DNA of 64,000 nucleotides from Amylostereum areolatum (lineage: Eukaryota > Basidiomycota > Agaricomycetes > Russulales > Stereaceae). The stretch is from the NCBI GenBank assembly GCA_012932865.1, contig SAXG01000010.1, positions 1,054,001 through 1,118,000 of the forward strand. The letters are read 5' to 3'. Below, in pieces: positions 1-64,000 of this stretch. The notes under the pieces were generated by a model that did not search any database, had not been told where the DNA came from, and was given only the letters and a program-made list of their open reading frames with translations. The translations under genes and the position numbers were made by a program. How positions within the stretch are numbered: the stretch's first letter is position 1; the number at the start of each line of letters is the position of its first letter.

Positions 1-37
1 TACGATTCGGGCGTAAACCCGCGAAAATTGGCCCCGA

Positions 38-740
38 TTACGACACGGTTTCCAGGGAGGAAGGAGAAAGTTCGATATTCTTCATGTCGATATTTCTGTA
101 CGTCCTGTTTGTATGTCTCCAAGGCAAAGCGGAATAGAAAGCGTCACGCACCGAAACAGTCTGGCCTGTCTTCCAGTTCCAGATGACGAGCTCCGCGGGT
201 ACAAATCCGTACATGACGCCGACGTAACAATCATGCACCTGGATGATGAACCGTTCGACAGTGCGGTTTTGACTCGTATAGCCGTAGCTTGGGTGACAGT
301 CAAGCACCTTCCCGATGGGAAGCGTAAGGCAAGAACCAGCAGCTTCCGTGGCCTTTCCCCCGGTAGTAAGTGATTTGATGTATATGTTCCACGGTCCTTC
401 ATATGTCACAACACTAGAAATGAATCTCAGTAATGCGACGGGCCAGTATCACGCGAGTGAAAGGCCACGAGGTCAACGAACGGGCGGGGAGTCTCGACCA
501 TGGCGAGAAGATCTTGTGACGAGTCTAAGGCGAGCTGTAGGATGGAAAAATCAAAATCAAGCCGCCATTCGCTGCGCCTTCGTCTACGGGGCCAGCGAGG
601 TTGGCTTATGTCGTAGACGAGGAGTGACGTTCCCAGGACGATCATGGTTATGATGTCTCCTGAGACTACGATATCTCCCGTATCTTCAGGAATTGGGAGA
701 TTCGTGCAATTTTTCTTCCTTGAAGATGAGAAAAATATCT
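38..740 (-). CDS. F-box-type protein, C-terminal part, cut by window edge (partial)
   Basis: The translation resembles the C-terminal half of the large Agaricomycete F-box family. An upstream block (residues DIVVSGDIITMIVLGTSLLV, then SQDLLAMVE) lies at about 740-470. A likely intron of about 55 nt follows, with its donor near 470 and a TTTCTAG acceptor near 415. The next exon carries the family-typical VGVMYGFVPAELVIWNWKTG. Such proteins are thought to be substrate adaptors of SCF ubiquitin ligases. The open frame stops at 38, shortly after the WNWKTG motif, whereas relatives continue, so the 3' exons probably lie left of this window. No F-box was found upstream between 740 and 1100, so the gene could also be truncated. 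Confidence 0.5.
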
Positions 741-1400
741 GCAGTAGTATGTAAACGATGAGGTTCAGGATGACGCCGCACCAGTTGAGAATTGGTTATA
801 CTATTACCTCTTTCATCGCTTTCACGCTGCTCATGTTCTGCAGAAGCAGACGTATGGAGGAATGCGAGGGATTATTCGGATGTGGATTGCTGGGCGTGGC
901 AGTGGGAGAAGAAAGGTGTTGGGACGATTCTGACTCCTGACTCGTTCTGAGGACGCCATTACATACGTAAGGCCTCGGCTCACATGCCCTGCATAAGCGC
1001 TTCTTCTCCAGTCCTGTAAGTCCTGTGATGTTGTTGGCAACTTGGCATGCCGTATACCCAATCATGCTTAGGCCGAGTCACTGTAGAGAAAGTTACATTC
1101 GTTACAGACACACAGAGTTACACGACAGCGGGGTACACAACATAGCACAGTGATTGATGGTAATTAGAAAACATACGTGAAACGGCGTAGATGAGAACAG
1201 ATCAGGCAAGACAGCGACAACACTTTCAGTAAAGAAATGATGATGAGGAATCCAACACGTGGGTATATCTTGAGCGATGGGGTATTCGGGTAAGATGGGT
1301 GGACGCGCCGGGCGTCGGAGCCGTTGCGACTTTGGGCATTGAGCAAGCGTACGTAAGCTGCGGGACTTTGAGGACGATTGCAATGCACGCCGTTGGGGGA

Positions 1401-1873
1401 TCAGGCCATTCCTCCCGGATCGCGAAAGGCTTCGGCATCGAGGCTGCTTAGGAAGTTGGCCGCTCTTTGCGAGACAAACTCGACGAGGTACAATCGTAGC
1501 ACTATCATGGCGTTCCATGAGTTCAGAATAATCATCGAACGAAGGACATGAAACGTACATCTTCGCTCCTCGTGAAGCCACCTTAACAGCTCCAACCACG
1601 CCACACCCAACTCTTTACCGCTTACGACCGTGTACACGATCCAGAGAATGAGCGCAATACACACTTCCCGGCAATCGTTAGCATTCGTGCATGACGGTAG
1701 TGCACAAGCAATAACAACTCACGAAAGGCTATAACAATGCCCAACACCTTTCCCTCCACCTGGGTGCCAGACACCATCTCCGTGCTATTGTTTCCGTAGG
1801 ACGGCGCGACGGGAGCTTGGAGTCGCACCGCGTATGGTTGTAGCGAGAGATCGGAGAAATCAGTGGGCGACAT
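1401..1873 (-). CDS. Small predicted membrane protein, hypothetical
   Basis: The start is taken at 1873 (MSPTDFSDLS). A first exon of about 50 codons ends in EGKVLGIVIAF. A GTGAGT donor lies near 1720, and a GGGAAG acceptor near 1664 continues the frame into LCIALILWIVYTVVSGKELG. The joined segment reads as one hydrophobic helix of about 23 residues (KVLGIVIAFLCIALILWIVYTV). That suggests a single-pass membrane protein with a short extracellular N-terminus carrying an NNST glycosylation sequon. The frame can be read to a stop at 1401, but another intron near 1555 (AT/GTACGT) is possible, so the C-terminus is uncertain. I do not recognise a family. Confidence 0.35.
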
Positions 1874-1966
1874 AAGCTTTGATAGGACACCTCGAAGTGG
1901 TGGAGGGCAAGGGGGGGAGGGATACCAGACAGTCCAGCTCTGCCTATGACTCGGGCAACTTGACAC

Positions 1967-3519
1967 AGCTCCCCACAGCCATTGTCCGTGGAATTCCAGC
2001 CAGGAAGCGGGAGAAATCGGAGTGGCTCTTGGTCAAGCGGTAGTACAGGATCGACGAAGAGGAGTGGGTTTAAGAGGACCTCATAAGGAGGAGAAGAGAA
2101 GGAATTGCGCCGTTACGGTCAATGGTCATGACAAGGTCAACCGTCATGATGCGGCAACATGAAATTGAGTGCTCGGCGCGTAGCGGTCCGGATTGTCTTT
2201 TCCTTTGTTTGTTTTCGGAGGTCCGAGAGGGTCCGAGGGTGACTGTGCGCGGATGGCCATGGTATGCATATTTCAAGCACAGAAGTGGGTACATGACGAG
2301 TCGTTGACAAGAATAGCAAGGTTAGCTTGGATTCGTGTTTTGCTATGAATCACTCAAGGAACTGGGGAAAAGGGTGGGTAGTACACTTTAGAGAACGACT
2401 ACTACTTATTGAGGAGCGGTGACCGGGGAAGAATTCAAGGATTTCGGCCTATGAATACTGGGGAAGGAGACCTGCAGTCGAAGGTGATTAGAAGGGCACA
2501 CGCATTGGGGTTGAGTACGTTGACAGCGCACCCTCGTAGAGCGCCATAAGCGACCGGATGACGGCTTCCTGCACTTCGTCGGTTGTCCATACCCCGCCAA
2601 GAACGCATGACCAAAGGAAAAGGACGGCCACAACCCCTTCAAAATGTATAATGCCGCGCTGATCGAAAGTGGAACCCAAGAAAATCGGGGGGTACATACC
2701 TATCTCGCAAACGACGTCGATGAGCTCCTCGCACTCCAACCAAGACGTCAGAGAGCCGGGCTCCGAAGGGACGTGACTTCCTTGAATACACGACATTGTG
2801 GATGGATGCGTCTGGTGTGAAAAAAGAGTGGGGTGGGGGGAAAGTGCGTCCCAGGCACGTACTAATGCTGGATGCCGTCGCACTTAAGAGGGGCAGGGGA
2901 AAATCGGACCACGGTCATGCACAGCTTGTTAGAGTATGGCGTATGAGGGACTGCAAGTGCGGATACCGGGGCCAGAGGGTTAATCGCGAGGTCCGAAAAT
3001 AAGCGACGGCCAGTAGAAATATCGTGACAATGGACTAAGGGGGACGGGAGACTGGGTTGGTTCCTCGGATACAAAGCCCGCCCGTCTCAGTAAAAAAAAC
3101 GTAGACGCCCACAGTGCCGGCTAGGTGCAACCTTCAAGCACAATCAGCTTATGCCACGGTCATTTGCACGAGCCGGTACGTACGTACAGACCAACTTCAT
3201 TACGAAGCCGCTGCTATTGTCCGAGACACGCCCTTCAGTCCGCGATCCTTCCGCGGGCCACTCTCTCCCACAATTCGAGCCTTTCGAGAAGAGACGTTAT
3301 GTTGGATACGGAGAAGACTGGAAGATGATCGCCCCACGGAGCGTCCGGGTATCGTGTTCGACGCCACACAAGCTCGTCGACCTGTCGTAAAAATTGGACG
3401 GCGGCTCGGATATCTTCGACGCCATGGACATCATTCGGACCCGGCTTGGGGTGAGAAGCACCACGCGAAGATTGAGCAACGTGGGGATCGATCGGCAGGC
3501 CGAGATAGACAGATAGATC
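1967..3519. other. Gap with only weak ORFs
   Basis: No gene is supported here. The best candidate is a 103-codon minus frame (2796 to 2488, beginning MSCIQGSHVP) with a hydrophobic stretch, FEGVVAVLFLWSCVLGGVW, but it shows no recognisable domain and no clear neighbouring exons. Overlapping plus-strand frames at 3114-3548 look like chance open frames. Confidence 0.3.
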
Positions 3520-4657
3520 CTAGTAGTATATCCGTGGACGCATTTTAGAAGGGGAGGAGTGGGGTCCAAAAGAGGGATGACTCACCGCTAAATTAAGCTT
3601 CGCCTGTGTTTCTGGCAAGGGTTCAATAGAGGAGGGAAGATCCCCCCTCGCCAGGGGAACGACGGTTGTATTCGTGGCATCGGGAATGAGCCTGCCGTCC
3701 TGTCTAGTGGCCTCGCGCCGCACGTCACAAGGTGGCGGCTTATTATATGCGCGCGACCGCACGGCACCGTCAGGATGGTCAAGGAGCTCGGAGACCATGG
3801 ATTGGAGCTCCATGTACCGGCCACGGAGCGCTCGGAGCTCTTCATTTGCAAGTTGAAGGTTGCGCTCAAGATTGCGGACAACCTGAGCGCCTGAAGGCTG
3901 TAGATTGGTGGTTACCGGTGGGTAAGGATAGCCACGTTCCAGAAGTGCTTACAGCTGGCGACGGGGTGTGGCGGGCACGTTGCTGGGTTCTCTCCTGACC
4001 AAGCCAATTAAGACATCAGAAGACGGTCACACGCAAGGGAATGTCGGTACCTTTTCTGTCTCCAAGGCGTTGAAGTCAGAATAATTCAGTGAAGACGAAG
4101 GTGGTATAGCGTCGGAGACTGATGGCGTGCTACGAGGAGTCCTGCTCAGGCCGGACAACGGCGAGGCGAGGGTTTCGACCTGAATGCGGCGTATGCTCGA
4201 ACAACGTTGTACTGAAGATAATAATCCAAAAACATACAGCCATATCGGACGCCCTTTGAGCGTCATTTGGCGATGGTCCTGGGACAGTGTGAACGGCGGT
4301 GGAGTCGCCTTCGTCCGGATTCCGCTGAACAAAGAATGATCGGATTTTGGTAAAGTCCAGCCGCCCTTCGGTATCTCTCAGTTCTAGACCTAAACCACCA
4401 GCATTGTTTCCAGCGCCTTCGGTACCATCAGTGGCCAGAAGGTCGATGAGAGCGTCAAACTGTTCGGTTGACCCTGTGGACGGCCGAGGACTCGCGACGT
4501 CCGACTCGTCAGAATCGCCTTTGTTTTGTATCTGGGTTAGCAGGCTGATTCGGGAGTTACAATGATATGCATCATCTGTGTCAACTAACCTGCATTTATG
4601 TACGACGTCTGTGTTTTGTGTGGGTCGGACATGCGCGAGCTTTATTTTGAGCTTCAA
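3520..4657 (-). CDS. Hypothetical coiled-coil protein, multi-exon, model uncertain
   Basis: Several minus-strand frames appear to belong to one gene. The first (4550-4230) reads LLTQIQNKGDSDESDVASPR, then a low-complexity acidic stretch, then DFTKIRSFFVQRNPDEGD. A second (about 4200-4040) contains RRIQVETLASPLSGLSRTPR and ends ALETEK. A third begins after a CTACAG acceptor near 3902 and is strongly helical (VVRNLERNLQLANEELRALR, then GRYMELQSMVSELL), a typical coiled coil. Its tail is proline-rich and ends at 3520. Intron limits between the blocks fit 50-100 nt introns but were not all resolved. The start codon at 4657 is uncertain. No known family was recognised. Confidence 0.4.
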
Positions 4658-4974
4658 CTTGAAGGAGGATGACCGCTCCGTTCAACTTTTTCAAGTCCGG
4701 GCCCCGGGTACGACCGGAGCGGGGCACGTGACCTTTCTAAAACGTCGTTAAAGAAGTTAAACGGAAATTATAAGTAGCTTCAATTTGGTTCCCGCGGACA
4801 GATCCCAGCTACAGGATATCGCAAACAAAAGGGGAAGCGAGACATAGGCCGTGTGTCTATCGTATACCCTCAAAGCGGGCATTTAAGAGACAGTTCGGAC
4901 AAGAATGGCATCGCCCTCTCCCTGCAGTCGTCCTTCGCCACTGTTATCGGCTGCTCTCCGTCAAGAAGCGTAAA

Positions 4975-5735
4975 TCAGCTGCGCGACTGGGTCGAGTAGC
5001 GCGGCAAGATGGACGCGCCGTCGCCGTTAGGGTCAAGGGTTGTGACGAAGCGAACGAGGTAGTCTGTCAGGTCTCCCGGATCGTATAAGTTTGCATGATC
5101 GTTGTCGTGCACCTACCGTTGGTTCAGCTTAGCTGCTGACGCTCACGCATAAGTACATGCATACAAATGTACCGATCCCAGATCAAGTGGCGACTTCTGC
5201 CGCTTGTTCACTAGAATGCCGGGGATCAAACCGTCAGTATGACCTCGCCGGCACCGGTGATGTATGCTTGGGAAACCCACGATAGGAAAAAACCGACCTG
5301 TTTATCCGCACACTGGTCGAGGAAGAAACACCGCGGAGCCTAAAACACGAGATCGCCCTGGATTGCCGCTAGCCGCTTATATTGTGGGGTGAGCGGGTTC
5401 GCATCTCCAGTGTCGAACGGCGAGCGTTGCGCAGAGTCCTGAGGGTAAAGCTTGAGGAGTTCATCGATGTCTTGTATTGGGGCCACGGGGAAGTACATGG
5501 CTTTCATGAAGCCGCGAACGTCCTCGTCGGTCCTGACAATCGTCGGACTCGATTACAGATTGCGAGTGGGTGGTCGAAAGGTGTGACGATAAATCAAGGT
5601 TGGCAGACCTCGTAAGAAAAGAGGTTCTGATTGCCTTTCGCATAAGATTCTGGCGCAGGCACTCCAGCGTATCTTCAGCGTCAGTGCAGCTGGTGTTCAC
5701 GACAAGCTGGTCGTGATAAACTTGGCCTGGTTTGC
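4975..5735 (-). pseudogene. Decayed type-B carboxylesterase relic (antisense)
   Basis: Conceptual minus-strand translation gives five blocks in the same order as in the two carboxylesterases at 47-58 kb: NTSCTDAEDTLECLRQN (about 5700-5645); TDEDVRGFMKAMYFP through LLKLYPQDSAQRSPFDTGD (about 5545-5390) and RLAAIQGDLVF; an in-frame TAG where relatives have Q, followed by APRCFFLDQ (about 5330-5300); VNKRQKSPLDLGS (about 5215-5175); and DPGDLTDYLVRFVTTLDPNG (about 5090-5010). The stretch encoding the end of the catalytic region (AWxPRNDGxFL through DDEGT) is missing between 5645 and 5545. The 5' half with the nucleophilic serine was not found upstream. In-frame stop, internal deletion and missing 5' half together make it a pseudogene. 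Confidence 0.75.
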
Positions 5736-6490
5736 CGTCATTCAGCGAGGTATCCGGATCGTATCAAGACAATCCACGGACCTTGCATAGTGACCCTGGA
5801 AAAATCGCCGCCAAATGCAGATATGTACTTCTACACCCAACGCAACGCTAAACGTTCCGGATGTTGTCGAGTAAGCATGAACGTGAGGGTGGCGGCGTGA
5901 GGTGAGATGCGACATACGATCTTGTACTTAACCCGAGATTTCCAATCCCTGCTGCTCGCGCCTCCTTTCCGCCCAGAAAACCAAGAGCTGCGACGATGTA
6001 TCAGTATGCAAGTTGGATAAGGAAAATATATCGGTTGTATATACCATAGTGATTCTGACCAGTGCGATAAGTTGAGTGTAACGTCAATATTTGCTGGTCG
6101 GCATCACGGAAAGGCCCGTGTCCGTTCGAACTCCGTCGGCACGTGGACCGCTTCCTCCCGCAGTCTCGAATTCATGATTCGACAACTCTTCCGCGCGAGC
6201 TTGCGCAATGGGCGACTCTGCGTTCAATAAACCAACCGAAGTCCGACGCGATAGACCGCAACGCGGAAGGGTATTCTTCGTACAGGGTTTGCACGGGAAC
6301 TTGGATCCGACCTTCGGGAGGGGCGGTGTGCATAATATAGGTGTGCATGATGCACAGAACAAAGAAATTTCAGCTGGGCGCAGAAGTTGACCTGAGGCAC
6401 TTCTAGAGAGGGTTACATCGCTGCTGCCTTCTTTTATTGATTGACACGCCGATATAAGTACATTAATTCGTGAAATGAACGACCGACACA
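5736..6490. other. Intergenic gap
   Basis: About 750 nt between the esterase relic and the end of the deaminase gene. I see no coding signal beyond shadow frames. The part near 6490 is the 3' untranslated side of the deaminase gene. The missing 5' half of the esterase relic was looked for here and not recognised. Confidence 0.4.
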
Positions 6491-7665
6491 CTACTCCATG
6501 CTCCCGACCTGCTCGTCCCCGCCCGGCAAGCCCTGCGCCTTGAGCTCGGCGTGGCGGCGCTCGACCTCGTCCTGCACGCGCTCGATGGACTTGAAGTACT
6601 TGACGGTCTTGACGTGGAGCTCTGCGGTGGCGTCCTCGTCGACGACGATGAGCGCCCAGGGATGCATCTGCAGCGCGGAGAGCGTCCAGAGGTGGTTGAC
6701 GCCCTCCTCGATGGCCTTGGAGAGCGCGAGGGACTTGCGCTGGCCGGTGACGACGACGACGACCTCGCGCGCGTCGAGGACGGTGCCGACGCCGACGGTG
6801 AGGGCCATGCGGGGCACGGCGGCGACGTCGTTGTTGAAGAAGCGGGCGTTGGCGAGGATGGTGTCGTACGCGAGGGTTTTGATGCGGGTGCGGGAGGCGA
6901 GGGAGGACCCGGGCTCGTTGAACGCGATGTGGCCGTCCTCGCCGATGCCGCCGAGGAAGAGCTCGATGCCGCCGTGGGCCTTGATCTTGGCCTCGTACCG
7001 GTTGCATTCGCCGATGAGGTCCTTGGCGTTGCCGTCGAGGATGTTGACGTTGTTCGGGTCGATGTCGACTGGGACAGGCGCGATGGGCGAAGGAGCGCGA
7101 GAGAAAGACGGAGGACGCACCGTGCGAGAAGAACTCGCGGAACATGAAGGTGTGGTAGGATTCGGAGTGCTCCTTCGGGAGCCCGACGTACTCGTCCATG
7201 TTGAACGTCACCACATTCCTGAACCTGGATGGTGCATAGGTTAGGGTGGTACTGGACGTCGGAGGGTGAGAGGGCGTCGTACGTGAGCTTGCCCTGCTTG
7301 ACGAGCTTGATAAGGGCCTTGTAAGTCGGGATCGGGGAGGATCCTGTGGGCAGGCCGAGCACGAACGGATTCTCTGGCGTCGGCGAAAAGTCGTTTATCC
7401 TGCAGAAGGGGTTGAGAAGGTCGTTCACCCAACCGCCAGCGGCCCAATCCGACTTGCGACGCCGTCGAACATCACCACTCGACCTAGCTATCCCCGCGCT
7501 TCGTCAGACAAAAAAGGCCACTCACCGCTTCGCGATGTATTCCGCGATGTAATCGCCCACGGCGGTGGGGTCGTCACGGATGATGAGACCTGCGAGCGAG
7601 CCCACATCGTCATCCGGTCAGTGCTGCCTTGGCCCTTGTTGGCGTGTCAGACCAGACTCACGCAT
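6491..7665 (-). CDS. nagB/GNPDA-like: Glucosamine-6-phosphate deaminase (isomerase)
   Basis: Converts glucosamine 6-phosphate to fructose 6-phosphate and ammonia in the cytosol, linking chitin/GlcNAc catabolism to glycolysis. Five exons fit perfectly: 7665-7662, 7589-7526, 7399-7283, 7224-7121 and 7068-6491. They give 288 aa, the family's usual length (human 289). The first exon is only four nt (ATG C), completed by an acceptor that yields the canonical start MRLIIRDDP. Catalytic residues fall at the same positions as in E. coli NagB: D72 in [11 protein letters not shown], and D141, H143 and E148 in [16 protein letters not shown]. The loop TGQRKSLAL and the segment [10 protein letters not shown] are also conserved. 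All splice phases agree. No other GlcNAc-catabolic gene lies beside it, so it does not form a visible NAG cluster here. Confidence 0.95.
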
Positions 7666-8152
7666 CTCGAGTGGATGTAAGAGGGCTGTCGATGGGGGCG
7701 AGGGTCAGAGGCCCGAGAGGGCTCGAAGGAGGTTGTTATATGCAGAGAAGCGGGAGGTGCATGTGGAACGAACGTTTCTCCGCTCAAAAGAGGGAGCACG
7801 GGCAGATTGAAGAGCATATGGGTCCCTTTCGGAATGTCGGACATCGGTGCGGATAACGGTTGCCCCTCCGCTTTCCCACTCTCGGGTTTCTGCCAGCCGA
7901 GGCTGCTCGCTGGCACTGGCAGGGGCCCCGGATAGTGAGATCAGAGGGTTAGATATTTGCGTGAGAAGTTGAGAACGTTGATTGGAGGAGGGTGGCAGGG
8001 TACAACATACGGGAATACATCTGGAATACACCTGTAGGTTATAATTCGTACAAATCGCAAGTAAAAAATACAGCCAGACTAGTCTTACACGTCGATCAAG
8101 GCAAGGACACGAACAACGTTACACCCCGACGATTTCACGCTGCATGGGCTGT
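7666..8152. other. Intergenic gap between deaminase promoter and oxidase 3' end
   Basis: Both neighbours are on the minus strand, so this holds the 5' flank of the deaminase gene and the 3' flank of the oxidase gene. Only short shadow frames are present. No conserved motif was recognised. Confidence 0.4.
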
Positions 8153-10007
8153 TCATTCGAAGCCGGCATCCATCTTCATAATGATCTCCTCCCGCTTGCC
8201 CTGGATCTCGTCCACGGTCTTGTACCCGCTCAAGCCCAGCGTGATCTCCGTGTCCGCCAACAGACCCCGCAACACCTCCTCCACGCCCTTCTCCCCGCTG
8301 ATCGCCAGCCCATACATGAATGGGCGCGCGACTAAAGTCAAGAAACCGTAGGGTCAGCCAGAGCCCCGGGGGGAAGCAAACAAAACGGAGAGCACGCACC
8401 GAGCACACCCTGCGCCCCCATGGCGAGCGCCTTGATCACGTCCGACCCCGTCCGGATCCCCGAATCGAACAACACCGTGAACGTCCCCGCCTTCTGCGCC
8501 TCTTTCACCCGCCCGTCCGCCGTGACATGCTCCAGCGCGACGAACGACGGGATCGCGCCGTCCACCTGCCTCCCCCCGTGATTGGACACCACGATCCCGT
8601 CCACGCCCGCGTCGATCGCGCGGTGCGCGTCCTCGACGCACTGGATGCCCTTGAGCACGAGCGGGCCGTCCCAGTGCTCCCGCAGAAACCGGACGTCCGC
8701 CCACGTCTTGAAGATGCCCGAGTTGGTCTCCTTCAGCCACGCCTTGCCGAGCTCGGTCGCCTCCGCGGCGGCGGCGTCGCCGGCGGCCAGCTTCGCGCGG
8801 TGCCCCGCCGCGTCGAACGGGAACGGGCTGTCGTCGTCCGTGCGCGCCTCCTTGTCCTGGGTGCGCATGAAGACGGGGTCGGAGGTGCCGACGCTGATGC
8901 CGACGCCCGCGTGGAAGGGCAGGTAGGCCGTGTCGAGGTCGTGGGGGCGCCAGCCGAGCAGCATCGTGTCGAGGGTGACGACGAGCGCGCTGAACCCGGC
9001 TTTCTTGACGCGGGAGAGGATCGAGAGCGTGATCTCGTTGTTGTGCGGCCTGCGAAGGGGGGGAGGCGCGCGGTCGGCATCGGGCGCTGGACGCGCGGGG
9101 CGGGGAAGACGTACCAGTACAGCTGGTACCACCGGTGTCCGTCGCCGTTCGCCTGGCCCACGTTCTCGATCGTGCGCGTGCTCGCGGTGCTCATGATGAA
9201 GGGCACGCCGACCTTGGCCGCCGCGCGCGCCGTCGCGAGCTCGCCGTCCGGGTGGAGGATGCCCTGCACGCCGACGGGGGCGACGAACACGGGGCAACGC
9301 AGCTTCTTTCCAAATATAGTCGTCTGCGAGCGCATCATTGAGTGTCCTTGCCAAAGGAAAGGGGGAGAAGCAGGCCCACAGCAAACAAAGGCTAGTTGGC
9401 CCTGACGGGGATAGTCTCGGGGATAGTGGATGGGGGATTTGACAAATATGCCTTTCCTTTCAAAGTCAAAGCCGGGACAGTTTAGATTCTAAGACTATTC
9501 TTTCACCATCCCCACCGTATTACAGTAGGGGATAGGGTAGGGATAGTTTAGTTTCATAACCTATTCCGGCCCGGACTGTGGTAGGAATTTTTATCAAATC
9601 CCTTTCCGCTATCCCCACCTCTTTCCCAGTCGGGGCCAACCAACCTTTGTTGGCTGCGCTAGGGCGACGCACCTCCAGGTTGCGCACGGACGCATCGCGC
9701 AACATCCGGGGGATAATGCGCCAGATCGCCAACGCCCTGCGGTTCGCGTGGTCCGTGGAGCTCAAGCCCGCGCTGCCGAACGTGTACATGAACGCCGCTG
9801 TCCGCCCCCCACCAATGCCGACGTCAGCGCCCGAGTCCTATCGCAACCGAACGCAAGGCGTAACGCACCGTGGTTGTCCTTCGTGACCTCGCGCGCCTTC
9901 TCAGCGATCGTGTCCATGTTGAACGAGGCGTTGTGCGGCGGGGCGCCGGCCGAGTAGACCTGGACCATGTAGGACGACCATGAGGGTTCCGTGGAGCTGA
10001 AGTTCAT
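8153..10007 (-). CDS. FMN-dependent alpha-hydroxy acid oxidase (lactate 2-monooxygenase-like)
   Basis: A TIM-barrel flavoenzyme that oxidises L-2-hydroxy acids such as lactate. Five exons (10007-9869, 9797-9673, 9323-9115, 9049-8400, 8331-8153) join in phase to 433 aa. Visible motifs include YTFGSAG and RIIPRMLRDASVRNLETTIFG near the N-terminus, PVFVAPVGVQGILHPDGE, GHRWYQLYWP, VVTLDTMLLGWRPHDL, VLKGIQ, the catalytic VVSNHGGRQVDG (active-site His and Arg) and VLFDSGIRTGSDVIKALAMG for FMN phosphate binding. The inserted segment before KTWADVRFLRE is typical of lactate 2-monooxygenase rather than glycolate oxidase. Intron 2 (9672-9324, about 349 nt) is five to six times longer than its neighbours because it carries a TIR element. 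The start at 10007 (MNFSSTEPSW) is plausible, but an upstream exon cannot be excluded. Confidence 0.92.
9383..9652. mobile_element. MITE-like element with ~60-bp terminal inverted repeats, inside an intron
   Basis: The two ends are imperfect inverted repeats: the left begins aacaaaggctagttggccc and the right, read in reverse complement, begins aacaaaggttggttggccc. Similarity continues through a GGGGATAG-rich stretch to a shared ggatttgaYaaa about 60 bp in. The element is about 270 bp, has no open frame, and lies wholly within intron 2 of the oxidase gene, leaving both splice sites intact. No clear target-site duplication was resolved. The structure fits a non-autonomous DNA transposon. Confidence 0.7.
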
Positions 10008-10460
10008 CGTGTAGTAGGGGCGGGTGCGATGTACCAGGAGGTTCTGGACGATAGCGGAGAGAAGCTGTTATCCATCCTGCTCTTATATACGCCGCGACTG
10101 ACGGGTCGGCCTCCGCCCGGTTTGCCGCCTGTGGTCGGTACCACTCGTGCGCATTGAGTGTCATCTGATACACGCCCGGCGACGTTATTTGGCCTGGGAA
10201 CTCCGTGATTCGGGGCGATAGAATGGGACGGAAAACAAGAGGGGGTGAGAGTTAGATATGAGGAGGTCGTGGGAGACGGCATTTGTGCGTGCTGGATGAC
10301 GGTGGTGGTGGTGAGCAAAGACGTTGGCCGCCGTCGTCAATTCATCGCAAAAGCTAGGCCTGTAGAATTCGTCAAGCGTTGATTCCTGGTCTCGAAGAGA
10401 ACAGGCTTTAACACCCACCTTCCTTCCATATATGGTGAATTACCTTAATTGGACATCACA
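10008..10460. other. 5' flank of the oxidase gene
   Basis: About 450 nt upstream of the oxidase start. Only short overlapping minus frames are present. It probably contains the promoter, but no element was recognised with confidence. Confidence 0.35.
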
Positions 10461-11066
10461 CGGGGGGCATTAACTGGTAATCTGCATCCTTAGATAAGCT
10501 TGAGAACGGTTTGAAGTATTACCTTTCCGACGGCTGGAGGCCGGGCCCAAGCCGGGCCTGGAGGTATCGAGAATAATATCTTTGTGTTAGATCCCAATCA
10601 AGGCTAGTAGGTACTCAGAATGACTTATTTGGACATCTCCTGCTGAGCAGTTGCAAATAAGATATTTGCATGGTGTGGACATGCTGTGTGAACATCTTAT
10701 TTGCAAGACCTCCTCCGGAGAAAGGGCAAAGCAATCTCAAAGACATCCTTTTCACCTCGTGGCCGATGATACATGAACAACTTATTTGCAAGACCTCGTC
10801 CGAAGAAAGGACAAAGCAATCCCAAATATATCCTTTCCACCTCGTGGCCGATGTTACGTGAACATCTTATTTGCGACTGCTCGGCGGGAGATGTCCATCA
10901 TCAATTGTAAATAAGTTGTTCTAAGTACCTACTAGCCTTGATTGGGATCTAACACAGAAATATTATTCTCAATACCTCCAAGCCTGGCCCCCAGCCGTTG
11001 AAAAGGAGGTACTTCAGACTGTTCTCCAGCTTATCTAAGGATGCAGATTACCAGTTGATGCCCCCG
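10461..11066. mobile_element. TIR element (~606 bp) with long inverted ends and an internal tandem repeat
   Basis: The ends are extended inverted repeats. The left begins ggggggcattaactggtaat; the right in reverse complement begins gggggcatcaactggtaat. Similarity carries on through ctgcatccttagataagct, a GGCTGG/CCAGGC stretch, and gtgttagatcccaatcaagg about 130 bp in, so each arm is about 200 bp. The centre is the 85-bp tandem repeat listed separately. No transposase frame exists. The target-site duplication was not resolved (flanks acatcaca and gtgtcatc). This looks like a MITE or foldback element in the upstream flank of the oxidase gene. Confidence 0.75.
10690..10874. repeat. 85-bp direct tandem repeat, 2 copies plus partial third
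   Basis: Copies at 10690-10774 and 10775-10859 both begin gaaca-cttatttgcaagacc and end in cctcgtggccgatgnta. A third partial copy starts at 10860. They form the core of the TIR element. The two full copies differ at roughly one position in ten. Confidence 0.85.
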
Positions 11067-11537
11067 GTGTCATCTCCTCCTCCTTCCTCTTTTGTCTTCA
11101 CACACCGGGCCGGGAGCTGCCCTCGTCGACAACGTTCCGGATTCGTCGCGTAAAATCTTCCCATCCACTTCCCGTTTAGGTTAGCGTGTGGGGGTGCTCC
11201 CTGAGGCTGCACGCCGATTTTCTCTTTCTTCTTCTTCGCATAGTGGTTGCATGAGGTTGTGACTGGGGTCTGTAGAAGAAGAGTATGAGCGGGACAACTT
11301 CTGGCACGTCGCAACGGAGTGGAAAATAGGTGGAAGTTCAGGAAGGAGTGGTCACCATAAGGTTCGGGTTGTCTATGGGTTTTGAGATGTGCGGGCACCA
11401 ATCACTAGTCTACTGCCTGGTCTTGTTGATTATTATGCTATGTCATGAGTATTTTCTGCACGCAGATAGTTTATTTCATGGAGATGCATTCGTAGGTGCG
11501 AGACCAGGGAGTGCGCGGAGCGCGGTGGTATAGGAAT
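11067..11537. other. Intergenic gap
   Basis: Between the TIR element and the helicase fragment region. A minus frame of 117 codons (11401-11048) runs into the TIR element and shows no domain. Nothing convincing is seen. Confidence 0.35.
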
Positions 11538-11710
11538 TTGCGCAAACGCGGTTGCGTCATCGATTCAGCCCGATTAGGACGAGAAAAATAACGGCACGTG
11601 ATGTGAGCCGGGAAGACGTCGCGAAGTCGCGCTCGATTGCGATAGACGCGCCCATCGCCTCCGCCTTTCCTACACTCTACGACATACAGCCACAGAATTT
11701 TGCTCTGGTT

Positions 11711-12044
11711 ATGGATACGGAGGACCCAGATGACTCTTCTCTCTACCGCCCGATATCTGCTCTTTCGGCCGCTTTTCTTGAGAAGCTTGACAGCATCTCG
11801 TTCACTGCCGCGGACCGGCGCGGAGAACATGCAACTCGCCTACGGCCTCATTTATTCGGCTTGCACGATACCGCTACGCGAAGATCAACTCCTGGCAGTG
11901 GCACACTACCACGAAGGTCTTGACACTGTGCTCGTCGCTTGCACGGGATCCGGCAAAACTATGCAAATCATCATCGCGGCGCTCATGAATCCCCCGGGGG
12001 AAATCGTCCTCGTCATGTCAATGGAGTGTCAGAACGAGAGGTAG
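11711..12044 (+). pseudogene. RecQ-like helicase N-terminal fragment, frameshifted and truncated
   Basis: The plus strand encodes MDTEDPDDSSLYRPISALSA and then, after a one-base frame change near 11815-11830, GLIYSACTIPLREDQLLAVA, the Walker A motif VLVACTGSGKT, and GEIVLVMSM. The order (Q-motif-like LREDQ, then ATP-binding loop, then VLVMS before the usual conserved segment) matches RecQ-type DNA helicases common in Agaricomycetes. The frame ends at 12044, so the DEAH box and helicase C domain are absent. The frame change and truncation make it a relic. The sequence after 12050 is unrelated and leads into the hairpin. Confidence 0.65.
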
Positions 12045-12258
12045 AAGCGGGGGACGTGTCAAGGCTGTATGAGAGAGTCGGAGTGCTTGGGATGGAAGAT
12101 GACCTAGAGTCCGGGGTCCTGAGGAAGCTCACAGCGAGAGGTGTTGGCGGCTGTGAGAGATTCTCGGGAGGTAGCAGAGAGGGACTGTCTGAGAACCTGG
12201 AGTTCAAAGAAACAAAACTATCAGATGTTATTAGTGGTAGAGGCTTCAGCGGCTTGCA

Positions 12259-12744
12259 CCGCGGGCAGAAGTCCATTTTTTCGGAGTCGAAATGTATTCG
12301 AAACGGGCGACGAAAGTACAAATACCAATCATGTTTTTACCTGGACAAAACACATTCCAAACATGTCCTTTCAGGCACATGTTCCTGCCTCGTGTACCCT
12401 CCTAAAACTTGAGGTTTCCACCATGGGCAGCTATGAGTTTGAAATAAAGCCTTTTAGGACAACATTCTCCCTAAATTAAGCAGTTAGAAACCGGTTCCCC
12501 AAGGAGAATCAGTTTCGATTAGGAAAAGATCTGCCAAAAATTGCCCTGAAGCTTCTAATTTCAGATCAATCACTGCTCGTGGCGGAAATTTCTAGTTTTG
12601 GAAGGGTACATGAGGCAGGAACATGTGCATGAGAGGACATGTTTGGAATGTGTTTTGTCCAGGTAAAAACACGATTGGTATTTGTACTTTCGTCGCTCGT
12701 TTCGAATGCATTTCGACTCCGAAAAAATGGACTTCCGCCCGCGG
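12259..12744. repeat. Long hairpin: 151-bp inverted repeat arms, ~184-bp loop
   Basis: The left arm 12259-12409 and the right arm 12594-12744 are reverse complements at about 90% or better. Both contain ccattttttcggagtcgaaa, gtacaaataccaatc, and ttttacctggacaaaacaca. A transcript crossing this region would fold into a long stem. The loop has no open frame of note. It may be a foldback transposon or a source of double-stranded RNA. Confidence 0.85.
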
Positions 12745-13040
12745 TGTTGGGTGACTTAGGCGGCTTGGGCGGCTTGGGTCAGGGCTGCTTTGGTCTTCGC
12801 TCTCTTTGCTTTGGTAGTTTGACCTCGACAGTGGGAGAAAACGTGTCATCCACGTGTGTGAAGAAAGAAGCGTTTCCTGGTTTCGAAGGTAGTTCAGTCC
12901 GTTGATCTTGGGTGGAAGACGTGTTCATGGTTGCAGCAGTGAAACTGAAAGGCGCGTCGCGCGCGCGACGCGGCGCCCGGGCTCATCACGTGCAGTTATT
13001 TTTCTCGCCCATATCGGGTCAAATTAATGCGTTTGCGCAA

Positions 13041-13474
13041 ACGCCTATCAACGCCCGACGAATTCTACCAGTCTTTAACAGAACACTACCTGCTCGTCTC
13101 GTCAGTGTTCGTTAAAGACTCGGCCTCCAGTCCACGCAAAAGCGCTGTGCGGCGGTAAAGATCACGTGATCTCTGCTACAAGGCATCGCGTTTCCAGTGT
13201 CCACGTTCTGCTTCACGGAGTTCCACACGCATCCTGATGCCGACAGGCGGTTTCGTGTGGATAATTCGTACACAGGTACAGCGCCGCTATGATACAGATA
13301 GAATACATGAGCAGTGGTGAATATCCGAAGCCCCTCACGATTTGGGAAGGTCGCCTTCTTCACCGAGTCTGCCACTGCAATACATCACATCAGCCCATCA
13401 CGCACGCGCAAGATTGAAAGCCTAAACACGGCCGGAGTAGATACCTTATGCAAGATATATCAAAACTTCAACCG
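13041..13474. other. Gap downstream of the first CPxC gene
   Basis: A minus frame of 87 codons (13375-13112) exists but has no recognised domain and no joined exon. The rest is the 3' flank of the gene that ends at 13475. Confidence 0.35.
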
Positions 13475-14607
13475 TCATATATAAGGAACTTTACCCTCGC
13501 ACATCGGACACCGCTCGTGCCAATACCGCGTGAAGTCAAAGGAAGGAAGGAACGCGTGGTATTTCCGCATGGAGGTGACCATGGCGTCAGGAGACTTCCC
13601 GCACGTGTGCGCCTTGACCATGGCGTGGTAAAGGGCCTTGCCGTCGCTGAGGAAGACACGGTTCGGTTTGATGATGAGGCCGCGCGCGAGGCGGAGGTCG
13701 ACCCATGTTTTGGTCGCATCGTCGAGGAGGCCTTCTTCTTTCGTCTGGATGTACGTTTCTATAGATGGAAGGATGGGTTTGGGAGGCACGAGCCAGGAGA
13801 CAGTGTCGGGCTTTCCGTGAGTGCACATATAGGCTTCTTGGATTTCGGTGTGGCGTTCGAAGGTCATGGTGTGCCCTTCGTCGCTGGACGGGGGATCATC
13901 CAGTTCCATGCTCACGTCGTTGTCGGCGGAGGCAGAGGCAGGGGGGTTGCCATCGGGGGGTTGTACAGCTGACAGCTTGGACGTTGTGACTTGGGGTGGA
14001 CCTTCGTCGGGTTCGCTGTCCGAGATCACGATCACTTCGCGCTCGAGTTTTGCTTTCGGTTGCGAGCCTGTAAGTACACAGGGCAAGGTCAGCTTTACAG
14101 ATCTCTAGACGAAAATGAATACAAGGAACCTGGTTGGTGAACTCCGTAAGCTAACATAACGGTGGCGGAAGTCAAACATCGAGCTCTGCGGTGGCAGGAA
14201 GCGCACAGCTCACGCGGGCTAATGTTGACGGTGAAAGAGTCGAGTCGGTCGACGACGTTGTCCCACGTCTCCGGAAGGATCTCCAACATACCAGCCGATT
14301 CGCGGGCCTTGTCGATGGCGCAGAGTCGTATAGAACGGTCTGGCACATGTAGAAGGCTATCTTCGGTCGCCCTACGGACCATCGCGAGGACAGCCTGCCG
14401 ATATGATGTTCGCCACGGCGGAGAAAAAGCGAGAATGCATTTATTTAAAAAGCGAAGGCGATGGTGAGCCCGGGTCGGGACTAGGCTATGATGAACACGT
14501 ACCCGGTAGGAGGGCTTGCGTGGGACGAGGAACTTGCGATCCTGGAAGACCATGATGAATTGTGCGTTAGGGCCCTGACTGGCGTCGAGAGGGGCTGGTG
14601 CGGACAT
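13475..14607 (-). CDS. CPxC-family hypothetical protein, copy 1
   Basis: Function unknown. Three exons (14607-14503, 14394-14214, 14067-13475) with phases 0 and 1 give 292 aa. Exons 1-2 encode the N-terminal module: FIMVFQDRKFLVPRKPSYR, then AVLAMVRRATEDSL, then EILPETWDNVVDRLDSFTVN. An acidic, SUMO-interaction-like stretch follows (EVIVISDSEPDEG), then a low-complexity linker. The C-terminal domain has VSWLVPPKPILP, DGKALYHAMVKAHTCGKS and the terminal FTRYWHERCPMCEGK. The CPxC near the end occurs in every full copy and could bind a metal or form a disulfide. Copies 2 and 3 lie 5-8 kb away on the same strand. Confidence 0.85.
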
Positions 14608-14971
14608 GACTAGAGGAGAGGACTCAACCTGGACTGAAGAAAAAAGCGGGGGGAGGGGTATATAAGTTTTCGGGACCCCGACTCAAAGGCGGTGAGCTTG
14701 AGCTGGGCGCACGACGGCGCCTCTTCTATTGCGATACTCGGGGAGACGGATAGGGATGGCGCAGGCCGCCGCCTGGTTTGGTATCTTCGGCGGTGCGACT
14801 TTGAGGGAGTTGGATCAGCCCTGCGCGAGTTCCTTCGCGATCCTCGATGCACACTCTTGTGAAAGACGTTCATGAGCAGTGCAATAGCATTTTATATACA
14901 CTCTACACAGTCAGAATCAAGAAAGGTGCGATTTCCCGAAAGAAAATAGATTCTTGCATTGCCCTACCTGA
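14608..14971. other. 5' flank of CPxC copy 1
   Basis: About 360 nt upstream of the start codon and downstream of the next minus-strand gene. No further coding signal. It likely contains the promoter. Confidence 0.4.
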
Positions 14972-16824
14972 TCACGGCGCAAATGGCTCTGGTCTCGCGA
15001 ACTGCTGCGGATCAGAACACGAGGGCATGCAACATAGGGGGCATGCCGGCCACTCTCGGAAACTGCACTTCAGTGTCAGAAATCGAAAAATGGTGATGCC
15101 AGATGGCGATGAGAGGGAACATAATTGGCACACCTCCAGAATCGACATGCCGTCCTCGACAAGTCCTACACGCAGCTCCGAGCTCTCTCGCAGATCCCTC
15201 GGCAGAGACACGCGGGTCTCCACGTATGGAAGTGTGGCCTCTCTCAGTTCGTTTGGCTCCCCAAACCACACGCCCAGTTTGAGTCGCTCAGACGCCGAGG
15301 CTGTTCCGTCCACGACGCGCGAGGCTTCGCCCAGTCTGCCCTCTCGTTCTTTCTGCCGTGCGACCTTGACACGAACGGGGTGGAAATCGCACACCGTCGC
15401 ATACCAACGACTGTCGCGCAGCTCCGGCGTCTCCCAGCAGAAACGCGAACGGCAGAGGTTCGACCCCATCGTCGCGCCCTGGAAAACGCGCGAATGCATC
15501 GCCCACGCCTCCCACTCCACCCAGAGCGACGCGTGTTCGAAAGCGTTGCCCTCTTCGTCGAGTGCCAATGTTTGCAGTCCCGCGAAGTCAACGATGTGGA
15601 CGAATTCCCGCCACGCGCCCTGTCGCGGCTGCACGTTGTAGCTGACGACGAAGATGGACGCGTCGTTCATGGCACGGAAAGGGGTGGCGTTCATAACGGG
15701 GTCCGGCGGGGTGTTGCAGTAGATGTCCGCGCGGTGAAACTCGGACCCGGAGGATAAGAGAGGGAGGCCAAGGGTCATCTCGACGCTGCCGTCGATCCGG
15801 AAGACGTGCAGAACGGCGGGGCTTGTAAAGTCTTCCGGCTTCAGAAGGCGCACGGTCGCGACCCAATCACGAGGTAGCAGACGTAAGGCTCTGATGTCCG
15901 TCAAGGTGTTCTGCATACGAGTCGTTAAGAACCGCGTGGTTGGCCGAGGATGCACTTGCCAAGACTTGCCATCGTCAATTGGTTTGTCCGCCAATCCCAG
16001 ATAACGCCGACGTTGTGTACTTGAAGCGCGGCGTGCATTCCTTGTATATGGATGCGCATGTGCTGAACAATGGCCGGGACATCGTCGAGTGCAGCAACCT
16101 CGACGACAAGAGAATATCTAGGCTGCGCCTTGGGGTGCAGCTCTCCTGAATGCATTGTTAATGCACAGATTCTCCATTTGCTGGGGTCTCCTCTACTCAA
16201 ACATAAGTTACAAACAAAGGAAGTCCTATACGGCGCACTCACGGCATCTGGTTGACAGATATGAGAAGGTTTTGCTGGACGTCCACGGCAGATGTACCAG
16301 AGCCGACTTCGGGCACACTGGTTTTCATTGAGAGGGCCGGAATATTGCGAAGCCCAGAAGGGAGTCTGACGAGAGTGAATAGGGGGGATTCGAAGTGTGT
16401 GAGGACGACGTGTCTAGAGAAGAGCTTGACGTAGCGTTTCGGCCGCCGGTAGGCTTCAAACCCGAGGTTCATGGTGATACGTTCTCTCCAAGATAGAGTA
16501 TCCCAGCAGCGTTGATACTCGACAAGCCTATAAATGCGCGAGGAGGTCCCCATATAACATGCCGGATGCCCATCTTGCATGCCACACCGAACGAGCGCGA
16601 GGCGGTAATGTAAAGTCGCGGAGCCGGAGACAATGCCATTGAGATGCATGCATACCTACATGAGTCAGTTAGCACCAATCGAACATCTCGAGTACTTCGC
16701 ACGGCGCACCTGTAAACATCTCACCAGGTCACCAACATCTAGCATCGACAGGATTTTGAGGACGAGTTCTGGGGGGATTCCTACGAGCGAAGCGGCTGAA
16801 GCGGATCGTGTTAGGGATGCTTGA
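14972..16824 (-). CDS. F-box protein (Agaricomycete family), 5' end unresolved
   Basis: Probable SCF adaptor. The F-box is read at about 16800-16710: GIPPELVLKILSMLDVGDLV then RCLQ. Further exons are 16655-16243 (VCMHLNGIVSGSATLHYRLA, a family hallmark), 16192-15970 (RICALTMHSGELHPKAQPRY, VGVIWDWRTNQL) and 15910 onward (LPRDWVATVRLLKPEDF, FVVSYNVQPRQGAWR). All phases agree. The intron 15969-15911 starts with GCAAGT, so it is a GC-AG intron. The frame ends at 14972, but a last intron from GTGTGCC near 15155 to TGCAG near 15086 would give a shorter C-terminus ending at 15012. The true start lies in an unidentified 5' exon, because the F-box frame is closed upstream without an ATG. Confidence 0.75.
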
Positions 16825-17236
16825 TGGCGAGAAGGAATTCGAAAGATACACGTTTTTCATATCCTCCTCCTGCGATCTCTTTGGTAGACGGTGGAAACTG
16901 GGCCTCGCAGGCCATCGATGAACATGAACAATGAACGTAACGTTCAACGTTTCAACGAAAAGTTGAAGCCGAGAACGAAGCGCATCACGTGCACGGTCCT
17001 TTCCGTCGTTCCGCGATGCCGTTTCTGCCGCGCCCACCAGCGGGTCTGAATTGCTAGACCCAACGACCGGTGAAAGTCCTACTAACCTGAAATTCGGCGT
17101 AGTGGGGTATGTGAGGGTACCGTTTGCGGCGTGGATCGACTATGAAGGGTCGGTCCGAGAATATAGATTGTCATGGATGGATGTACATCTGAGTTGACTC
17201 CGATTGATGAAGCCTCTCCCCCGCCGTCCCTCAAAT

Positions 17237-18947
17237 TCAATAGCAGCCCTGTCTACTAAATCCGACAAAGGGTACTACCTTTCTGAGATCCTCTACCCAG
17301 CTCTCTTCTTTACACACCTCCAGAACGCGCACCTCACGAAGACCGAACCCAAGCTCTCGTCTCGCCTGCAGACACCGGACGAGAGCTGCGAGCCCTCCAA
17401 CGTCATCGGCCTCCACGCAATGGTCTCCCATTCCAGGCGGCAGGTAATTGATGCACAGCGCCTCGAGATTTGGGAGGAGGCACCCAGCCTCCTCAGGCTC
17501 CCCTGACCTCGGCGCTCCCAGCAAGGGCAAAATCTCACTCAAGGTATCCTCCACAGTGCAAATCCGCCGCACGGCCGTCATCTCTCGGAACAGCATCTCC
17601 CACGCACGCCGCGACTGACTCGGTTGGACGTCCAAACAGAGGTCGACGACTTCGGACAGGTGCACGCGGTAGAGCACCGGATCCACGTGCACGTCGTGCT
17701 GAGAGGGAGCAGCAGCCCAGTCTGTGGACCACCGGAAGAAACGGGACGGGGTAGGGATTACGTTGCGGGCGACGGGGGTGGGGGTCGAGGAAGAGGGCCA
17801 AGGCGACGCCCAAATACCGATGGATACGGCTATGATGGACGAATCTGCGTCCTGAGCAACGAATCGGAAGGAAAGCGCGTGGGGGGGATGCGACGCGCCA
17901 GCGTGTTCGGACACGCAATCGGAGAGATGGTCACTGACGACGTAGTCGCGAAGTTTGTCGGAGGGAAGGTCCACGGCGAGCGTCGCGGACGGCGGGAGCA
18001 CGATTTGGGTCGCGAAGTAGGCGCTTTCGGACGCGCGGCGGTGCCGCTTGTCTGCGCAGATGACCACTCGTTCGAGAGAGGAGGGGATGCGGATGCGCTC
18101 GGGATCCACACCCGTCACGGGCCCTGCGAGGCGCATGTTCTCGAACACGATTTCGCGCGCGTTGGTTATCTTTTCGAGGAAGAGGTTCAGGTTGGAGCGA
18201 GTCGGGGACGGGAAGTATGACGCATGCGACGTATATGCGATTCGGACGTGGGTGAGTTGGTCCATGGCACGTATGGGCAAGCGTGTGAAGTTTGGGTCGT
18301 CGACGAGTGTGAGCGAGGTTAATGTTGGTATTTCCATGGTGATAGGGGTAGAAAATGGCTCTCCAGAAGGTTGGAACCAGTGATGGTACATTATCTCGAG
18401 CGAGCTGATGGGAAACTGGGGTTTGGGTTCGAGGTAGAAGGGCAAACATCTGTCGTTGGCGACCAAAAGCTTCAACGACAGAGGCTTGTCCTGAGAGCGT
18501 TCTATCATTCTCGAAGCGCACGTCTTCGACATGGCAGTAAACTCAATGCGCGTCCACAGCGAAGCGGTGTTCAGCGCGAGCTATGTAAGGACGCTCAGCT
18601 CAGCCCGTGCTGGCAACGTTTACAAAAAGCGTACTCACCATGCGCCATTTCCGGCAAACGTGCGTGAGCCTGATCCACCCGATATCGTACGTAGTGAGAT
18701 TATACCGAGAGGAATTTTCTTCGTTCTGCACGAGTCGTTGGGGGTACACGTCGCGGGTCGCGAAGAATATCTCCAGCAAGATCTCAGGAGGGAGCCGCGT
18801 TGAAGGGTGTACGACGGCGCTGCACCGCTCGACCAGTGCGAGGACTTCTTTGAGAGCTTCCGCTTCTTTTTGAAAGTCTTTCCAGCTGAGCCCGGCGTTG
18901 ATGGCATCCTCTGGTTCGGTGAGACACCGCGCGCGGGCGGCGGACAT
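17237..18947 (-). CDS. F-box protein
   Basis: Two exons (18947-18639 and 18580-17237, phase 0) give 550 aa. The N-terminus is helical (DFQKEAEALKEVLALVE, coiled coil at about residues 24-42). The F-box follows at about 49-103: STRLPPEILLEIFFATRD and WIRLTHVCRKWRM, then ALNTASLWTRIEF across the junction. The remainder (SLKLLVANDRCLPF, SLTLVDDPNFTRLPI, LTHVRIAYTS) looks like irregular leucine-rich repeats, as in many mushroom F-box proteins that select ubiquitylation targets. An in-frame ATG nine codons upstream (18974) is an alternative start. The gene sits between another F-box gene and a CPxC-family gene on the same strand. Confidence 0.85.
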
Positions 18948-18974
18948 CCAGAACTCCCTTAGAAAGAGAAACAC

Positions 18975-19497
18975 GAATCATGCAAACAACATGTTCAACG
19001 TTAGCGTAATACATAGCGGCAGTTTGATGACTGAACATACTTCGCTGCCGTTCTCTTCATCTAGTTGGACTTCAGTGGAGTTGGATGTGCTGGCGCCGGG
19101 CAAGGTTCGTGACAAGCGTGATGTTGACGTTTGCACACGTACAGTAACGTGGTGACCGAACGCGACCGTGACATTCACGGCCCTGCTCTGGTACTAGACT
19201 ACATACTACCGTACTTCATACTTGGTACAGTAGACGGTCCGCAGGCTACATATCTGGGTTTTGAGATGTTAGTACGCCTACGTATCATATGGCCCCGTGT
19301 TATGCTCCAAAGTGTCAACGTCACGATCTACGTTCAGACAACCTTCAGAGCCACGGCGATTCCGACGCGTTCTCCGATGGAGGATGCATCGGAACTCTTT
19401 CATATTCGGAGTGTTCGAAACTAATAGCAAGAAGCAACCTGCGAGCCCGTCAGTCACATCCACCCAGTCGAGATGACACCAGCGCTTACAAAATGCG
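18975..19497. other. Intergenic gap
   Basis: About 520 nt between the F-box gene start and the end of CPxC copy 2. Only short shadow frames are seen. Confidence 0.4.
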
Positions 19498-20848
19498 CTA
19501 ATCCGCACGACGGCAGGTAGGGCACTGGCGGACCCACAGCTTAACAAAATCCCTGCTAGGACAAAGGTACTTCTCCCGCAGTTTCGCATACGAGGGCAGA
19601 GCCCCAGCATGCCCGGCGTGCGCCCAAACCATGGCCACACGCAGCGGCTCTCCGGGAGCCAGAATCGGCCGTTCGTCATCGTCGCGTCCGCGCAGACGAT
19701 GGTTCCCTACCCAGTGACGCTCGGGCTCGGTGAGCCCTTCCGCGTCAGAGTCGCGCAGGTACGCGCGGATGGCGTCGTGTTTATGAAGAGGAGGTGCGAG
19801 CCACGGTAGCCTGTTGTCCTTGAACCTCTTGCGCTGAGAGTCGATGAACTCAGCTTCGAGTTTGAGGTGCGAGGCAAGGGAGTGATTGCCCTCCCCATCC
19901 GCTGTGAGGGCGTTGCTGTCGATGTCTATCGCATCGTCAACGTCTGATTCATCCGAACCCTTAGCGGAAACGTCGGGTTCAACTTCTCGTTGCTGTCAAA
20001 GTAGTTAGATATATATTCAGAGAGGAAGATACGGGCCGCGAGAGGGTACTGATGAAATTATACCTTTCCTTTTTCCGGGTCAGTCGGTTTGGCGCTGAGC
20101 TCCACAAACGCGTTGTTGACGATATCTTTCCTACGCCTGGAAGACGTCGGTTTGCCGATCTTTGGCGGTCCTTTCTTGTCGTGACCTGACGGCACGTCAT
20201 GACTGCTCGCCTTCCGCTTCTTCCCGCGAGAGGCTGGCGGAGCCGCGGCTACAGAGCCGCTAACCGGCGGGGATATTTGGGGAGACGGCGACCGGTCGTC
20301 CAGAGGGGTGTCGACAGTTAGAGCGGGGATGGAGCCGGTTGCAGGCGTTGCGTAGTCCTGCTTTTCGTCGTCAGATAGCATAATGATATCTGCTTCGAGT
20401 GGGTCTGCATGTGTGACGCGTGAATGAGTGAGGTTGTGAGCACACAAAAACATGACGCACCCGGGATTGATATCGTAAATTCAGTCAGATCCCTATGTAG
20501 CTCGCCCCATACATCGTCCGTGATCTCGACGAGCTGCGCTCCGTAGGCAGGGTGCTGTCCCATGAGCCGTATGTTCGCCGTCGCCGCGTTGCGTACTTCT
20601 GCCCGGGTCTTCGCGAGGTGTTTACGCGCTGTGGCCACCATGTCCTTCGCAGGGAGGTCAAATACTCGGATGGATGCCTGTGATACAGCACTCTGCCTTA
20701 CTGAATATGAATCAGACCGTGGAACGATCATGGGTGTAACACCCTTGTACTTCAATAGGATCGTGTTGCGGATGACGTCCCGCTTCTTGGACGCGTTGAA
20801 CGTGGAGGAATTTTGACTTTTGCGCCGGGAGGAAGAAGCGTTTGACAT
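19498..20848 (-). CDS. CPxC-family hypothetical protein, copy 2
   Basis: Function unknown. Four exons (20848-20702, 20644-20461, 20404-20064, 19992-19498) with phases 0, 1 and 0 give 388 aa. The N-terminal module reads ILLKYKGVTPMIVPRSDSYS, DMVATARKHLAKTRAEV and VEITDDVWGELHRDLTEFTI. The linker is acidic then basic: DIIMLSDDEKQ, then a lysine-rich GKKRKAS that may be a nuclear localisation signal. The C-terminal domain has LPWLAPPLHKHDAIRAYL, PGEPLRVAMVWAHAGHAG and ends LWVRQCPTCRRAD. The last exon has no internal start codon and is easily missed, but it joins in frame and matches copies 1, 3 and 4 along its length. Nuclear localisation is inferred only. Confidence 0.85.
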
Positions 20849-21206
20849 TTGTGAAGCCAGAGCGAGAGACGGGCCCGCGAGTCGCAGGACGAAATGAGTA
20901 TGTACGAGCGTGAAACCGAGGAGAACGATTGATGGGATGAGTTACGAAGTTCGCGGCTCGGACCGACGCGGGCCGGAAGGTCCCATTCGTCCACAGACGA
21001 AGTCGCTTCACCCTGTTCCCAAGAACCGTATTATCGTGTATATGTGCAAGAAAAAAGAAAAGAAAATCCGGGAAGATCGGAAGCCCAAAGACATTGTGAA
21101 GAAAACGGTACAAAGTACACAAATCTATATCCACTGCACCCGACAATGCCACGTTTGCAAAACTCGAGGTTTCGGCCAAGATACCTTTCCAATCCCACCA
21201 TACCAA

Positions 21207-22425
21207 CTAACTGACTTCGCGGGACCCACCGGCTACAGCGTTGACTGGCTGGTCCCAACAGGTTGGACACATCTCATGCCACGCGTACGAGAATGCTCGC
21301 GTCGGCCACAGACACTTCTTCCGCAGATTTTTCCAGGTGCGATTCCCCGACGCATGACCTTCGTGTGCAGCCATCATGGACTCGTACAGCTCCCTTCCCG
21401 GCGTGGGCATCGACCCCTTCTTCGATTTCCCGTATTTCATAAAGTGCCGGACCCGTCTGTTGATCCAGTTGATTTCGGTCCGAGAAAGCTTGTCGGCGTC
21501 GTCGCCGTCCGAGTAGACGTAGGCGCGGGCGGCGACGATGCGGTCTGTCGTTGGTACCAGCCACTGTGATTTCTTGGTCCATTTCGCCTCGAGGGCCTGG
21601 TGAGCCGCGAAGGAGGGGTATCCCATGTAATCCTGGCTCACGGTCATGAGAGAAAGCGAGAAATGGTCACGGACGTTGCGCACCGTGTTTTTTGACTTCG
21701 AGCTCGCCGCTCCCTTGGATCCTCCATGACGCTCCCAGTGAACTCTCTTTCTTGGAGGCTGCGAGACCTTGGCGGCGATCCTTCCACTGTATGTCCGAAT
21801 CCTATTGCGCTTTCTCGAGGCTGTGTCCGGTGGTGCGCTGCCGGACGCAGCGACGATCTCGAAATCCTCAGAGTCTTCTTCGTCTTCTTTGTCGTCAGAA
21901 TCGTCAGAATCGGACAGCTCGACAACGACCTCTTCCTCTTCCTCGCGGCGAGTGGCGGGGCCTGAGGGCAAAGATTTCAGCATTGTCTTCGACGAACATG
22001 AAAGGACCAAAAGTCGAATATGCAACGCACGGATCGCGACGGTGAACTCCGTCAGCCTGGGTTGGACCGACGCCCATACCTCCTTCGTGACCTGTGTGAG
22101 CTCATTCGGGTACTTCGGATGGAACGCGGTGATCTGAATATCGTCGTTCCGGGCCTGCTGGACTTCGGGGGCGCGGATGTTGCTCCGGGCAGACGCGATG
22201 ACATCCTAGGGTCGATCAGCTCGGCGGATGTTGTTCTAGGAAAGGAAGGGTGCGTACCTCGTACGCGTCTTTGCGCTTAACGATAAAAGGAAGCTCGCCT
22301 TCGTACTTCATCAAGATGGTGTCGTCATCGCTTTCGATGGCATTGGAAGATGCCGTGAACACAGGCGCTGTAGGAGAAGCCCGGGCGACTCTGCGAGTTC
22401 GTACGGAATACGATGCGGCAGGCAT
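21207..22425 (-). CDS. CPxC-family hypothetical protein, copy 3
   Basis: Function unknown. Three exons (22425-22258, 22205-22031, 21961-21207) with phases 0 and 1 give 365 aa. The N-terminal module reads TILMKYEGELPFIVKRKDAY, DVIASARSNIRAPEV and QVTKEVWASVQPRLTEFTVA. The linker is very acidic (EEEEEVVVELSDSDDSDD) and then basic (SRKRNRIR and PPRKRVHW), suggesting a nuclear protein. The C-terminal domain shows SQWLVPTTDRIVAARAYV, PGRELYESMMAAHEGHASG and ends FSYAWHEMCPTCWDQ plus a short tail. It is divided from copy 2 by only about 360 nt, consistent with tandem duplication. Confidence 0.87.
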
Positions 22426-22608
22426 GTGAGTGAGGTGGTGGTAAGGAGAGCAGCGAGCGGCGAGGTTGAGAGGTACATAAACACGAAGGACCTACAAAGC
22501 CGATGGACGAACGGGGAATGCCGGGCGCAACGGGTAATGTGGCACCAAATATATATGTAAGTACATGGACTCGTGGACCGAGGCTTACGCCACAGAGTCA
22601 CGAGGCGG

Positions 22609-24144
22609 TTACACCTCCATCCCTCCCCATTCCAACACACGAAACAGACGACGATCCTCCCATCGCCCAGTATCAAGACCTACAATATTTCTCCAGTATC
22701 CCTCATGATGCGCAGGTCCAACAGCTTCTGCCCATGCAGGCAGATCAGAGGTTTCCACCCCTTTGAATAACATGAAAACACGCGTGACGAGATCGGGGGC
22801 GGGAGTGACGGTCATCGGCGCCGCTCCCTCATAAGCCTGTTGTGGAAGGAACCTGAGCGCGACGTGCTGATGTTTGTTAAGGGCAGGTAGCCAGTAGCTG
22901 TGAGAGAAGAATGCGTCGTGGGTTTGGGACGAGGACGGAATAACCGGACGTACGTGATGAACGAGTTGCGCGCCTCGGTGTGGAGGCAGAGCGTTTTCAG
23001 AGTGCGGTCGAGGTAGGCAGGGAGCGCGTCGATATCCACGACTACAGAGTCTTCGGGAGACAGCCGAGCATGTGCAGGATCGAATGGGATTGCCTCGTCT
23101 GTGGTCGGAGTCGGATTTGTGCTAGTAGAAAAGTCATCATGTGAATCGTCAGCGAGAGATGCAAAGGGACGGAACGAGTACGCACTGCGCTTCCCAGAAG
23201 AGATACGAAAGCTCCGATCCGCTTCGTTTGTCCACGAGCATGCCGTCGGGCTGAGCGCCCACCGTCCACTCGATCGTCTGGAATCCATCGTTGGAATGGA
23301 CGTCTTTGGCCGTCGGATATATGGCGGAGAACGACCATGAGGGGGCCAAGCCCAAAGTGACCACCACATCTTCAACGGGACGAGGTGGGAAGAGATAGAT
23401 GACGGGCTTCCCGCCGAGTTGACGTAAGTAAAGCCAGATTTCAGACTCGTTCTCGATACCATAGTAGTGCAGCGTATGGTCGTCCGCCAGGGACTCTCCA
23501 GCATAGGTCATCCTGAACTTGTCGACGGATAATCCTAGCTTGTCTTCACATTTAGCCTTCAGAGAGTCGACGGTGATGTTGAACGATAAGACACGGAAAA
23601 TGGATGTCTGGGGGACATCCCCCCCTACACGGATAGTGACCTTCCCTCCCCTGTTGCCCCGTGTTGTAGAAGCAGCCGAGCTGCATTGGCGTTGTGCGGC
23701 ATCCGAAGTGTCTGGGGCATCGAACGGACAGACTCAGTCTCTAGAGTTGTACCCAGGAGAGAATGTACTCACCCGAGTTGGGGGCTGTATCCAATACAAG
23801 GTTTACGGTGCGCAGGGATCCGACGACGTGGGGCCAAAGTTCCTCAGAAACCTCGTATAGTCCTGGCCCGCAGTTCGGAAGGACCGCTTTGAAGTAGAAT
23901 GGGCGGCCGCCTAGAGCGCGAAACCCTCGCGCGCGCGTCACCGCTGCAATCACGTCCTAGTAGAGTTAAGAATTCTAATATGGAGTGAAGGAAGTGAAGG
24001 ATTCACTTGTTATTTTTCGTGTCTGACGATCGCAACGCCCTGCCCTTCCCACATCACGATGAGCGGACCAGTATAGGTTGGTGTGGTGGCTTGCTCTTCT
24101 TCATCTCCCGGATGAGAGCGTTTGGGTTTCTTCCTCTCAGACAT
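22609..24144 (-). CDS. Ubiquitin-like fusion protein, copy A (possibly with a nonsense codon)
   Basis: Five exons: 24144-24028, 23956-23773, 23711-23186, 23121-22954 and 22897-22609, 427 aa if the donor GTCAGA at 24027 is used. The N-terminal module is LIVMWEGQGVAI, then DVIAAVTRARGFRALGGRPF and [20 protein letters not shown]. Next comes a diverged ubiquitin-like domain (VTIRVGGDVPQ, ITVDSLKAKCEDKLG, MTYAGESLADDHTL, ending LRQLGG). Then [55 protein letters not shown], and the C-terminal [16 protein letters not shown] and [11 protein letters not shown]. In both paralogs the first exon continues a few codons further; here that extension meets TAA at 24012-24010. Either a shifted donor is used or the gene is damaged. 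Confidence 0.8.
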
Positions 24145-24620
24145 ACTCGGCGGCGAGTCTCGTAGAGTTTCTCAGAGGGTTTATGATACGGTGCGACGCA
24201 AAAGAATGATGGACGATGGATGGCGGACGTTTGAATTGTGCTTTATGCATTGGCAACGCGTGAGCGCGCCGCGCGAAAAGATAAAAAGCGGAGAAGGTCA
24301 GTACTTATGCAATCGTGGTCATTTTCGCAGAAGTCAAGGACAGACCTATTCGAAGATCCAACGCCGTCGATTGTCTGTCTAGAATGCAAGCTGCGGTGGG
24401 GAGGAGGACGAGGAGGAAGTTCAACTTTGAGGTGCAACGGTGTGGCAGAAACCATAAGGGGAAGGACCCCGGAAGCGAAGGGGTTTCCGGCAGATTCCGG
24501 GGTCCTGCCGCGCAACCCAACTCGCCTAACCCGCTCCTCGTCGTCGTCCACATCACCGACGTCCTTGTCTTCACCGTTCAGCCCGTTCCACTCAGGTCTT
24601 CACGCTTCTTCAAACCCATC

Positions 24621-25522
24621 ATGTCCGACCTCTGCCCCGTCTACGCTCCTTTCTTCGGCGCCATGGTGAGCCCCAACTCCTAGGACGACACGTCGAAATA
24701 GTCGGCGACTTATTCGTTTTCTTTTGTGCAGGGCTGCACCGCCGCCATTGTGTTCACATGTGAGCTTGAATGCGTTTTTAACATGAGGAGAGGTGGATGC
24801 TGAACCGTGGGTGCGCAACAGGTATCGGTGCGAGGTGAGTTGTCGCGCATTGCTCTAGTCTTGCAGGTCGCTGACGGCCTTTTTCTTCAGTTACGGCACG
24901 GCCAAGTCTGGTGTCGGGATCTCTGCCATGGCCGTCCTCCGCCCCGACTTGATGATGAAGAACGTCGTCCCAGTCGTCATGGCGGGTATCATCGCGGTGC
25001 GTATCCCGTCATCTCTTCCCGGTTGGCCCCCTCCAACTGAACCGAACTACGGATGTAGATTTACGGTCTCGTCGTGTCGGTGCTCATCTCTGGAACTCGT
25101 GCGTGTCTCTCCCCTTCGTGTACGCGTCGGGGTGACTAACCCCGCTTTCCGCAGTTGAGGCGCGCATGTCGCTGTTCCAGGGCTTCGTTCAGCTCGGTGC
25201 CGGTCTCTCCGTGGGCCTCGCTGGTCTCGCCGCCGGGTTCGCCATTGGCATCGTCGGTGATGCTGGTGTCCGCGGTACCGCCCAGCAGCCGCGACTCTTC
25301 GTCGGCATGGTACGCCTCTTGCGCGCTTCTCGGGGCGGCACCTCATCTGACGCACCTCCACTTGCAGATTCTTATCCTCATTTTCGCCGAGGTGTTGGGT
25401 CTTTACGGTCTCATCGTCGCCCTCATCATGAACACGAAGTCGTCCCAGAGCGGCGTCGAAGTGCGTATTCCTTCTTTCTCTGTCAGCCGCTCGTCGCTTA
25501 CCCTTGGACGCAGTGCACATAG
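24621..25522 (+). CDS. vma3: V-type H+-ATPase 16-kDa proteolipid subunit c
   Basis: Forms the membrane rotor ring that carries protons through the vacuolar ATPase. Eight exons: 24621-24665, 24732-24759, 24822-24834, 24891-24996, 25059-25098, 25155-25309, 25368-25460 and 25514-25522. They join in phase to 162 aa, the normal length. Exon 3 is a 13-nt microexon, and the last exon holds only two codons and the stop. The protein starts [17 protein letters not shown] and shows [52 protein letters not shown] and the fourth helix [19 protein letters not shown]. The essential proton-carrying glutamate is E137, as in yeast Vma3. Four transmembrane helices are predicted. Confidence 0.97.
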
Positions 25523-26021
25523 ATTGCGCGTTGGTCGCGGCAGTACGGACGGGAAGGAAAAGCAGGGAGATATCCTCCTCCCAGTATACGTTACGACGCC
25601 GGACATTCTGCCTTTTCTCGCGCCGCCTAACCTAATTGGTGTCTATGCTGGAATACCATTTCTCCCTTTCTTTGCCTCGCTGCTGCAGTGCGCGCTGTTC
25701 ATAAGCTTCCTATATAATAACCGTCGAGTTCATTATCATCTTACTTCATGTATGCATTGGTCCCACGACGAGCCTGAGAGAATTCTCGATCTATGAAAAG
25801 ACCCCCTTTCGACGTGGCGAGATGGCGTGGCTGGCGGACCCTTCACCATCGTAAGTTGAAAGTGAAACCCCCATGAACGTTGAGGACCCTCGTGTCGGGT
25901 TTCCGTTTCGCGCTCGCTCGTCTTGACATCCGTCGCCTCTCTTCCCCATCGGATACTCCCTTTCGTCGCAACCGAACCAGGCCACCGCGGTCGCAGGCAA
26001 CGCGGACAGAGGAACAAGCCC
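25523..26021. other. Intergenic gap between vma3 and the SUN-like gene
   Basis: About 500 nt holding the vma3 3' flank and the promoter side of the next plus-strand gene. No coding signal beyond shadows. Confidence 0.4.
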
Positions 26022-28798
26022 ATGTATCCGCCTTCTCTTCTCCCCCCCACCTTACTTTTCCTACTCTTCACCTCGCCCGTCCTCTCTGCCCCGACATCGC
26101 CCTACGACACCTTCAGCGCAATAGCCACTCACGCGCGCAAACCGCCAGTGGAACCCGTATGCTGTCTCAAGCCCCTCACCCCGTTGGAACCCGTAGCCGA
26201 CGACCTCTTCCTCTCCTTTGAAGACTGGAAGACGAAACGTTCCTCCGACCGCGATGCTCCCAATAATAGCAGACACGCCTATGGCTCTACAGCAGGAGGA
26301 GGCACTGGAGATGGACGAGGAGGAGGAGAGGGACGGGCAGATGCCAGTGCCGACACCGCTGCACCCGCTGAAGGCAGCCCGCCCTCATCCACGTTCGACG
26401 TCGTCGACCCCAGCCTCCCGCCTACCCCCGAAACCCTCGCGCCCCACTTCCGCATCCCGCTAACCGACCGCTTCAACTACGCCTCCCTCGACTGCTCCGC
26501 GCGCGTGCACACCGCGCACCGCGACGCCAAGTCCGCTCACAACATCCTCTCCTCGAAGAAAGACCGGTACATGCTCAGCCCGTGCGCGGCCCCGCGCCAG
26601 TTCGTCGTCGTCGAGCTGTGCGAGGATATCTGGATCGACACCGTGCAGCTGGCCAATTACGAGTTTTTCAGTGGCGTCTTTCGCGAGTTCACGGTGAGCG
26701 TGGCGAAGACGTATGCGACGGACGCCGCGGGGTGGACGGTCGCGGGGACGTACACTGCCAAAAACACGCGTGGGGTTCAGGTGTGTGGTTTTTTCATAGT
26801 TATCCACTGCGTTGGACGCCGTCTGACCAAACGTATGCGCAGTCCTTCCACCCTCCAAAGTCCCTTCGCGATTTCTATCGCTTCATCCGGATCGACTTCC
26901 ACTCCCACTACGGAAACGAGTACTACTGCCCTATCTCCCTCCTGCGCGTCTACGGCCTCACGCATCTCGAGCAGTGGAAGTGGGATATATGGGAAGACGA
27001 GAGCCGCGCACGGATGCAGGGGCAAGAACATCAGGCGGTCCAGCTTCCTGCCGAGGTCGACCAGCCTTCGCCACAGCCGGTGCAGACGCCTGAGGTGGTC
27101 GAGAGCGACTCGGCCGTTCCTCCCCAGCCTACCCCGGCCCCTGCGAACAACCTTGCGGAGGAGACCCCCGGGACGAACACGACGGAGGAGGCCGCTGAGG
27201 AGGCCGTGTTTCGCCACAGCACGGACATCGCCCGTTCTGACTCTGCACATACTTACACGTCTGGCATCAACACTTCTCAGCTCTCTCCCTCGCCTTCGGA
27301 ACCTACCGCTGTCAATGTGGCCAGCGCGCACGAAACAACTGGAACAACCACCAACGACACCACCCCCTCTCCATCCTCTACCAACGGCACCAGCCCCAAC
27401 TCTTCTTCCCCTTCTTCCGTCGTCACCTCATCCTCATCCTCGCCTCCCATCATCTCTCTCGCGCCCTCCCCCATCCACGCCCCCACGACCGGAGAGTCTA
27501 TCTATCGCACCATCATGAACCGCCTCACCGCGCTCGAGGCCAACACCACCCTCTATGCGCGCTACGTGGAGGAGCAGACGGCGGGCATGCACGAGATGCT
27601 CCGTCGAGTGGCCGAGGACGTGGGCCGGCTGGAAGGCATAGGCCGAGTGCAGGCGCAGCTCTACCAACGTTCCGTACAGGATTTCGAGCGTCAGCGACGA
27701 AGGATGGAGGTCGAGCAGAGGGAGCTGATCACGAGGGTGAAGTACCTTGCCGACGAGGTATGTCCATTTCATCCTCTTCCCACATGTTCTTCCTCACCGA
27801 TCCCGGTACCTGTTGAACCGTAGATCACCCTCGAAAAGCGGCTCGGCATCGCCCAACTCTGCCTGCTCCTCGCCGTGCTCGTCTTCCTCAGCCTGACCCG
27901 TGGCTCCCGCAACGACCTGCCCCGTTCCACGCGTCCACGCGTCCCGGGCCCGGTCTCCATGAAAGAATGGGGCAAGCGCAACCTCAGCCTGTCCTTCAGC
28001 TCCGACTGGGTATCGCGTCTGCGCGCCAGGAGCCTCACGCCCGCTCCTCAAGACGCCCGCGCCGCCGCCCCCACCGCCGCCAGGACGACCAGCCAACTGA
28101 AGCCCTCGTCCCCAGCCAAGAAGGACGCGGAGATACCCAACGCGGTCTTCCCCTCTCCGCCGTCCACCACCTTTCCGAGCGAAAAGGCTAAGGGCAAGCG
28201 CCCCGCGCCGGTGGACAGCCACACCGTGTTCGCGCTCGCAAGCGCAAGCAGGAGGCCCCGCACGCCCTCGCGTCGCCACCCGTTCGCGCACGTCGTCCAC
28301 GGGAGCAACATGAGGACGCCGGGGACGCCCACGACGATCGCGCGCCCGGTCCTCCAACGCTCGAACTCGCACAGCTCGGGCGCGAGCGCGGGCGCGTCGA
28401 CGTCGACGACGAGCCTGCTCATCGGGCCCGTGCCGCGCTCGGCGAAGCGGTGGGCGAGGACGGCGCATCTGCACGAGGTGCGACGGCCGGTGGAGCGGGA
28501 TGAGAACGGGACCGAGGATGAAAATGGGCGTAGGAGCGGTAGGAATATGGATGTGGGGGAGGTGGACGAGAATGGGACGAAGAGGCTGCGGGTGGATACG
28601 TCGGTTGGTGCGGGGGGATGGAGGCGGGTTTCCCCGCTGAGGATGGGTGCGGCGAGGGAGGAAACGGAGGAGAGCGGGAGTGCCGGTGCGGCGGATCCGT
28701 GGGTGGATACGGACGCGGAAGGGTCTGAGGTGGAGTGGGCTGCTGGCCAAGGCGCGAGGGAGCAGACGGAGGCGGCGGTTGTGGGGGTGTTCGGGTAG
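26022..28798 (+). CDS. SLP1-like: SUN-like domain membrane protein (SLP1/SUCO family)
   Basis: SLP1-type proteins act at the ER membrane and nuclear envelope and help in folding of integral membrane proteins. Exons 26022-26780, 26843-27757 and 27824-28798, all phase 0, give 882 aa. A signal peptide (SLLPPTLLFLLFTSPVLSAP) opens the protein. The family motif LSFEDWK lies at 64-70 and the SUN-like fold at about 150-310: RYMLSPCAAPRQFVVVELCE, IDTVQLANYEFFSGVFREF, FIRIDFHSHYGNEYYCPISL and RVYGLT. A long Ser/Thr/Pro-rich region follows, then a coiled coil at about 480-558 (AQLYQRSVQDFERQRRRMEV), one transmembrane helix at about 566-582 (IAQLCLLLAVLVFLSL) and a 300-residue basic, disordered cytosolic tail. 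The tail is longer than in yeast Slp1. Confidence 0.9.
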
Positions 28799-29143
28799 GC
28801 ATGGGTATCTCGCAGTTCACCACTTGCAATGGATGTCTTTTTTTCAAGAAGGCTGTTTCTGTCCCGCTCATAAGCGTCTCGCGACGATGTCTTCTAGGAT
28901 TCTGTGGATGGGTGATCTCTTCAGGATTGTCAAGTGTCGATGTAGGTGTCGACGAGCATTGTTTCCGAGAAATAAATGATGAACGTGCCGGAACCCCCAA
29001 GGTTCGATTTACATAAAGATCGACGGCCTACTGAATTGGACAATGCCACTCCCTGTCAGGCTGTCGCCGAGTCTCCACGCCACTTTTTTTACTCATAAAC
29101 GCCAGCCTGAGTCGCTGCCCTTCACGAACCACCCCCACGCGCC
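28799..29143. other. Intergenic gap
   Basis: Contains the 3' flank of the SUN-like gene (an AATAAA-like signal, aataaat, near 28972) and the 5' flank of CPxC copy 4. No gene seen. Confidence 0.4.
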
Positions 29144-30144
29144 ATGCCCGAAGCTAGCGACATTCTCAGCTCTGCGTCTGTGCTCCCGCCCCCCCTCGTC
29201 GCGCATTACGAAGATCGGCACTTTTTGATTGAACGGGACGCGTCCTACGCGGTACGTCTTCGACTTTTTCCCTGGCAGTCTTCAGGAATTGTGGCTAACA
29301 ACGGAACAATACATCGTATCAGGCTGTACTAGCAAACATCAAGAAACATGCCGGGCTGGATAAACTACCAGCGGGCACTGTAGTAACGCTTTCCGCGCAC
29401 CTCCCTGAATTTTGGAGTGGTGACCTGGAAATCACACCAGAGGTTTGGTCCCCTTTATCAAGTCGTTCTCCGTGGTGGTTCGACAGGGTCAGACTAAACT
29501 CAGTGAGTGCTTCGTCCATCACCTATCACACAATTTCTCATGGCAGCATACATCAGGCCACAATGAAGTGCTATCGTTACCCACGATGGAAGATACGAGT
29601 GAGTGTTGTATCCCTTTCACATTTCTCCGTTATGGGCGGGCGCCGGCCTCAAGCTTAGGCTGTCCTCCAGTGGCTAACCTATCATCTCAATGCGCCAGCG
29701 GTAGCAAACGAAGACCAGGCTCTGCCATCCGAGCGGCCCAGCAGCCCGTCCGATCAAATCACTCCCAACGTTCATCTGGACGTCGAGAAGGAATACCTTC
29801 GCATCAAAGGCAAAACGATTCCGTGGATAGTGCCGCCGCTGCACTTGCACAAAGCTGTTGAAGCGTGCGCCGACGACATGCCCAGTAGGGAGCTGGACTG
29901 GCCCCAAACAAAGTGGGTCAGATCACGAGCTCGGGAGTTTTCGCTCGCAGAAGCGCGACCCATCCTATCGGACGGGGAAATGCTCCATACGGCCATGCTG
30001 CAAGGGCATAGTAGCGGGCACAGGAGTGCTCAAAACACATCCCGTTGGCTGAGCCGGTACTATCGAATGTGCCCGGGTATCGATTTTATTCGTTTTTGGA
30101 TCAAAAAGTGCCCTGGATGCGATGGAGATGGCGAGACCTGCTAG
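29144..30144 (+). pseudogene. CPxC-family hypothetical protein, copy 4, with probable frameshift
   Basis: Exon 1 (29144-29251) encodes PPPLVAHYEDRHFLIERDAS and ends in phase 0. Exon 2 (29323-29502) begins AVLANIKKHAGLDKLPAGTV and reads to LEITPEVWS, where the family pattern then jumps to the next frame (FIKSFSVVV). Only in that second frame do the following splice phases work (phase 1 at both next junctions). This points to a lost base near 29440. A short exon ending near 29598 and a last exon from about 29700 encode ANEDQALPSERPSSP, TIPWIVPPLHLHKAVEA, DGEMLHTAMLQGHSSGH and the ending FIRFWIKKCPGCDG. It is the only plus-strand copy. A sequencing error is the main alternative to a genuine pseudogene. 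Confidence 0.65.
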
Positions 30145-30969
30145 AATGCATACACAGGTAGCACACGACGCGTTTTTTGGTGTATGTTTGGGTAAATTTG
30201 AATTCCGCTTGTCCCGCTTCCCGGATGCACGACGAGCGCGCAGGCCTAAGGCCTCGTGCATGAGAAGGATCCGGAAAGCGACGGTACATTGTCAGTCTGG
30301 TGGTCGAGAAAACATTGGCTCCCTGTACTTGTATGTATTTGTACCCAGTGCCACATACGAAGGGCCTTTGTCCTCGCTCAGGGACACATCCAAGACACAT
30401 CGAATGGCACCGCCTGGGACGCATCTCTCGCGCCTGGACCCACATTGGCTCCATTGTCGGTTGGTCGACGCTCGTCAATGGCGCACTCACGCGACATCAA
30501 TATCATGCATCACACGTGACCGTGGACCGCGTATGCGCCTGGCGATCAGTCGGTGATGCCGCACATCGAGTCGATATGCATCGTCCGTCCCTCTTTCGTG
30601 TACCCTGGAACGGAAGACCGAAATCCTGTAAGCGACGGCCCAGTGGTGGTTTCGTGGTCGAAAAGGCGGCGAGAGCGTGGGCTTGGAGTCAGGCCTCCGT
30701 GAAATACACATCCCGGAGAAGTATAGAGGGGAAGACTGGGTCCAAGGCACAGTGAGGGAGGTGCTTTTCGTGAATCCCGTCTGGTATAGCAAGGATAGGC
30801 TTTACTAGGCAGCGATTGAGAAGGTGAAGGGAATTATATTGGCGATGAAGAAGCTATTGCCCATCCACAAAGAAAGGGACCATTCCGAAACTTGTTATAC
30901 AGCACGTACAAGTGATTCTGCCCGAGTCAACCGTCTTTCACATATGGTCTCGCCCCACCTTCTGAAGCC
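30145..30969. other. Gap between two CPxC-family relatives
   Basis: About 820 nt with no convincing gene. A plus frame at about 30680-30800 reads IHIPEKYRGEDWVQGTVREV, faintly like the end of the shared N-terminal module (PEDVWxxVVxxL), so this may be a decayed copy. A short palindrome around aggcctaaggcct lies near 30242. Confidence 0.3.
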
Positions 30970-31485
30970 CTATGTAGAAGACCCCGAAGCAGCACCTTCG
31001 GTGGGGGCAACGACTCCATCACCGGCACCGGCGCTTTGTTTCGCAGTGGACCCACTGGCACCTTGAACTTTTCCAGGGGCGCAGTTAGGCTGCAAGTCTG
31101 TGGTAGATTACCGTCAGCGATGGCTCCCTACTAATGGGAAAGACAACCAGGACGCAAGGACATTGCGCTCACCATCCAAGCCTGGGCCGTCGATAGCTAA
31201 GCCGAACCCATCCAGTCTGTCCCTCACATGATACCAGACCTCTTCTGAGTGAACTTCCGAGGGGCCGTCTCCATAGGGAGGGCAGTATACTGTAACGTGT
31301 ATGCGTATCCCCGAATCCTCCGGAGGCTCGACAATGCCGATTGCCTCCAAAGCGACCCTTCGAGCATCCTGTAGTGTGCGTCAGCTACAGAACAAGGGCC
31401 CACAGATTCAGCGGACCTTTAGGGTAATTGGTCGATTTACAAGTATCCTGCGGGGTCCGTCAACGACTTGTACAAGGTATCCCAT
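30970..31485 (-). CDS. Stand-alone copy of the shared N-terminal module (130 aa)
   Basis: Three exons (31485-31417, 31368-31173, 31097-30970) with phases 0 and 1 give 130 aa. Exon 1 reads MGYLVQVVDGPRRILVNRPI, equivalent to the opening strands of the other family members. Exon 2 reads DARRVALEAIGIVEPPED, VTVYCPPYGDG and VHSEEVWYHVRDRLDGFGLA. Exon 3 is a short glycine/alanine/serine-rich tail ending SGSST and a stop. Neither a CPxC domain nor a ubiquitin-like domain follows. It may be a genuine single-domain protein or a gene shortened at its 3' end. The exact fit of three exons with the family's phases favours a real or recently active gene. Confidence 0.6.
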
Positions 31486-31872
31486 GTTCGTTTCGACGCT
31501 CGGTTGTCGACTATGGGTGGTGGTGGATCGGGAGGGTTGCCAGTGAGTCAAGAAGTCGAAAGATCTTTCCAATCCCACGCACGGTCCAAGTATCGTGGTT
31601 CATATGCGGTAGATAGATTGCGCTGACTTCGGTTTCCCCTCGTGCTCATAAGTACACATGAATTATTCAGGTGAAGAGTTGGCAGAAGCCCTTCAAGGCG
31701 ATGGGAAGAGCCTCAGATGGGACGAAGCAGTTTTATTCCAAACATAGGTTCTCAGGCGGCCGACTTCCGCACACCGCCGTTGGTCAGAAGGAGCCTAAGA
31801 TAGAGCCAAGAGTATATCAATAAGCACTCCCCTCCGAAAGACACGTCAGAACACATACGGGCATTCTTACGA

Positions 31873-33888
31873 CTACAACCACCTCTTCCACCCCGAACCC
31901 TCCCACCCGCGCTCAAACTCGGCCTCTGAAAATCGCCTCACAGCCGACTCCCTCCCGCGCCGCCGCATCGCCTCGTCCTCCTCTGGCGAAAGCACGAGCG
32001 CGCTCCGAATGGCGTCGGCGAACTCGTCCGTGGTCTTCGCGTGGAAGCCTTATCCATCGTGAGCAAACGTGGAATATAGAGAGAGGCGAGAGGGCATGTA
32101 CCTGTGGGCTGGCCGTCGACTGGGAGGACGATGTCGTACAGAGGTCCGGCAGAGGCATGTGCCACCGGAATGACACCCGCCGCCTACAGGAAGGATTATT
32201 GGGATCGTGTTTATCCAAGGTAAGACTGTGGAAGATCTCGTACCATATACTCCACGACATTGATCCCGAAATGCTCGTCCACCATAGTACTAAGGCCCAC
32301 GCTAGCCCGAGCGAGATACGATAGCATTACCGGGTACGACGCGTTGACGACAAACTCGACCGAATCCTGCATACACCAGTGTTAGCAAAAATCGTAGGAG
32401 CCACCAGCTAGCCAAACCTACCGACAAGTTCAGCTCGGAAGCAAGCTTACGAAGGCCTTCCACCCGTTCCGCGTCGCCCTCGTTGCGTACACCACCTATA
32501 AGAACCAGCCGTACAGGCGATCCACCTGCCTTGTACTCCGGGCATTTTCGGAAGAGCGCATCCAGCGCACGAACCTGGGCTGCGTGGTCTTTCTCTGGTC
32601 TGAAAAATGAAACAGGTCAATTCGAGGGAAAAGCAAAGGGGCACAGAGCCCTACCGGAACTGCGCAACGCTGACCAGAATGCGCTCGCGTCCTGTGAGAG
32701 GGAAAGAAGCCATGGCCCGTGTGTCGCATGGTGGATAAACGGCGTCCGCATGGTCCGGGGTGGTTTGTTTGTGGGGCGATGGGGAAGGCAATAGTACCTT
32801 CAGGAGGAGGGAGAAGGGGAGAAGGAGGATGTAAAATGGAGCGTGAAGCGCTTCAAGAAGGGGGTCGGAATGTTGGAGGATGGCATTGACATGGTTCTTC
32901 GTCCAGGTCGAGTTGGCCATCACGAAGGAGGCTCGGCGAAGGGCTTTAGCGTAGTGGTACATAAACAAACGGTAGTACCTATATCCAAACTCTGTGTCAA
33001 TATGTCTTCTGAATGAACCTGGAAGAGGACGTACATGAGTTTTCCTGAACTCAGAACGACAGAGGATGATATAGTGTTCGAGTTTGTGTGTCCTTGTCTG
33101 CGCGATTGAACCCGGGCCAACATGTCGGTGCTGATGGTTGGGTAGTGGACGTAGGCGCCAATGGGGATGCCCGTTAGCCATGCAACAACGTGGAAAGTGA
33201 AGGCGTAGCCCATGGTGTCGATGTAGAGGTCGGGGATAAACTTTGTCATGGCCTCCCAAGAGAGGTACATCGACCCGACACTTTGCCCCAAAAGCGTGAA
33301 GCGCGGCCAGGTGGAGTCTTCCACGTAACGACGCGAGTTGAGGAACACAAAATGAAGCGACGACGGCGCAAGAGTGATGTCGAAGCGAGCCTGGGCAACG
33401 GGATGAGGAACACACTGAAGCGTACACTTTGAGAGAAACACACCTTGACTTTTTCGATAATCTGCTCCTTTGTTACGTTGACATCCCCGCTGTACACCAC
33501 ACTGACCACATCTGGCTCTGTCCTTTGCATAAACGCAATCGCGGTCCATAGGACGCGCTCACCGCCGCCCCCGGCATTACTGGACACCACTTGGTAGAAT
33601 CAGACATCTTGGGTATCTGAGAGCCTCAGAGGGAGCACAAACTCACCAGTATGGATGGAAGAACCCCACGAATTTCTTCCCGGAAGGCGACTTGAGGCCA
33701 ATGGACATGGCCACGAGTTCCCGCTGGTGGGCCTTCTCGCTCCAGAGGCTGCGGACGTAAAGAACCGTAGGGAGGACAGAGGTGAGGAGAAAAGTTGCTA
33801 TGTATGTCGCATTCCATATCCCTGAAGGATCCCGGACGAACGCGACCAGAGGAAATGCGGTGAGGAGGAGGAGAGCCGCGTTGGCCAT
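31873..33888 (-). CDS. ALG11: GDP-Man:Man3GlcNAc2-PP-dolichol alpha-1,2-mannosyltransferase
   Basis: Adds the fourth and fifth mannoses to the lipid-linked oligosaccharide on the cytosolic face of the ER in N-glycan synthesis. Eight exons: 33888-33647, 33579-33444, 33390-33035, 32978-32655, 32599-32422, 32366-32244, 32183-32102 and 32048-31873. They join in phase to 538 aa (yeast Alg11 548). Seen: an N-terminal membrane anchor ([17 protein letters not shown]), [99 protein letters not shown], and the GT4 donor-site motif [19 protein letters not shown] then HASAGP. It is divergent from the ubiquitin-like fusion gene at 34402, with about 510 nt between them. Confidence 0.96.
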
Positions 33889-34401
33889 GTCTGAATCTGA
33901 TGTTTAGAAATCATACTTCGATGGTAAAAAAAGCCGTCAACTCACAGTAGCTGGGTCACAGTAGCTCACAAGAAGCCTCCTAGCCGCAATTTGAACGCGA
34001 ATCAGAGTAAATACAGTGCGTTGGGAGTGCGAGTCGGAGGGGGAGGGGAATGATGAAATTGGAGGAGGTCAAGATTGTCGCGGTCCGGGACACGTCACAA
34101 TCACGTGGCCATAACTCATTGATTATTATTTCAAATTTACGCTCTTACTCTTGTCTAATTCCGAGGCAAATGTCTGAGTCTCGCAAGTATGAACATCTCC
34201 TGGAGTCCTGGTTGCGCTGCTGAGTGTCGCAAGTTGCAAGTACGTGTGTTCTGCATACCCAATGCAACCGTCGTGCTCATAGGAGATCATGTGCGTACGG
34301 CGCACGCACTGGTCCCTTTTTCAGGCGTTCTTCAAGCGCCTGGGTACATAAGAGAGTCGGGCTCATTTTCCCTCCCCCCATCGACCTCCAATTCCCCGAA
34401 A
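33889..34401. promoter_or_regulatory. Divergent intergenic region (ALG11 / ubiquitin-like fusion B)
   Basis: About 510 nt separating two divergent starts. It must hold both promoters. A CACGTC and a CACGTG motif occur near 34090-34115. Assignment to either gene is not possible from sequence alone. Confidence 0.4.
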
Positions 34402-36014
34402 ATGATGAGCTTCTTTAACGTTGGCACACGCCTACCTCTATACACGGAAAACGATCAGAATCAGCAAACCATGCCAGCTGTCTCCACGCCGGTCTCTCCC
34501 CTCATCGTGGCATGGAATGATCGAACTGTGGCCGTCGTTCGTTATGATGACTATGATGTAAGTCTCCCGTGTCGCTCGGTATCTTTGCATTTACAGTTCG
34601 TATACAATGATAGCTGACCTAGCACTATACAGGCTCAGATCGATGCGGTACGGCGTACTCGTAGATTCCAAGCTCTCGGCGGACGCCCGTTCTACTTGAA
34701 AGCGTCCCTTCCGGGGTATGGAGACCAAGAACACGAAATATCCGAAGAATTGTGGCCTCACGTTGTCCGTTCCTTACGCACTATCACTCTGACATTGGAC
34801 CAGAACTCGCCCAGCGCTCTCACTACAAGTATGTACGCCGTGCCCGATTCTGTCGATCTACACGAGTTGATAGTGATGACTTAGGTGTCACGACTCATCG
34901 GCCTCGCCTTAATCGCCCGTCTGGGCCGTCTCATGTTCCCGGCCCGCGGATACTTGTCAAGACCCTCACTGGACAAACCATCGCCATTGAAATCGTCTTA
35001 TTCAATACAACAACGGTAGCGGATCTCAAGAAACTCATCCAGGAGAAGGAGGGTACACCGCCAGAACTCCAAAGACTTATCTACGCCGGTAAGCACTTGG
35101 AGGATGGTCCAACTCTGCAAGACTACGGCATCCATAATGATTCCACGATACACGTTATCACGAAGCTGCGTGGTGGAAAACCAGTCATCTACCTTTTTCC
35201 TTCCCGTTTTCTTGCAAACACATCCATCACATTAGGCTTGGTCCCGTCGTGGTCATTTTCCGCGATATATCCAAACGCCAGAGACGCCTCTTCCGACAAC
35301 GGCCTGCAAGTCATCGAGTGGGTGGTGGACGCACGGACGGATGGTGTGCTCGTCGACAAGGCCAGCGGGTCAGAATTGTCTTATCTCTTCTGGGAGGCCC
35401 AGTGCGTACTCTATGTCCAGTGTGCTTGAGTGAATTCTCAATCTCCTTTAGCACCAACCCCGCACCTCCCCTCTCGCCACCGACATCCCGACCTTCAACG
35501 CCTATGGCAGATGAATCAGTGCCTTTCGACCCTGCCCGTCCCCAACTCTCCCCACACGGGTCGGTGCTGCTCAGCGTCGAGAAGCTGCCGATCTACCTCG
35601 ACCGCGTTCTCAAAGAGCTATCCCTCCACACCGAAGCCCGCAATTCGTTTATCACGTACGTCCGCTGTGGCTCTACCCTCGTGCGTGACCGGGAAGACTC
35701 ACTTTGCGCGCTGCCGCAGCTACTGGCTCCCGTCCTTCCTCAAGCACAAGCACATTGCCCTCAGGTTCCTTTCGCAAGATTCGTACGAAGCAGCTGCGCC
35801 GATGACGGTCACACCCGCACCCGATGTCGTCACGCGGGTATTCATGCTCTTCAAGGGCATCGACGAACGCGACTTGGAGACGTGGGGAGAAGCCGAAGCG
35901 CGTGCAACGCATGACGTCGCGTTCTGGAAGAAAGCTGTCGGGGTTGATGCTGAGCGTGCGGAGGACCGCAGCCTGTTCCGTGTGCTGGAATGGGGAGGTA
36001 TGGAGGTGATGTGA
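34402..36014 (+). CDS. Ubiquitin-like fusion protein, copy B (retains LRGG)
   Basis: Five exons (34402-34557, 34633-34828, 34885-35401, 35452-35655, 35720-36014), phases 0, 1, 2 and 2, give 455 aa. The N-terminal module (residues about 30-117) reads [39 protein letters not shown] and [20 protein letters not shown]. Residues 139-215 are a clear ubiquitin fold: [51 protein letters not shown], ending TKLRGG. The Ile44 patch and Lys48 equivalents are kept. Directly after GG comes KPVIYLFPS, then [18 protein letters not shown], a linker, [19 protein letters not shown] and a C-terminal block with [11 protein letters not shown] and [12 protein letters not shown]. The domains after ubiquitin have no recognised function. 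ATG 34405 is an alternative start. Confidence 0.88.
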
Positions 36015-36120
36015 ACAACAACTGTGATCGCCCTTGCGCTTTGTATCTGTAGGTTAATACCGCCCGGGAATGCGTGTATAACAGCTGTAGGGTCTACAAG
36101 CGTGTAGCTATTGTTATCGA

Positions 36121-37865
36121 GTGAGGCCACTGCAAGGTGAGGCAAAGCGTTCCCGTCTTCCTTATTTAAGCCTTCTCGAACGGCCCCAGTTGGGACATCC
36201 CCTTTCCCAACACTCCTTCCTTCCGTCCACACAACATGGGAATCATCACCTCCAAACTCAGCCCTCTCTTCCTCTGCAGTGGGATTCCGTTACCATTCCT
36301 CGGTACAAAATCTACGGGGCAAGTTCTTTTTTATTGAGCGTTGTCCTTCACTGATGTTTGATCCATCAACAGGACGCAGTGAACGCTGTCCGTAATGACC
36401 CCAAGTTCCGCGCCTTGAAAGATCGCCCGTTTTATTTCAAAGCCACTATCCCAGGGAAGGGCAAGGACCCGAGCATGATTGAGTATATGATCCCGGAGGA
36501 TGTGTGGCCCAGCGTCGTCGAGAAGCTGGGCACGGTACACATCGCATTGTTCTTGAGCTCTCCGCAAGATGTAAAAGGTGCCACCCTTTGCCCTGCAGTG
36601 TCTCTGTGCCTATGAATTCTGACGCTCGATCTCACCGTTAGATGATCACAGCAGCATTGTGCCACCATACGATAGCTCGAAAGACAACCGTGACCACGTC
36701 CTAGTCGAACTTCCCGACGGCTCCCGACTCCGTGTCGACATCGATTCATTCGCGATCACCGTCGGCGATCTGAAGGCTCTTGTTTTTCGTGCAGCAGGAG
36801 GAGGAGAAGGTCAAAGATGGTTCTTGAAAACCGACGTATTCCTCGACGACAACGACACACTGGGACAATGCGGGATCCAAAAGGGTCGTCTTATTCACAT
36901 TGTGAACCAGCATATGGCGCTATCGTGCGCCGAAAGCCTGCGTTCGTCCAGGTCTAGCATCTCTTCGCCAAGCATTTCGTCGTCCCATGAAAGCTTCGTA
37001 AGGTTCAGAGCCAGGAAACCGGTGGTGTACCTCTTCCCGCCGCAGACCATGCACGGTGTGAACGTCACGCTGGAGCTATCTCGCGTATGGTCGTTCTTTG
37101 TCGTATACCCTCCGGCTGTGGACATCCCAACCGAAGACGGGCACCAGGCGATCAGATGGACTGTTGACGCCCACCCGGACGGGACACTGGTTGATAAGAC
37201 TAGCGACCTTGAGCTATCTTACCTCTTCTGGGAGGCTCAGTGGGTGGCTTTCGCTTCGTTCGATGATGTCGCCACCTAATTTGATATACCCGTTCTTCTG
37301 TATAGACTCAACCGCGCTGTCCAGCCTATGTCTCCACCAGTATCCCGCCCTGACTCCCCCGTCAACTTGAACGTAGTCTCTTTCGATCCTGCCCATCCTC
37401 AACTCAACCCGCACAACTCTGTCCTTCTCTCAATCGACAAACTTCCGATATACCTCGACCGTGCCCTCAAAGCGCTCTCCCTCCACACGGAAGCCCGCAA
37501 CTCGTTTATCACGTATGCGGTCCATCTGTAGACCCTCCTGCGCAGCGTCTCTGACGCCCTACTTTTTCAGATACTGGCTCCCGTACTTCTTAGGCCACAA
37601 GCACGTCGCGCTCCGCTTCGTGCCCCAAGACTCGTACGAAGCTGCAGCGCCAATGAAAGTCACGCCCGCACCCGCGGTCATCACGCGCGTATTTATGCTT
37701 TTCCGCGGAATCTCGGAGGACGAGATACCAGTGTGGGCTGAGGCCAAAGATCGCTCGGAGCTGTCCGTTGAACATTGGAGGGAAGTCGTCGGTGTCGACA
37801 GTGGACGCGCAGAGGATGGCGACCTGTTTCGTGTGCTGGAGTGGGGAGGCATGGAGGTTCTGTGA
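36121..37865 (+). CDS. Ubiquitin-like fusion protein, copy C (start codon unresolved)
   Basis: Tandem paralog of copy B. Exons: up to 36318, 36373-36577, 36642-37239, 37306-37512 and 37571-37865. Phases match copy B (0, 1, 2, 2). Intron 1 begins GCAAGT (GC-AG type). The first exon frame reads LPLQWDSVTIPRYKIYG but contains no ATG back to its upstream stop near 36121, and the nearest ATG (36236) is in another frame. So the start is missing, non-ATG or in an unseen exon. The N-terminal module continues AVNAVRNDPKFRALKDRPFY and IPEDVWPSVVEKLGTVHIAL. The ubiquitin-like domain is weak (HVLVELPDGSRLRVDID, FLDDNDTLGQCGIQKGRLIH) and its GG is lost before RKPVVYLFPP. The C-terminal blocks are intact, ending WGGMEVL. 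Confidence 0.75.
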
Positions 37866-39764
37866 GCTGATAAAATGCTACGATTGCCAGTGCGACTCAT
37901 GTATCGTCGAAATGTCGGTTTCAATCATGATGCCCAGTGAGAATCGGCGCGAAGGATATAGGACGCGGCTGAAGATTTTGGGATGCCAAGAGGTGTGCCA
38001 AAATCCTTCGTTGCCATCCTCTGTCTTCAAAAAAATGGCACACTTTTCTTGAACGGCACAGGAGATTTTTGAATCCCATGGAAAACACATAGGACCATAT
38101 GTGACGGCATTGGATAGCATGTATTCTCTCACTGATCCTTTGCTTGAACCATATTGAAGCATTCTGAATGGCACACCACTAATAGAGGATCAGATGCTAG
38201 TTTTCATTGCACAGTTACGAAATCTATGTAAGTACAGGGTCCTAAGTACACTCGAGCTCGCATTCCGATAGAATCAAACTGTGCATGATGGACCACGCGC
38301 CGAGGCAGACCACGTCGATGATTTGAGGAACGATGCCGGGCGACGAGGGGCTCCATGGTCTTTTGCATGGAGAGGATGGTGTGGTGGGGGTCCGCCGCAT
38401 TGGGTCTCAACTACTTATGTGATGATATAGGCGACGAGCGCGCGCGCATGTTTCCGTGGCCCATCGCGCGCTGAAGCGGCAGTGGATGTTGGACCAGAGC
38501 GTTGCGTCGGCTCGCCACCACCGGTCTGCGTGCGTCGCAACGGTCCACCCCCCTTGCGACGGCGTTGGCATTGGGGATACGCGCTGCAAAGTCCTTCGGG
38601 CTCTCTTCTTCGGGATGTGTCGCGTGTGAGGCTGAAGACGTGGGGAGGGAGGTGGCTAGCCGGTCTGAGCCCATTTTGCTCGGTCGATAGGGCAAGCGGA
38701 CAGGGCTGATGGAGTGCAGGGGAGGACGCGCTGAGCTTGGGGGAATACGCCCACAAACCACGTCGTCCTGGGGAGCCGAGAGTTGAAAAGGAGCAGGTTC
38801 CCTACAGTGCAATATGAGCAAGTTATCAGCGAGATAAAAAGAAACGCACCCGAGCGAGGTAGAAGGAAAGCATGTCGTGGTTCTTGAGGTGCACACCCAT
38901 CGTGGGGAACACCAACCACGACTATGAGCGCATTGGCTGTTCGATCCGGGACTTGACATGGATGGGTTGAGAATGGGGAGAAATGGACGACAAAAGTGAG
39001 GGGAATAGAAGGTGCGGAGAGGGATGTGCTGGTAAAAGGGAAGGCGGGGAGCTGGCCCCAGGTGAAGGACACGATGACGCTAAGTCGACGTGGAAGTTCG
39101 ATCCCAAGTTGCAAGTCGCGCAAACACGATCGTTGCTTGAGAACTTACATAAGCCGTCCGAGACAACCTTTCGTTCTCACCAAGTTGTCTGCATGGGAGG
39201 ACTTTGTGGAAATTAAGAGATGCGGGATGTGGAGAGCTTCAACGAGCTTCAGTCTCCTTATATCGCAGTCGATCTGAGCAACAGTCTATGTGCTTCCCGC
39301 TGCGCGTAAGTAGGTGATTCATAACGTGATCTGACGGGACTTCGAAGACGGCCAAAATGCTTCATTTTTTGGCACTCGTGGGTCTTGGCATCCCGAAATC
39401 TCCCACCGCGTCTCAAATCCTCCGCACCGATTCTCACTGGGCATGATGTGCCAATTGACACAGTGACAACTTTGAACTTGAGCCTCGAGAAAGACGCGAC
39501 GCGTCGAGGCACGTGGTCTACCGTTTGTCGGCCCGGCTCGGCCGTCACAAGTGGCACGAAGTTCCCGACAATCTTTGCCTTGCCTTTCTTCTCCTGTACT
39601 CGAACCGAGGACGCCCCTTCCAGATACTCCACCATCGTCAAGCTCGGATCTCGTCAAATCTCGAGCCCAAAGCACTTGTAGGACGTTGGTATCGGTGAGC
39701 ACTGACCCAATAACCCCTGAGTCTTCGTTTAAAGTCTCACATGTCCTTCACACAGTGACGAGCG
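37866..39764. other. Gene-poor interval of ~1.9 kb
   Basis: It holds a weak inverted repeat (37925-38002 against 39369-39449, sharing cccagtgagaatcgg and gggatgccaaga) and uncertain minus frames. One frame, at 38900-38411, could start MGVHLKNHDMLSFYLAR with an intron at about 38849-38808, but its second exon is low-complexity and two frames compete. Another minus frame at 39641-39258 has no recognised domain. I do not call a gene. Confidence 0.35.
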
Positions 39765-41477
39765 ATGGATATAAATGCTGCACATATCACCGCTTATGGG
39801 GCCATTCGTGAGGCCTCCGAATCTCGAGAGCGCCTCGAGGTATGCCATCTCGTTCACTCGATCCATAGCATCTGAATACGAAACGAGCTGATACATCTAC
39901 AGGATTGTACGACTGATCGCCCTTCTACTATCCATGAAAACGAAGACGAAGACGACCGCGAACAACCTCAACCCATACCCCAGCCCCCCATCTCTCGTAT
40001 TCCGACGGAACTCTTTACAAAGATCCTGTCGTATTGCGTTGCGTGCGATGTGACAGAAGTGGCGCCATGGGAACAAACCCCGCAGGCGCTCCGGTATATC
40101 TCAGTATGCTCGCACTGGCGCCAAATCATTGAGGGGTGTCCATCCTTGTGGTCGGTGATTTCCTTGACATGGCCAGAGCAGTTGATTCGGGTATATCTTG
40201 AACGATCCGGCGACACACTCCTCTCATTCTCGTTCTCCAACGTACCTCTCAGCCCCCAACAACACAGAGCACAGCCGTTTTTTGACGCGCCCCCAAGCTA
40301 TCTGAACGCAGACGTCTTTCGTCGTATTCGCGTGTTGTTTCTTCGTGTACGGCACGGGACGCAGAACGTGTGGAGGGCGTTGCTCTCATCATACCCGCTA
40401 CCATGCTTGGAACAACTTTACCTTCCTACTCCGTACGCAGAAGACCTCGTGGCCGCGATTTACTCGCACGACAACGTTGGGCGCAACATACAAGCTGTGT
40501 CGTTGACTGGCCGCATTTGCCCAGATGCTCCCGTCCTTCGCATTCCGATATGTCTGACGTCTCTATCCCTCCAAGACGTCTTCCTCACTTCCAGATTTTC
40601 CAATGGCTCGACGCTCTTCCCTCCTCACCTCTACCTTGATATCCTTGGGAGCCTTCGCTTCCTCCAAGACCTCTCCATCAAACCCCTCAAATGGTTCCCC
40701 CAACCCACAGAATTCTTTGATACAGTTGACATCCCCGCACTCAAGAGCCTCGAAATTTCCGGAGACAGCACGCTTATATCCTTTTTTCTGTCCTTCTTAC
40801 ATCTTCCTATGGTCACATCTATGAAGTTCATCCTTGAATCATCCACCGCGCGGTCAGACCTTATACAAGATATCGTCGGGGTCGCGAATGCAACTGGGGC
40901 ATTTTTTCCGGGCAACCGCCCTCCTTTCCATACACTGTCATTGCATCAGTCAACGATAGATCCCGAATGTATTATCACATTGAGCGATGATACGTCAATA
41001 TCTGGCTCGGACCCTCCAAGGTCCATATGTTTCCTGACCCCATTGACGAAGATTTCCCATCACATCAAATATCGATTCCTTCTCTCTTCTGTTCTTCCTG
41101 TCCTACCTCTATCCGATGACATCCGATGCTTGAAGGTCAATCTTGGTGACAAAATCCTGTCCGGGTCCATTTGGCATAACACATTCCTTCATTCCTCCCT
41201 CAACGCTACCATAGACCAGGTTGAGGTCCACGAATCTGCAGGTATTGGCTTTGTAGAGGCGCTATCGTTGGAAAAAACCTTCCTTCCGCGCCTGTCTCAT
41301 ATCACGTTTGCTCGCGTGGATGCACACAATCCGGAGGTTTCTACAATATTCGCATCGCGACTATCGAATGCCCTGCAGCAGAGGAACCCGCAACTTGCGG
41401 TGTCTCTTATTGCATGCACATTGCCCGGTGATGCGCTCAGAAATGTCGGAGGGGTTCAGACTCTAAACTTAGCATGA
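39765..41477 (+). CDS. F-box protein with leucine-rich repeat-like C-terminus
   Basis: Two exons (39765-39839 and 39903-41477, phase 0) give 549 aa. Exon 1 is a helical N-terminus (AIREASESRERLE). After an acidic stretch (ENEDEDDREQ) the F-box follows at about 55-105: ISRIPTELFTKILSYCVACD, then LRYISVCSHWRQIIEGCPSL and WSVISLTWPEQL. The rest contains repeated leucine-rich strands (LEQLYLPTPYAEDLV, LTSLSLQDVFLTS, LQDLSIKPL, ALKSLEISGDS), as in mushroom F-box/LRR proteins. A role as SCF adaptor is inferred from the family. No lesion was seen. Confidence 0.88.
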
Positions 41478-42035
41478 TATGCTATTCAAGTCATAATCAT
41501 GTTGTATATGCTTTCAGTTCTGTACAGTGTACATATATACGTTGAACGGCGTACATTTCTCCGCGTTTGCGCGTACCCACCATACACGCGATCGTGAAAT
41601 CTAACCATATCCGCTCATCAGAGCACGGCAAGTAGTGAATCTGAACTTGTTCTTGACTAGCCACAACAAGCTTGCAGCAGTGCGGTCTTCCCATCACTCA
41701 TTCGCCTGATCTCCCAGAAGTGACTCAGGTTGCTTGTGTACGAGTCTTTCGAGCTGTCTTGCCAAATGGCCACGGTATGATATTTCCAAGTTTCGCAATG
41801 AGAAAGGTCAAATGAGAGCATCTCAGTACAGGTAGCATAAACGATCTTACTATGTAAACTAGCAATCTTATAGTACTAGGTATCAAGTCTGCATAACATA
41901 ACACATGCACTACACTCACGCGTAGGAGGCCCAGCCTCGAGACAACGTTAAGACGCTATCGACGAGCGTCCATCCATCCGATCTGTCCATAGCATCTGGT
42001 TCACACGAAACCCGGAAGCAAGCCACGAACAGAGC
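41478..42035. other. Intergenic gap
   Basis: About 560 nt between convergent genes. Short minus frames (41697-41497 and 41919-41725) have no recognised similarity. Confidence 0.4.
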
Positions 42036-42751
42036 CTACACGGTCCTCGCCACCGTCCCACTCGGTTCTTCTGGCGCATACACCGACCATGGGTTCGCCC
42101 CGCCCCTTAGGGCAGCATCGCGCGGCACGCACGCTATCGGACGCACGACGTGCTGTCGCGTCTGTGGAACGACCTTCCCAGGGATCGGGGCCATCGGCGC
42201 ACGCACGAGGCTCTGGGTCGAGTTCGGAAGGCGCTGGAAGACTTGCGCCCGCCTCAGCTTGCCGTCAAGCACCCGGCGGAGCGGAGCGACGGAATGCGTC
42301 CAGCGTTGCCATATGGGGCAACGATCTGGGTTTATAATGAGCAATGCGAGGGGAAGGGCGGGAGGGTGACTCGCCTTGGGCGTGGTGTGTTTTCGGGCCA
42401 GGGGCCGAGTTGACGTCGGTGAACGACGGGTGGGCGTTCGCCGAGCTGAGCTTTGAAGTACGCGCATTGGGACTCGAGCGCCCTACTATCCAGGCCCTCC
42501 AAAATATAACGGATGCTAATGCTGTAAGGACTCCTGTAGAAGCAGCGCGTAAGCATCGGGAAGCGAAAGACCACAAGCGATAGAGGTAGTGGGGCGTAGG
42601 GTTTGCACGTACCGAAAGCTACAATGAGGCATACAGCCGTTTGCCATGCAACTTTTCCCGGGTTTTGCGAGGCGCTTGATGGAGTGCTTGAGGTGACGAG
42701 GGAAGCGGCGATCGAAATGGTAGGGGAAGAAGAGACGGGAGTGGGAGACAT
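42036..42751 (-). CDS. Small single-pass membrane protein, hypothetical
   Basis: The start at 42751 gives MSPTPVSSSPTISIAASLVT and a Ser/Thr/Pro-rich ectodomain. It then enters a hydrophobic segment split by an intron (AWQTAVCLIVAF, GTACGTG donor near 42613, acceptor near 42535, continuing VLTALASVIFWRAWIVG). The cytosolic side begins RSSPNARTSKL and is low-complexity; its later exons toward the stop at 42036 are not certain. This layout, a short serine-rich ectodomain plus one helix and a disordered tail, is common among uncharacterised mushroom proteins. No family name can be given. Confidence 0.45.
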
Positions 42752-43432
42752 GGGGGCTGGGAGTTGGGGAGAAGTGGGTACTGGGGAGGCGAGGGGGGAT
42801 TCACAGTTGTTGCCTTGGTCTCCAGTCAGGTCGTCCTTTTATGTTTGATATTCCCCGGTGAGTTCGCAGAAGAAACCCAATGCTCGAGCCCCACATGTGG
42901 TACATGAACGAATGTAGAGTTTCCGCCGGAAAGACATGAGTGCGTATCGCGCCGATGTGAGCGCAGAGCCACGCGCGCAAGGCGATCGGCGCGAGGCTAC
43001 CTCGTAAGGACAAGGCTGCCGGTACTGGAGGGCTTATGGCGGTCTTCAAACCTTTGGAAAGTCGGGCGCAACAGGAAACATAAAACACGGTCATCATCGC
43101 ATGCGTTTGAGCTCCTCTGGCCATACAAACAACGAAGGCTCTATATCTGACGGAACACCATGAGTAGATGCACGAGAACGAGAGCAAGCTTCGTCTTACC
43201 CAGTCATCAAGCCACCAATGTCCCCTACTGGGTATTCTGCCCACCGAGCGGGGGCGTGATGATGCACTGGGGAACGCCACTTCACGAGGCCGCTGCGCAC
43301 AATTGAAAAAAAGAAGCAAAGGAAAGGTTGAATCCTCGTGTATGTCCCGAGTCCGCCTGGCCGTACAAAGCTGATGACTGACGCAACATGATGAACGCAT
43401 CCACGAGAGAGCGGGCAGGCGTTATCCTGCAT
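42752..43432. other. Intergenic gap
   Basis: A minus frame of 199 codons (43400-42801) spans most of it but has no domain and odd composition (Cys/Arg/Ser-rich), so I treat it as chance. The region is the 5' flank of the small membrane protein and the 3' flank of the tetraspanin. Confidence 0.35.
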
Positions 43433-45220
43433 TCAGAAATGCGGTACGGCCGCGCCCCCGCCGCCTTGGCGCCATTTCCGTGTCGATACCGACGCCTCCA
43501 TTCCCACCCTATCCTCCCTAAAGAAAGTCGTCCCCGTCGTCGTGGCTCTCGCACTGGTACGGGGCACGCCAAGCTCCACCGTACGTATGGACGAACACGC
43601 GCTACTGGCACGCGACGATGCTCTGCTTCCTCCCAAAATCGCGACATCGCCTAGGTGCAGACGATACCGCCGCGGCATGAGGCCCTTCCCAAAGCGTCGC
43701 GTGACGTGGTTTGCGCAGAGCAACCCCACGATGATGTTGAGGATGTGCAGCGGGACGAGCGCGAACACCGCTCCGTACATCAGGAAAAACCTCCCTTACT
43801 AAAAATCTACTAATTAGAGGGGGACCTTCCTAATTCCCTGTTCCCGCTGCCAACCTGCAAGGCACTACGTCAACGTAGGTCCCTGTCACCCTTCTGGCCT
43901 CAACTATGTATTTGAAGTGCAAATATGAGGTCAATGTCGACGACGGTGCATCGAAATGTGTACGGGGTTTTGTGAGAATAGAGCCTGTTAGTTCACTTTA
44001 GGAAGGTCCCCCTCTAACTAGCGCTAATTTGCTGGATTTGTTGATTTTAGTAAGGGAGGTTTTTCCTGATGTATATCGTGCGCAACATTTCCCGCTCGAA
44101 CGCGAGCAGGAATCCGCGACATCCCGGGAGGGGCGTGCGCGCGTAGCACGTCCCGGATGGGGCGGCGTTGTGAAGCGCATTTACCCATCCACAGCACGCC
44201 AAAGCGCTCTGGATGACCGTACGGGATTCGTAGGAGTACCAGTCATTCCAAGCCTCGCTCATCTTGCCGTCCAGGGAGTAGATCGATTTGCGATAGGTGA
44301 GATAACCGATCGATACGAAGGAGATGAATGCGGGGAAGAGTATGAGCACGTAGACGGCGAGGATCGGGCGTGAATTGAGGAGAGTGCCGGTGAGGCCGAG
44401 GATAGACGCCATGAGGAGGAGGGAGGAGCTGAACGTGAGGAGGACAAATGCTGCCGAATCTGAGATGAGCAGGAAGGGTGCGGCGCGAAATGCTAAGGGG
44501 AAAAGGTTCGATGAGATGGAGGTTGATCGGTACAGCTGGACACATACCAGAGAACCACGTAAGAAGAGCGCAGATCAGGCCAGCCAGGCCACAGGCGAAA
44601 ACGGTGGTGACGCTGACCAGGAGATACCATTTGTGGGGCGTCCAGCGGTCGCTCCATCCAATTCCAAGGCCGCTATTCTCCGCCAACGCGGCCTTCATCT
44701 CGTTTTCGCTCCAACACCCAGCGCCGCCCCTTGCCTGCCTGCGACGATCGACCATCCCAGGAGGAAGGTTCCGGAGGGAGTGCGGTCGCACCCACTTTTG
44801 CGTAAACTTGTCCGTGGCGGATAGTGCTCCGGAGAGGGTAGTGAGAGACGATCGGGAGGATCGACTGGGCGATTCAACCACGTTGGACATGGCTGTAGAG
44901 AGACGCTTGGATATGGTGGTTGCCCTAGAAAGAAACGCCGTGACGATTGTTGGTCTGGAGGGCTTCGTGCTTGGAAAGGATGTCGCGGAGTCCACGGTGC
45001 GATCACCTGCTAGACGCGGAGTCAGCGCAATGGGGCTGAGTGTAAGTTCTTCGTTTTCCTCCAGGATGCAGGGAGGCCGATTTGGGTTTGCATCGGTGAT
45101 CGCATATGGTTGGGGAAACGGGTTCATGGAGACCGTGTGGACAGCCCGTTGCGAGGGTTGGTGAGGGCGATGTCCAGCGACATCCAGCTGTGTTCCGTCG
45201 TCGTTCCGGGAAGGATGCAT
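43433..45220 (-). pseudogene. Tetraspanin, coding sequence interrupted by a MITE
   Basis: Exon 1 (45220-44548) encodes a long basic N-terminal tail and the first helix (WYLLVSVTTVFACGLAGLIC). Exon 2 starts at 44459 and carries helix 2 (FVLLTFSSSLLLMASILGLT), helix 3 (AVYVLILFPAFISFVSIGYL) and the large loop with the tetraspanin signature CCGW and further cysteines (SGTCYARTPLPGC). At ERE-MLRTIY the frame runs into a 287-bp element and stops at RKNLPY. The fourth helix (YGAVFALVPLHILNIIVGLL, then CANHVTRRFGKGLMP) resumes exactly on the other side and runs to 43433. Fungal tetraspanins act in membrane organisation and infection or fruiting structures. The insertion would remove helix 4 unless it is spliced out. 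Confidence 0.8.
43782..44068. mobile_element. MITE (287 bp) inserted in the tetraspanin coding exon
   Basis: Terminal inverted repeats begin caggaaaaacctcccttact at both ends. The same arms also share gttagaggggg-type and gaccttcctaa segments further in (tagagggggaccttcctaa). The flanks are the dinucleotide AT at both ends (43780-43781 and 44069-44070). Removing the element and one AT restores a continuous tetraspanin frame (TIY-MYGAV). It has no open frame. The 2-bp duplication and short size fit a Tc1/mariner-like or related MITE. Confidence 0.85.
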
Positions 45221-46957
45221 GAAACTGCGAGGTAGAGGGGTAGGATTCTAGGAAGGGGACGAGGTGAAAGGAACGCGACTGGTGGACTGCGAGAACTGAA
45301 ATAGTGGAGGAAATGTCAGTCTGGTTCGCAATGCAATGCAGTACCGGGACGCATACCGATGTCTCAAAGGTCTGCCCTTGCCGCGACCTTCAGCCCGGAT
45401 TAAAATCGCATCCCGCTCTTCGCGTCGTGATCTAGATAGGAAGCTGTTTGAAGCCCGAGGTGTCTCTGTCCTCCTGCACATCGCAAGATGGCAAGGATAG
45501 GGATATTTCGAAAAGGGCATGTACAAGTTCGGTACTAGACGAGGAAGTCGTTAGTCCGATGTGAATTCAATATCGAGGCAAAATCTTCAACTGACTCGTG
45601 AAGCATCGCACCGACGTCTTGTATTCATGCGAATGCGAGAGAAGAGTCCCTTATAGCATACAGGGCTTGTACAGGGCAGGGCCCACACGAGAACGATAGA
45701 ACAGGGCGTCGATGATGGTGGTGAAGACGATAGATATGTTGGTTATCCTCGAAGCGCCAAAATAAGTATTGTTATAGCATCCCTTATTTAAATTACCGTC
45801 TCCGTGCCAGCCTCCCAACTCCGAGGACCTGAGCAAGCGCTCACCGGCGCTCACCCAACGCTCACCCCTTCTCATCTCATACTTTGATCTTGCTATGATC
45901 TTGCATCTTCTCCCACTGCCTATTCAATCCCACATTCATGCCGAGAATATCGAATAACATGAACATGCTCAATGCCAGCTCAATGCCAGCTCAATACCGT
46001 CTTTTGCAACTCACCAGCGCGGCTACTATGATATATGCCATCCCCGAGTCAAAGGGCCAACGTACACCTCGTCGCATAGAGGAGCCTCGGTTTCAGATTC
46101 TCAGGGGAACTTGCCATGTTAATTTATCCCTGTTTCTGGCCATGGACTCAGAGGATGTTGTCCGTGAAGTCGGAGTCAACCTTCGCGAAATGAGGTGAGT
46201 CTTGACAACTTCCCGTCAGGACTTCGAGTCACTCAACGCTGTCGAACTACTTTTCCCAGCATTTGTATCCGACGATCCGTGTCTAACAGCACGTTTTGGT
46301 CAATCTCAACCCGTACGCATCCATAGTTTGCCGCTCGGGAACGCGTCATAGGATCTGTCGGCCACACATCGAAAACGAAAGAATCCAGCTTCTCTGCCGC
46401 AAACTTCCTCACATCGAAACGTTATCAGAGGTGCTCGCGGGTGCGTCTTGTCCACACAACTCTCGGTTTTGTCTGACCGTCCTCCCTGTGCTTTGGTCAG
46501 GCTGTCATTGATTTTCTGGACGTGCATGCTTCCAAATTTACGAACATCAGTGATGTGTTCTCAAATCGGAGAGGATCACGGCACTCAACCTTCACCTTAC
46601 GGCGCGACAATTCATGACTAGCTCTACTTTCGGCACATTCACCAACCACCTCTCCTAGCCGAGGATACTGACACACCGTCAACTATACTCCCCTGCAAAG
46701 TTCATCGTCACTAGGGTGAATGCGTTATCCAGTACATGGTCTCTTCCGCGCGCGTTCCATCATCATGTCTTCTTCCATCTATCGTCTGTCCGTCAAGCGT
46801 CATCCTTCAAGCTTCATGTCTTGTCCATTTACAGAAGTTTGTGCGCCCTGTAAGGTTTTCTCGACGTTTCCCACAGTCAGACCACAGCTGACCCCGCTGG
46901 ATTTCTTTTCATATAAAAGTCATGAACCGATGCACCGTTCGATCATCCCACTTCTTC
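45221..46957. other. Gene-poor interval of ~1.7 kb
   Basis: It includes the 5' flank of the tetraspanin and the promoter side of the carboxylesterase. One plus frame at 45938-46198 (starting MPRISNNMNMLNASSMPAQY) ends at a possible GTGAGT donor, but no matching downstream exon was recognised. A TATA-like tcatataaaag lies near 46909-46919, about 40 nt upstream of the esterase ATG. Confidence 0.4.
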
Positions 46958-47086
46958 ATGATACTATCCAGCGTCCTTACCTTCCTAACAACCTTTGCCG
47001 GCTGGTCGGCCGCCGCATCCGCGGTCCTCGTATCCCCGAACGGCAACCCAGCGGCCACCCTCGATAACGGAACTTTCATAGGAAGA

Positions 47087-47399
47087 TGTCGAACTGTACG
47101 CAGTAGTAGGAGACCCGAGAACTAAGAACCAAATGAGTGTGTATTCTCCACAGGCAGCAATAGTGCCGGTGGAGTGCATACCTAAGAACCAAATGAGTGT
47201 GTATCTAAGGTATGTGGTTAGTGACTGTGGTAGTGGGTATAGGAGCGTAGGATAACTCACTCTCCACAGGCAGCAATAGTGCCGGTGGAGAGGAGGAGAC
47301 GCGACGACGCGCAAAGAGAACGAGTGCTAACGTAATCTAGTATTATGTAATGTATGTACAGTACGGCAGTCTAAGGTCGAATAGAATCTCATGTCGACA
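47087..47399 (-). repeat. 3' LTR of the copia element
   Basis: 313 bp, TG...CA type with TGTCGA/TCGACA inverted ends. It contains a short internal duplication (cctaagaaccaaatgagtgt and gaactaagaaccaaatgagt; ccacaggcagcaatagtgcc twice). It reads identical to the other LTR. Confidence 0.95.
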
Positions 47400-47408
47400 C
47401 CCTCCCTC
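47400..47408 (-). promoter_or_regulatory. Polypurine tract of the copia element
   Basis: On the element's coding strand GAGGGAGGG lies directly against the 3' LTR, the expected plus-strand priming site. Confidence 0.8.
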
Positions 47409-47443
47409 GAGCTGACTGCTCGTCTGAATGAAAGAGTCCTACC

Positions 47444-50400
47444 TCAACCCGAATCAGGATCAAGTACGCCCAGCAACACCCTAAACTTCTCCACCTTCAC
47501 ACGACCCAAGGCCTTCGTGAACGCGTCAGCAATCATCTCGTCCGTCGGACAGTAGATCAAAGTGGCATCTCCAGTTTCGACCGTTTGGCGAATGAAGTGG
47601 TAGCGGATGTGAATGTGCTTCGTGAGGGAATGAAATGAACCGTTCTTGGCCATGGAGATTGCGCTCTGGTTGTCCGCAAACAAAGTGGTGGGTTCCTGCT
47701 TGAACAGGAGAGGAAAGAGCTCCGAAATGAGAAAACGGAGCCAGATAAGCTCCTTCGCGGCGTGCGTCATCGCGACGTACTCTGCCTCCGTAGATGAAAG
47801 TGTGATAACTTTCTGCTTCTTCGAGCTCCATGAGACGGCACCGTTCCCGATGAAGAACGCAAATCCCGAAAAGGAATAGCGATGCTTTTGGCTGGAGTAG
47901 TCGGAATCTGAGAACCCGATAAGCTGATTGACGTGCTCTGTTCCACCGAGAACCAGACGAAGGTTGAAGGTGTACTTGAGATATCGAAACACACGTTGAA
48001 GTGCCCGCATATGCGTTGTGTGCGGCTTCTCGAGGAATTGGGAAAGAGTGGTGACTGCGTGGGTGATGTCGGGACGTGAGCCAACAGAGACGTACATGAG
48101 TGCGCCGACGCCTTGGCGATATTTGGCATGCTCGTAAGAGTTCAGGACCTTTGGCGACACTGCATGTGAGCTGTAGCTGAGATCGACACCGGGTTCCATA
48201 GGTGTCACAAGTGGACTTGCATCCTCTAGTCCCATGCGTCCGAGGATGTCCTTGATATATGCCTGCTGCCCGATCGAGACCGTTCTGCGCTGCAAGTCGC
48301 GGGTGATGTGGAATCCGAGGAGCCAGTTAACTGGTCCAAGGTCCTTGACCTCAAAGTGAGTGTTGAGGTCCGCAAGTAGCGCGTCGACAAGTTCGTCGCG
48401 CGGTGCAACAATGGTGAAGTCATCGGTGGCTGCGGCAACAATGACGTACTCGGTCTTGTCCTCGCTCTGCCAGTAGAACACGGCCTGGTCGGCGTTGCAC
48501 ACACTATACCCAATCTCGATGAACACAGAGCGCAGGAATTGGTACCATGCGCGCCCTCCCTGCTTGGTGCCATACAGGCCCTTGCGGAGCTTTGCAACGA
48601 GGCGGTGGCCTTTGCGGTCAGAGCCTTGGAGAGCGAAGTCGGGTCGGAAGTCCTCGTACTTCGGTGGAAGCTGCATGTAGATGTCGTCGTAGATGGGTGC
48701 ATCGAGATAGGCATTCTTGACGTCGGCCTGGCGAATGACGTCGCCTTGGATAGCGGCAGTAGCGATGATGGTGCGGAGGGATTGAAGTCGGACGACTGGC
48801 GCGTACGTCTCATCGAAGTCGACAAGTTTCCGTTGACCGTTTCCGCCTGCGACAAGCCTCGTCTTGTAGTCGCTGATATCGCCGTGCTCGTCCCGCTTGT
48901 ACTTGAAGACAAAGTGGCAGGGTATGACATTGGCGTCGGGGGGTGCCTCGACGATCTCCCACGTCTCGAGTTTCTCGATCTGGGCAATTTCGCGCTCAAT
49001 CGAGCTCCACCAGAGCTCATTCTCTCCTGTACGCGATAATGCCTCGCTAAGCGAGCGTGGCTCGCCGCTTTGGCTGACGGCGAGGGCGTAGATAGCGGGA
49101 ATGTCCGCCTCGTCAACACTGAACCCGGCAGGGTCCAGATCCGTCGTGTCCGACTCAAGGACGGCTACTGCTCCGGTGCGTCGTCCTTCCTTGTATGAGC
49201 CCAGCGGCGGCGCAGCGTTGCGCTTTCCACGGCCGTAGTTCTCGTCCGCTGGTATGAGGCCGGCATCTATGCGTGTTCGGCGCTCGGGTGCTGGCTCTGG
49301 ACCTGGTTCGGGACTGGAAGTTCGTGTCGGCGGCAGGTCGGTGAGTGGTGACAGCGGAGGTGATTCGTCGTCTTTTGTGAACTGCTTGGCCTCGACAGGC
49401 TTCGATGCGGGAGCGGGAGCGTGCGGAGCGCTATCCTCGATCTCCACGGTCCCTCCCTCGGTCTGCACGGTCTCGGGTTTGACCGCATCGGCATACGAAC
49501 GGTAGACGTCGCGCTCGACCGAGATTCGATTCTTCCCGGGCCAGTAGATCCGGTAGCCTTTGGATTCCTTGTCGCGGCCAACAAAACGGGCCTCGACAGC
49601 GCGCGGATCGAGCTTCTTCGCTTTGAGAATCTTGACCCAAACTTTATCACCCCAGGTCATCAGCCCCGAAAGGTCAGGCTTCTTCCCCGTCGCGACCTCG
49701 TGTGGGGTCCGCCCGTCAGGTAGTGCGCGCGTGGGTGTGCGATTGCGCATGTAGCCGGCGTAGCGTTGTGCTTCGGCCCACAGGAACTTGGGTAACCCGG
49801 AGGCGGTGAGCATTGCTCGCGCGTCATTGACGATCGTGAGGTTGAGCCGCTCGGCAGCGCCGTTGGCTTGCGGGGAGTCGTGCGTGGTGAAGTGGTGGAT
49901 GGTGCCCTGCTTTGCAGTGTGCGCCTTCATCCGTTTGTTATTGAACTCGCCGCCGCGGTCGCTTCCAAGGATCTTGATCCCCCTCGGGTTGCGGTGCATT
50001 TTCAGCCATGCCTCGTACTCAATGTACTTGTCGTAGGTGTCCGACTTCTTCGCTACAAATTCGTCCTCGATCTCGTGACTGCTGAGGTCGAGCAGGCGGA
50101 GAGCGTACTTGGCACCACCGAGCGAGGTAACCTCGGCCGGTCCCCAGATATCGGTGACCACCTTGTCGCCGTACTCCTTGTATTCCTCCCGTGAGGGGCT
50201 CTCCTGGGGGAAAGGTAGGCGGACAGCCTTGGCCTGGGTGCAGATATCGCACGGCTCGGGTTTTGACTCGAGGTTGAGGTCAATCCCGGTGACAGCTCCG
50301 TTAACCACCATCTTGCGAAGAGCATCGTGGTTGATGTGGTTGGCCTTCCGATGCAGCTCGGAGATGGTCATCTTCGTAGATGCGGCGGCCGCGGATTGAG

Positions 50401-51796
50401 CGGGTACGCGCCGAGTTCCATTCGCAACACGGTAGAGTCCGTTTCGGAGCGGAATGCGCCCAATGACGAGCCGTTCAGGTCGAGGCGTGCGGATGGTGCA
50501 CTTGCCGTCTTCGGTTGTCGTCGAGAAACCCTTCTCGTCCATGACCGGAATTGAGATCATGGTGTAGACCGCGCCCGGAATGTAGAGCGCGTTGTGGAGG
50601 GTGACCAAGGTAGGGCTCTTGCCGCTTCCCATCGGGAGCTCGAGCTGAACATTGCCTTGCCCGACGACCTTGAGTGAACCGCCTTGAGCAGTGACGACAA
50701 AGTCCGATTCGACGTCGTGATAGGTCACGAACTTCGAACGGTCGGGGCATATGTGGTCGGTCGCGCCGGAGTCCATGATGACGCCGTAATACGGGGTCGA
50801 CGTTGCGGCCGCAATAGCGGCAGGGGGGGCGGCGTCGAACGAGACACCAAGCGCGACGCTTTGCTTCGTCTCAGAGGACGATACCGCGTTCGCTTTTTCC
50901 TTCTTGCGCTTCCAAGGTGCTTGGTCTTGCTTCGGACCACCTTTGGAATAGCAGTCGGCAAGGACGTGGCCGTCGCGGTCGCAGTTTGAGCAGTGCTTGC
51001 CATTGGCCTTTGACTTGCCCTTCGCGCGTCCGCCTCGTCGACCCTTCGCTTCCGCGTTGAGGGCCGCGTTGGCCTGCGTTTCGTCCGCATTCTTGTCCGC
51101 CATGCGCGAGTCGTACGCTTCGTAGACTTGCGCGACGATAAGATCCGGCGTGATGATGCTGCCAGTCACGCGTGCGACGGTGTCGAGCGTCGTGACGGTT
51201 GTCCGGAATGAGTCGGGGAGTGCGGTGCGGATGTCGGACGCAAAAGTAGCGTCGTCGACGGGGGCTCCCATGAGAGCGAGCTGCTCGCGTAGGTTCGTCA
51301 TTTGCGCGATGATGGGACGGGGGTCGGAGTCTTCAGGGACGCGTAACGCGCGCATGCGGCGTGCGACCTCCTTGTGCATGTCGACACCCTTGTTCTCGTG
51401 GAGTTTGCTGAGGGTAGACCATAGGGCGGCGGCGGTAGGCGCGTTCTTGATTTGCGTGAGAGTGGTGGCACTGACTGACTGGTACACCAACTCGCGAACG
51501 GCCGCTTCTTCCGCCTCGTAGTTCTCCCACTCGTCCTGGATGTCGTCGACCGTGCTCTCGTCCAGCGGTGACACGCTCTGACCTCCTCCCGCATAGAACC
51601 AGTCCCCGTTCTCGTCCTGCATGATCTCCTTCGGTTTTCTGGCTGTCCCGTTGACGTGGCGACGGAGCTTCCGTTTTGCGAACGCGTTGAGCATGACATC
51701 CTTGTACGTGTTCCAGTTGGAACCATCGTCTCGGAGCTTCTCAACCTTGAAGCCTTTGTAGTTGTCTGTTGCCATGTCGTACGGTCCAGGGCCCAT
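47444..51796 (-). CDS. Copia Gag-Pol polyprotein, intact
   Basis: One uninterrupted frame of 1450 aa. The Gag region (UBN2-like) lies at about 10-230, and the zinc knuckle C269-x2-C272-x4-H277-x4-C282 is CSNCDRDGHVLADC. The aspartic protease has D342-S-G in IMDSGATDHI. The integrase has a GAG-pre-integrase HxH/C pattern at about 482-519 (LHRKANHINHDALRK, CDIC) and catalytic D549 (VTDIWGP), D613 (LGSDRGGEF) and E649 (NGAAERLN). The reverse transcriptase runs from about 940 (VDFDETYAPVVRLQSLRTII, KNAYLDAPIYDDIYMQ), with an atypical active site AATDDFTIV at 1122-1130. RNase H has D1297, E1338 and D1375 (SSTEAEYVA, ADNQSA). The ATG lies within the primer-binding site; the next Met is residue 8. 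Confidence 0.95.
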   Translation of the reverse strand: MGPGPYDMATDNYKGFKVEKLRDDGSNWNTYKDVMLNAFAKRKLRRHVNGTARKPKEIMQDENGDWFYAGGGQSVSPLDESTVDDIQDEWENYEAEEAAVRELVYQSVSATTLTQIKNAPTAAALWSTLSKLHENKGVDMHKEVARRMRALRVPEDSDPRPIIAQMTNLREQLALMGAPVDDATFASDIRTALPDSFRTTVTTLDTVARVTGSIITPDLIVAQVYEAYDSRMADKNADETQANAALNAEAKGRRGGRAKGKSKANGKHCSNCDRDGHVLADCYSKGGPKQDQAPWKRKKEKANAVSSSETKQSVALGVSFDAAPPAAIAAATSTPYYGVIMDSGATDHICPDRSKFVTYHDVESDFVVTAQGGSLKVVGQGNVQLELPMGSGKSPTLVTLHNALYIPGAVYTMISIPVMDEKGFSTTTEDGKCTIRTPRPERLVIGRIPLRNGLYRVANGTRRVPAQSAAAASTKMTISELHRKANHINHDALRKMVVNGAVTGIDLNLESKPEPCDICTQAKAVRLPFPQESPSREEYKEYGDKVVTDIWGPAEVTSLGGAKYALRLLDLSSHEIEDEFVAKKSDTYDKYIEYEAWLKMHRNPRGIKILGSDRGGEFNNKRMKAHTAKQGTIHHFTTHDSPQANGAAERLNLTIVNDARAMLTASGLPKFLWAEAQRYAGYMRNRTPTRALPDGRTPHEVATGKKPDLSGLMTWGDKVWVKILKAKKLDPRAVEARFVGRDKESKGYRIYWPGKNRISVERDVYRSYADAVKPETVQTEGGTVEIEDSAPHAPAPASKPVEAKQFTKDDESPPLSPLTDLPPTRTSSPEPGPEPAPERRTRIDAGLIPADENYGRGKRNAAPPLGSYKEGRRTGAVAVLESDTTDLDPAGFSVDEADIPAIYALAVSQSGEPRSLSEALSRTGENELWWSSIEREIAQIEKLETWEIVEAPPDANVIPCHFVFKYKRDEHGDISDYKTRLVAGGNGQRKLVDFDETYAPVVRLQSLRTIIATAAIQGDVIRQADVKNAYLDAPIYDDIYMQLPPKYEDFRPDFALQGSDRKGHRLVAKLRKGLYGTKQGGRAWYQFLRSVFIEIGYSVCNADQAVFYWQSEDKTEYVIVAAATDDFTIVAPRDELVDALLADLNTHFEVKDLGPVNWLLGFHITRDLQRRTVSIGQQAYIKDILGRMGLEDASPLVTPMEPGVDLSYSSHAVSPKVLNSYEHAKYRQGVGALMYVSVGSRPDITHAVTTLSQFLEKPHTTHMRALQRVFRYLKYTFNLRLVLGGTEHVNQLIGFSDSDYSSQKHRYSFSGFAFFIGNGAVSWSSKKQKVITLSSTEAEYVAMTHAAKELIWLRFLISELFPLLFKQEPTTLFADNQSAISMAKNGSFHSLTKHIHIRYHFIRQTVETGDATLIYCPTDEMIADAFTKALGRVKVEKFRVLLGVLDPDSG

Positions 51797-51800
51797 AACC
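51789..51800 (-). promoter_or_regulatory. Primer-binding site matching the initiator tRNA-Met anticodon region
   Basis: On the coding strand GGTTATGGGCCC follows the 5' LTR without a gap. It is complementary to the conserved GGGCCCATAACC of eukaryotic initiator tRNA-Met around the anticodon, as in Drosophila copia, which is primed by a 5' half-tRNA. The ATG in the middle of this site is the first codon of the polyprotein. Confidence 0.75.
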
Positions 51801-52113
51801 TGTCGAACTGTACGCAGTAGTAGGAGACCCGAGAACTAAGAACCAAATGAGTGTGTATTCTCCACAGGCAGCAATAGTGCCGGTGGAGTGCATACCTAAG
51901 AACCAAATGAGTGTGTATCTAAGGTATGTGGTTAGTGACTGTGGTAGTGGGTATAGGAGCGTAGGATAACTCACTCTCCACAGGCAGCAATAGTGCCGGT
52001 GGAGAGGAGGAGACGCGACGACGCGCAAAGAGAACGAGTGCTAACGTAATCTAGTATTATGTAATGTATGTACAGTACGGCAGTCTAAGGTCGAATAGAA
52101 TCTCATGTCGACA
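51801..52113 (-). repeat. 5' LTR of the copia element
   Basis: 313 bp, reads identical to the 3' LTR. It is expected to hold the element's promoter. No separate TATA box was assigned. Confidence 0.95.
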
Positions 52114-54506
52114 GAAGAAACAACGGTTCTGTCAACAGATTCCTCGGTATCCCTTATGCCCTACCGCCGTAAGCCGACACCCTTACCTGAATTCTTATCG
52201 TCTTACCTTTTTTGGTAGAGTTGGGAATCTGCGGTTTAAACTGCCTCGGCCAAATGACCCTTACACCGGTATCCGTGACGCTGGCAAATTCGGTGTGGCG
52301 TGCATTCAACAAAACACGACCATGGTTGAGATTCTGCCCAACCTTCCGCTGTTTGTGCAGAAAGCACTGCGCATTTTTCTCAATCAGAATGCTCCAGTTG
52401 CGAACCAGAGCGAGGACTGTAAGTATCATTTTTCCTCCTGTGTGCTGAGGTACTATGATCCTGATTGTACTTACTTGCTTAGGTTTGACATTGGATGTGA
52501 TCACCCCAAATGCGTATCCACCTTCTAGCTTGCCTGTCCTTGTTGTAAGTAATACTACACCTCCATTCTCGCGGTACCTCATATCAATTCGTCGTCTAGT
52601 GGTTCTATGGAGGTGATGGAGTATTCCTTTCCTGTGCGTGGGATACCCCAAAGCTGACATCTCGTAGGCGGTTTTGAGGATGGCTCGACCTCGAGGTTAG
52701 ACCAGTCCTTCAACACCCTTCTACGGCACATACTCACGATGTCGTACCGTATCCTGTAGTCTCGACGGCGGCGTCATCGTTCAACGATCAATCGAGTTGA
52801 ACAACCCTGTAATTTATGTTGCTATCAATTATCGGTAAGTTTCCGCACGCGACAACATTGCTCTCGTTCTGACCGCATTCCTTCTGCGATCTCAGTGTTA
52901 CGGGTTTGTACTATCCACCTTGTTGGTCATATGGGATCACCCATGTACCCCCCTAGCCCTCGGTTTCCTCGACGGCAGGGAGGTGAGGAAAGCCGGGATA
53001 GGTAATATCGGCCTCCAAGACCGTGAGTGTTGTTCTTTAAATGTGTCAGTCTCATGTAAGTATTCCAAATCAACACAGAGCGACAAGGCCTCCGCTGGAT
53101 TCAGAAATACATATCTTCCTTCGGGGGCGATCCCACCAAGGTTACGATGTGAGGTTATATTACTATGGATGACTTTTATTGGGCTTACTCGCTGTGCCTG
53201 CAGCTGGGGCGAAAGCTCCGGTGGCATGTCCGTGACCCTTCAGATGCTTACCAACGGTGGCGATACTGAGGGCCTTTTCCGTGGAGCGTTCATGCAGTCC
53301 GGTGGACCTATCCCGAGAGCCGGCACGATCGACACAGGTGCTCTTGCTCGTCTTTTCCTCCCAGTTAACCTTGTTTCTTACAAAAAAGAAAGCCCAGGGT
53401 TACTTCGACATGCTAGTTAACAACACTGACTGCGCGTTGGCCGCCGACAAGTTGCACTGCTTGCGCCAGGTTCCGATTGGAAAACTGAGTGCCGCGATTA
53501 ACAAGTCTCCCAGCATCAATTCCTACCAGGTAGGATTTACTTGTCCATATGCCGTGGCAGACACTAAGATGGCCACCCTAGGGGTTGATGGCGGCGTGGG
53601 TTCCGCGCAACGACGGTGTATTCCTTAAGGACACTCCTCAGAAACTTGTTCAGGAAGGAAGCGTTGCGAACATCCCGTTCATTGCGGGTAAAGTCACGCG
53701 CTCTCCCTTACTCATGTCACATCTCAACCTGCTTATGTAGGCAACTGCGACGACGAGGGCACTATATTCTCATTTTTCAATGCCAATATCACGTACGGTA
53801 CACCCTTCCTTCATTACTGTATCCTTACATCAACCTTTTATTGCATGCTTCGTCACCCAGCACCGACGAAGAAGTTCACGATTATATGTCCTCCAACTAC
53901 CTCCCGTTCGCGAACTCGTCTTCCATTGATGAACTCCTCCGACTGTACCCTCAAGACCCGACACAAGGCTCGCCCTTCGACACAGGGACAAACAACAGTA
54001 TCACCGCCCAGTTCAAGCGGCTTGCGGCCCTCCAAGGAGATGTTGTCTTCCAAGCCCCACGCCGCTTCTTCCTTCAGCGGCGATCTGGCCGACAGAAAAC
54101 ATGGTCCTTCCGTACGATACTTTCGTCTCACTTGTGTAGCCCCTGTCGTTCTTACAATGCGGTTTATACCAGTTAGCAAGCGCCTCAAAACTACGCCGGT
54201 CGTAGGCTCAGTACGTTCTCGTCCTTGTTTCTGTCTCCTCATCGTCTAATCCACACGCAGTACCACGGATCCGATCTTCAAGATAATGTCTACGCTCCAG
54301 GCGACATGACCGACTACCTTGTCCGCTTTGCTACCTCCCTCGATCCTAACGGCGCCACGGGCATCCATTGGCCGCAATACACGAACACGTCTCCTCAATT
54401 GCTCACGTTCCTCGACGGAAACGAGTCGCTTGCCATCACGGATGACACGTACAGGCAGGAGGCGTTGCAATTCGTCATCGATCTGTCGGTGTCGGCTCCC
54501 TCTTAA

Positions 54507-55238
54507 GCCTAGGAAGGGGGAACAATGTTGCTCTAAATTGATGGTGGACGTATGCTTGGTCATGTAGTGTGTATAGGCTCGTATGCCTTTATTTTTCAAA
54601 TAAAGACATATTTCACTCCGACACCCTTCGGCTTCGCCATTTTACGAGGCCCGCTTCATGCCATTATGCTCACCCTTCGTCGTGTCTCCATAGGACCCAC
54701 AAAACGCTTACATAGGTACGTTTGATTGAAACCTGGGAGATGAAATATGTTCACTCACACAGTCCTGCGCAGCGCCATTTTCAAGAGGTACCTTCGTCGA
54801 CAATGGACAGATTCTAAGACTCCTTTTGAACTTGGAATCCCACCAACGAATCCACTTCCTCGGCGCCCTCGGGGTCAACTCGGGGTCGTCGGGGAGGACC
54901 TTCGCAGCAGGGGCTGATCGGCAAAGGATTTACATAGTTCCTAACTACGCCTTTTGGGCCTTGTTTCTTCGCTGACCTCGATCATGCACCACGACCCCGT
55001 TCCTTTCCCCGATACCTTCTGACCACCTTGCTCCCTACTCGCTCCCTGTTTGCCCTGAGCTCCTTGTGAATATCGCCAAGTTCTGCCAAGTTTGCTCCAT
55101 CAGCAACCCAGACTCATGTAAGCATTTGCATTTTCCTTTCACACGAAGCCTACGCTCTAACGTCATTTCATCTCCGTGGTTTGTTTATATAGCGCGTGGA
55201 CAGATGCATTTCTCCTTGACCGCTCCCTCGCCCCCACG
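54507..55238. other. Spacer between the tandem carboxylesterases
   Basis: About 730 nt. It contains the 3' flank of the first esterase (tcaaataaagac, a polyadenylation-like AATAAA near 54598) and the promoter side of the second. A gatcgatcg-type or TATA motif was not assigned with confidence. No gene seen. Confidence 0.4.
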
Positions 55239-57736
55239 ATGCCATCCAACGTCCTGTTGCTCGTGATTGCCTTCGTCGGTTGCTCGGTCGCTGCGCCAAC
55301 CGACCCCGCATCGCGGAGCGCGGATCCCACCATTACGCTCGACCATGGGACGTTCACTGGGGCAAACTCCGGGGCTATAAACTCGTTCTTGGGCATCCCG
55401 TTCGCGTTACCGCCGTACGTCGTCTCTCTTCGTAATCTCTCACCGTTCTAATGGTGTTCGTACGGCACTTAGACTGGACGACCTACGTTTCCAACTCCCC
55501 CGACCGAATGCACCGTACACAGGCACGCACAACGCGACTGCTTTCGGACACTCGTGTATCCAGCAGAGCAGCACGGTTCCCATTCCGTCGGGCCTTGACC
55601 CGGTAGCAATACAATTCTTGGAAAGCTCTGGGGGGAGCACGGCTACGAGCGATAGCGAAGACTGTGGGTTCTCTCTAAGGTCGTATCCACAAACGTGACC
55701 GTTAACGTCTTCAACGTAGGCTTGACAGTAAATGTTGTCGCTCCAGCCGATGCGACGTTCAAGTCGAAGTTACCTGTGGTCGTGGTGCGTCTTTTTTCTC
55801 CTTCATTGCCTCCAGGACTGTATTAATTATTCGCTCTACAGTGGATTTATGGAGGTAAGGAGGTGAACAGAGTATTGGGAAGGAGCATCTCCTGACATAA
55901 TTGTGACCAGGTGGATTCGAAGATGGTTCGAGCTCGACGTATGCCCTATCTCTCATCGTTCTTTACTCCATGGCTTGCTCACGTTCCGTTCGCGCATTCT
56001 CTGCAGCTTCAACGGCAGCGCTATTGTCCAACGATCCCTCGACTTGAAGGTCCCAGTCATCTTTGTCTCTTTAAATTATCGGTATATCATCTCTCTCAGT
56101 TCTTTAGGTACGTACACCTAGACTCATCACAATTCTTCTCTGCAGTGTAACAGGTAGTATCTATGAACAATCGTCAAGGCAGGCATATATGCTGAACGCT
56201 GGGTTGTAGCTTTGGGCTTCCTGGATGGCAAAGAAGTCAGAGAGGCGGGCATCGGAAACCTGGGACTTCAAGACCGTGCGTTCGCACCCCTCTCCTCATC
56301 TTATTCCTCGACTCATGTCTCCTTTAAGAACGTCTGGCGCTCCGCTGGATCCAAAAGTACATATCCACCTTTGGGGGCGACCCAAGGAAAGTTACCATGT
56401 ACGCTCTTATTCCCTCGCTCTTGCTCTGGCCATGGCCTTACAAAAAATATTCGTAGCTGGGGAGAGAGTGCCGGGGCGATCTCCGTCGCACTCCAAATGC
56501 TTACGAATGGAGGCAACACGGAGGGCCTCTTCCGTGCAGCCTTCATGCAGTCGGGCTCGCCCATTCCCAACGCCGGTACCATTGGAACGGGTTCGTCCGC
56601 GGATCCGTCACTGCAGAAGCCTTCTCATGGGCACGTCGCTTCTAGCTCAAACACACTTCGACCAGCTCGTGGACAACACGAACTGCACAACCTCCGAGGA
56701 CAAACTGGCGTGCTTGCGCAAGGTTCCACTGGACACGTTGAGAAGCGGAATCAACGCGTCGCCGAGTCTCTTTTCGTTCAACGTTCGCTCTTTCGTTCAT
56801 TCGCGAAGAAAGACCCGCTCATGCCCCCACAGTCGCTGGAGCTGGCATGGACCCCACGGAACGATGGTACCTTCCTGCGCGACACGCCCATGAATCTCGT
56901 ACTCCAAGGAAGCGTCGCAAATATCCCATTCATAACCGGTGTGTACATTTGGCGGCCATGCCCACGCGCTATCTGAAATCTTCCCCGAAGGCGATTGCGA
57001 TGACGAGGGCACCCTCTTCTCCCTCTCCAATGCTAACCTCACGTACGTCGTCTTCATCCTCCCTCGCCCCACTCAATTTTGAACCACCCCCCAATTCTAG
57101 GACCGACGACGAAGTCCACGATTACATGTCCACCGTCTACCTCCAAAGCGCAAGTTTCTCCTCCATCGACAAACTCCTCGAGCTCTACCCGCAAGACCCG
57201 GCCCAAGGCTCGCCCTTCGACACCGGCGACCTGAACCAAGTAACGCCCCAATTCAAACGACTCGCCGCGATCCAAGGCGACATCGTCTTCCAGGCCCCCC
57301 GACGGTTCTTCCTGAATCACCGGTCGGTGAGACAGAAAACGTGGTCCTTCCGTGCGAATCCTTCGCTCTCCCCGCGCGTGGTGGTATTGACCGTCATATA
57401 GTGAGCAAACGCCTGAAGGCCCTCCCCGACTTTGGTTCCGTAAGCACCCATCCACCCTTGCAATCCCTACACCTTCCTAACGTTTTTCTCTAGGTGCACG
57501 GTTCTGATATTTCGAACGTGTTCGGACCCGGCGACATGACCGACTACCTCATCCGCTTCGCCGCCTTCCTCAACCCGAACGGCGCAACTGGCATCGCGTG
57601 GCCGCAATACGACGTCTATAGCCGACAGCTGCTCACGTTCCTCGACGGGGATGTGCCGTTGACGCTCACGAACGACACATACAGGAAGGAGCAGATGGAG
57701 TTTGTGACGGAGTTGTCTCTTGCAGCCCCTGCGTGA
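55239..57736 (+). CDS. Type-B carboxylesterase/lipase, intact tandem paralog
   Basis: An alpha/beta hydrolase, probably secreted, that cleaves carboxylic esters. The start at 55239 gives a signal peptide (SNVLLLVIAFVGCSVAAP) and TITLDHGTFTGANSG. About a dozen small exons join in phase. Visible blocks: INSFLGIPFALPP, LDDLRFQLPRPNAPY, the oxyanion-hole WIYGGGFEDGSS, VPVIFVSLNYRVTALGFLDG, the nucleophile WGESAGAIS, FMQSGSPIPNAG, GDCDDEGTLFS with the acidic residue, EVHDYMSTVYLQ, LAAIQGDIVFQAPRRFFL, and VHGSDISNVFGPGDMTDYL with the catalytic His. It ends LSLAAPA at a TGA at 57734. Each junction checked kept the frame. It is close to the disrupted neighbour and to the relic at 5 kb. Confidence 0.93.
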
Positions 57737-58014
57737 GAGAGAAAGGACGAGGTGTACAAGCACTGGTGTAACGTGTATTGGGAGCCGGATGGAATACATG
57801 AGTGAACTTCCAAAGGGCGCGACAGGGATGGGTTGAGACATCGTCAACCCTGCGCCTTTAAAACCTGTACAGGATCTCCGGATGATTGACTGGGAGGAGG
57901 AACATATGGCTGGTTCGAAAAATGGAGAATGCGTCCCAGGTGATTCGCCGGGCGTCGCTGTGGTGCTGCTATGCTTGTTGTTGCTCGAACCGGAATTCGA
58001 GATCGCTGCTTGGA
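57737..58014. other. 3' flank of the intact carboxylesterase
   Basis: No gene seen before the 31-bp tandem repeat. Confidence 0.4.
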
Positions 58015-58076
58015 CAGGGGTTGAATTGTGACCTAACAGCGATAACAGGGGTTGAATTGTGACCTAACAGCGATAA
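58015..58076. repeat. 31-bp direct tandem repeat, 2 perfect copies
   Basis: Copies at 58015-58045 and 58046-58076, each beginning caggggttgaattgtgacc and ending cagcgataa. Confidence 0.95.
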
Positions 58077-59664
58077 CCTAAGGGGAGAGATGCGACGGGA
58101 TGGCGAGAGACGATGGTGGAGAAGGTGGAGGATATGTGGCCAGGAAATGTTGATATTCGTAGGGACACAGAGTCATATTGCCTCTCCAGGGTGAGTTTCC
58201 CCAGAAGGCACTGAAGCATGAGGCATCAGAAAGGCAATTGCGTGGATGAAGTGTCCCCCGTTGGTGAAGTAGTTGACCATGGACCACTTGACGGTGCATA
58301 GACCGGACTGGAAGGCGCGTCTGCCAAGGGCGAACGACCTTCAAGTACCAGCTTCGAAGGCGCGCATTTTCAAGAGTTTTCGGTTTCACTTTGCTAGGCT
58401 TGGGTCGAGGATACCATGACGAGGAAGAAATGTAATGGCCAGGATAGTCAGACGACAAGTTTCGACCATGGGTATTCACCAATGGGAAGGTCGCTATGCG
58501 GGCGGGGATGATGCACAGTGAATCATTCTAAGGGGGTCGATCGTCACCACAGATGCTCGCCCAAAAGCATCGTAGGATATCGACCAGTCATCCGTCCATA
58601 CAATCGGGCCTCATGAGTTGCTGAGTCTTCATCTGCGTTCATTTGAACATGCCGGCTGGACCGACGATCGTGGCGAGTGGAATCCCAATGAGTGTTGGAG
58701 TCTTGCCTTTATATGTGAACTTAAGAAAGGAGGTTTGTCGGTATGTCAAGATATATAGAGGCAGAAACGCACCAGCTCATCGCTGTTGAGGACCTAACCA
58801 CGCGTCGAGTATCGATCCGGCTCTTGTCTAATCGTTCATGGAAAGCCTTCGAGGTAATGATCGTCCAGTAGATATCGTGAACTCATGCTCGATCTCCCGA
58901 ATAAGAGCTTTATTTAAGATGTTCAAAGTCAACACAAAGCATTGCTGAAGGTAGGAAATGACCTACCCTAGCTTAGGACGCACATGAAGCGCGAACGACG
59001 CTACAAGTCCGTTTAACCTCGTCCTTGAGCCTTGAATGCTGGCCAGCGAACGGAATGCGAACTAGGGAGGCATACAGACGCGGCGAGCAAGATTGAATCA
59101 GACGTCGAGCTTGAGGCTGTCGGACATGGGTCCTAAGGGAGACTTGACTGAAGTGTGGTGCGAGAACGATGACAAAGGCCGTATTTTCAGGGAAAGAAGG
59201 GCGGCGTTTGACTTTGGGATGTTAATCTTCGACCCAAGATTTTTCGAACTTGGCTTTCGACCGCAGGGTGCTTGCGCAGTGGACGAAATGTGAAGTCTGG
59301 AGGCTGGAGCTATGGCTCGTCAGTCGAGCGAACTCGAATCTGATAAGCTGTCGTACCTTGTTGGTGAAGTCGGTGTTCATTCGGATGAGTGTGCTCTATC
59401 TCGCCGTTCTGGTGACTTGATTCGAACGAAGCCTCCGTGTCTCGATTCCATCTGAAAGTGTTATGCATCATGAACGAGTTGAAAGCTGGACACTGAAAAG
59501 GGTGGCATCGTACCAACGTCGCCGGCATTCGACCGCAAGTCCGACTGAAGCTCGGTTCCTCCTAGAATGGCTCACTTCGGCTCATTTCGGCCAAGACCGT
59601 ACATGGAACTTCCCAGCATGGAGAGCGTATCGGTTGGTCCAAAAGAGGACTTGAAATGAAGCAT

Positions 59665-59990
59665 AAAGTTAGCACAGAATGACGCAGAAGGGTGAGGACG
59701 ACGTACCGTACTAGTACCGCCATGACGCACGCCAACACTTTGTCATGTTGTCCTCCGCCTTGTGCGACGGCTACGGGACTGGATGGAAGGATTGTGGATG
59801 AGTCGTGAGAGGAGGGTGAAAAGGCTGGATGAAGATGAGGTTGTGGTCTTTGCCAGCCTGTGCCAAGTTTCTGCGCGACGGTGTCGGAACGGCGCCGGGT
59901 CCAAGCCGAGATCGCGCCTCGATCTTGTGAACCACATCGACAGCTCCCGAGTTCACCTTCCACGGTGGCACCTGCATTGACAGTTTAGGA
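59665..59990. repeat. Diverged direct repeat, copy 1
   Basis: It shares a perfect 27-bp block (59665-59691, containing agcacagaatgacgcagaag) with 63664-63690. About 200-300 bp further on it shares diverged blocks: a gccgagatc-cgcctcgat tract and gtgaaccacatcgac. Spacing between blocks is similar but not identical in the two copies. Confidence 0.6.
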
Positions 59991-60684
59991 TTGCTTGCGC
60001 CTGGCGAGCTTGTTCATTCCCATGAAGCGATCCAACACAAATCTGACAGGAGCCCTCGAGTTAGCGACACTTGTACAACAGGCCCCTATATGCGCCATCG
60101 ATTCACGTTTCTAGGCAACTTCTAGGCTTCTCTTCGCGCGAAAAACCACTGGGATGGACGACAAGCAACTTGGAAATCCCGGAGAATTGTATTGTGTAGT
60201 CTCCCGACCGGAGTTTTACATCCTTCGCCCATCAATGTTTCAACGGGTATTTTGCGCTAGGTCTCAGAAGGTCGTCGACGCTGGTTTGGATACTGTGTTC
60301 GAAGTCTTGCTCCTGTGGATGTAAATTTCTGTTGGCATCAACGGTGAGGACTACGATATCTAAACCTTCCCGCACCCAACTCACCCGCCTCAGTCTATCC
60401 AGAATCCGATGTCAATCCACAGTGCGGGCTTTCCGTAGAAAACTGCCGATTCTCCGTCTCTATGGAGGCAGAAGAGGTGCACACGCCGGTGGTAAGTGTC
60501 GAAAGTTCAGCAATTGCAAGGTTCTTGGGTTACGAATATATGAATAGCTGAGCGGCTTCCCCAGTCTCCCGCCATCACGAGATGCGCCGCCTCGGACTCA
60601 ATTCCGAACCCAGGCTCGTCCTAATGGATAAAGGCTCCCCACGCCGTGCGTGACGCTGTCCGATGCTCGGGGTGCGGGCTTCAT

Positions 60685-60732
60685 CTTGGCAGAGGGGGCG
60701 GGGGCGTCCTTGGCAGAGGGGGCGGGGGCGTC
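60685..60732. repeat. 24-bp GC-rich tandem repeat, 2 copies
   Basis: Unit beginning cttggcagagggggcggggg, repeated perfectly twice and followed by a third degenerate unit with a run of nine or more G (near 60745). Confidence 0.9.
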
Positions 60733-63663
60733 CTTGTCCGAGGAGGGGGGGGGTCACGATGCTGGCACCGGTCGCCACATTGTGTCGCATCCACGGGCAT
60801 GAACGAGCAGGGCCGTCTGTTCATAGCTCGCATTCAACGAGCTATCAAGGAAGAGACCAAGACGTACCGCTCTGCATCGACGGTCTTCGCTTGACGTTAA
60901 AACGACGAATGGACGTTTGGTGTGTTCTTATACCCCTCCCGTGTAGGTCATGCGGGGGATTTGGCAACTTGGTGGCCTTTCTCCTGCGCTGTTCAAGCGG
61001 CGTCGCCACGCGCGCGCTTCAGCCTTTCGGACGCCTTCCAGGGAACTGGATCTCTTCGTCGCTATATGTCCCAACCACGGTACACCGATGAGGATTGGCG
61101 CATGACTTGTCGTCGCTGGTCGGCCCATCTCGCGACGTGGACGAAGGCAAAGAGGAGGACGATGGAAATAACGCCCGTAGGATGTGAGGCGTAAGGAGGT
61201 CCGGTTTTGATGCGATCTGGTTGTTCTCTCAGGCTCCCGGTCTCTCAACCTCAACCTCCCTCAACAGTGCTTTCCTCTTGTACGCATATTCTCCGGCACC
61301 TTTCCCTCCTTATTTGGACCCAAATCATGGTGTTTACACCGGAGGCCGTCCGAGGTTCCGTCCCCACTCAGATCGTGCGGTGCTAGATCCCGTCGCCTCC
61401 ATAGTCAATACCAACACCGCAATCGTCCACGATCCTCCAGCAACATCCCCTCCCCACTACCCGACTGTCACTTCGCATGGAGACGAAAACCTGCGCTTCA
61501 ACACCTTCCGAGTTGGAGGGAGAAAGTTGTACGGGCAAGACCTCTGGTCAATGAAGCCGCTCCGCGTCCGAGGATAGATCGATAGGGATATCTCCTGCTC
61601 GACTTTCACTTGGTAAGTTTCGTTTCACTTTCGGTCCAGAGCCAAATACACGTTATTGGAATATTCGATGGGATTATTCAAGTAATATTTTCAGTTTGCA
61701 TTTCTCGCTGCACCGACACTGCGTCGATCGGGAGCGGAAGCTTTAAAATCCCCCGTCCTCAGCTTTTCTTCCTTTCCACCACCCTCTTCTTGCTTTTTTC
61801 TCTCCCCCTCAGAGATCCCTTCGCCTCTACCTCATGATGCGCACGCGGTTGACCATCCCGTTCCAGACTTTTGTCTACCTCTCATCCATCCTCCTCCACC
61901 TCCTGTGCTCCCAGTTTTGCAACGACACAGCGCCCGGCACCGCTCTTCGAAATTTGTTAGAAGGGGGAGGGCAGAGGGCGTAACGGGTCTTCGGGAGGTA
62001 GCAGGCGTTGCAGAAACAGTGCGAGGCTGCGAGCGCCAAGGGTGCAGTTGTCTTCGGATGTGATATGTGAAGGGTGCGTGAAGAAGGCATGTGGACCACG
62101 TGGGAAAAGCACCAAGCCCCGTCGTTTGGTCCTTGGGAATGCAGAAGTGGCCCTTGAGTGGCCCCAGTCTTGGGCGACGGCGGTGACTGAACAGTTGCGC
62201 GCCCATGGTACCACGGGAACCATTATTCGTGCTGGAGAAAACGGATGGAACGGCAGAGGGGGGTGATGCAATATTCGGGATGGATGAATGGGGAAACATG
62301 TAGAGTTCACGATCGTGCGAGGCGCGAACATGCTCACTCCGCGACACATACGCGTTCAGAGCACGATAGTGTGCATGTACGTCACAGACAACCACGGCCC
62401 GTGTTGAGGTTCGCGTTCTGATATGCATGGCGAGCGCCGAGCGCACACAGGTCGATCGAAGGCGGTACCGGTCAATAGGGTGCTTGGATAGCCACGTAGG
62501 TTTTCGGAGGGCTTTCCGGACGATCTTGACCTGACGGACCGTGTATCCAACAGAGAAGGAAGCGCGGAGGTCGGATGCGGACTTCCGGCCTTGGGCGGTC
62601 CTCGATGGGAAAACTGCCTTGTATAATGGACGACTCACCAGCCTAAGGTGGACGATTGTTAGAGGCTCACACGTACCGATCCGCGAGACAGGCAGCGTAC
62701 CGAGTGAGTATTAATATTAAGTAACCGCCTATTTATTCCAGCCTAACGGTGGCCGCGTCCGCGCATAATTGAACATGGTAGCTTGACTGACGACTTTGAC
62801 GAGCTAAGGAGTCCTTTCCTGTATTACTTTCGTGGACGAACTTGGCAAGTACAGTTCAGAGAGCAAGTTGAAACAGATGAAGGAAGGAACACACCTGCCA
62901 ATCGGTCTCCGTTGACGTAGACCATCTGTCCATACTCGTTCGAAAACCACACCGTTCTTGCCCATTCATTCCCGGGGAAATTTCACATTGGATCTACCAT
63001 TATGGTGCATGATTTTCAACCACAGCAACCTGCGATGATACACCAAATATTTAGCACCAAATAATCCAAAAAATTAGGGGACCTTGCACTTTGAAAGTGA
63101 CAAGCCCGTGACGCAGCGGCAGCACACCCTCAGGGGTATTCATTCGAGGTTCCTTCTTTAGGCTGTAAGCTTGAATGAGGTCCATGAACTCGGCCGTGAA
63201 CTGTGGGGCCATATCGATCCCGTGGAGGAGGGCGAAGTTGAATCAGATGCACGACGTGAAGCAGTTGAACGCGAAGCCTGTCGTAGGGCTGATTCGAGCT
63301 TTGGATGGTGTTTAGACGACCGTGAAAGACATGGAGGTCTTTGGAGGAAACCGTGGGGGGTGAGTGGAGGATGCCATGGTGCAAATTTTCGATCTTTTTT
63401 CGATCATCGCCGGCGAGTTCCTATGAGCAACTTGTTTCGCGAAGCTAACAAAACATTCGAATCCTACATCCACAAAGTTCAAGCGAGTTCTATGAGCAAA
63501 TCCAAACGTTTGAAAGGGCAGAAGTCGTACCAGCGCAATGACCGCAACCGAAACTCCTTTCATCTCCACCGTCATCGTTCCGTTTCGGACAAGTCTTGGC
63601 AAACAACTCCCCAACATGGAGGGCGCATTGTAGGGGCCGAAAAGGGCACTAGATGAAGCGTTC

Positions 63664-63985
63664 AAAGTTAGCACAGAATGACGCAGAAGGACGGGGACAA
63701 CCCACCTGGCAAGCCCATTACACCTATGACGCGACGTTGGAGCTTTCCTGCTACATAGTTGTCTACCGTGTGTTTATCCTTGCGCTACGACGACGAGCCT
63801 ATAGGGGTTGACTGCCGATGACATGAAGGTAGGAGAACAGGATATACTGAAGGATGTGATTGAAAATGAAGTCGCTGGAAATCATTAGCCCAGGTCAACC
63901 TGGCCCGGACTCAGGTCGGGTCCAAACCGAGATCACGCCTCGATGCCGCGACTCTGTGAACCACATCGACGGCTCCGGCGTGGTG
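63664..63985. repeat. Diverged direct repeat, copy 2
   Basis: Second copy of the segment at 59665-59990. It keeps the 27-bp perfect block (63664-63690) and the downstream gtgaaccacatcgacggctc and ggtggcactt blocks. It runs close to the right edge of the window. Confidence 0.6.
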
Positions 63986-64000
63986 GCACTTGACGATTCC

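Follow-up and report, generated by a model that had tools for sequence, protein, structure and literature searches.

Host genes that keep pieces of retroelement integrases include several vertebrate examples. ZBTB11, a vertebrate BTB-zinc finger protein, is a host gene in which only the integrase HHCC part is kept, joined to an interaction domain (PMC5384227, PMC12062965, in the portions available), and it indicates that an integrase-like head can serve transcription control (PMC5384227). BTB-integrase-zinc fusions are assigned to Chordata in 808 of 828 cases in the accessible text of PMC12062965. Domesticated gypsy or retroviral integrase pieces are likewise carried by the vertebrate genes GIN1, GIN2 and CGIN1, with the HHCC finger kept in GIN1/GIN2, and CGIN1 is a fusion gene with a proposed antiretroviral role (PMC3424704, available sections). 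DRT2 shows that a fragment of a retroelement can take on a role in restriction (PMC10951436, available excerpt), and a screen of fungal host-TE fusions names zf-H2C2 once in its accessible text, among Pfam domains listed as non-TE (PMC10799480). At the locus described here, from the fungus Amylostereum areolatum, the zinc-binding head of a retroelement integrase appears to have been retained in several copies, as a family of host genes that has an intron structure of its own.

The window, the whole stretch of 64,000 nucleotides that was analysed, belongs to a genome of 57 Mb in 182 contigs, and a second haplotype of the region lies on contig C114, where aligned stretches are 98.6-100% identical, short repeats aside. 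Eight gene models were built by hand on GT/GC-AG introns, with splicing read by eye from the sequence, and these models bear out the eight gene positions given in the initial annotation, which had classed A, B, C, E and F as CPxC-type genes and D, G and H as ubiquitin-like fusions. A profile of exon 2, trained on sequences that include the window's own eight genes, matches the window in exactly eight places and no ninth, with E-values from 3.9e-26 to 1.8e-13 and the next frame at an E-value of 1. The features are listed below.

Gene A, exon 1: 14503..14607, minus strand; module strands b1-b2, phase-0 donor
Gene A, exon 2: 14214..14394, minus; remainder of the module, phase-1 end; exon-2 profile E-value 1e-20
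Gene A, exon 3: 13475..14067, minus; SUMO-interacting-type motif (VIVISDS, 14015-14035), then linker, then integrase NED-NTD-like tail without the second His (13478-13858)
Gene B, exon 1: 20702..20848, minus; module strands
Gene B, exon 2: 20461..20644, minus; remainder of the module; exon-2 profile E-value 2e-21
Gene B, exon 3: 20064..20404, minus; motif IIMLSDD (20367-20387) and basic linker
Gene B, exon 4: 19498..19992, minus; integrase NED-NTD-like tail (19501-19881); PF17921 E-value 3.5e-6, over the cut-off
Gene C, exon 1: 22258..22425, minus; module strands
Gene C, exon 2: 22031..22205, minus; remainder of the module; exon-2 profile E-value 2.4e-25
Gene C, exon 3: 21207..21961, minus; motif VVELSDS (21906-21926), then linker, then integrase NED-NTD-like tail (21210-21632); PF17921 E-value 0.0027, under the cut-off
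Gene D, exon 1: 24007..24144, minus; module strands, in-frame TAA near the exon end in both haplotypes
Gene D, exon 2: 23773..23956, minus; remainder of the module; exon-2 profile match
Gene D, exons 3-5: 22609..23711, minus; ubiquitin domain (PF00240 E-value 2.5e-11) and unnamed C-terminal domain
Gene E, exon 1: 29144..29251, plus; module strands
Gene E, exon 2: 29323..29487, plus; module, apparent one-base frame slip in both haplotypes
Gene E, last exon: 29701..30144, plus; integrase NED-NTD-like tail (29752-30141); PF17921 E-value 0.0043
Gene F: 30970..31485, minus; module exons 31417-31485 and 31173-31368, short tail 30970-31097, CPxC absent
Gene G, exon 1: 34402..34557, plus; module strands
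Gene G, exon 2: 34633..34828, plus; remainder of the module; exon-2 profile E-value 3.9e-26
Gene G, exons 3-5: 34885..36014, plus; ubiquitin domain (PF00240 E-value 4.1e-22) and unnamed C-terminal domain
Gene H, exon 1: 36236..36318, plus; reading frame disrupted in the window allele by a deletion, but intact in C114; donor GC
Gene H, exon 2: 36373..36577, plus; remainder of the module; exon-2 profile match
Gene H, exons 3-5: 36642..37865, plus; weak ubiquitin match (0.0069, under the cut-off) and unnamed C-terminal domain

All eight window genes start with one module of about 80 residues, the joined product of exons 1 and 2, which consists of two strands, the intron, a helix, two strands, a W-containing helix and a last strand placed by its hydrophobic pattern, and in which an R and a W are invariant (8/8). 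The proposal that both families share this N-terminal module holds in profile-profile comparison, HMM ranking and shuffling. When the modules of A, B, C, E and F were set against those of D, G and H with hhalign, this one comparison yielded 97% and an E-value of 1e-10. Across the 15 cross-group pairs, each with 300 shuffles, p was at most 0.0034 in 13, while similarity did not rise above that of the shuffles for F-H (p 0.11) and E-H (p 0.69). With the outside loci C106, C13, C96, C150 and C2:903098 added to the eight window genes, giving a set of 13 modules, the HMM of each group ranks all members of the other over 2000 shuffles, gene F being the narrow case (E-value 0.014 vs 0.065 for shuffles), and leave-one-out HMMs detect 13/13 modules at E-values of at most 5.9e-5. 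A check for a lack of significant similarity between the groups thus returned similarity above chance, and the modules of CPxC-type and ubiquitin-type genes are, on these sequence comparisons, of common origin. Several details of the initial annotation require amendment: the CPxC type applies to A, B, C and E but not to F, which comprises the module and a 42-residue tail; the motif E-[ILV]-x-x-E-x-W-x-x-[LV] is strict in A, D, E and G (4/8) but not in B (which has D), C (Q), H (M and D) or F (one additional residue); and an exon 2 of 175-205 nt is found in 7/8 genes, with E reading 165 nt.

The intron structure follows the same lines. The phase-0 intron, described initially as fixed, occupies one alignment column in 13/13 modules, eight of them from the window and five from outside loci, with exon ends read by eye from the sequence and the same result in three alignments, and its position is also the same in C15, a sixth outside locus that is a near copy of C13. 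The phase-1 end of exon 2 stands for 7/8 window genes; gene E slips one base in the second half of exon 2, and phase 1 is readable there only across the slip. Outside the window a phase-1 intron follows the module too, that of C2:903098 with a weak donor and a continuing open frame. Agreement of this kind is the outcome expected from plain duplication. Other observations at the phase-0 site are that A (14395-14502), B (20645-20701) and C106 have introns of 108, 57 and about 60 nt, respectively, all stop-free multiples of three, so that intron-retained transcripts would keep frame, and that gene H has a GC-AG intron there (36319-36372) in both haplotypes.

Pfam scans agree with the initial annotation that no named domain matches the module: there was no usable match, with four DUF families each matching one member (best E-value 0.042). 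PDB sequences also gave no usable match, and neither did the ubiquitin and tail profiles match the module. A structure model of low confidence resembles ubiquitin-like folds, for which the beta-grasp order would be bb-a-bb-a-b, and Foldseek searches with the module model and the tail model gave no match under 0.64. With its fold suggested by the model, the module, an undescribed domain, is most probably an interaction domain of a divergent ubiquitin-like (beta-grasp) kind. The fungal ubiquitin-like domain ULD_2 (PF22893) was tried as its parent family and rejected, as the sequence tests fail: hhalign gave 7.7%, ranks against shuffles were 4 and 22 of 3002, and none of the 8 window modules, the 2 further modules or the consensus scored over the cut-off, with a C145 gene as positive control at 77 bits. 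Two ULD_2 genes of C145 (226442-226764, 229430-229747) carry an I-T-P-x-x-W stretch and a phase-0 intron, read between strand 2 and helix 1 in the same linker as that of the module, but sequence similarity is not significant and the introns lie 4 columns apart in alignments. The shared linker and phase are suggestive, though unsupported by the sequence tests.

The C-terminal domain common to A, B, C and E (E-values 2e-52 to 4e-58 with a profile that includes these four) is identified, through its sequence and predicted structure, as the HHCC zinc portion (NED-NTD) of an integrase of the Ty3/gypsy type, lacking the catalytic core. Against PF17921 (Integrase_H2C2, curated cut-off 25.5 bits), one of seven tails scored over the cut-off, that of gene B at 27.5 bits; C (18.2), E (17.6), C106 (18.8) and C15 (21.9) matched under it, and the tails of A and C96 gave no match. 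NCBIfam returned no match for the gene B tail, and searching PDB sequences with the profile of the tails gave nothing usable. The tail model built from four sequences is confident (pLDDT 86.7), and the predicted structure matches the integrase NED-NTD fold: with VIA, integrases make up 14 of the 17 matches listed, at middling Z, with the foamy-virus NED-NTD at the top and Ty3, MLV and lentiviral integrases lower. PF17921 and the foamy-virus and Ty3 NED-NTDs share with the tail a helical fold, the helix order and the colinear pattern L...H..GH.....L.......dF...W...CPxC. In the genome itself, where a PF17921 scan is swamped by retrotransposons and integrase zinc domains are abundant (897 first-look candidates, with all of the 150 scored matching), a profile of eight tails matched 30/30 retrotransposon loci, which are near-identical copies, and 0/30 reversed frames, in an alignment that spans the extension domain to CPxC.

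The tail also departs from present-day integrases. The canonical zinc spacing is HX3-7H X23-32 CX2C (PMC5384227, available text); B, C, C106, C13, C15 and C96 have H-x2-H, only E has x3, and the canonical spacing is not reproduced. All four ligands are present in 6/8 tails (B, C, E, C106, C13, C15), which may bind zinc; A lacks the second His, and the CPxC of C96 is readable only in another frame. The frames of A, B, C and E stop 4-16 residues past CPxC, and Pfam scans of these genes found no family of the DDE catalytic core. The tail differs from the integrase NED-NTD in having no core, in its fusion to a new N-terminal domain and in its His-His loop, which the genome's own retrotransposons have longer by about 5 residues. 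This shortened loop and the distance from present-day elements (HMM 21-23 bits) point to an old domestication of the integrase head.

SUMO-interacting motifs follow the pattern [VILM][VIL]x[VIL] and then three S/D/E residues. This pattern is present in 4/6 tail-type linkers (A, B, C and C106), some linkers being incomplete, and absent from the linkers of C13, C96 and E (partial) and from F, G and D. It arises in 0.5-1.9% of shuffled linkers of A, B, C and C106 and lies 6-12 residues past the module in A, B and C, and as a sequence motif it may mediate SUMO binding. Basic-residue runs occur in the linkers of B, C, C13 and C106.

In the ubiquitin-type branch, the second domain of G (78.2 bits) and D (43.6 bits) belongs to the ubiquitin family PF00240 (cut-off 25.4 bits), but it is diverged, lies inside a long protein and is followed by an unnamed domain; H (16.6 bits) and C2:903098 (13.0 bits, E-value 0.092) match under the cut-off. 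The C-terminal domain of D, G and H has no match in Pfam, and that of G none in NCBIfam. C150 (with C174) is a further copy of the ubiquitin-type gene outside the window, and at C2:903098 the module is joined to a different frame, the one that bears the weak ubiquitin match. The different C-terminal parts proposed initially are present, as an integrase-type zinc domain or as ubiquitin plus an unnamed domain, but their description as effectors is unsupported.

The cluster shows both lesions and constraint. Gene D carries the same in-frame TAA in exon 1 of both haplotypes; in gene H a deletion disrupts exon 1 of the window allele, whose open counterpart on C114 retains the module strand; and about 2 kb (29761-31763) are missing from C114, covering all of gene F and the last exon of gene E except its first 60 bases. 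These lesions and missing copies are the birth-and-death turnover that one would expect in a local gene family. The models of A, B, C and G are open, and pN/pS is below 0.5 in 7/8 comparisons. Module exon 2, compared in 4 pairs of which two approach saturation in pS, gives 0.21-0.45; exon 5, compared in 3 pairs, gives 0.13-0.35; and the ubiquitin part of G/C150 gives 0.63.

Fragments and rearranged copies are found elsewhere in the genome. In one copy of the C15-like gene, at C6:58633-59575, module exon 2 is interrupted by an insertion of about 750 bp. Upstream of exon 1 of the C96 gene, whose end seems frame-shifted, a second exon-1-like piece (C96:179610-179750) is followed by a GT donor. 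A dispersed repeat of about 400 bp (C126:292754-293154, C69, C101, C157, C117, C32, some of which may be haplotype mates) matches in five places, the query's own included, over at least 394 of 401 bases, in one over 267, and in further places partially; 66 bp of it correspond to gene A exon 2 (window 14318-14383) at 85-86%, and its copies on C69, C126 and C101 contain 78-98 bp similar to the exon-1-like piece upstream of the C96 gene. The repeat demonstrates that family exon fragments move, and a working gene of such origin is not among the cases seen.

On the history of the family, the initial annotation proposed a mobile exon spread by shuffling together with local duplication, of which local duplication is supported. 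Repeated insertion of a two-exon N-terminal unit before unrelated genes would account for a single module being followed by tails of two or three kinds, for the join at C2:903098 and for the pieces of family exons in the dispersed repeat. The repeat, however, holds module fragments only, the module begins in the genes' own first exon, and exon 2, which opens in phase 0 and closes in phase 1, would disrupt the reading frame of any other gene that received it by itself. The module tree, computed from 85 columns with C15 left out and with C2:903098 counted as ubiquitin-type by its weak match only, separates the five ubiquitin-type genes from the others by a branch with support of 84/86, which recurs in 88% of 200 bootstrap trees, and puts the tail-type gene C106 beside them (90/90); no branch reaches 95/80, and F, A and H are long. 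Ubiquitin type requires one change on this tree, vs a mean of 4.2 with shuffled labels, and the integrase-tail group requires two because the tail-less F falls inside it. Since the ubiquitin-type genes are grouped in this way, a single exchange past the phase-1 intron is enough to account for the two groups, and everything past that intron was probably exchanged once in the ubiquitin branch, with more exchanges compatible with 85 columns. Spread of a mobile exon is therefore improbable, and the pattern resolves into duplication plus, probably, one tail exchange. It is about equally doubtful that the cluster consists mostly of decaying copies without function: the apparent lesions in D, E and the window allele of H, the loss of F and most of the last exon of E from C114 and the interrupted C6 copy fit decay, but the open models of A, B, C and G and the low pN/pS in 7/8 comparisons argue against it.

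The explanation favoured as a whole, at a probability of roughly 60%, is a duplicating family with a Ubl-like front, a domesticated integrase head and one branch with an exchanged tail, whose members would act as nuclear adaptors. The family would have grown by whole-gene duplication, every protein beginning with the domain of about 80 residues that is most likely a divergent ubiquitin-like interaction domain. Most members of the larger branch continue through a SUMO-interacting-type motif and a linker to a C-terminal integrase NED-NTD head, whose core-less state would reflect old domestication from a Ty3/gypsy-type element, while in the other branch everything past the phase-1 intron would have been swapped, probably once, for a ubiquitin domain and an unnamed domain. 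Homology, the exon structure as read from sequence, the identity of the tail, the occurrence of the motif pattern and coding constraint are established here, whereas the beta-grasp fold, binding of zinc and SUMO, partners and function are inferred. The combination of an interaction domain with a motif of SUMO type, a linker that is basic in some members and a head that would bind nucleic acid or integrase suggests a nuclear adaptor. Such a head might bind nucleic acid or pair with integrase-like heads, the Ubl-like domain and SUMO-type motif might link the adaptor to SUMO/ubiquitin machinery as candidate partners, and the purpose may be control of transcription or silencing, or action against retroelements.

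As for these purposes, the data do not choose between transcription-control and restriction roles. The tail-type proteins could, tentatively, be DNA-binding transcription regulators like ZBTB11 with no role against retroelements; the basic-residue runs in the linkers of B, C, C13 and C106, read from sequence as possible nuclear import signals, are consistent with this, but A lacks the second His. It is unlikely, given the present evidence, that the family is a decoy restriction factor whose core-less integrase head joins host Ty3/gypsy intasomes that the Ubl/SUMO-type parts then stop or degrade. Such a role would suit a genome rich in integrase zinc domains and the copy loss and presence/absence between haplotypes, and it has parallels in the Gag-derived restriction factor DRT2 of yeast (PMC10951436, in part) and in CGIN1, proposed as a mammalian resistance gene (PMC3424704, in part). 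The tails, however, are distant from present elements and have the shortened loop that points to old domestication, and the pairs examined show constraint, not rapid change. Rather unlikely too is a fungal lineage-specific defence family, in which the core-less integrase head, the new ubiquitin-like domain and the SUMO-binding motif would enter intasomes or integrated elements and hand them to SUMO/ubiquitin machinery, with the ubiquitin-tailed paralogues as partners through the shared module.

The proposed nuclear-adaptor family can finally be set beside the known systems. A fusion of the module with an integrase head is absent from the literature titles searched, which were partly the best 12 of 215, 12 of 196 and 10 of 203. 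To our knowledge, GIN1, GIN2 and CGIN1 have no link to the window's module. In the available text of PMC5741268, the matches to SUMO are reference entries, and the available text of PMC10144533 mentions retroviral integrase degradation and cites work on HIV integrase SUMO motifs. GIN1 and GIN2 differ from the present family in that an integrase-like domain is still present behind the finger (PMC3424704, available sections). ZBTB11, the comparable case found in the literature searched, is a vertebrate protein, and it differs in its BTB domain and Kruppel fingers, its HX6H spacing and its N-terminal finger (PMC5384227 and PMC12062965, in the portions available), whereas the fungal family carries its integrase-derived head behind a probably ubiquitin-like module.
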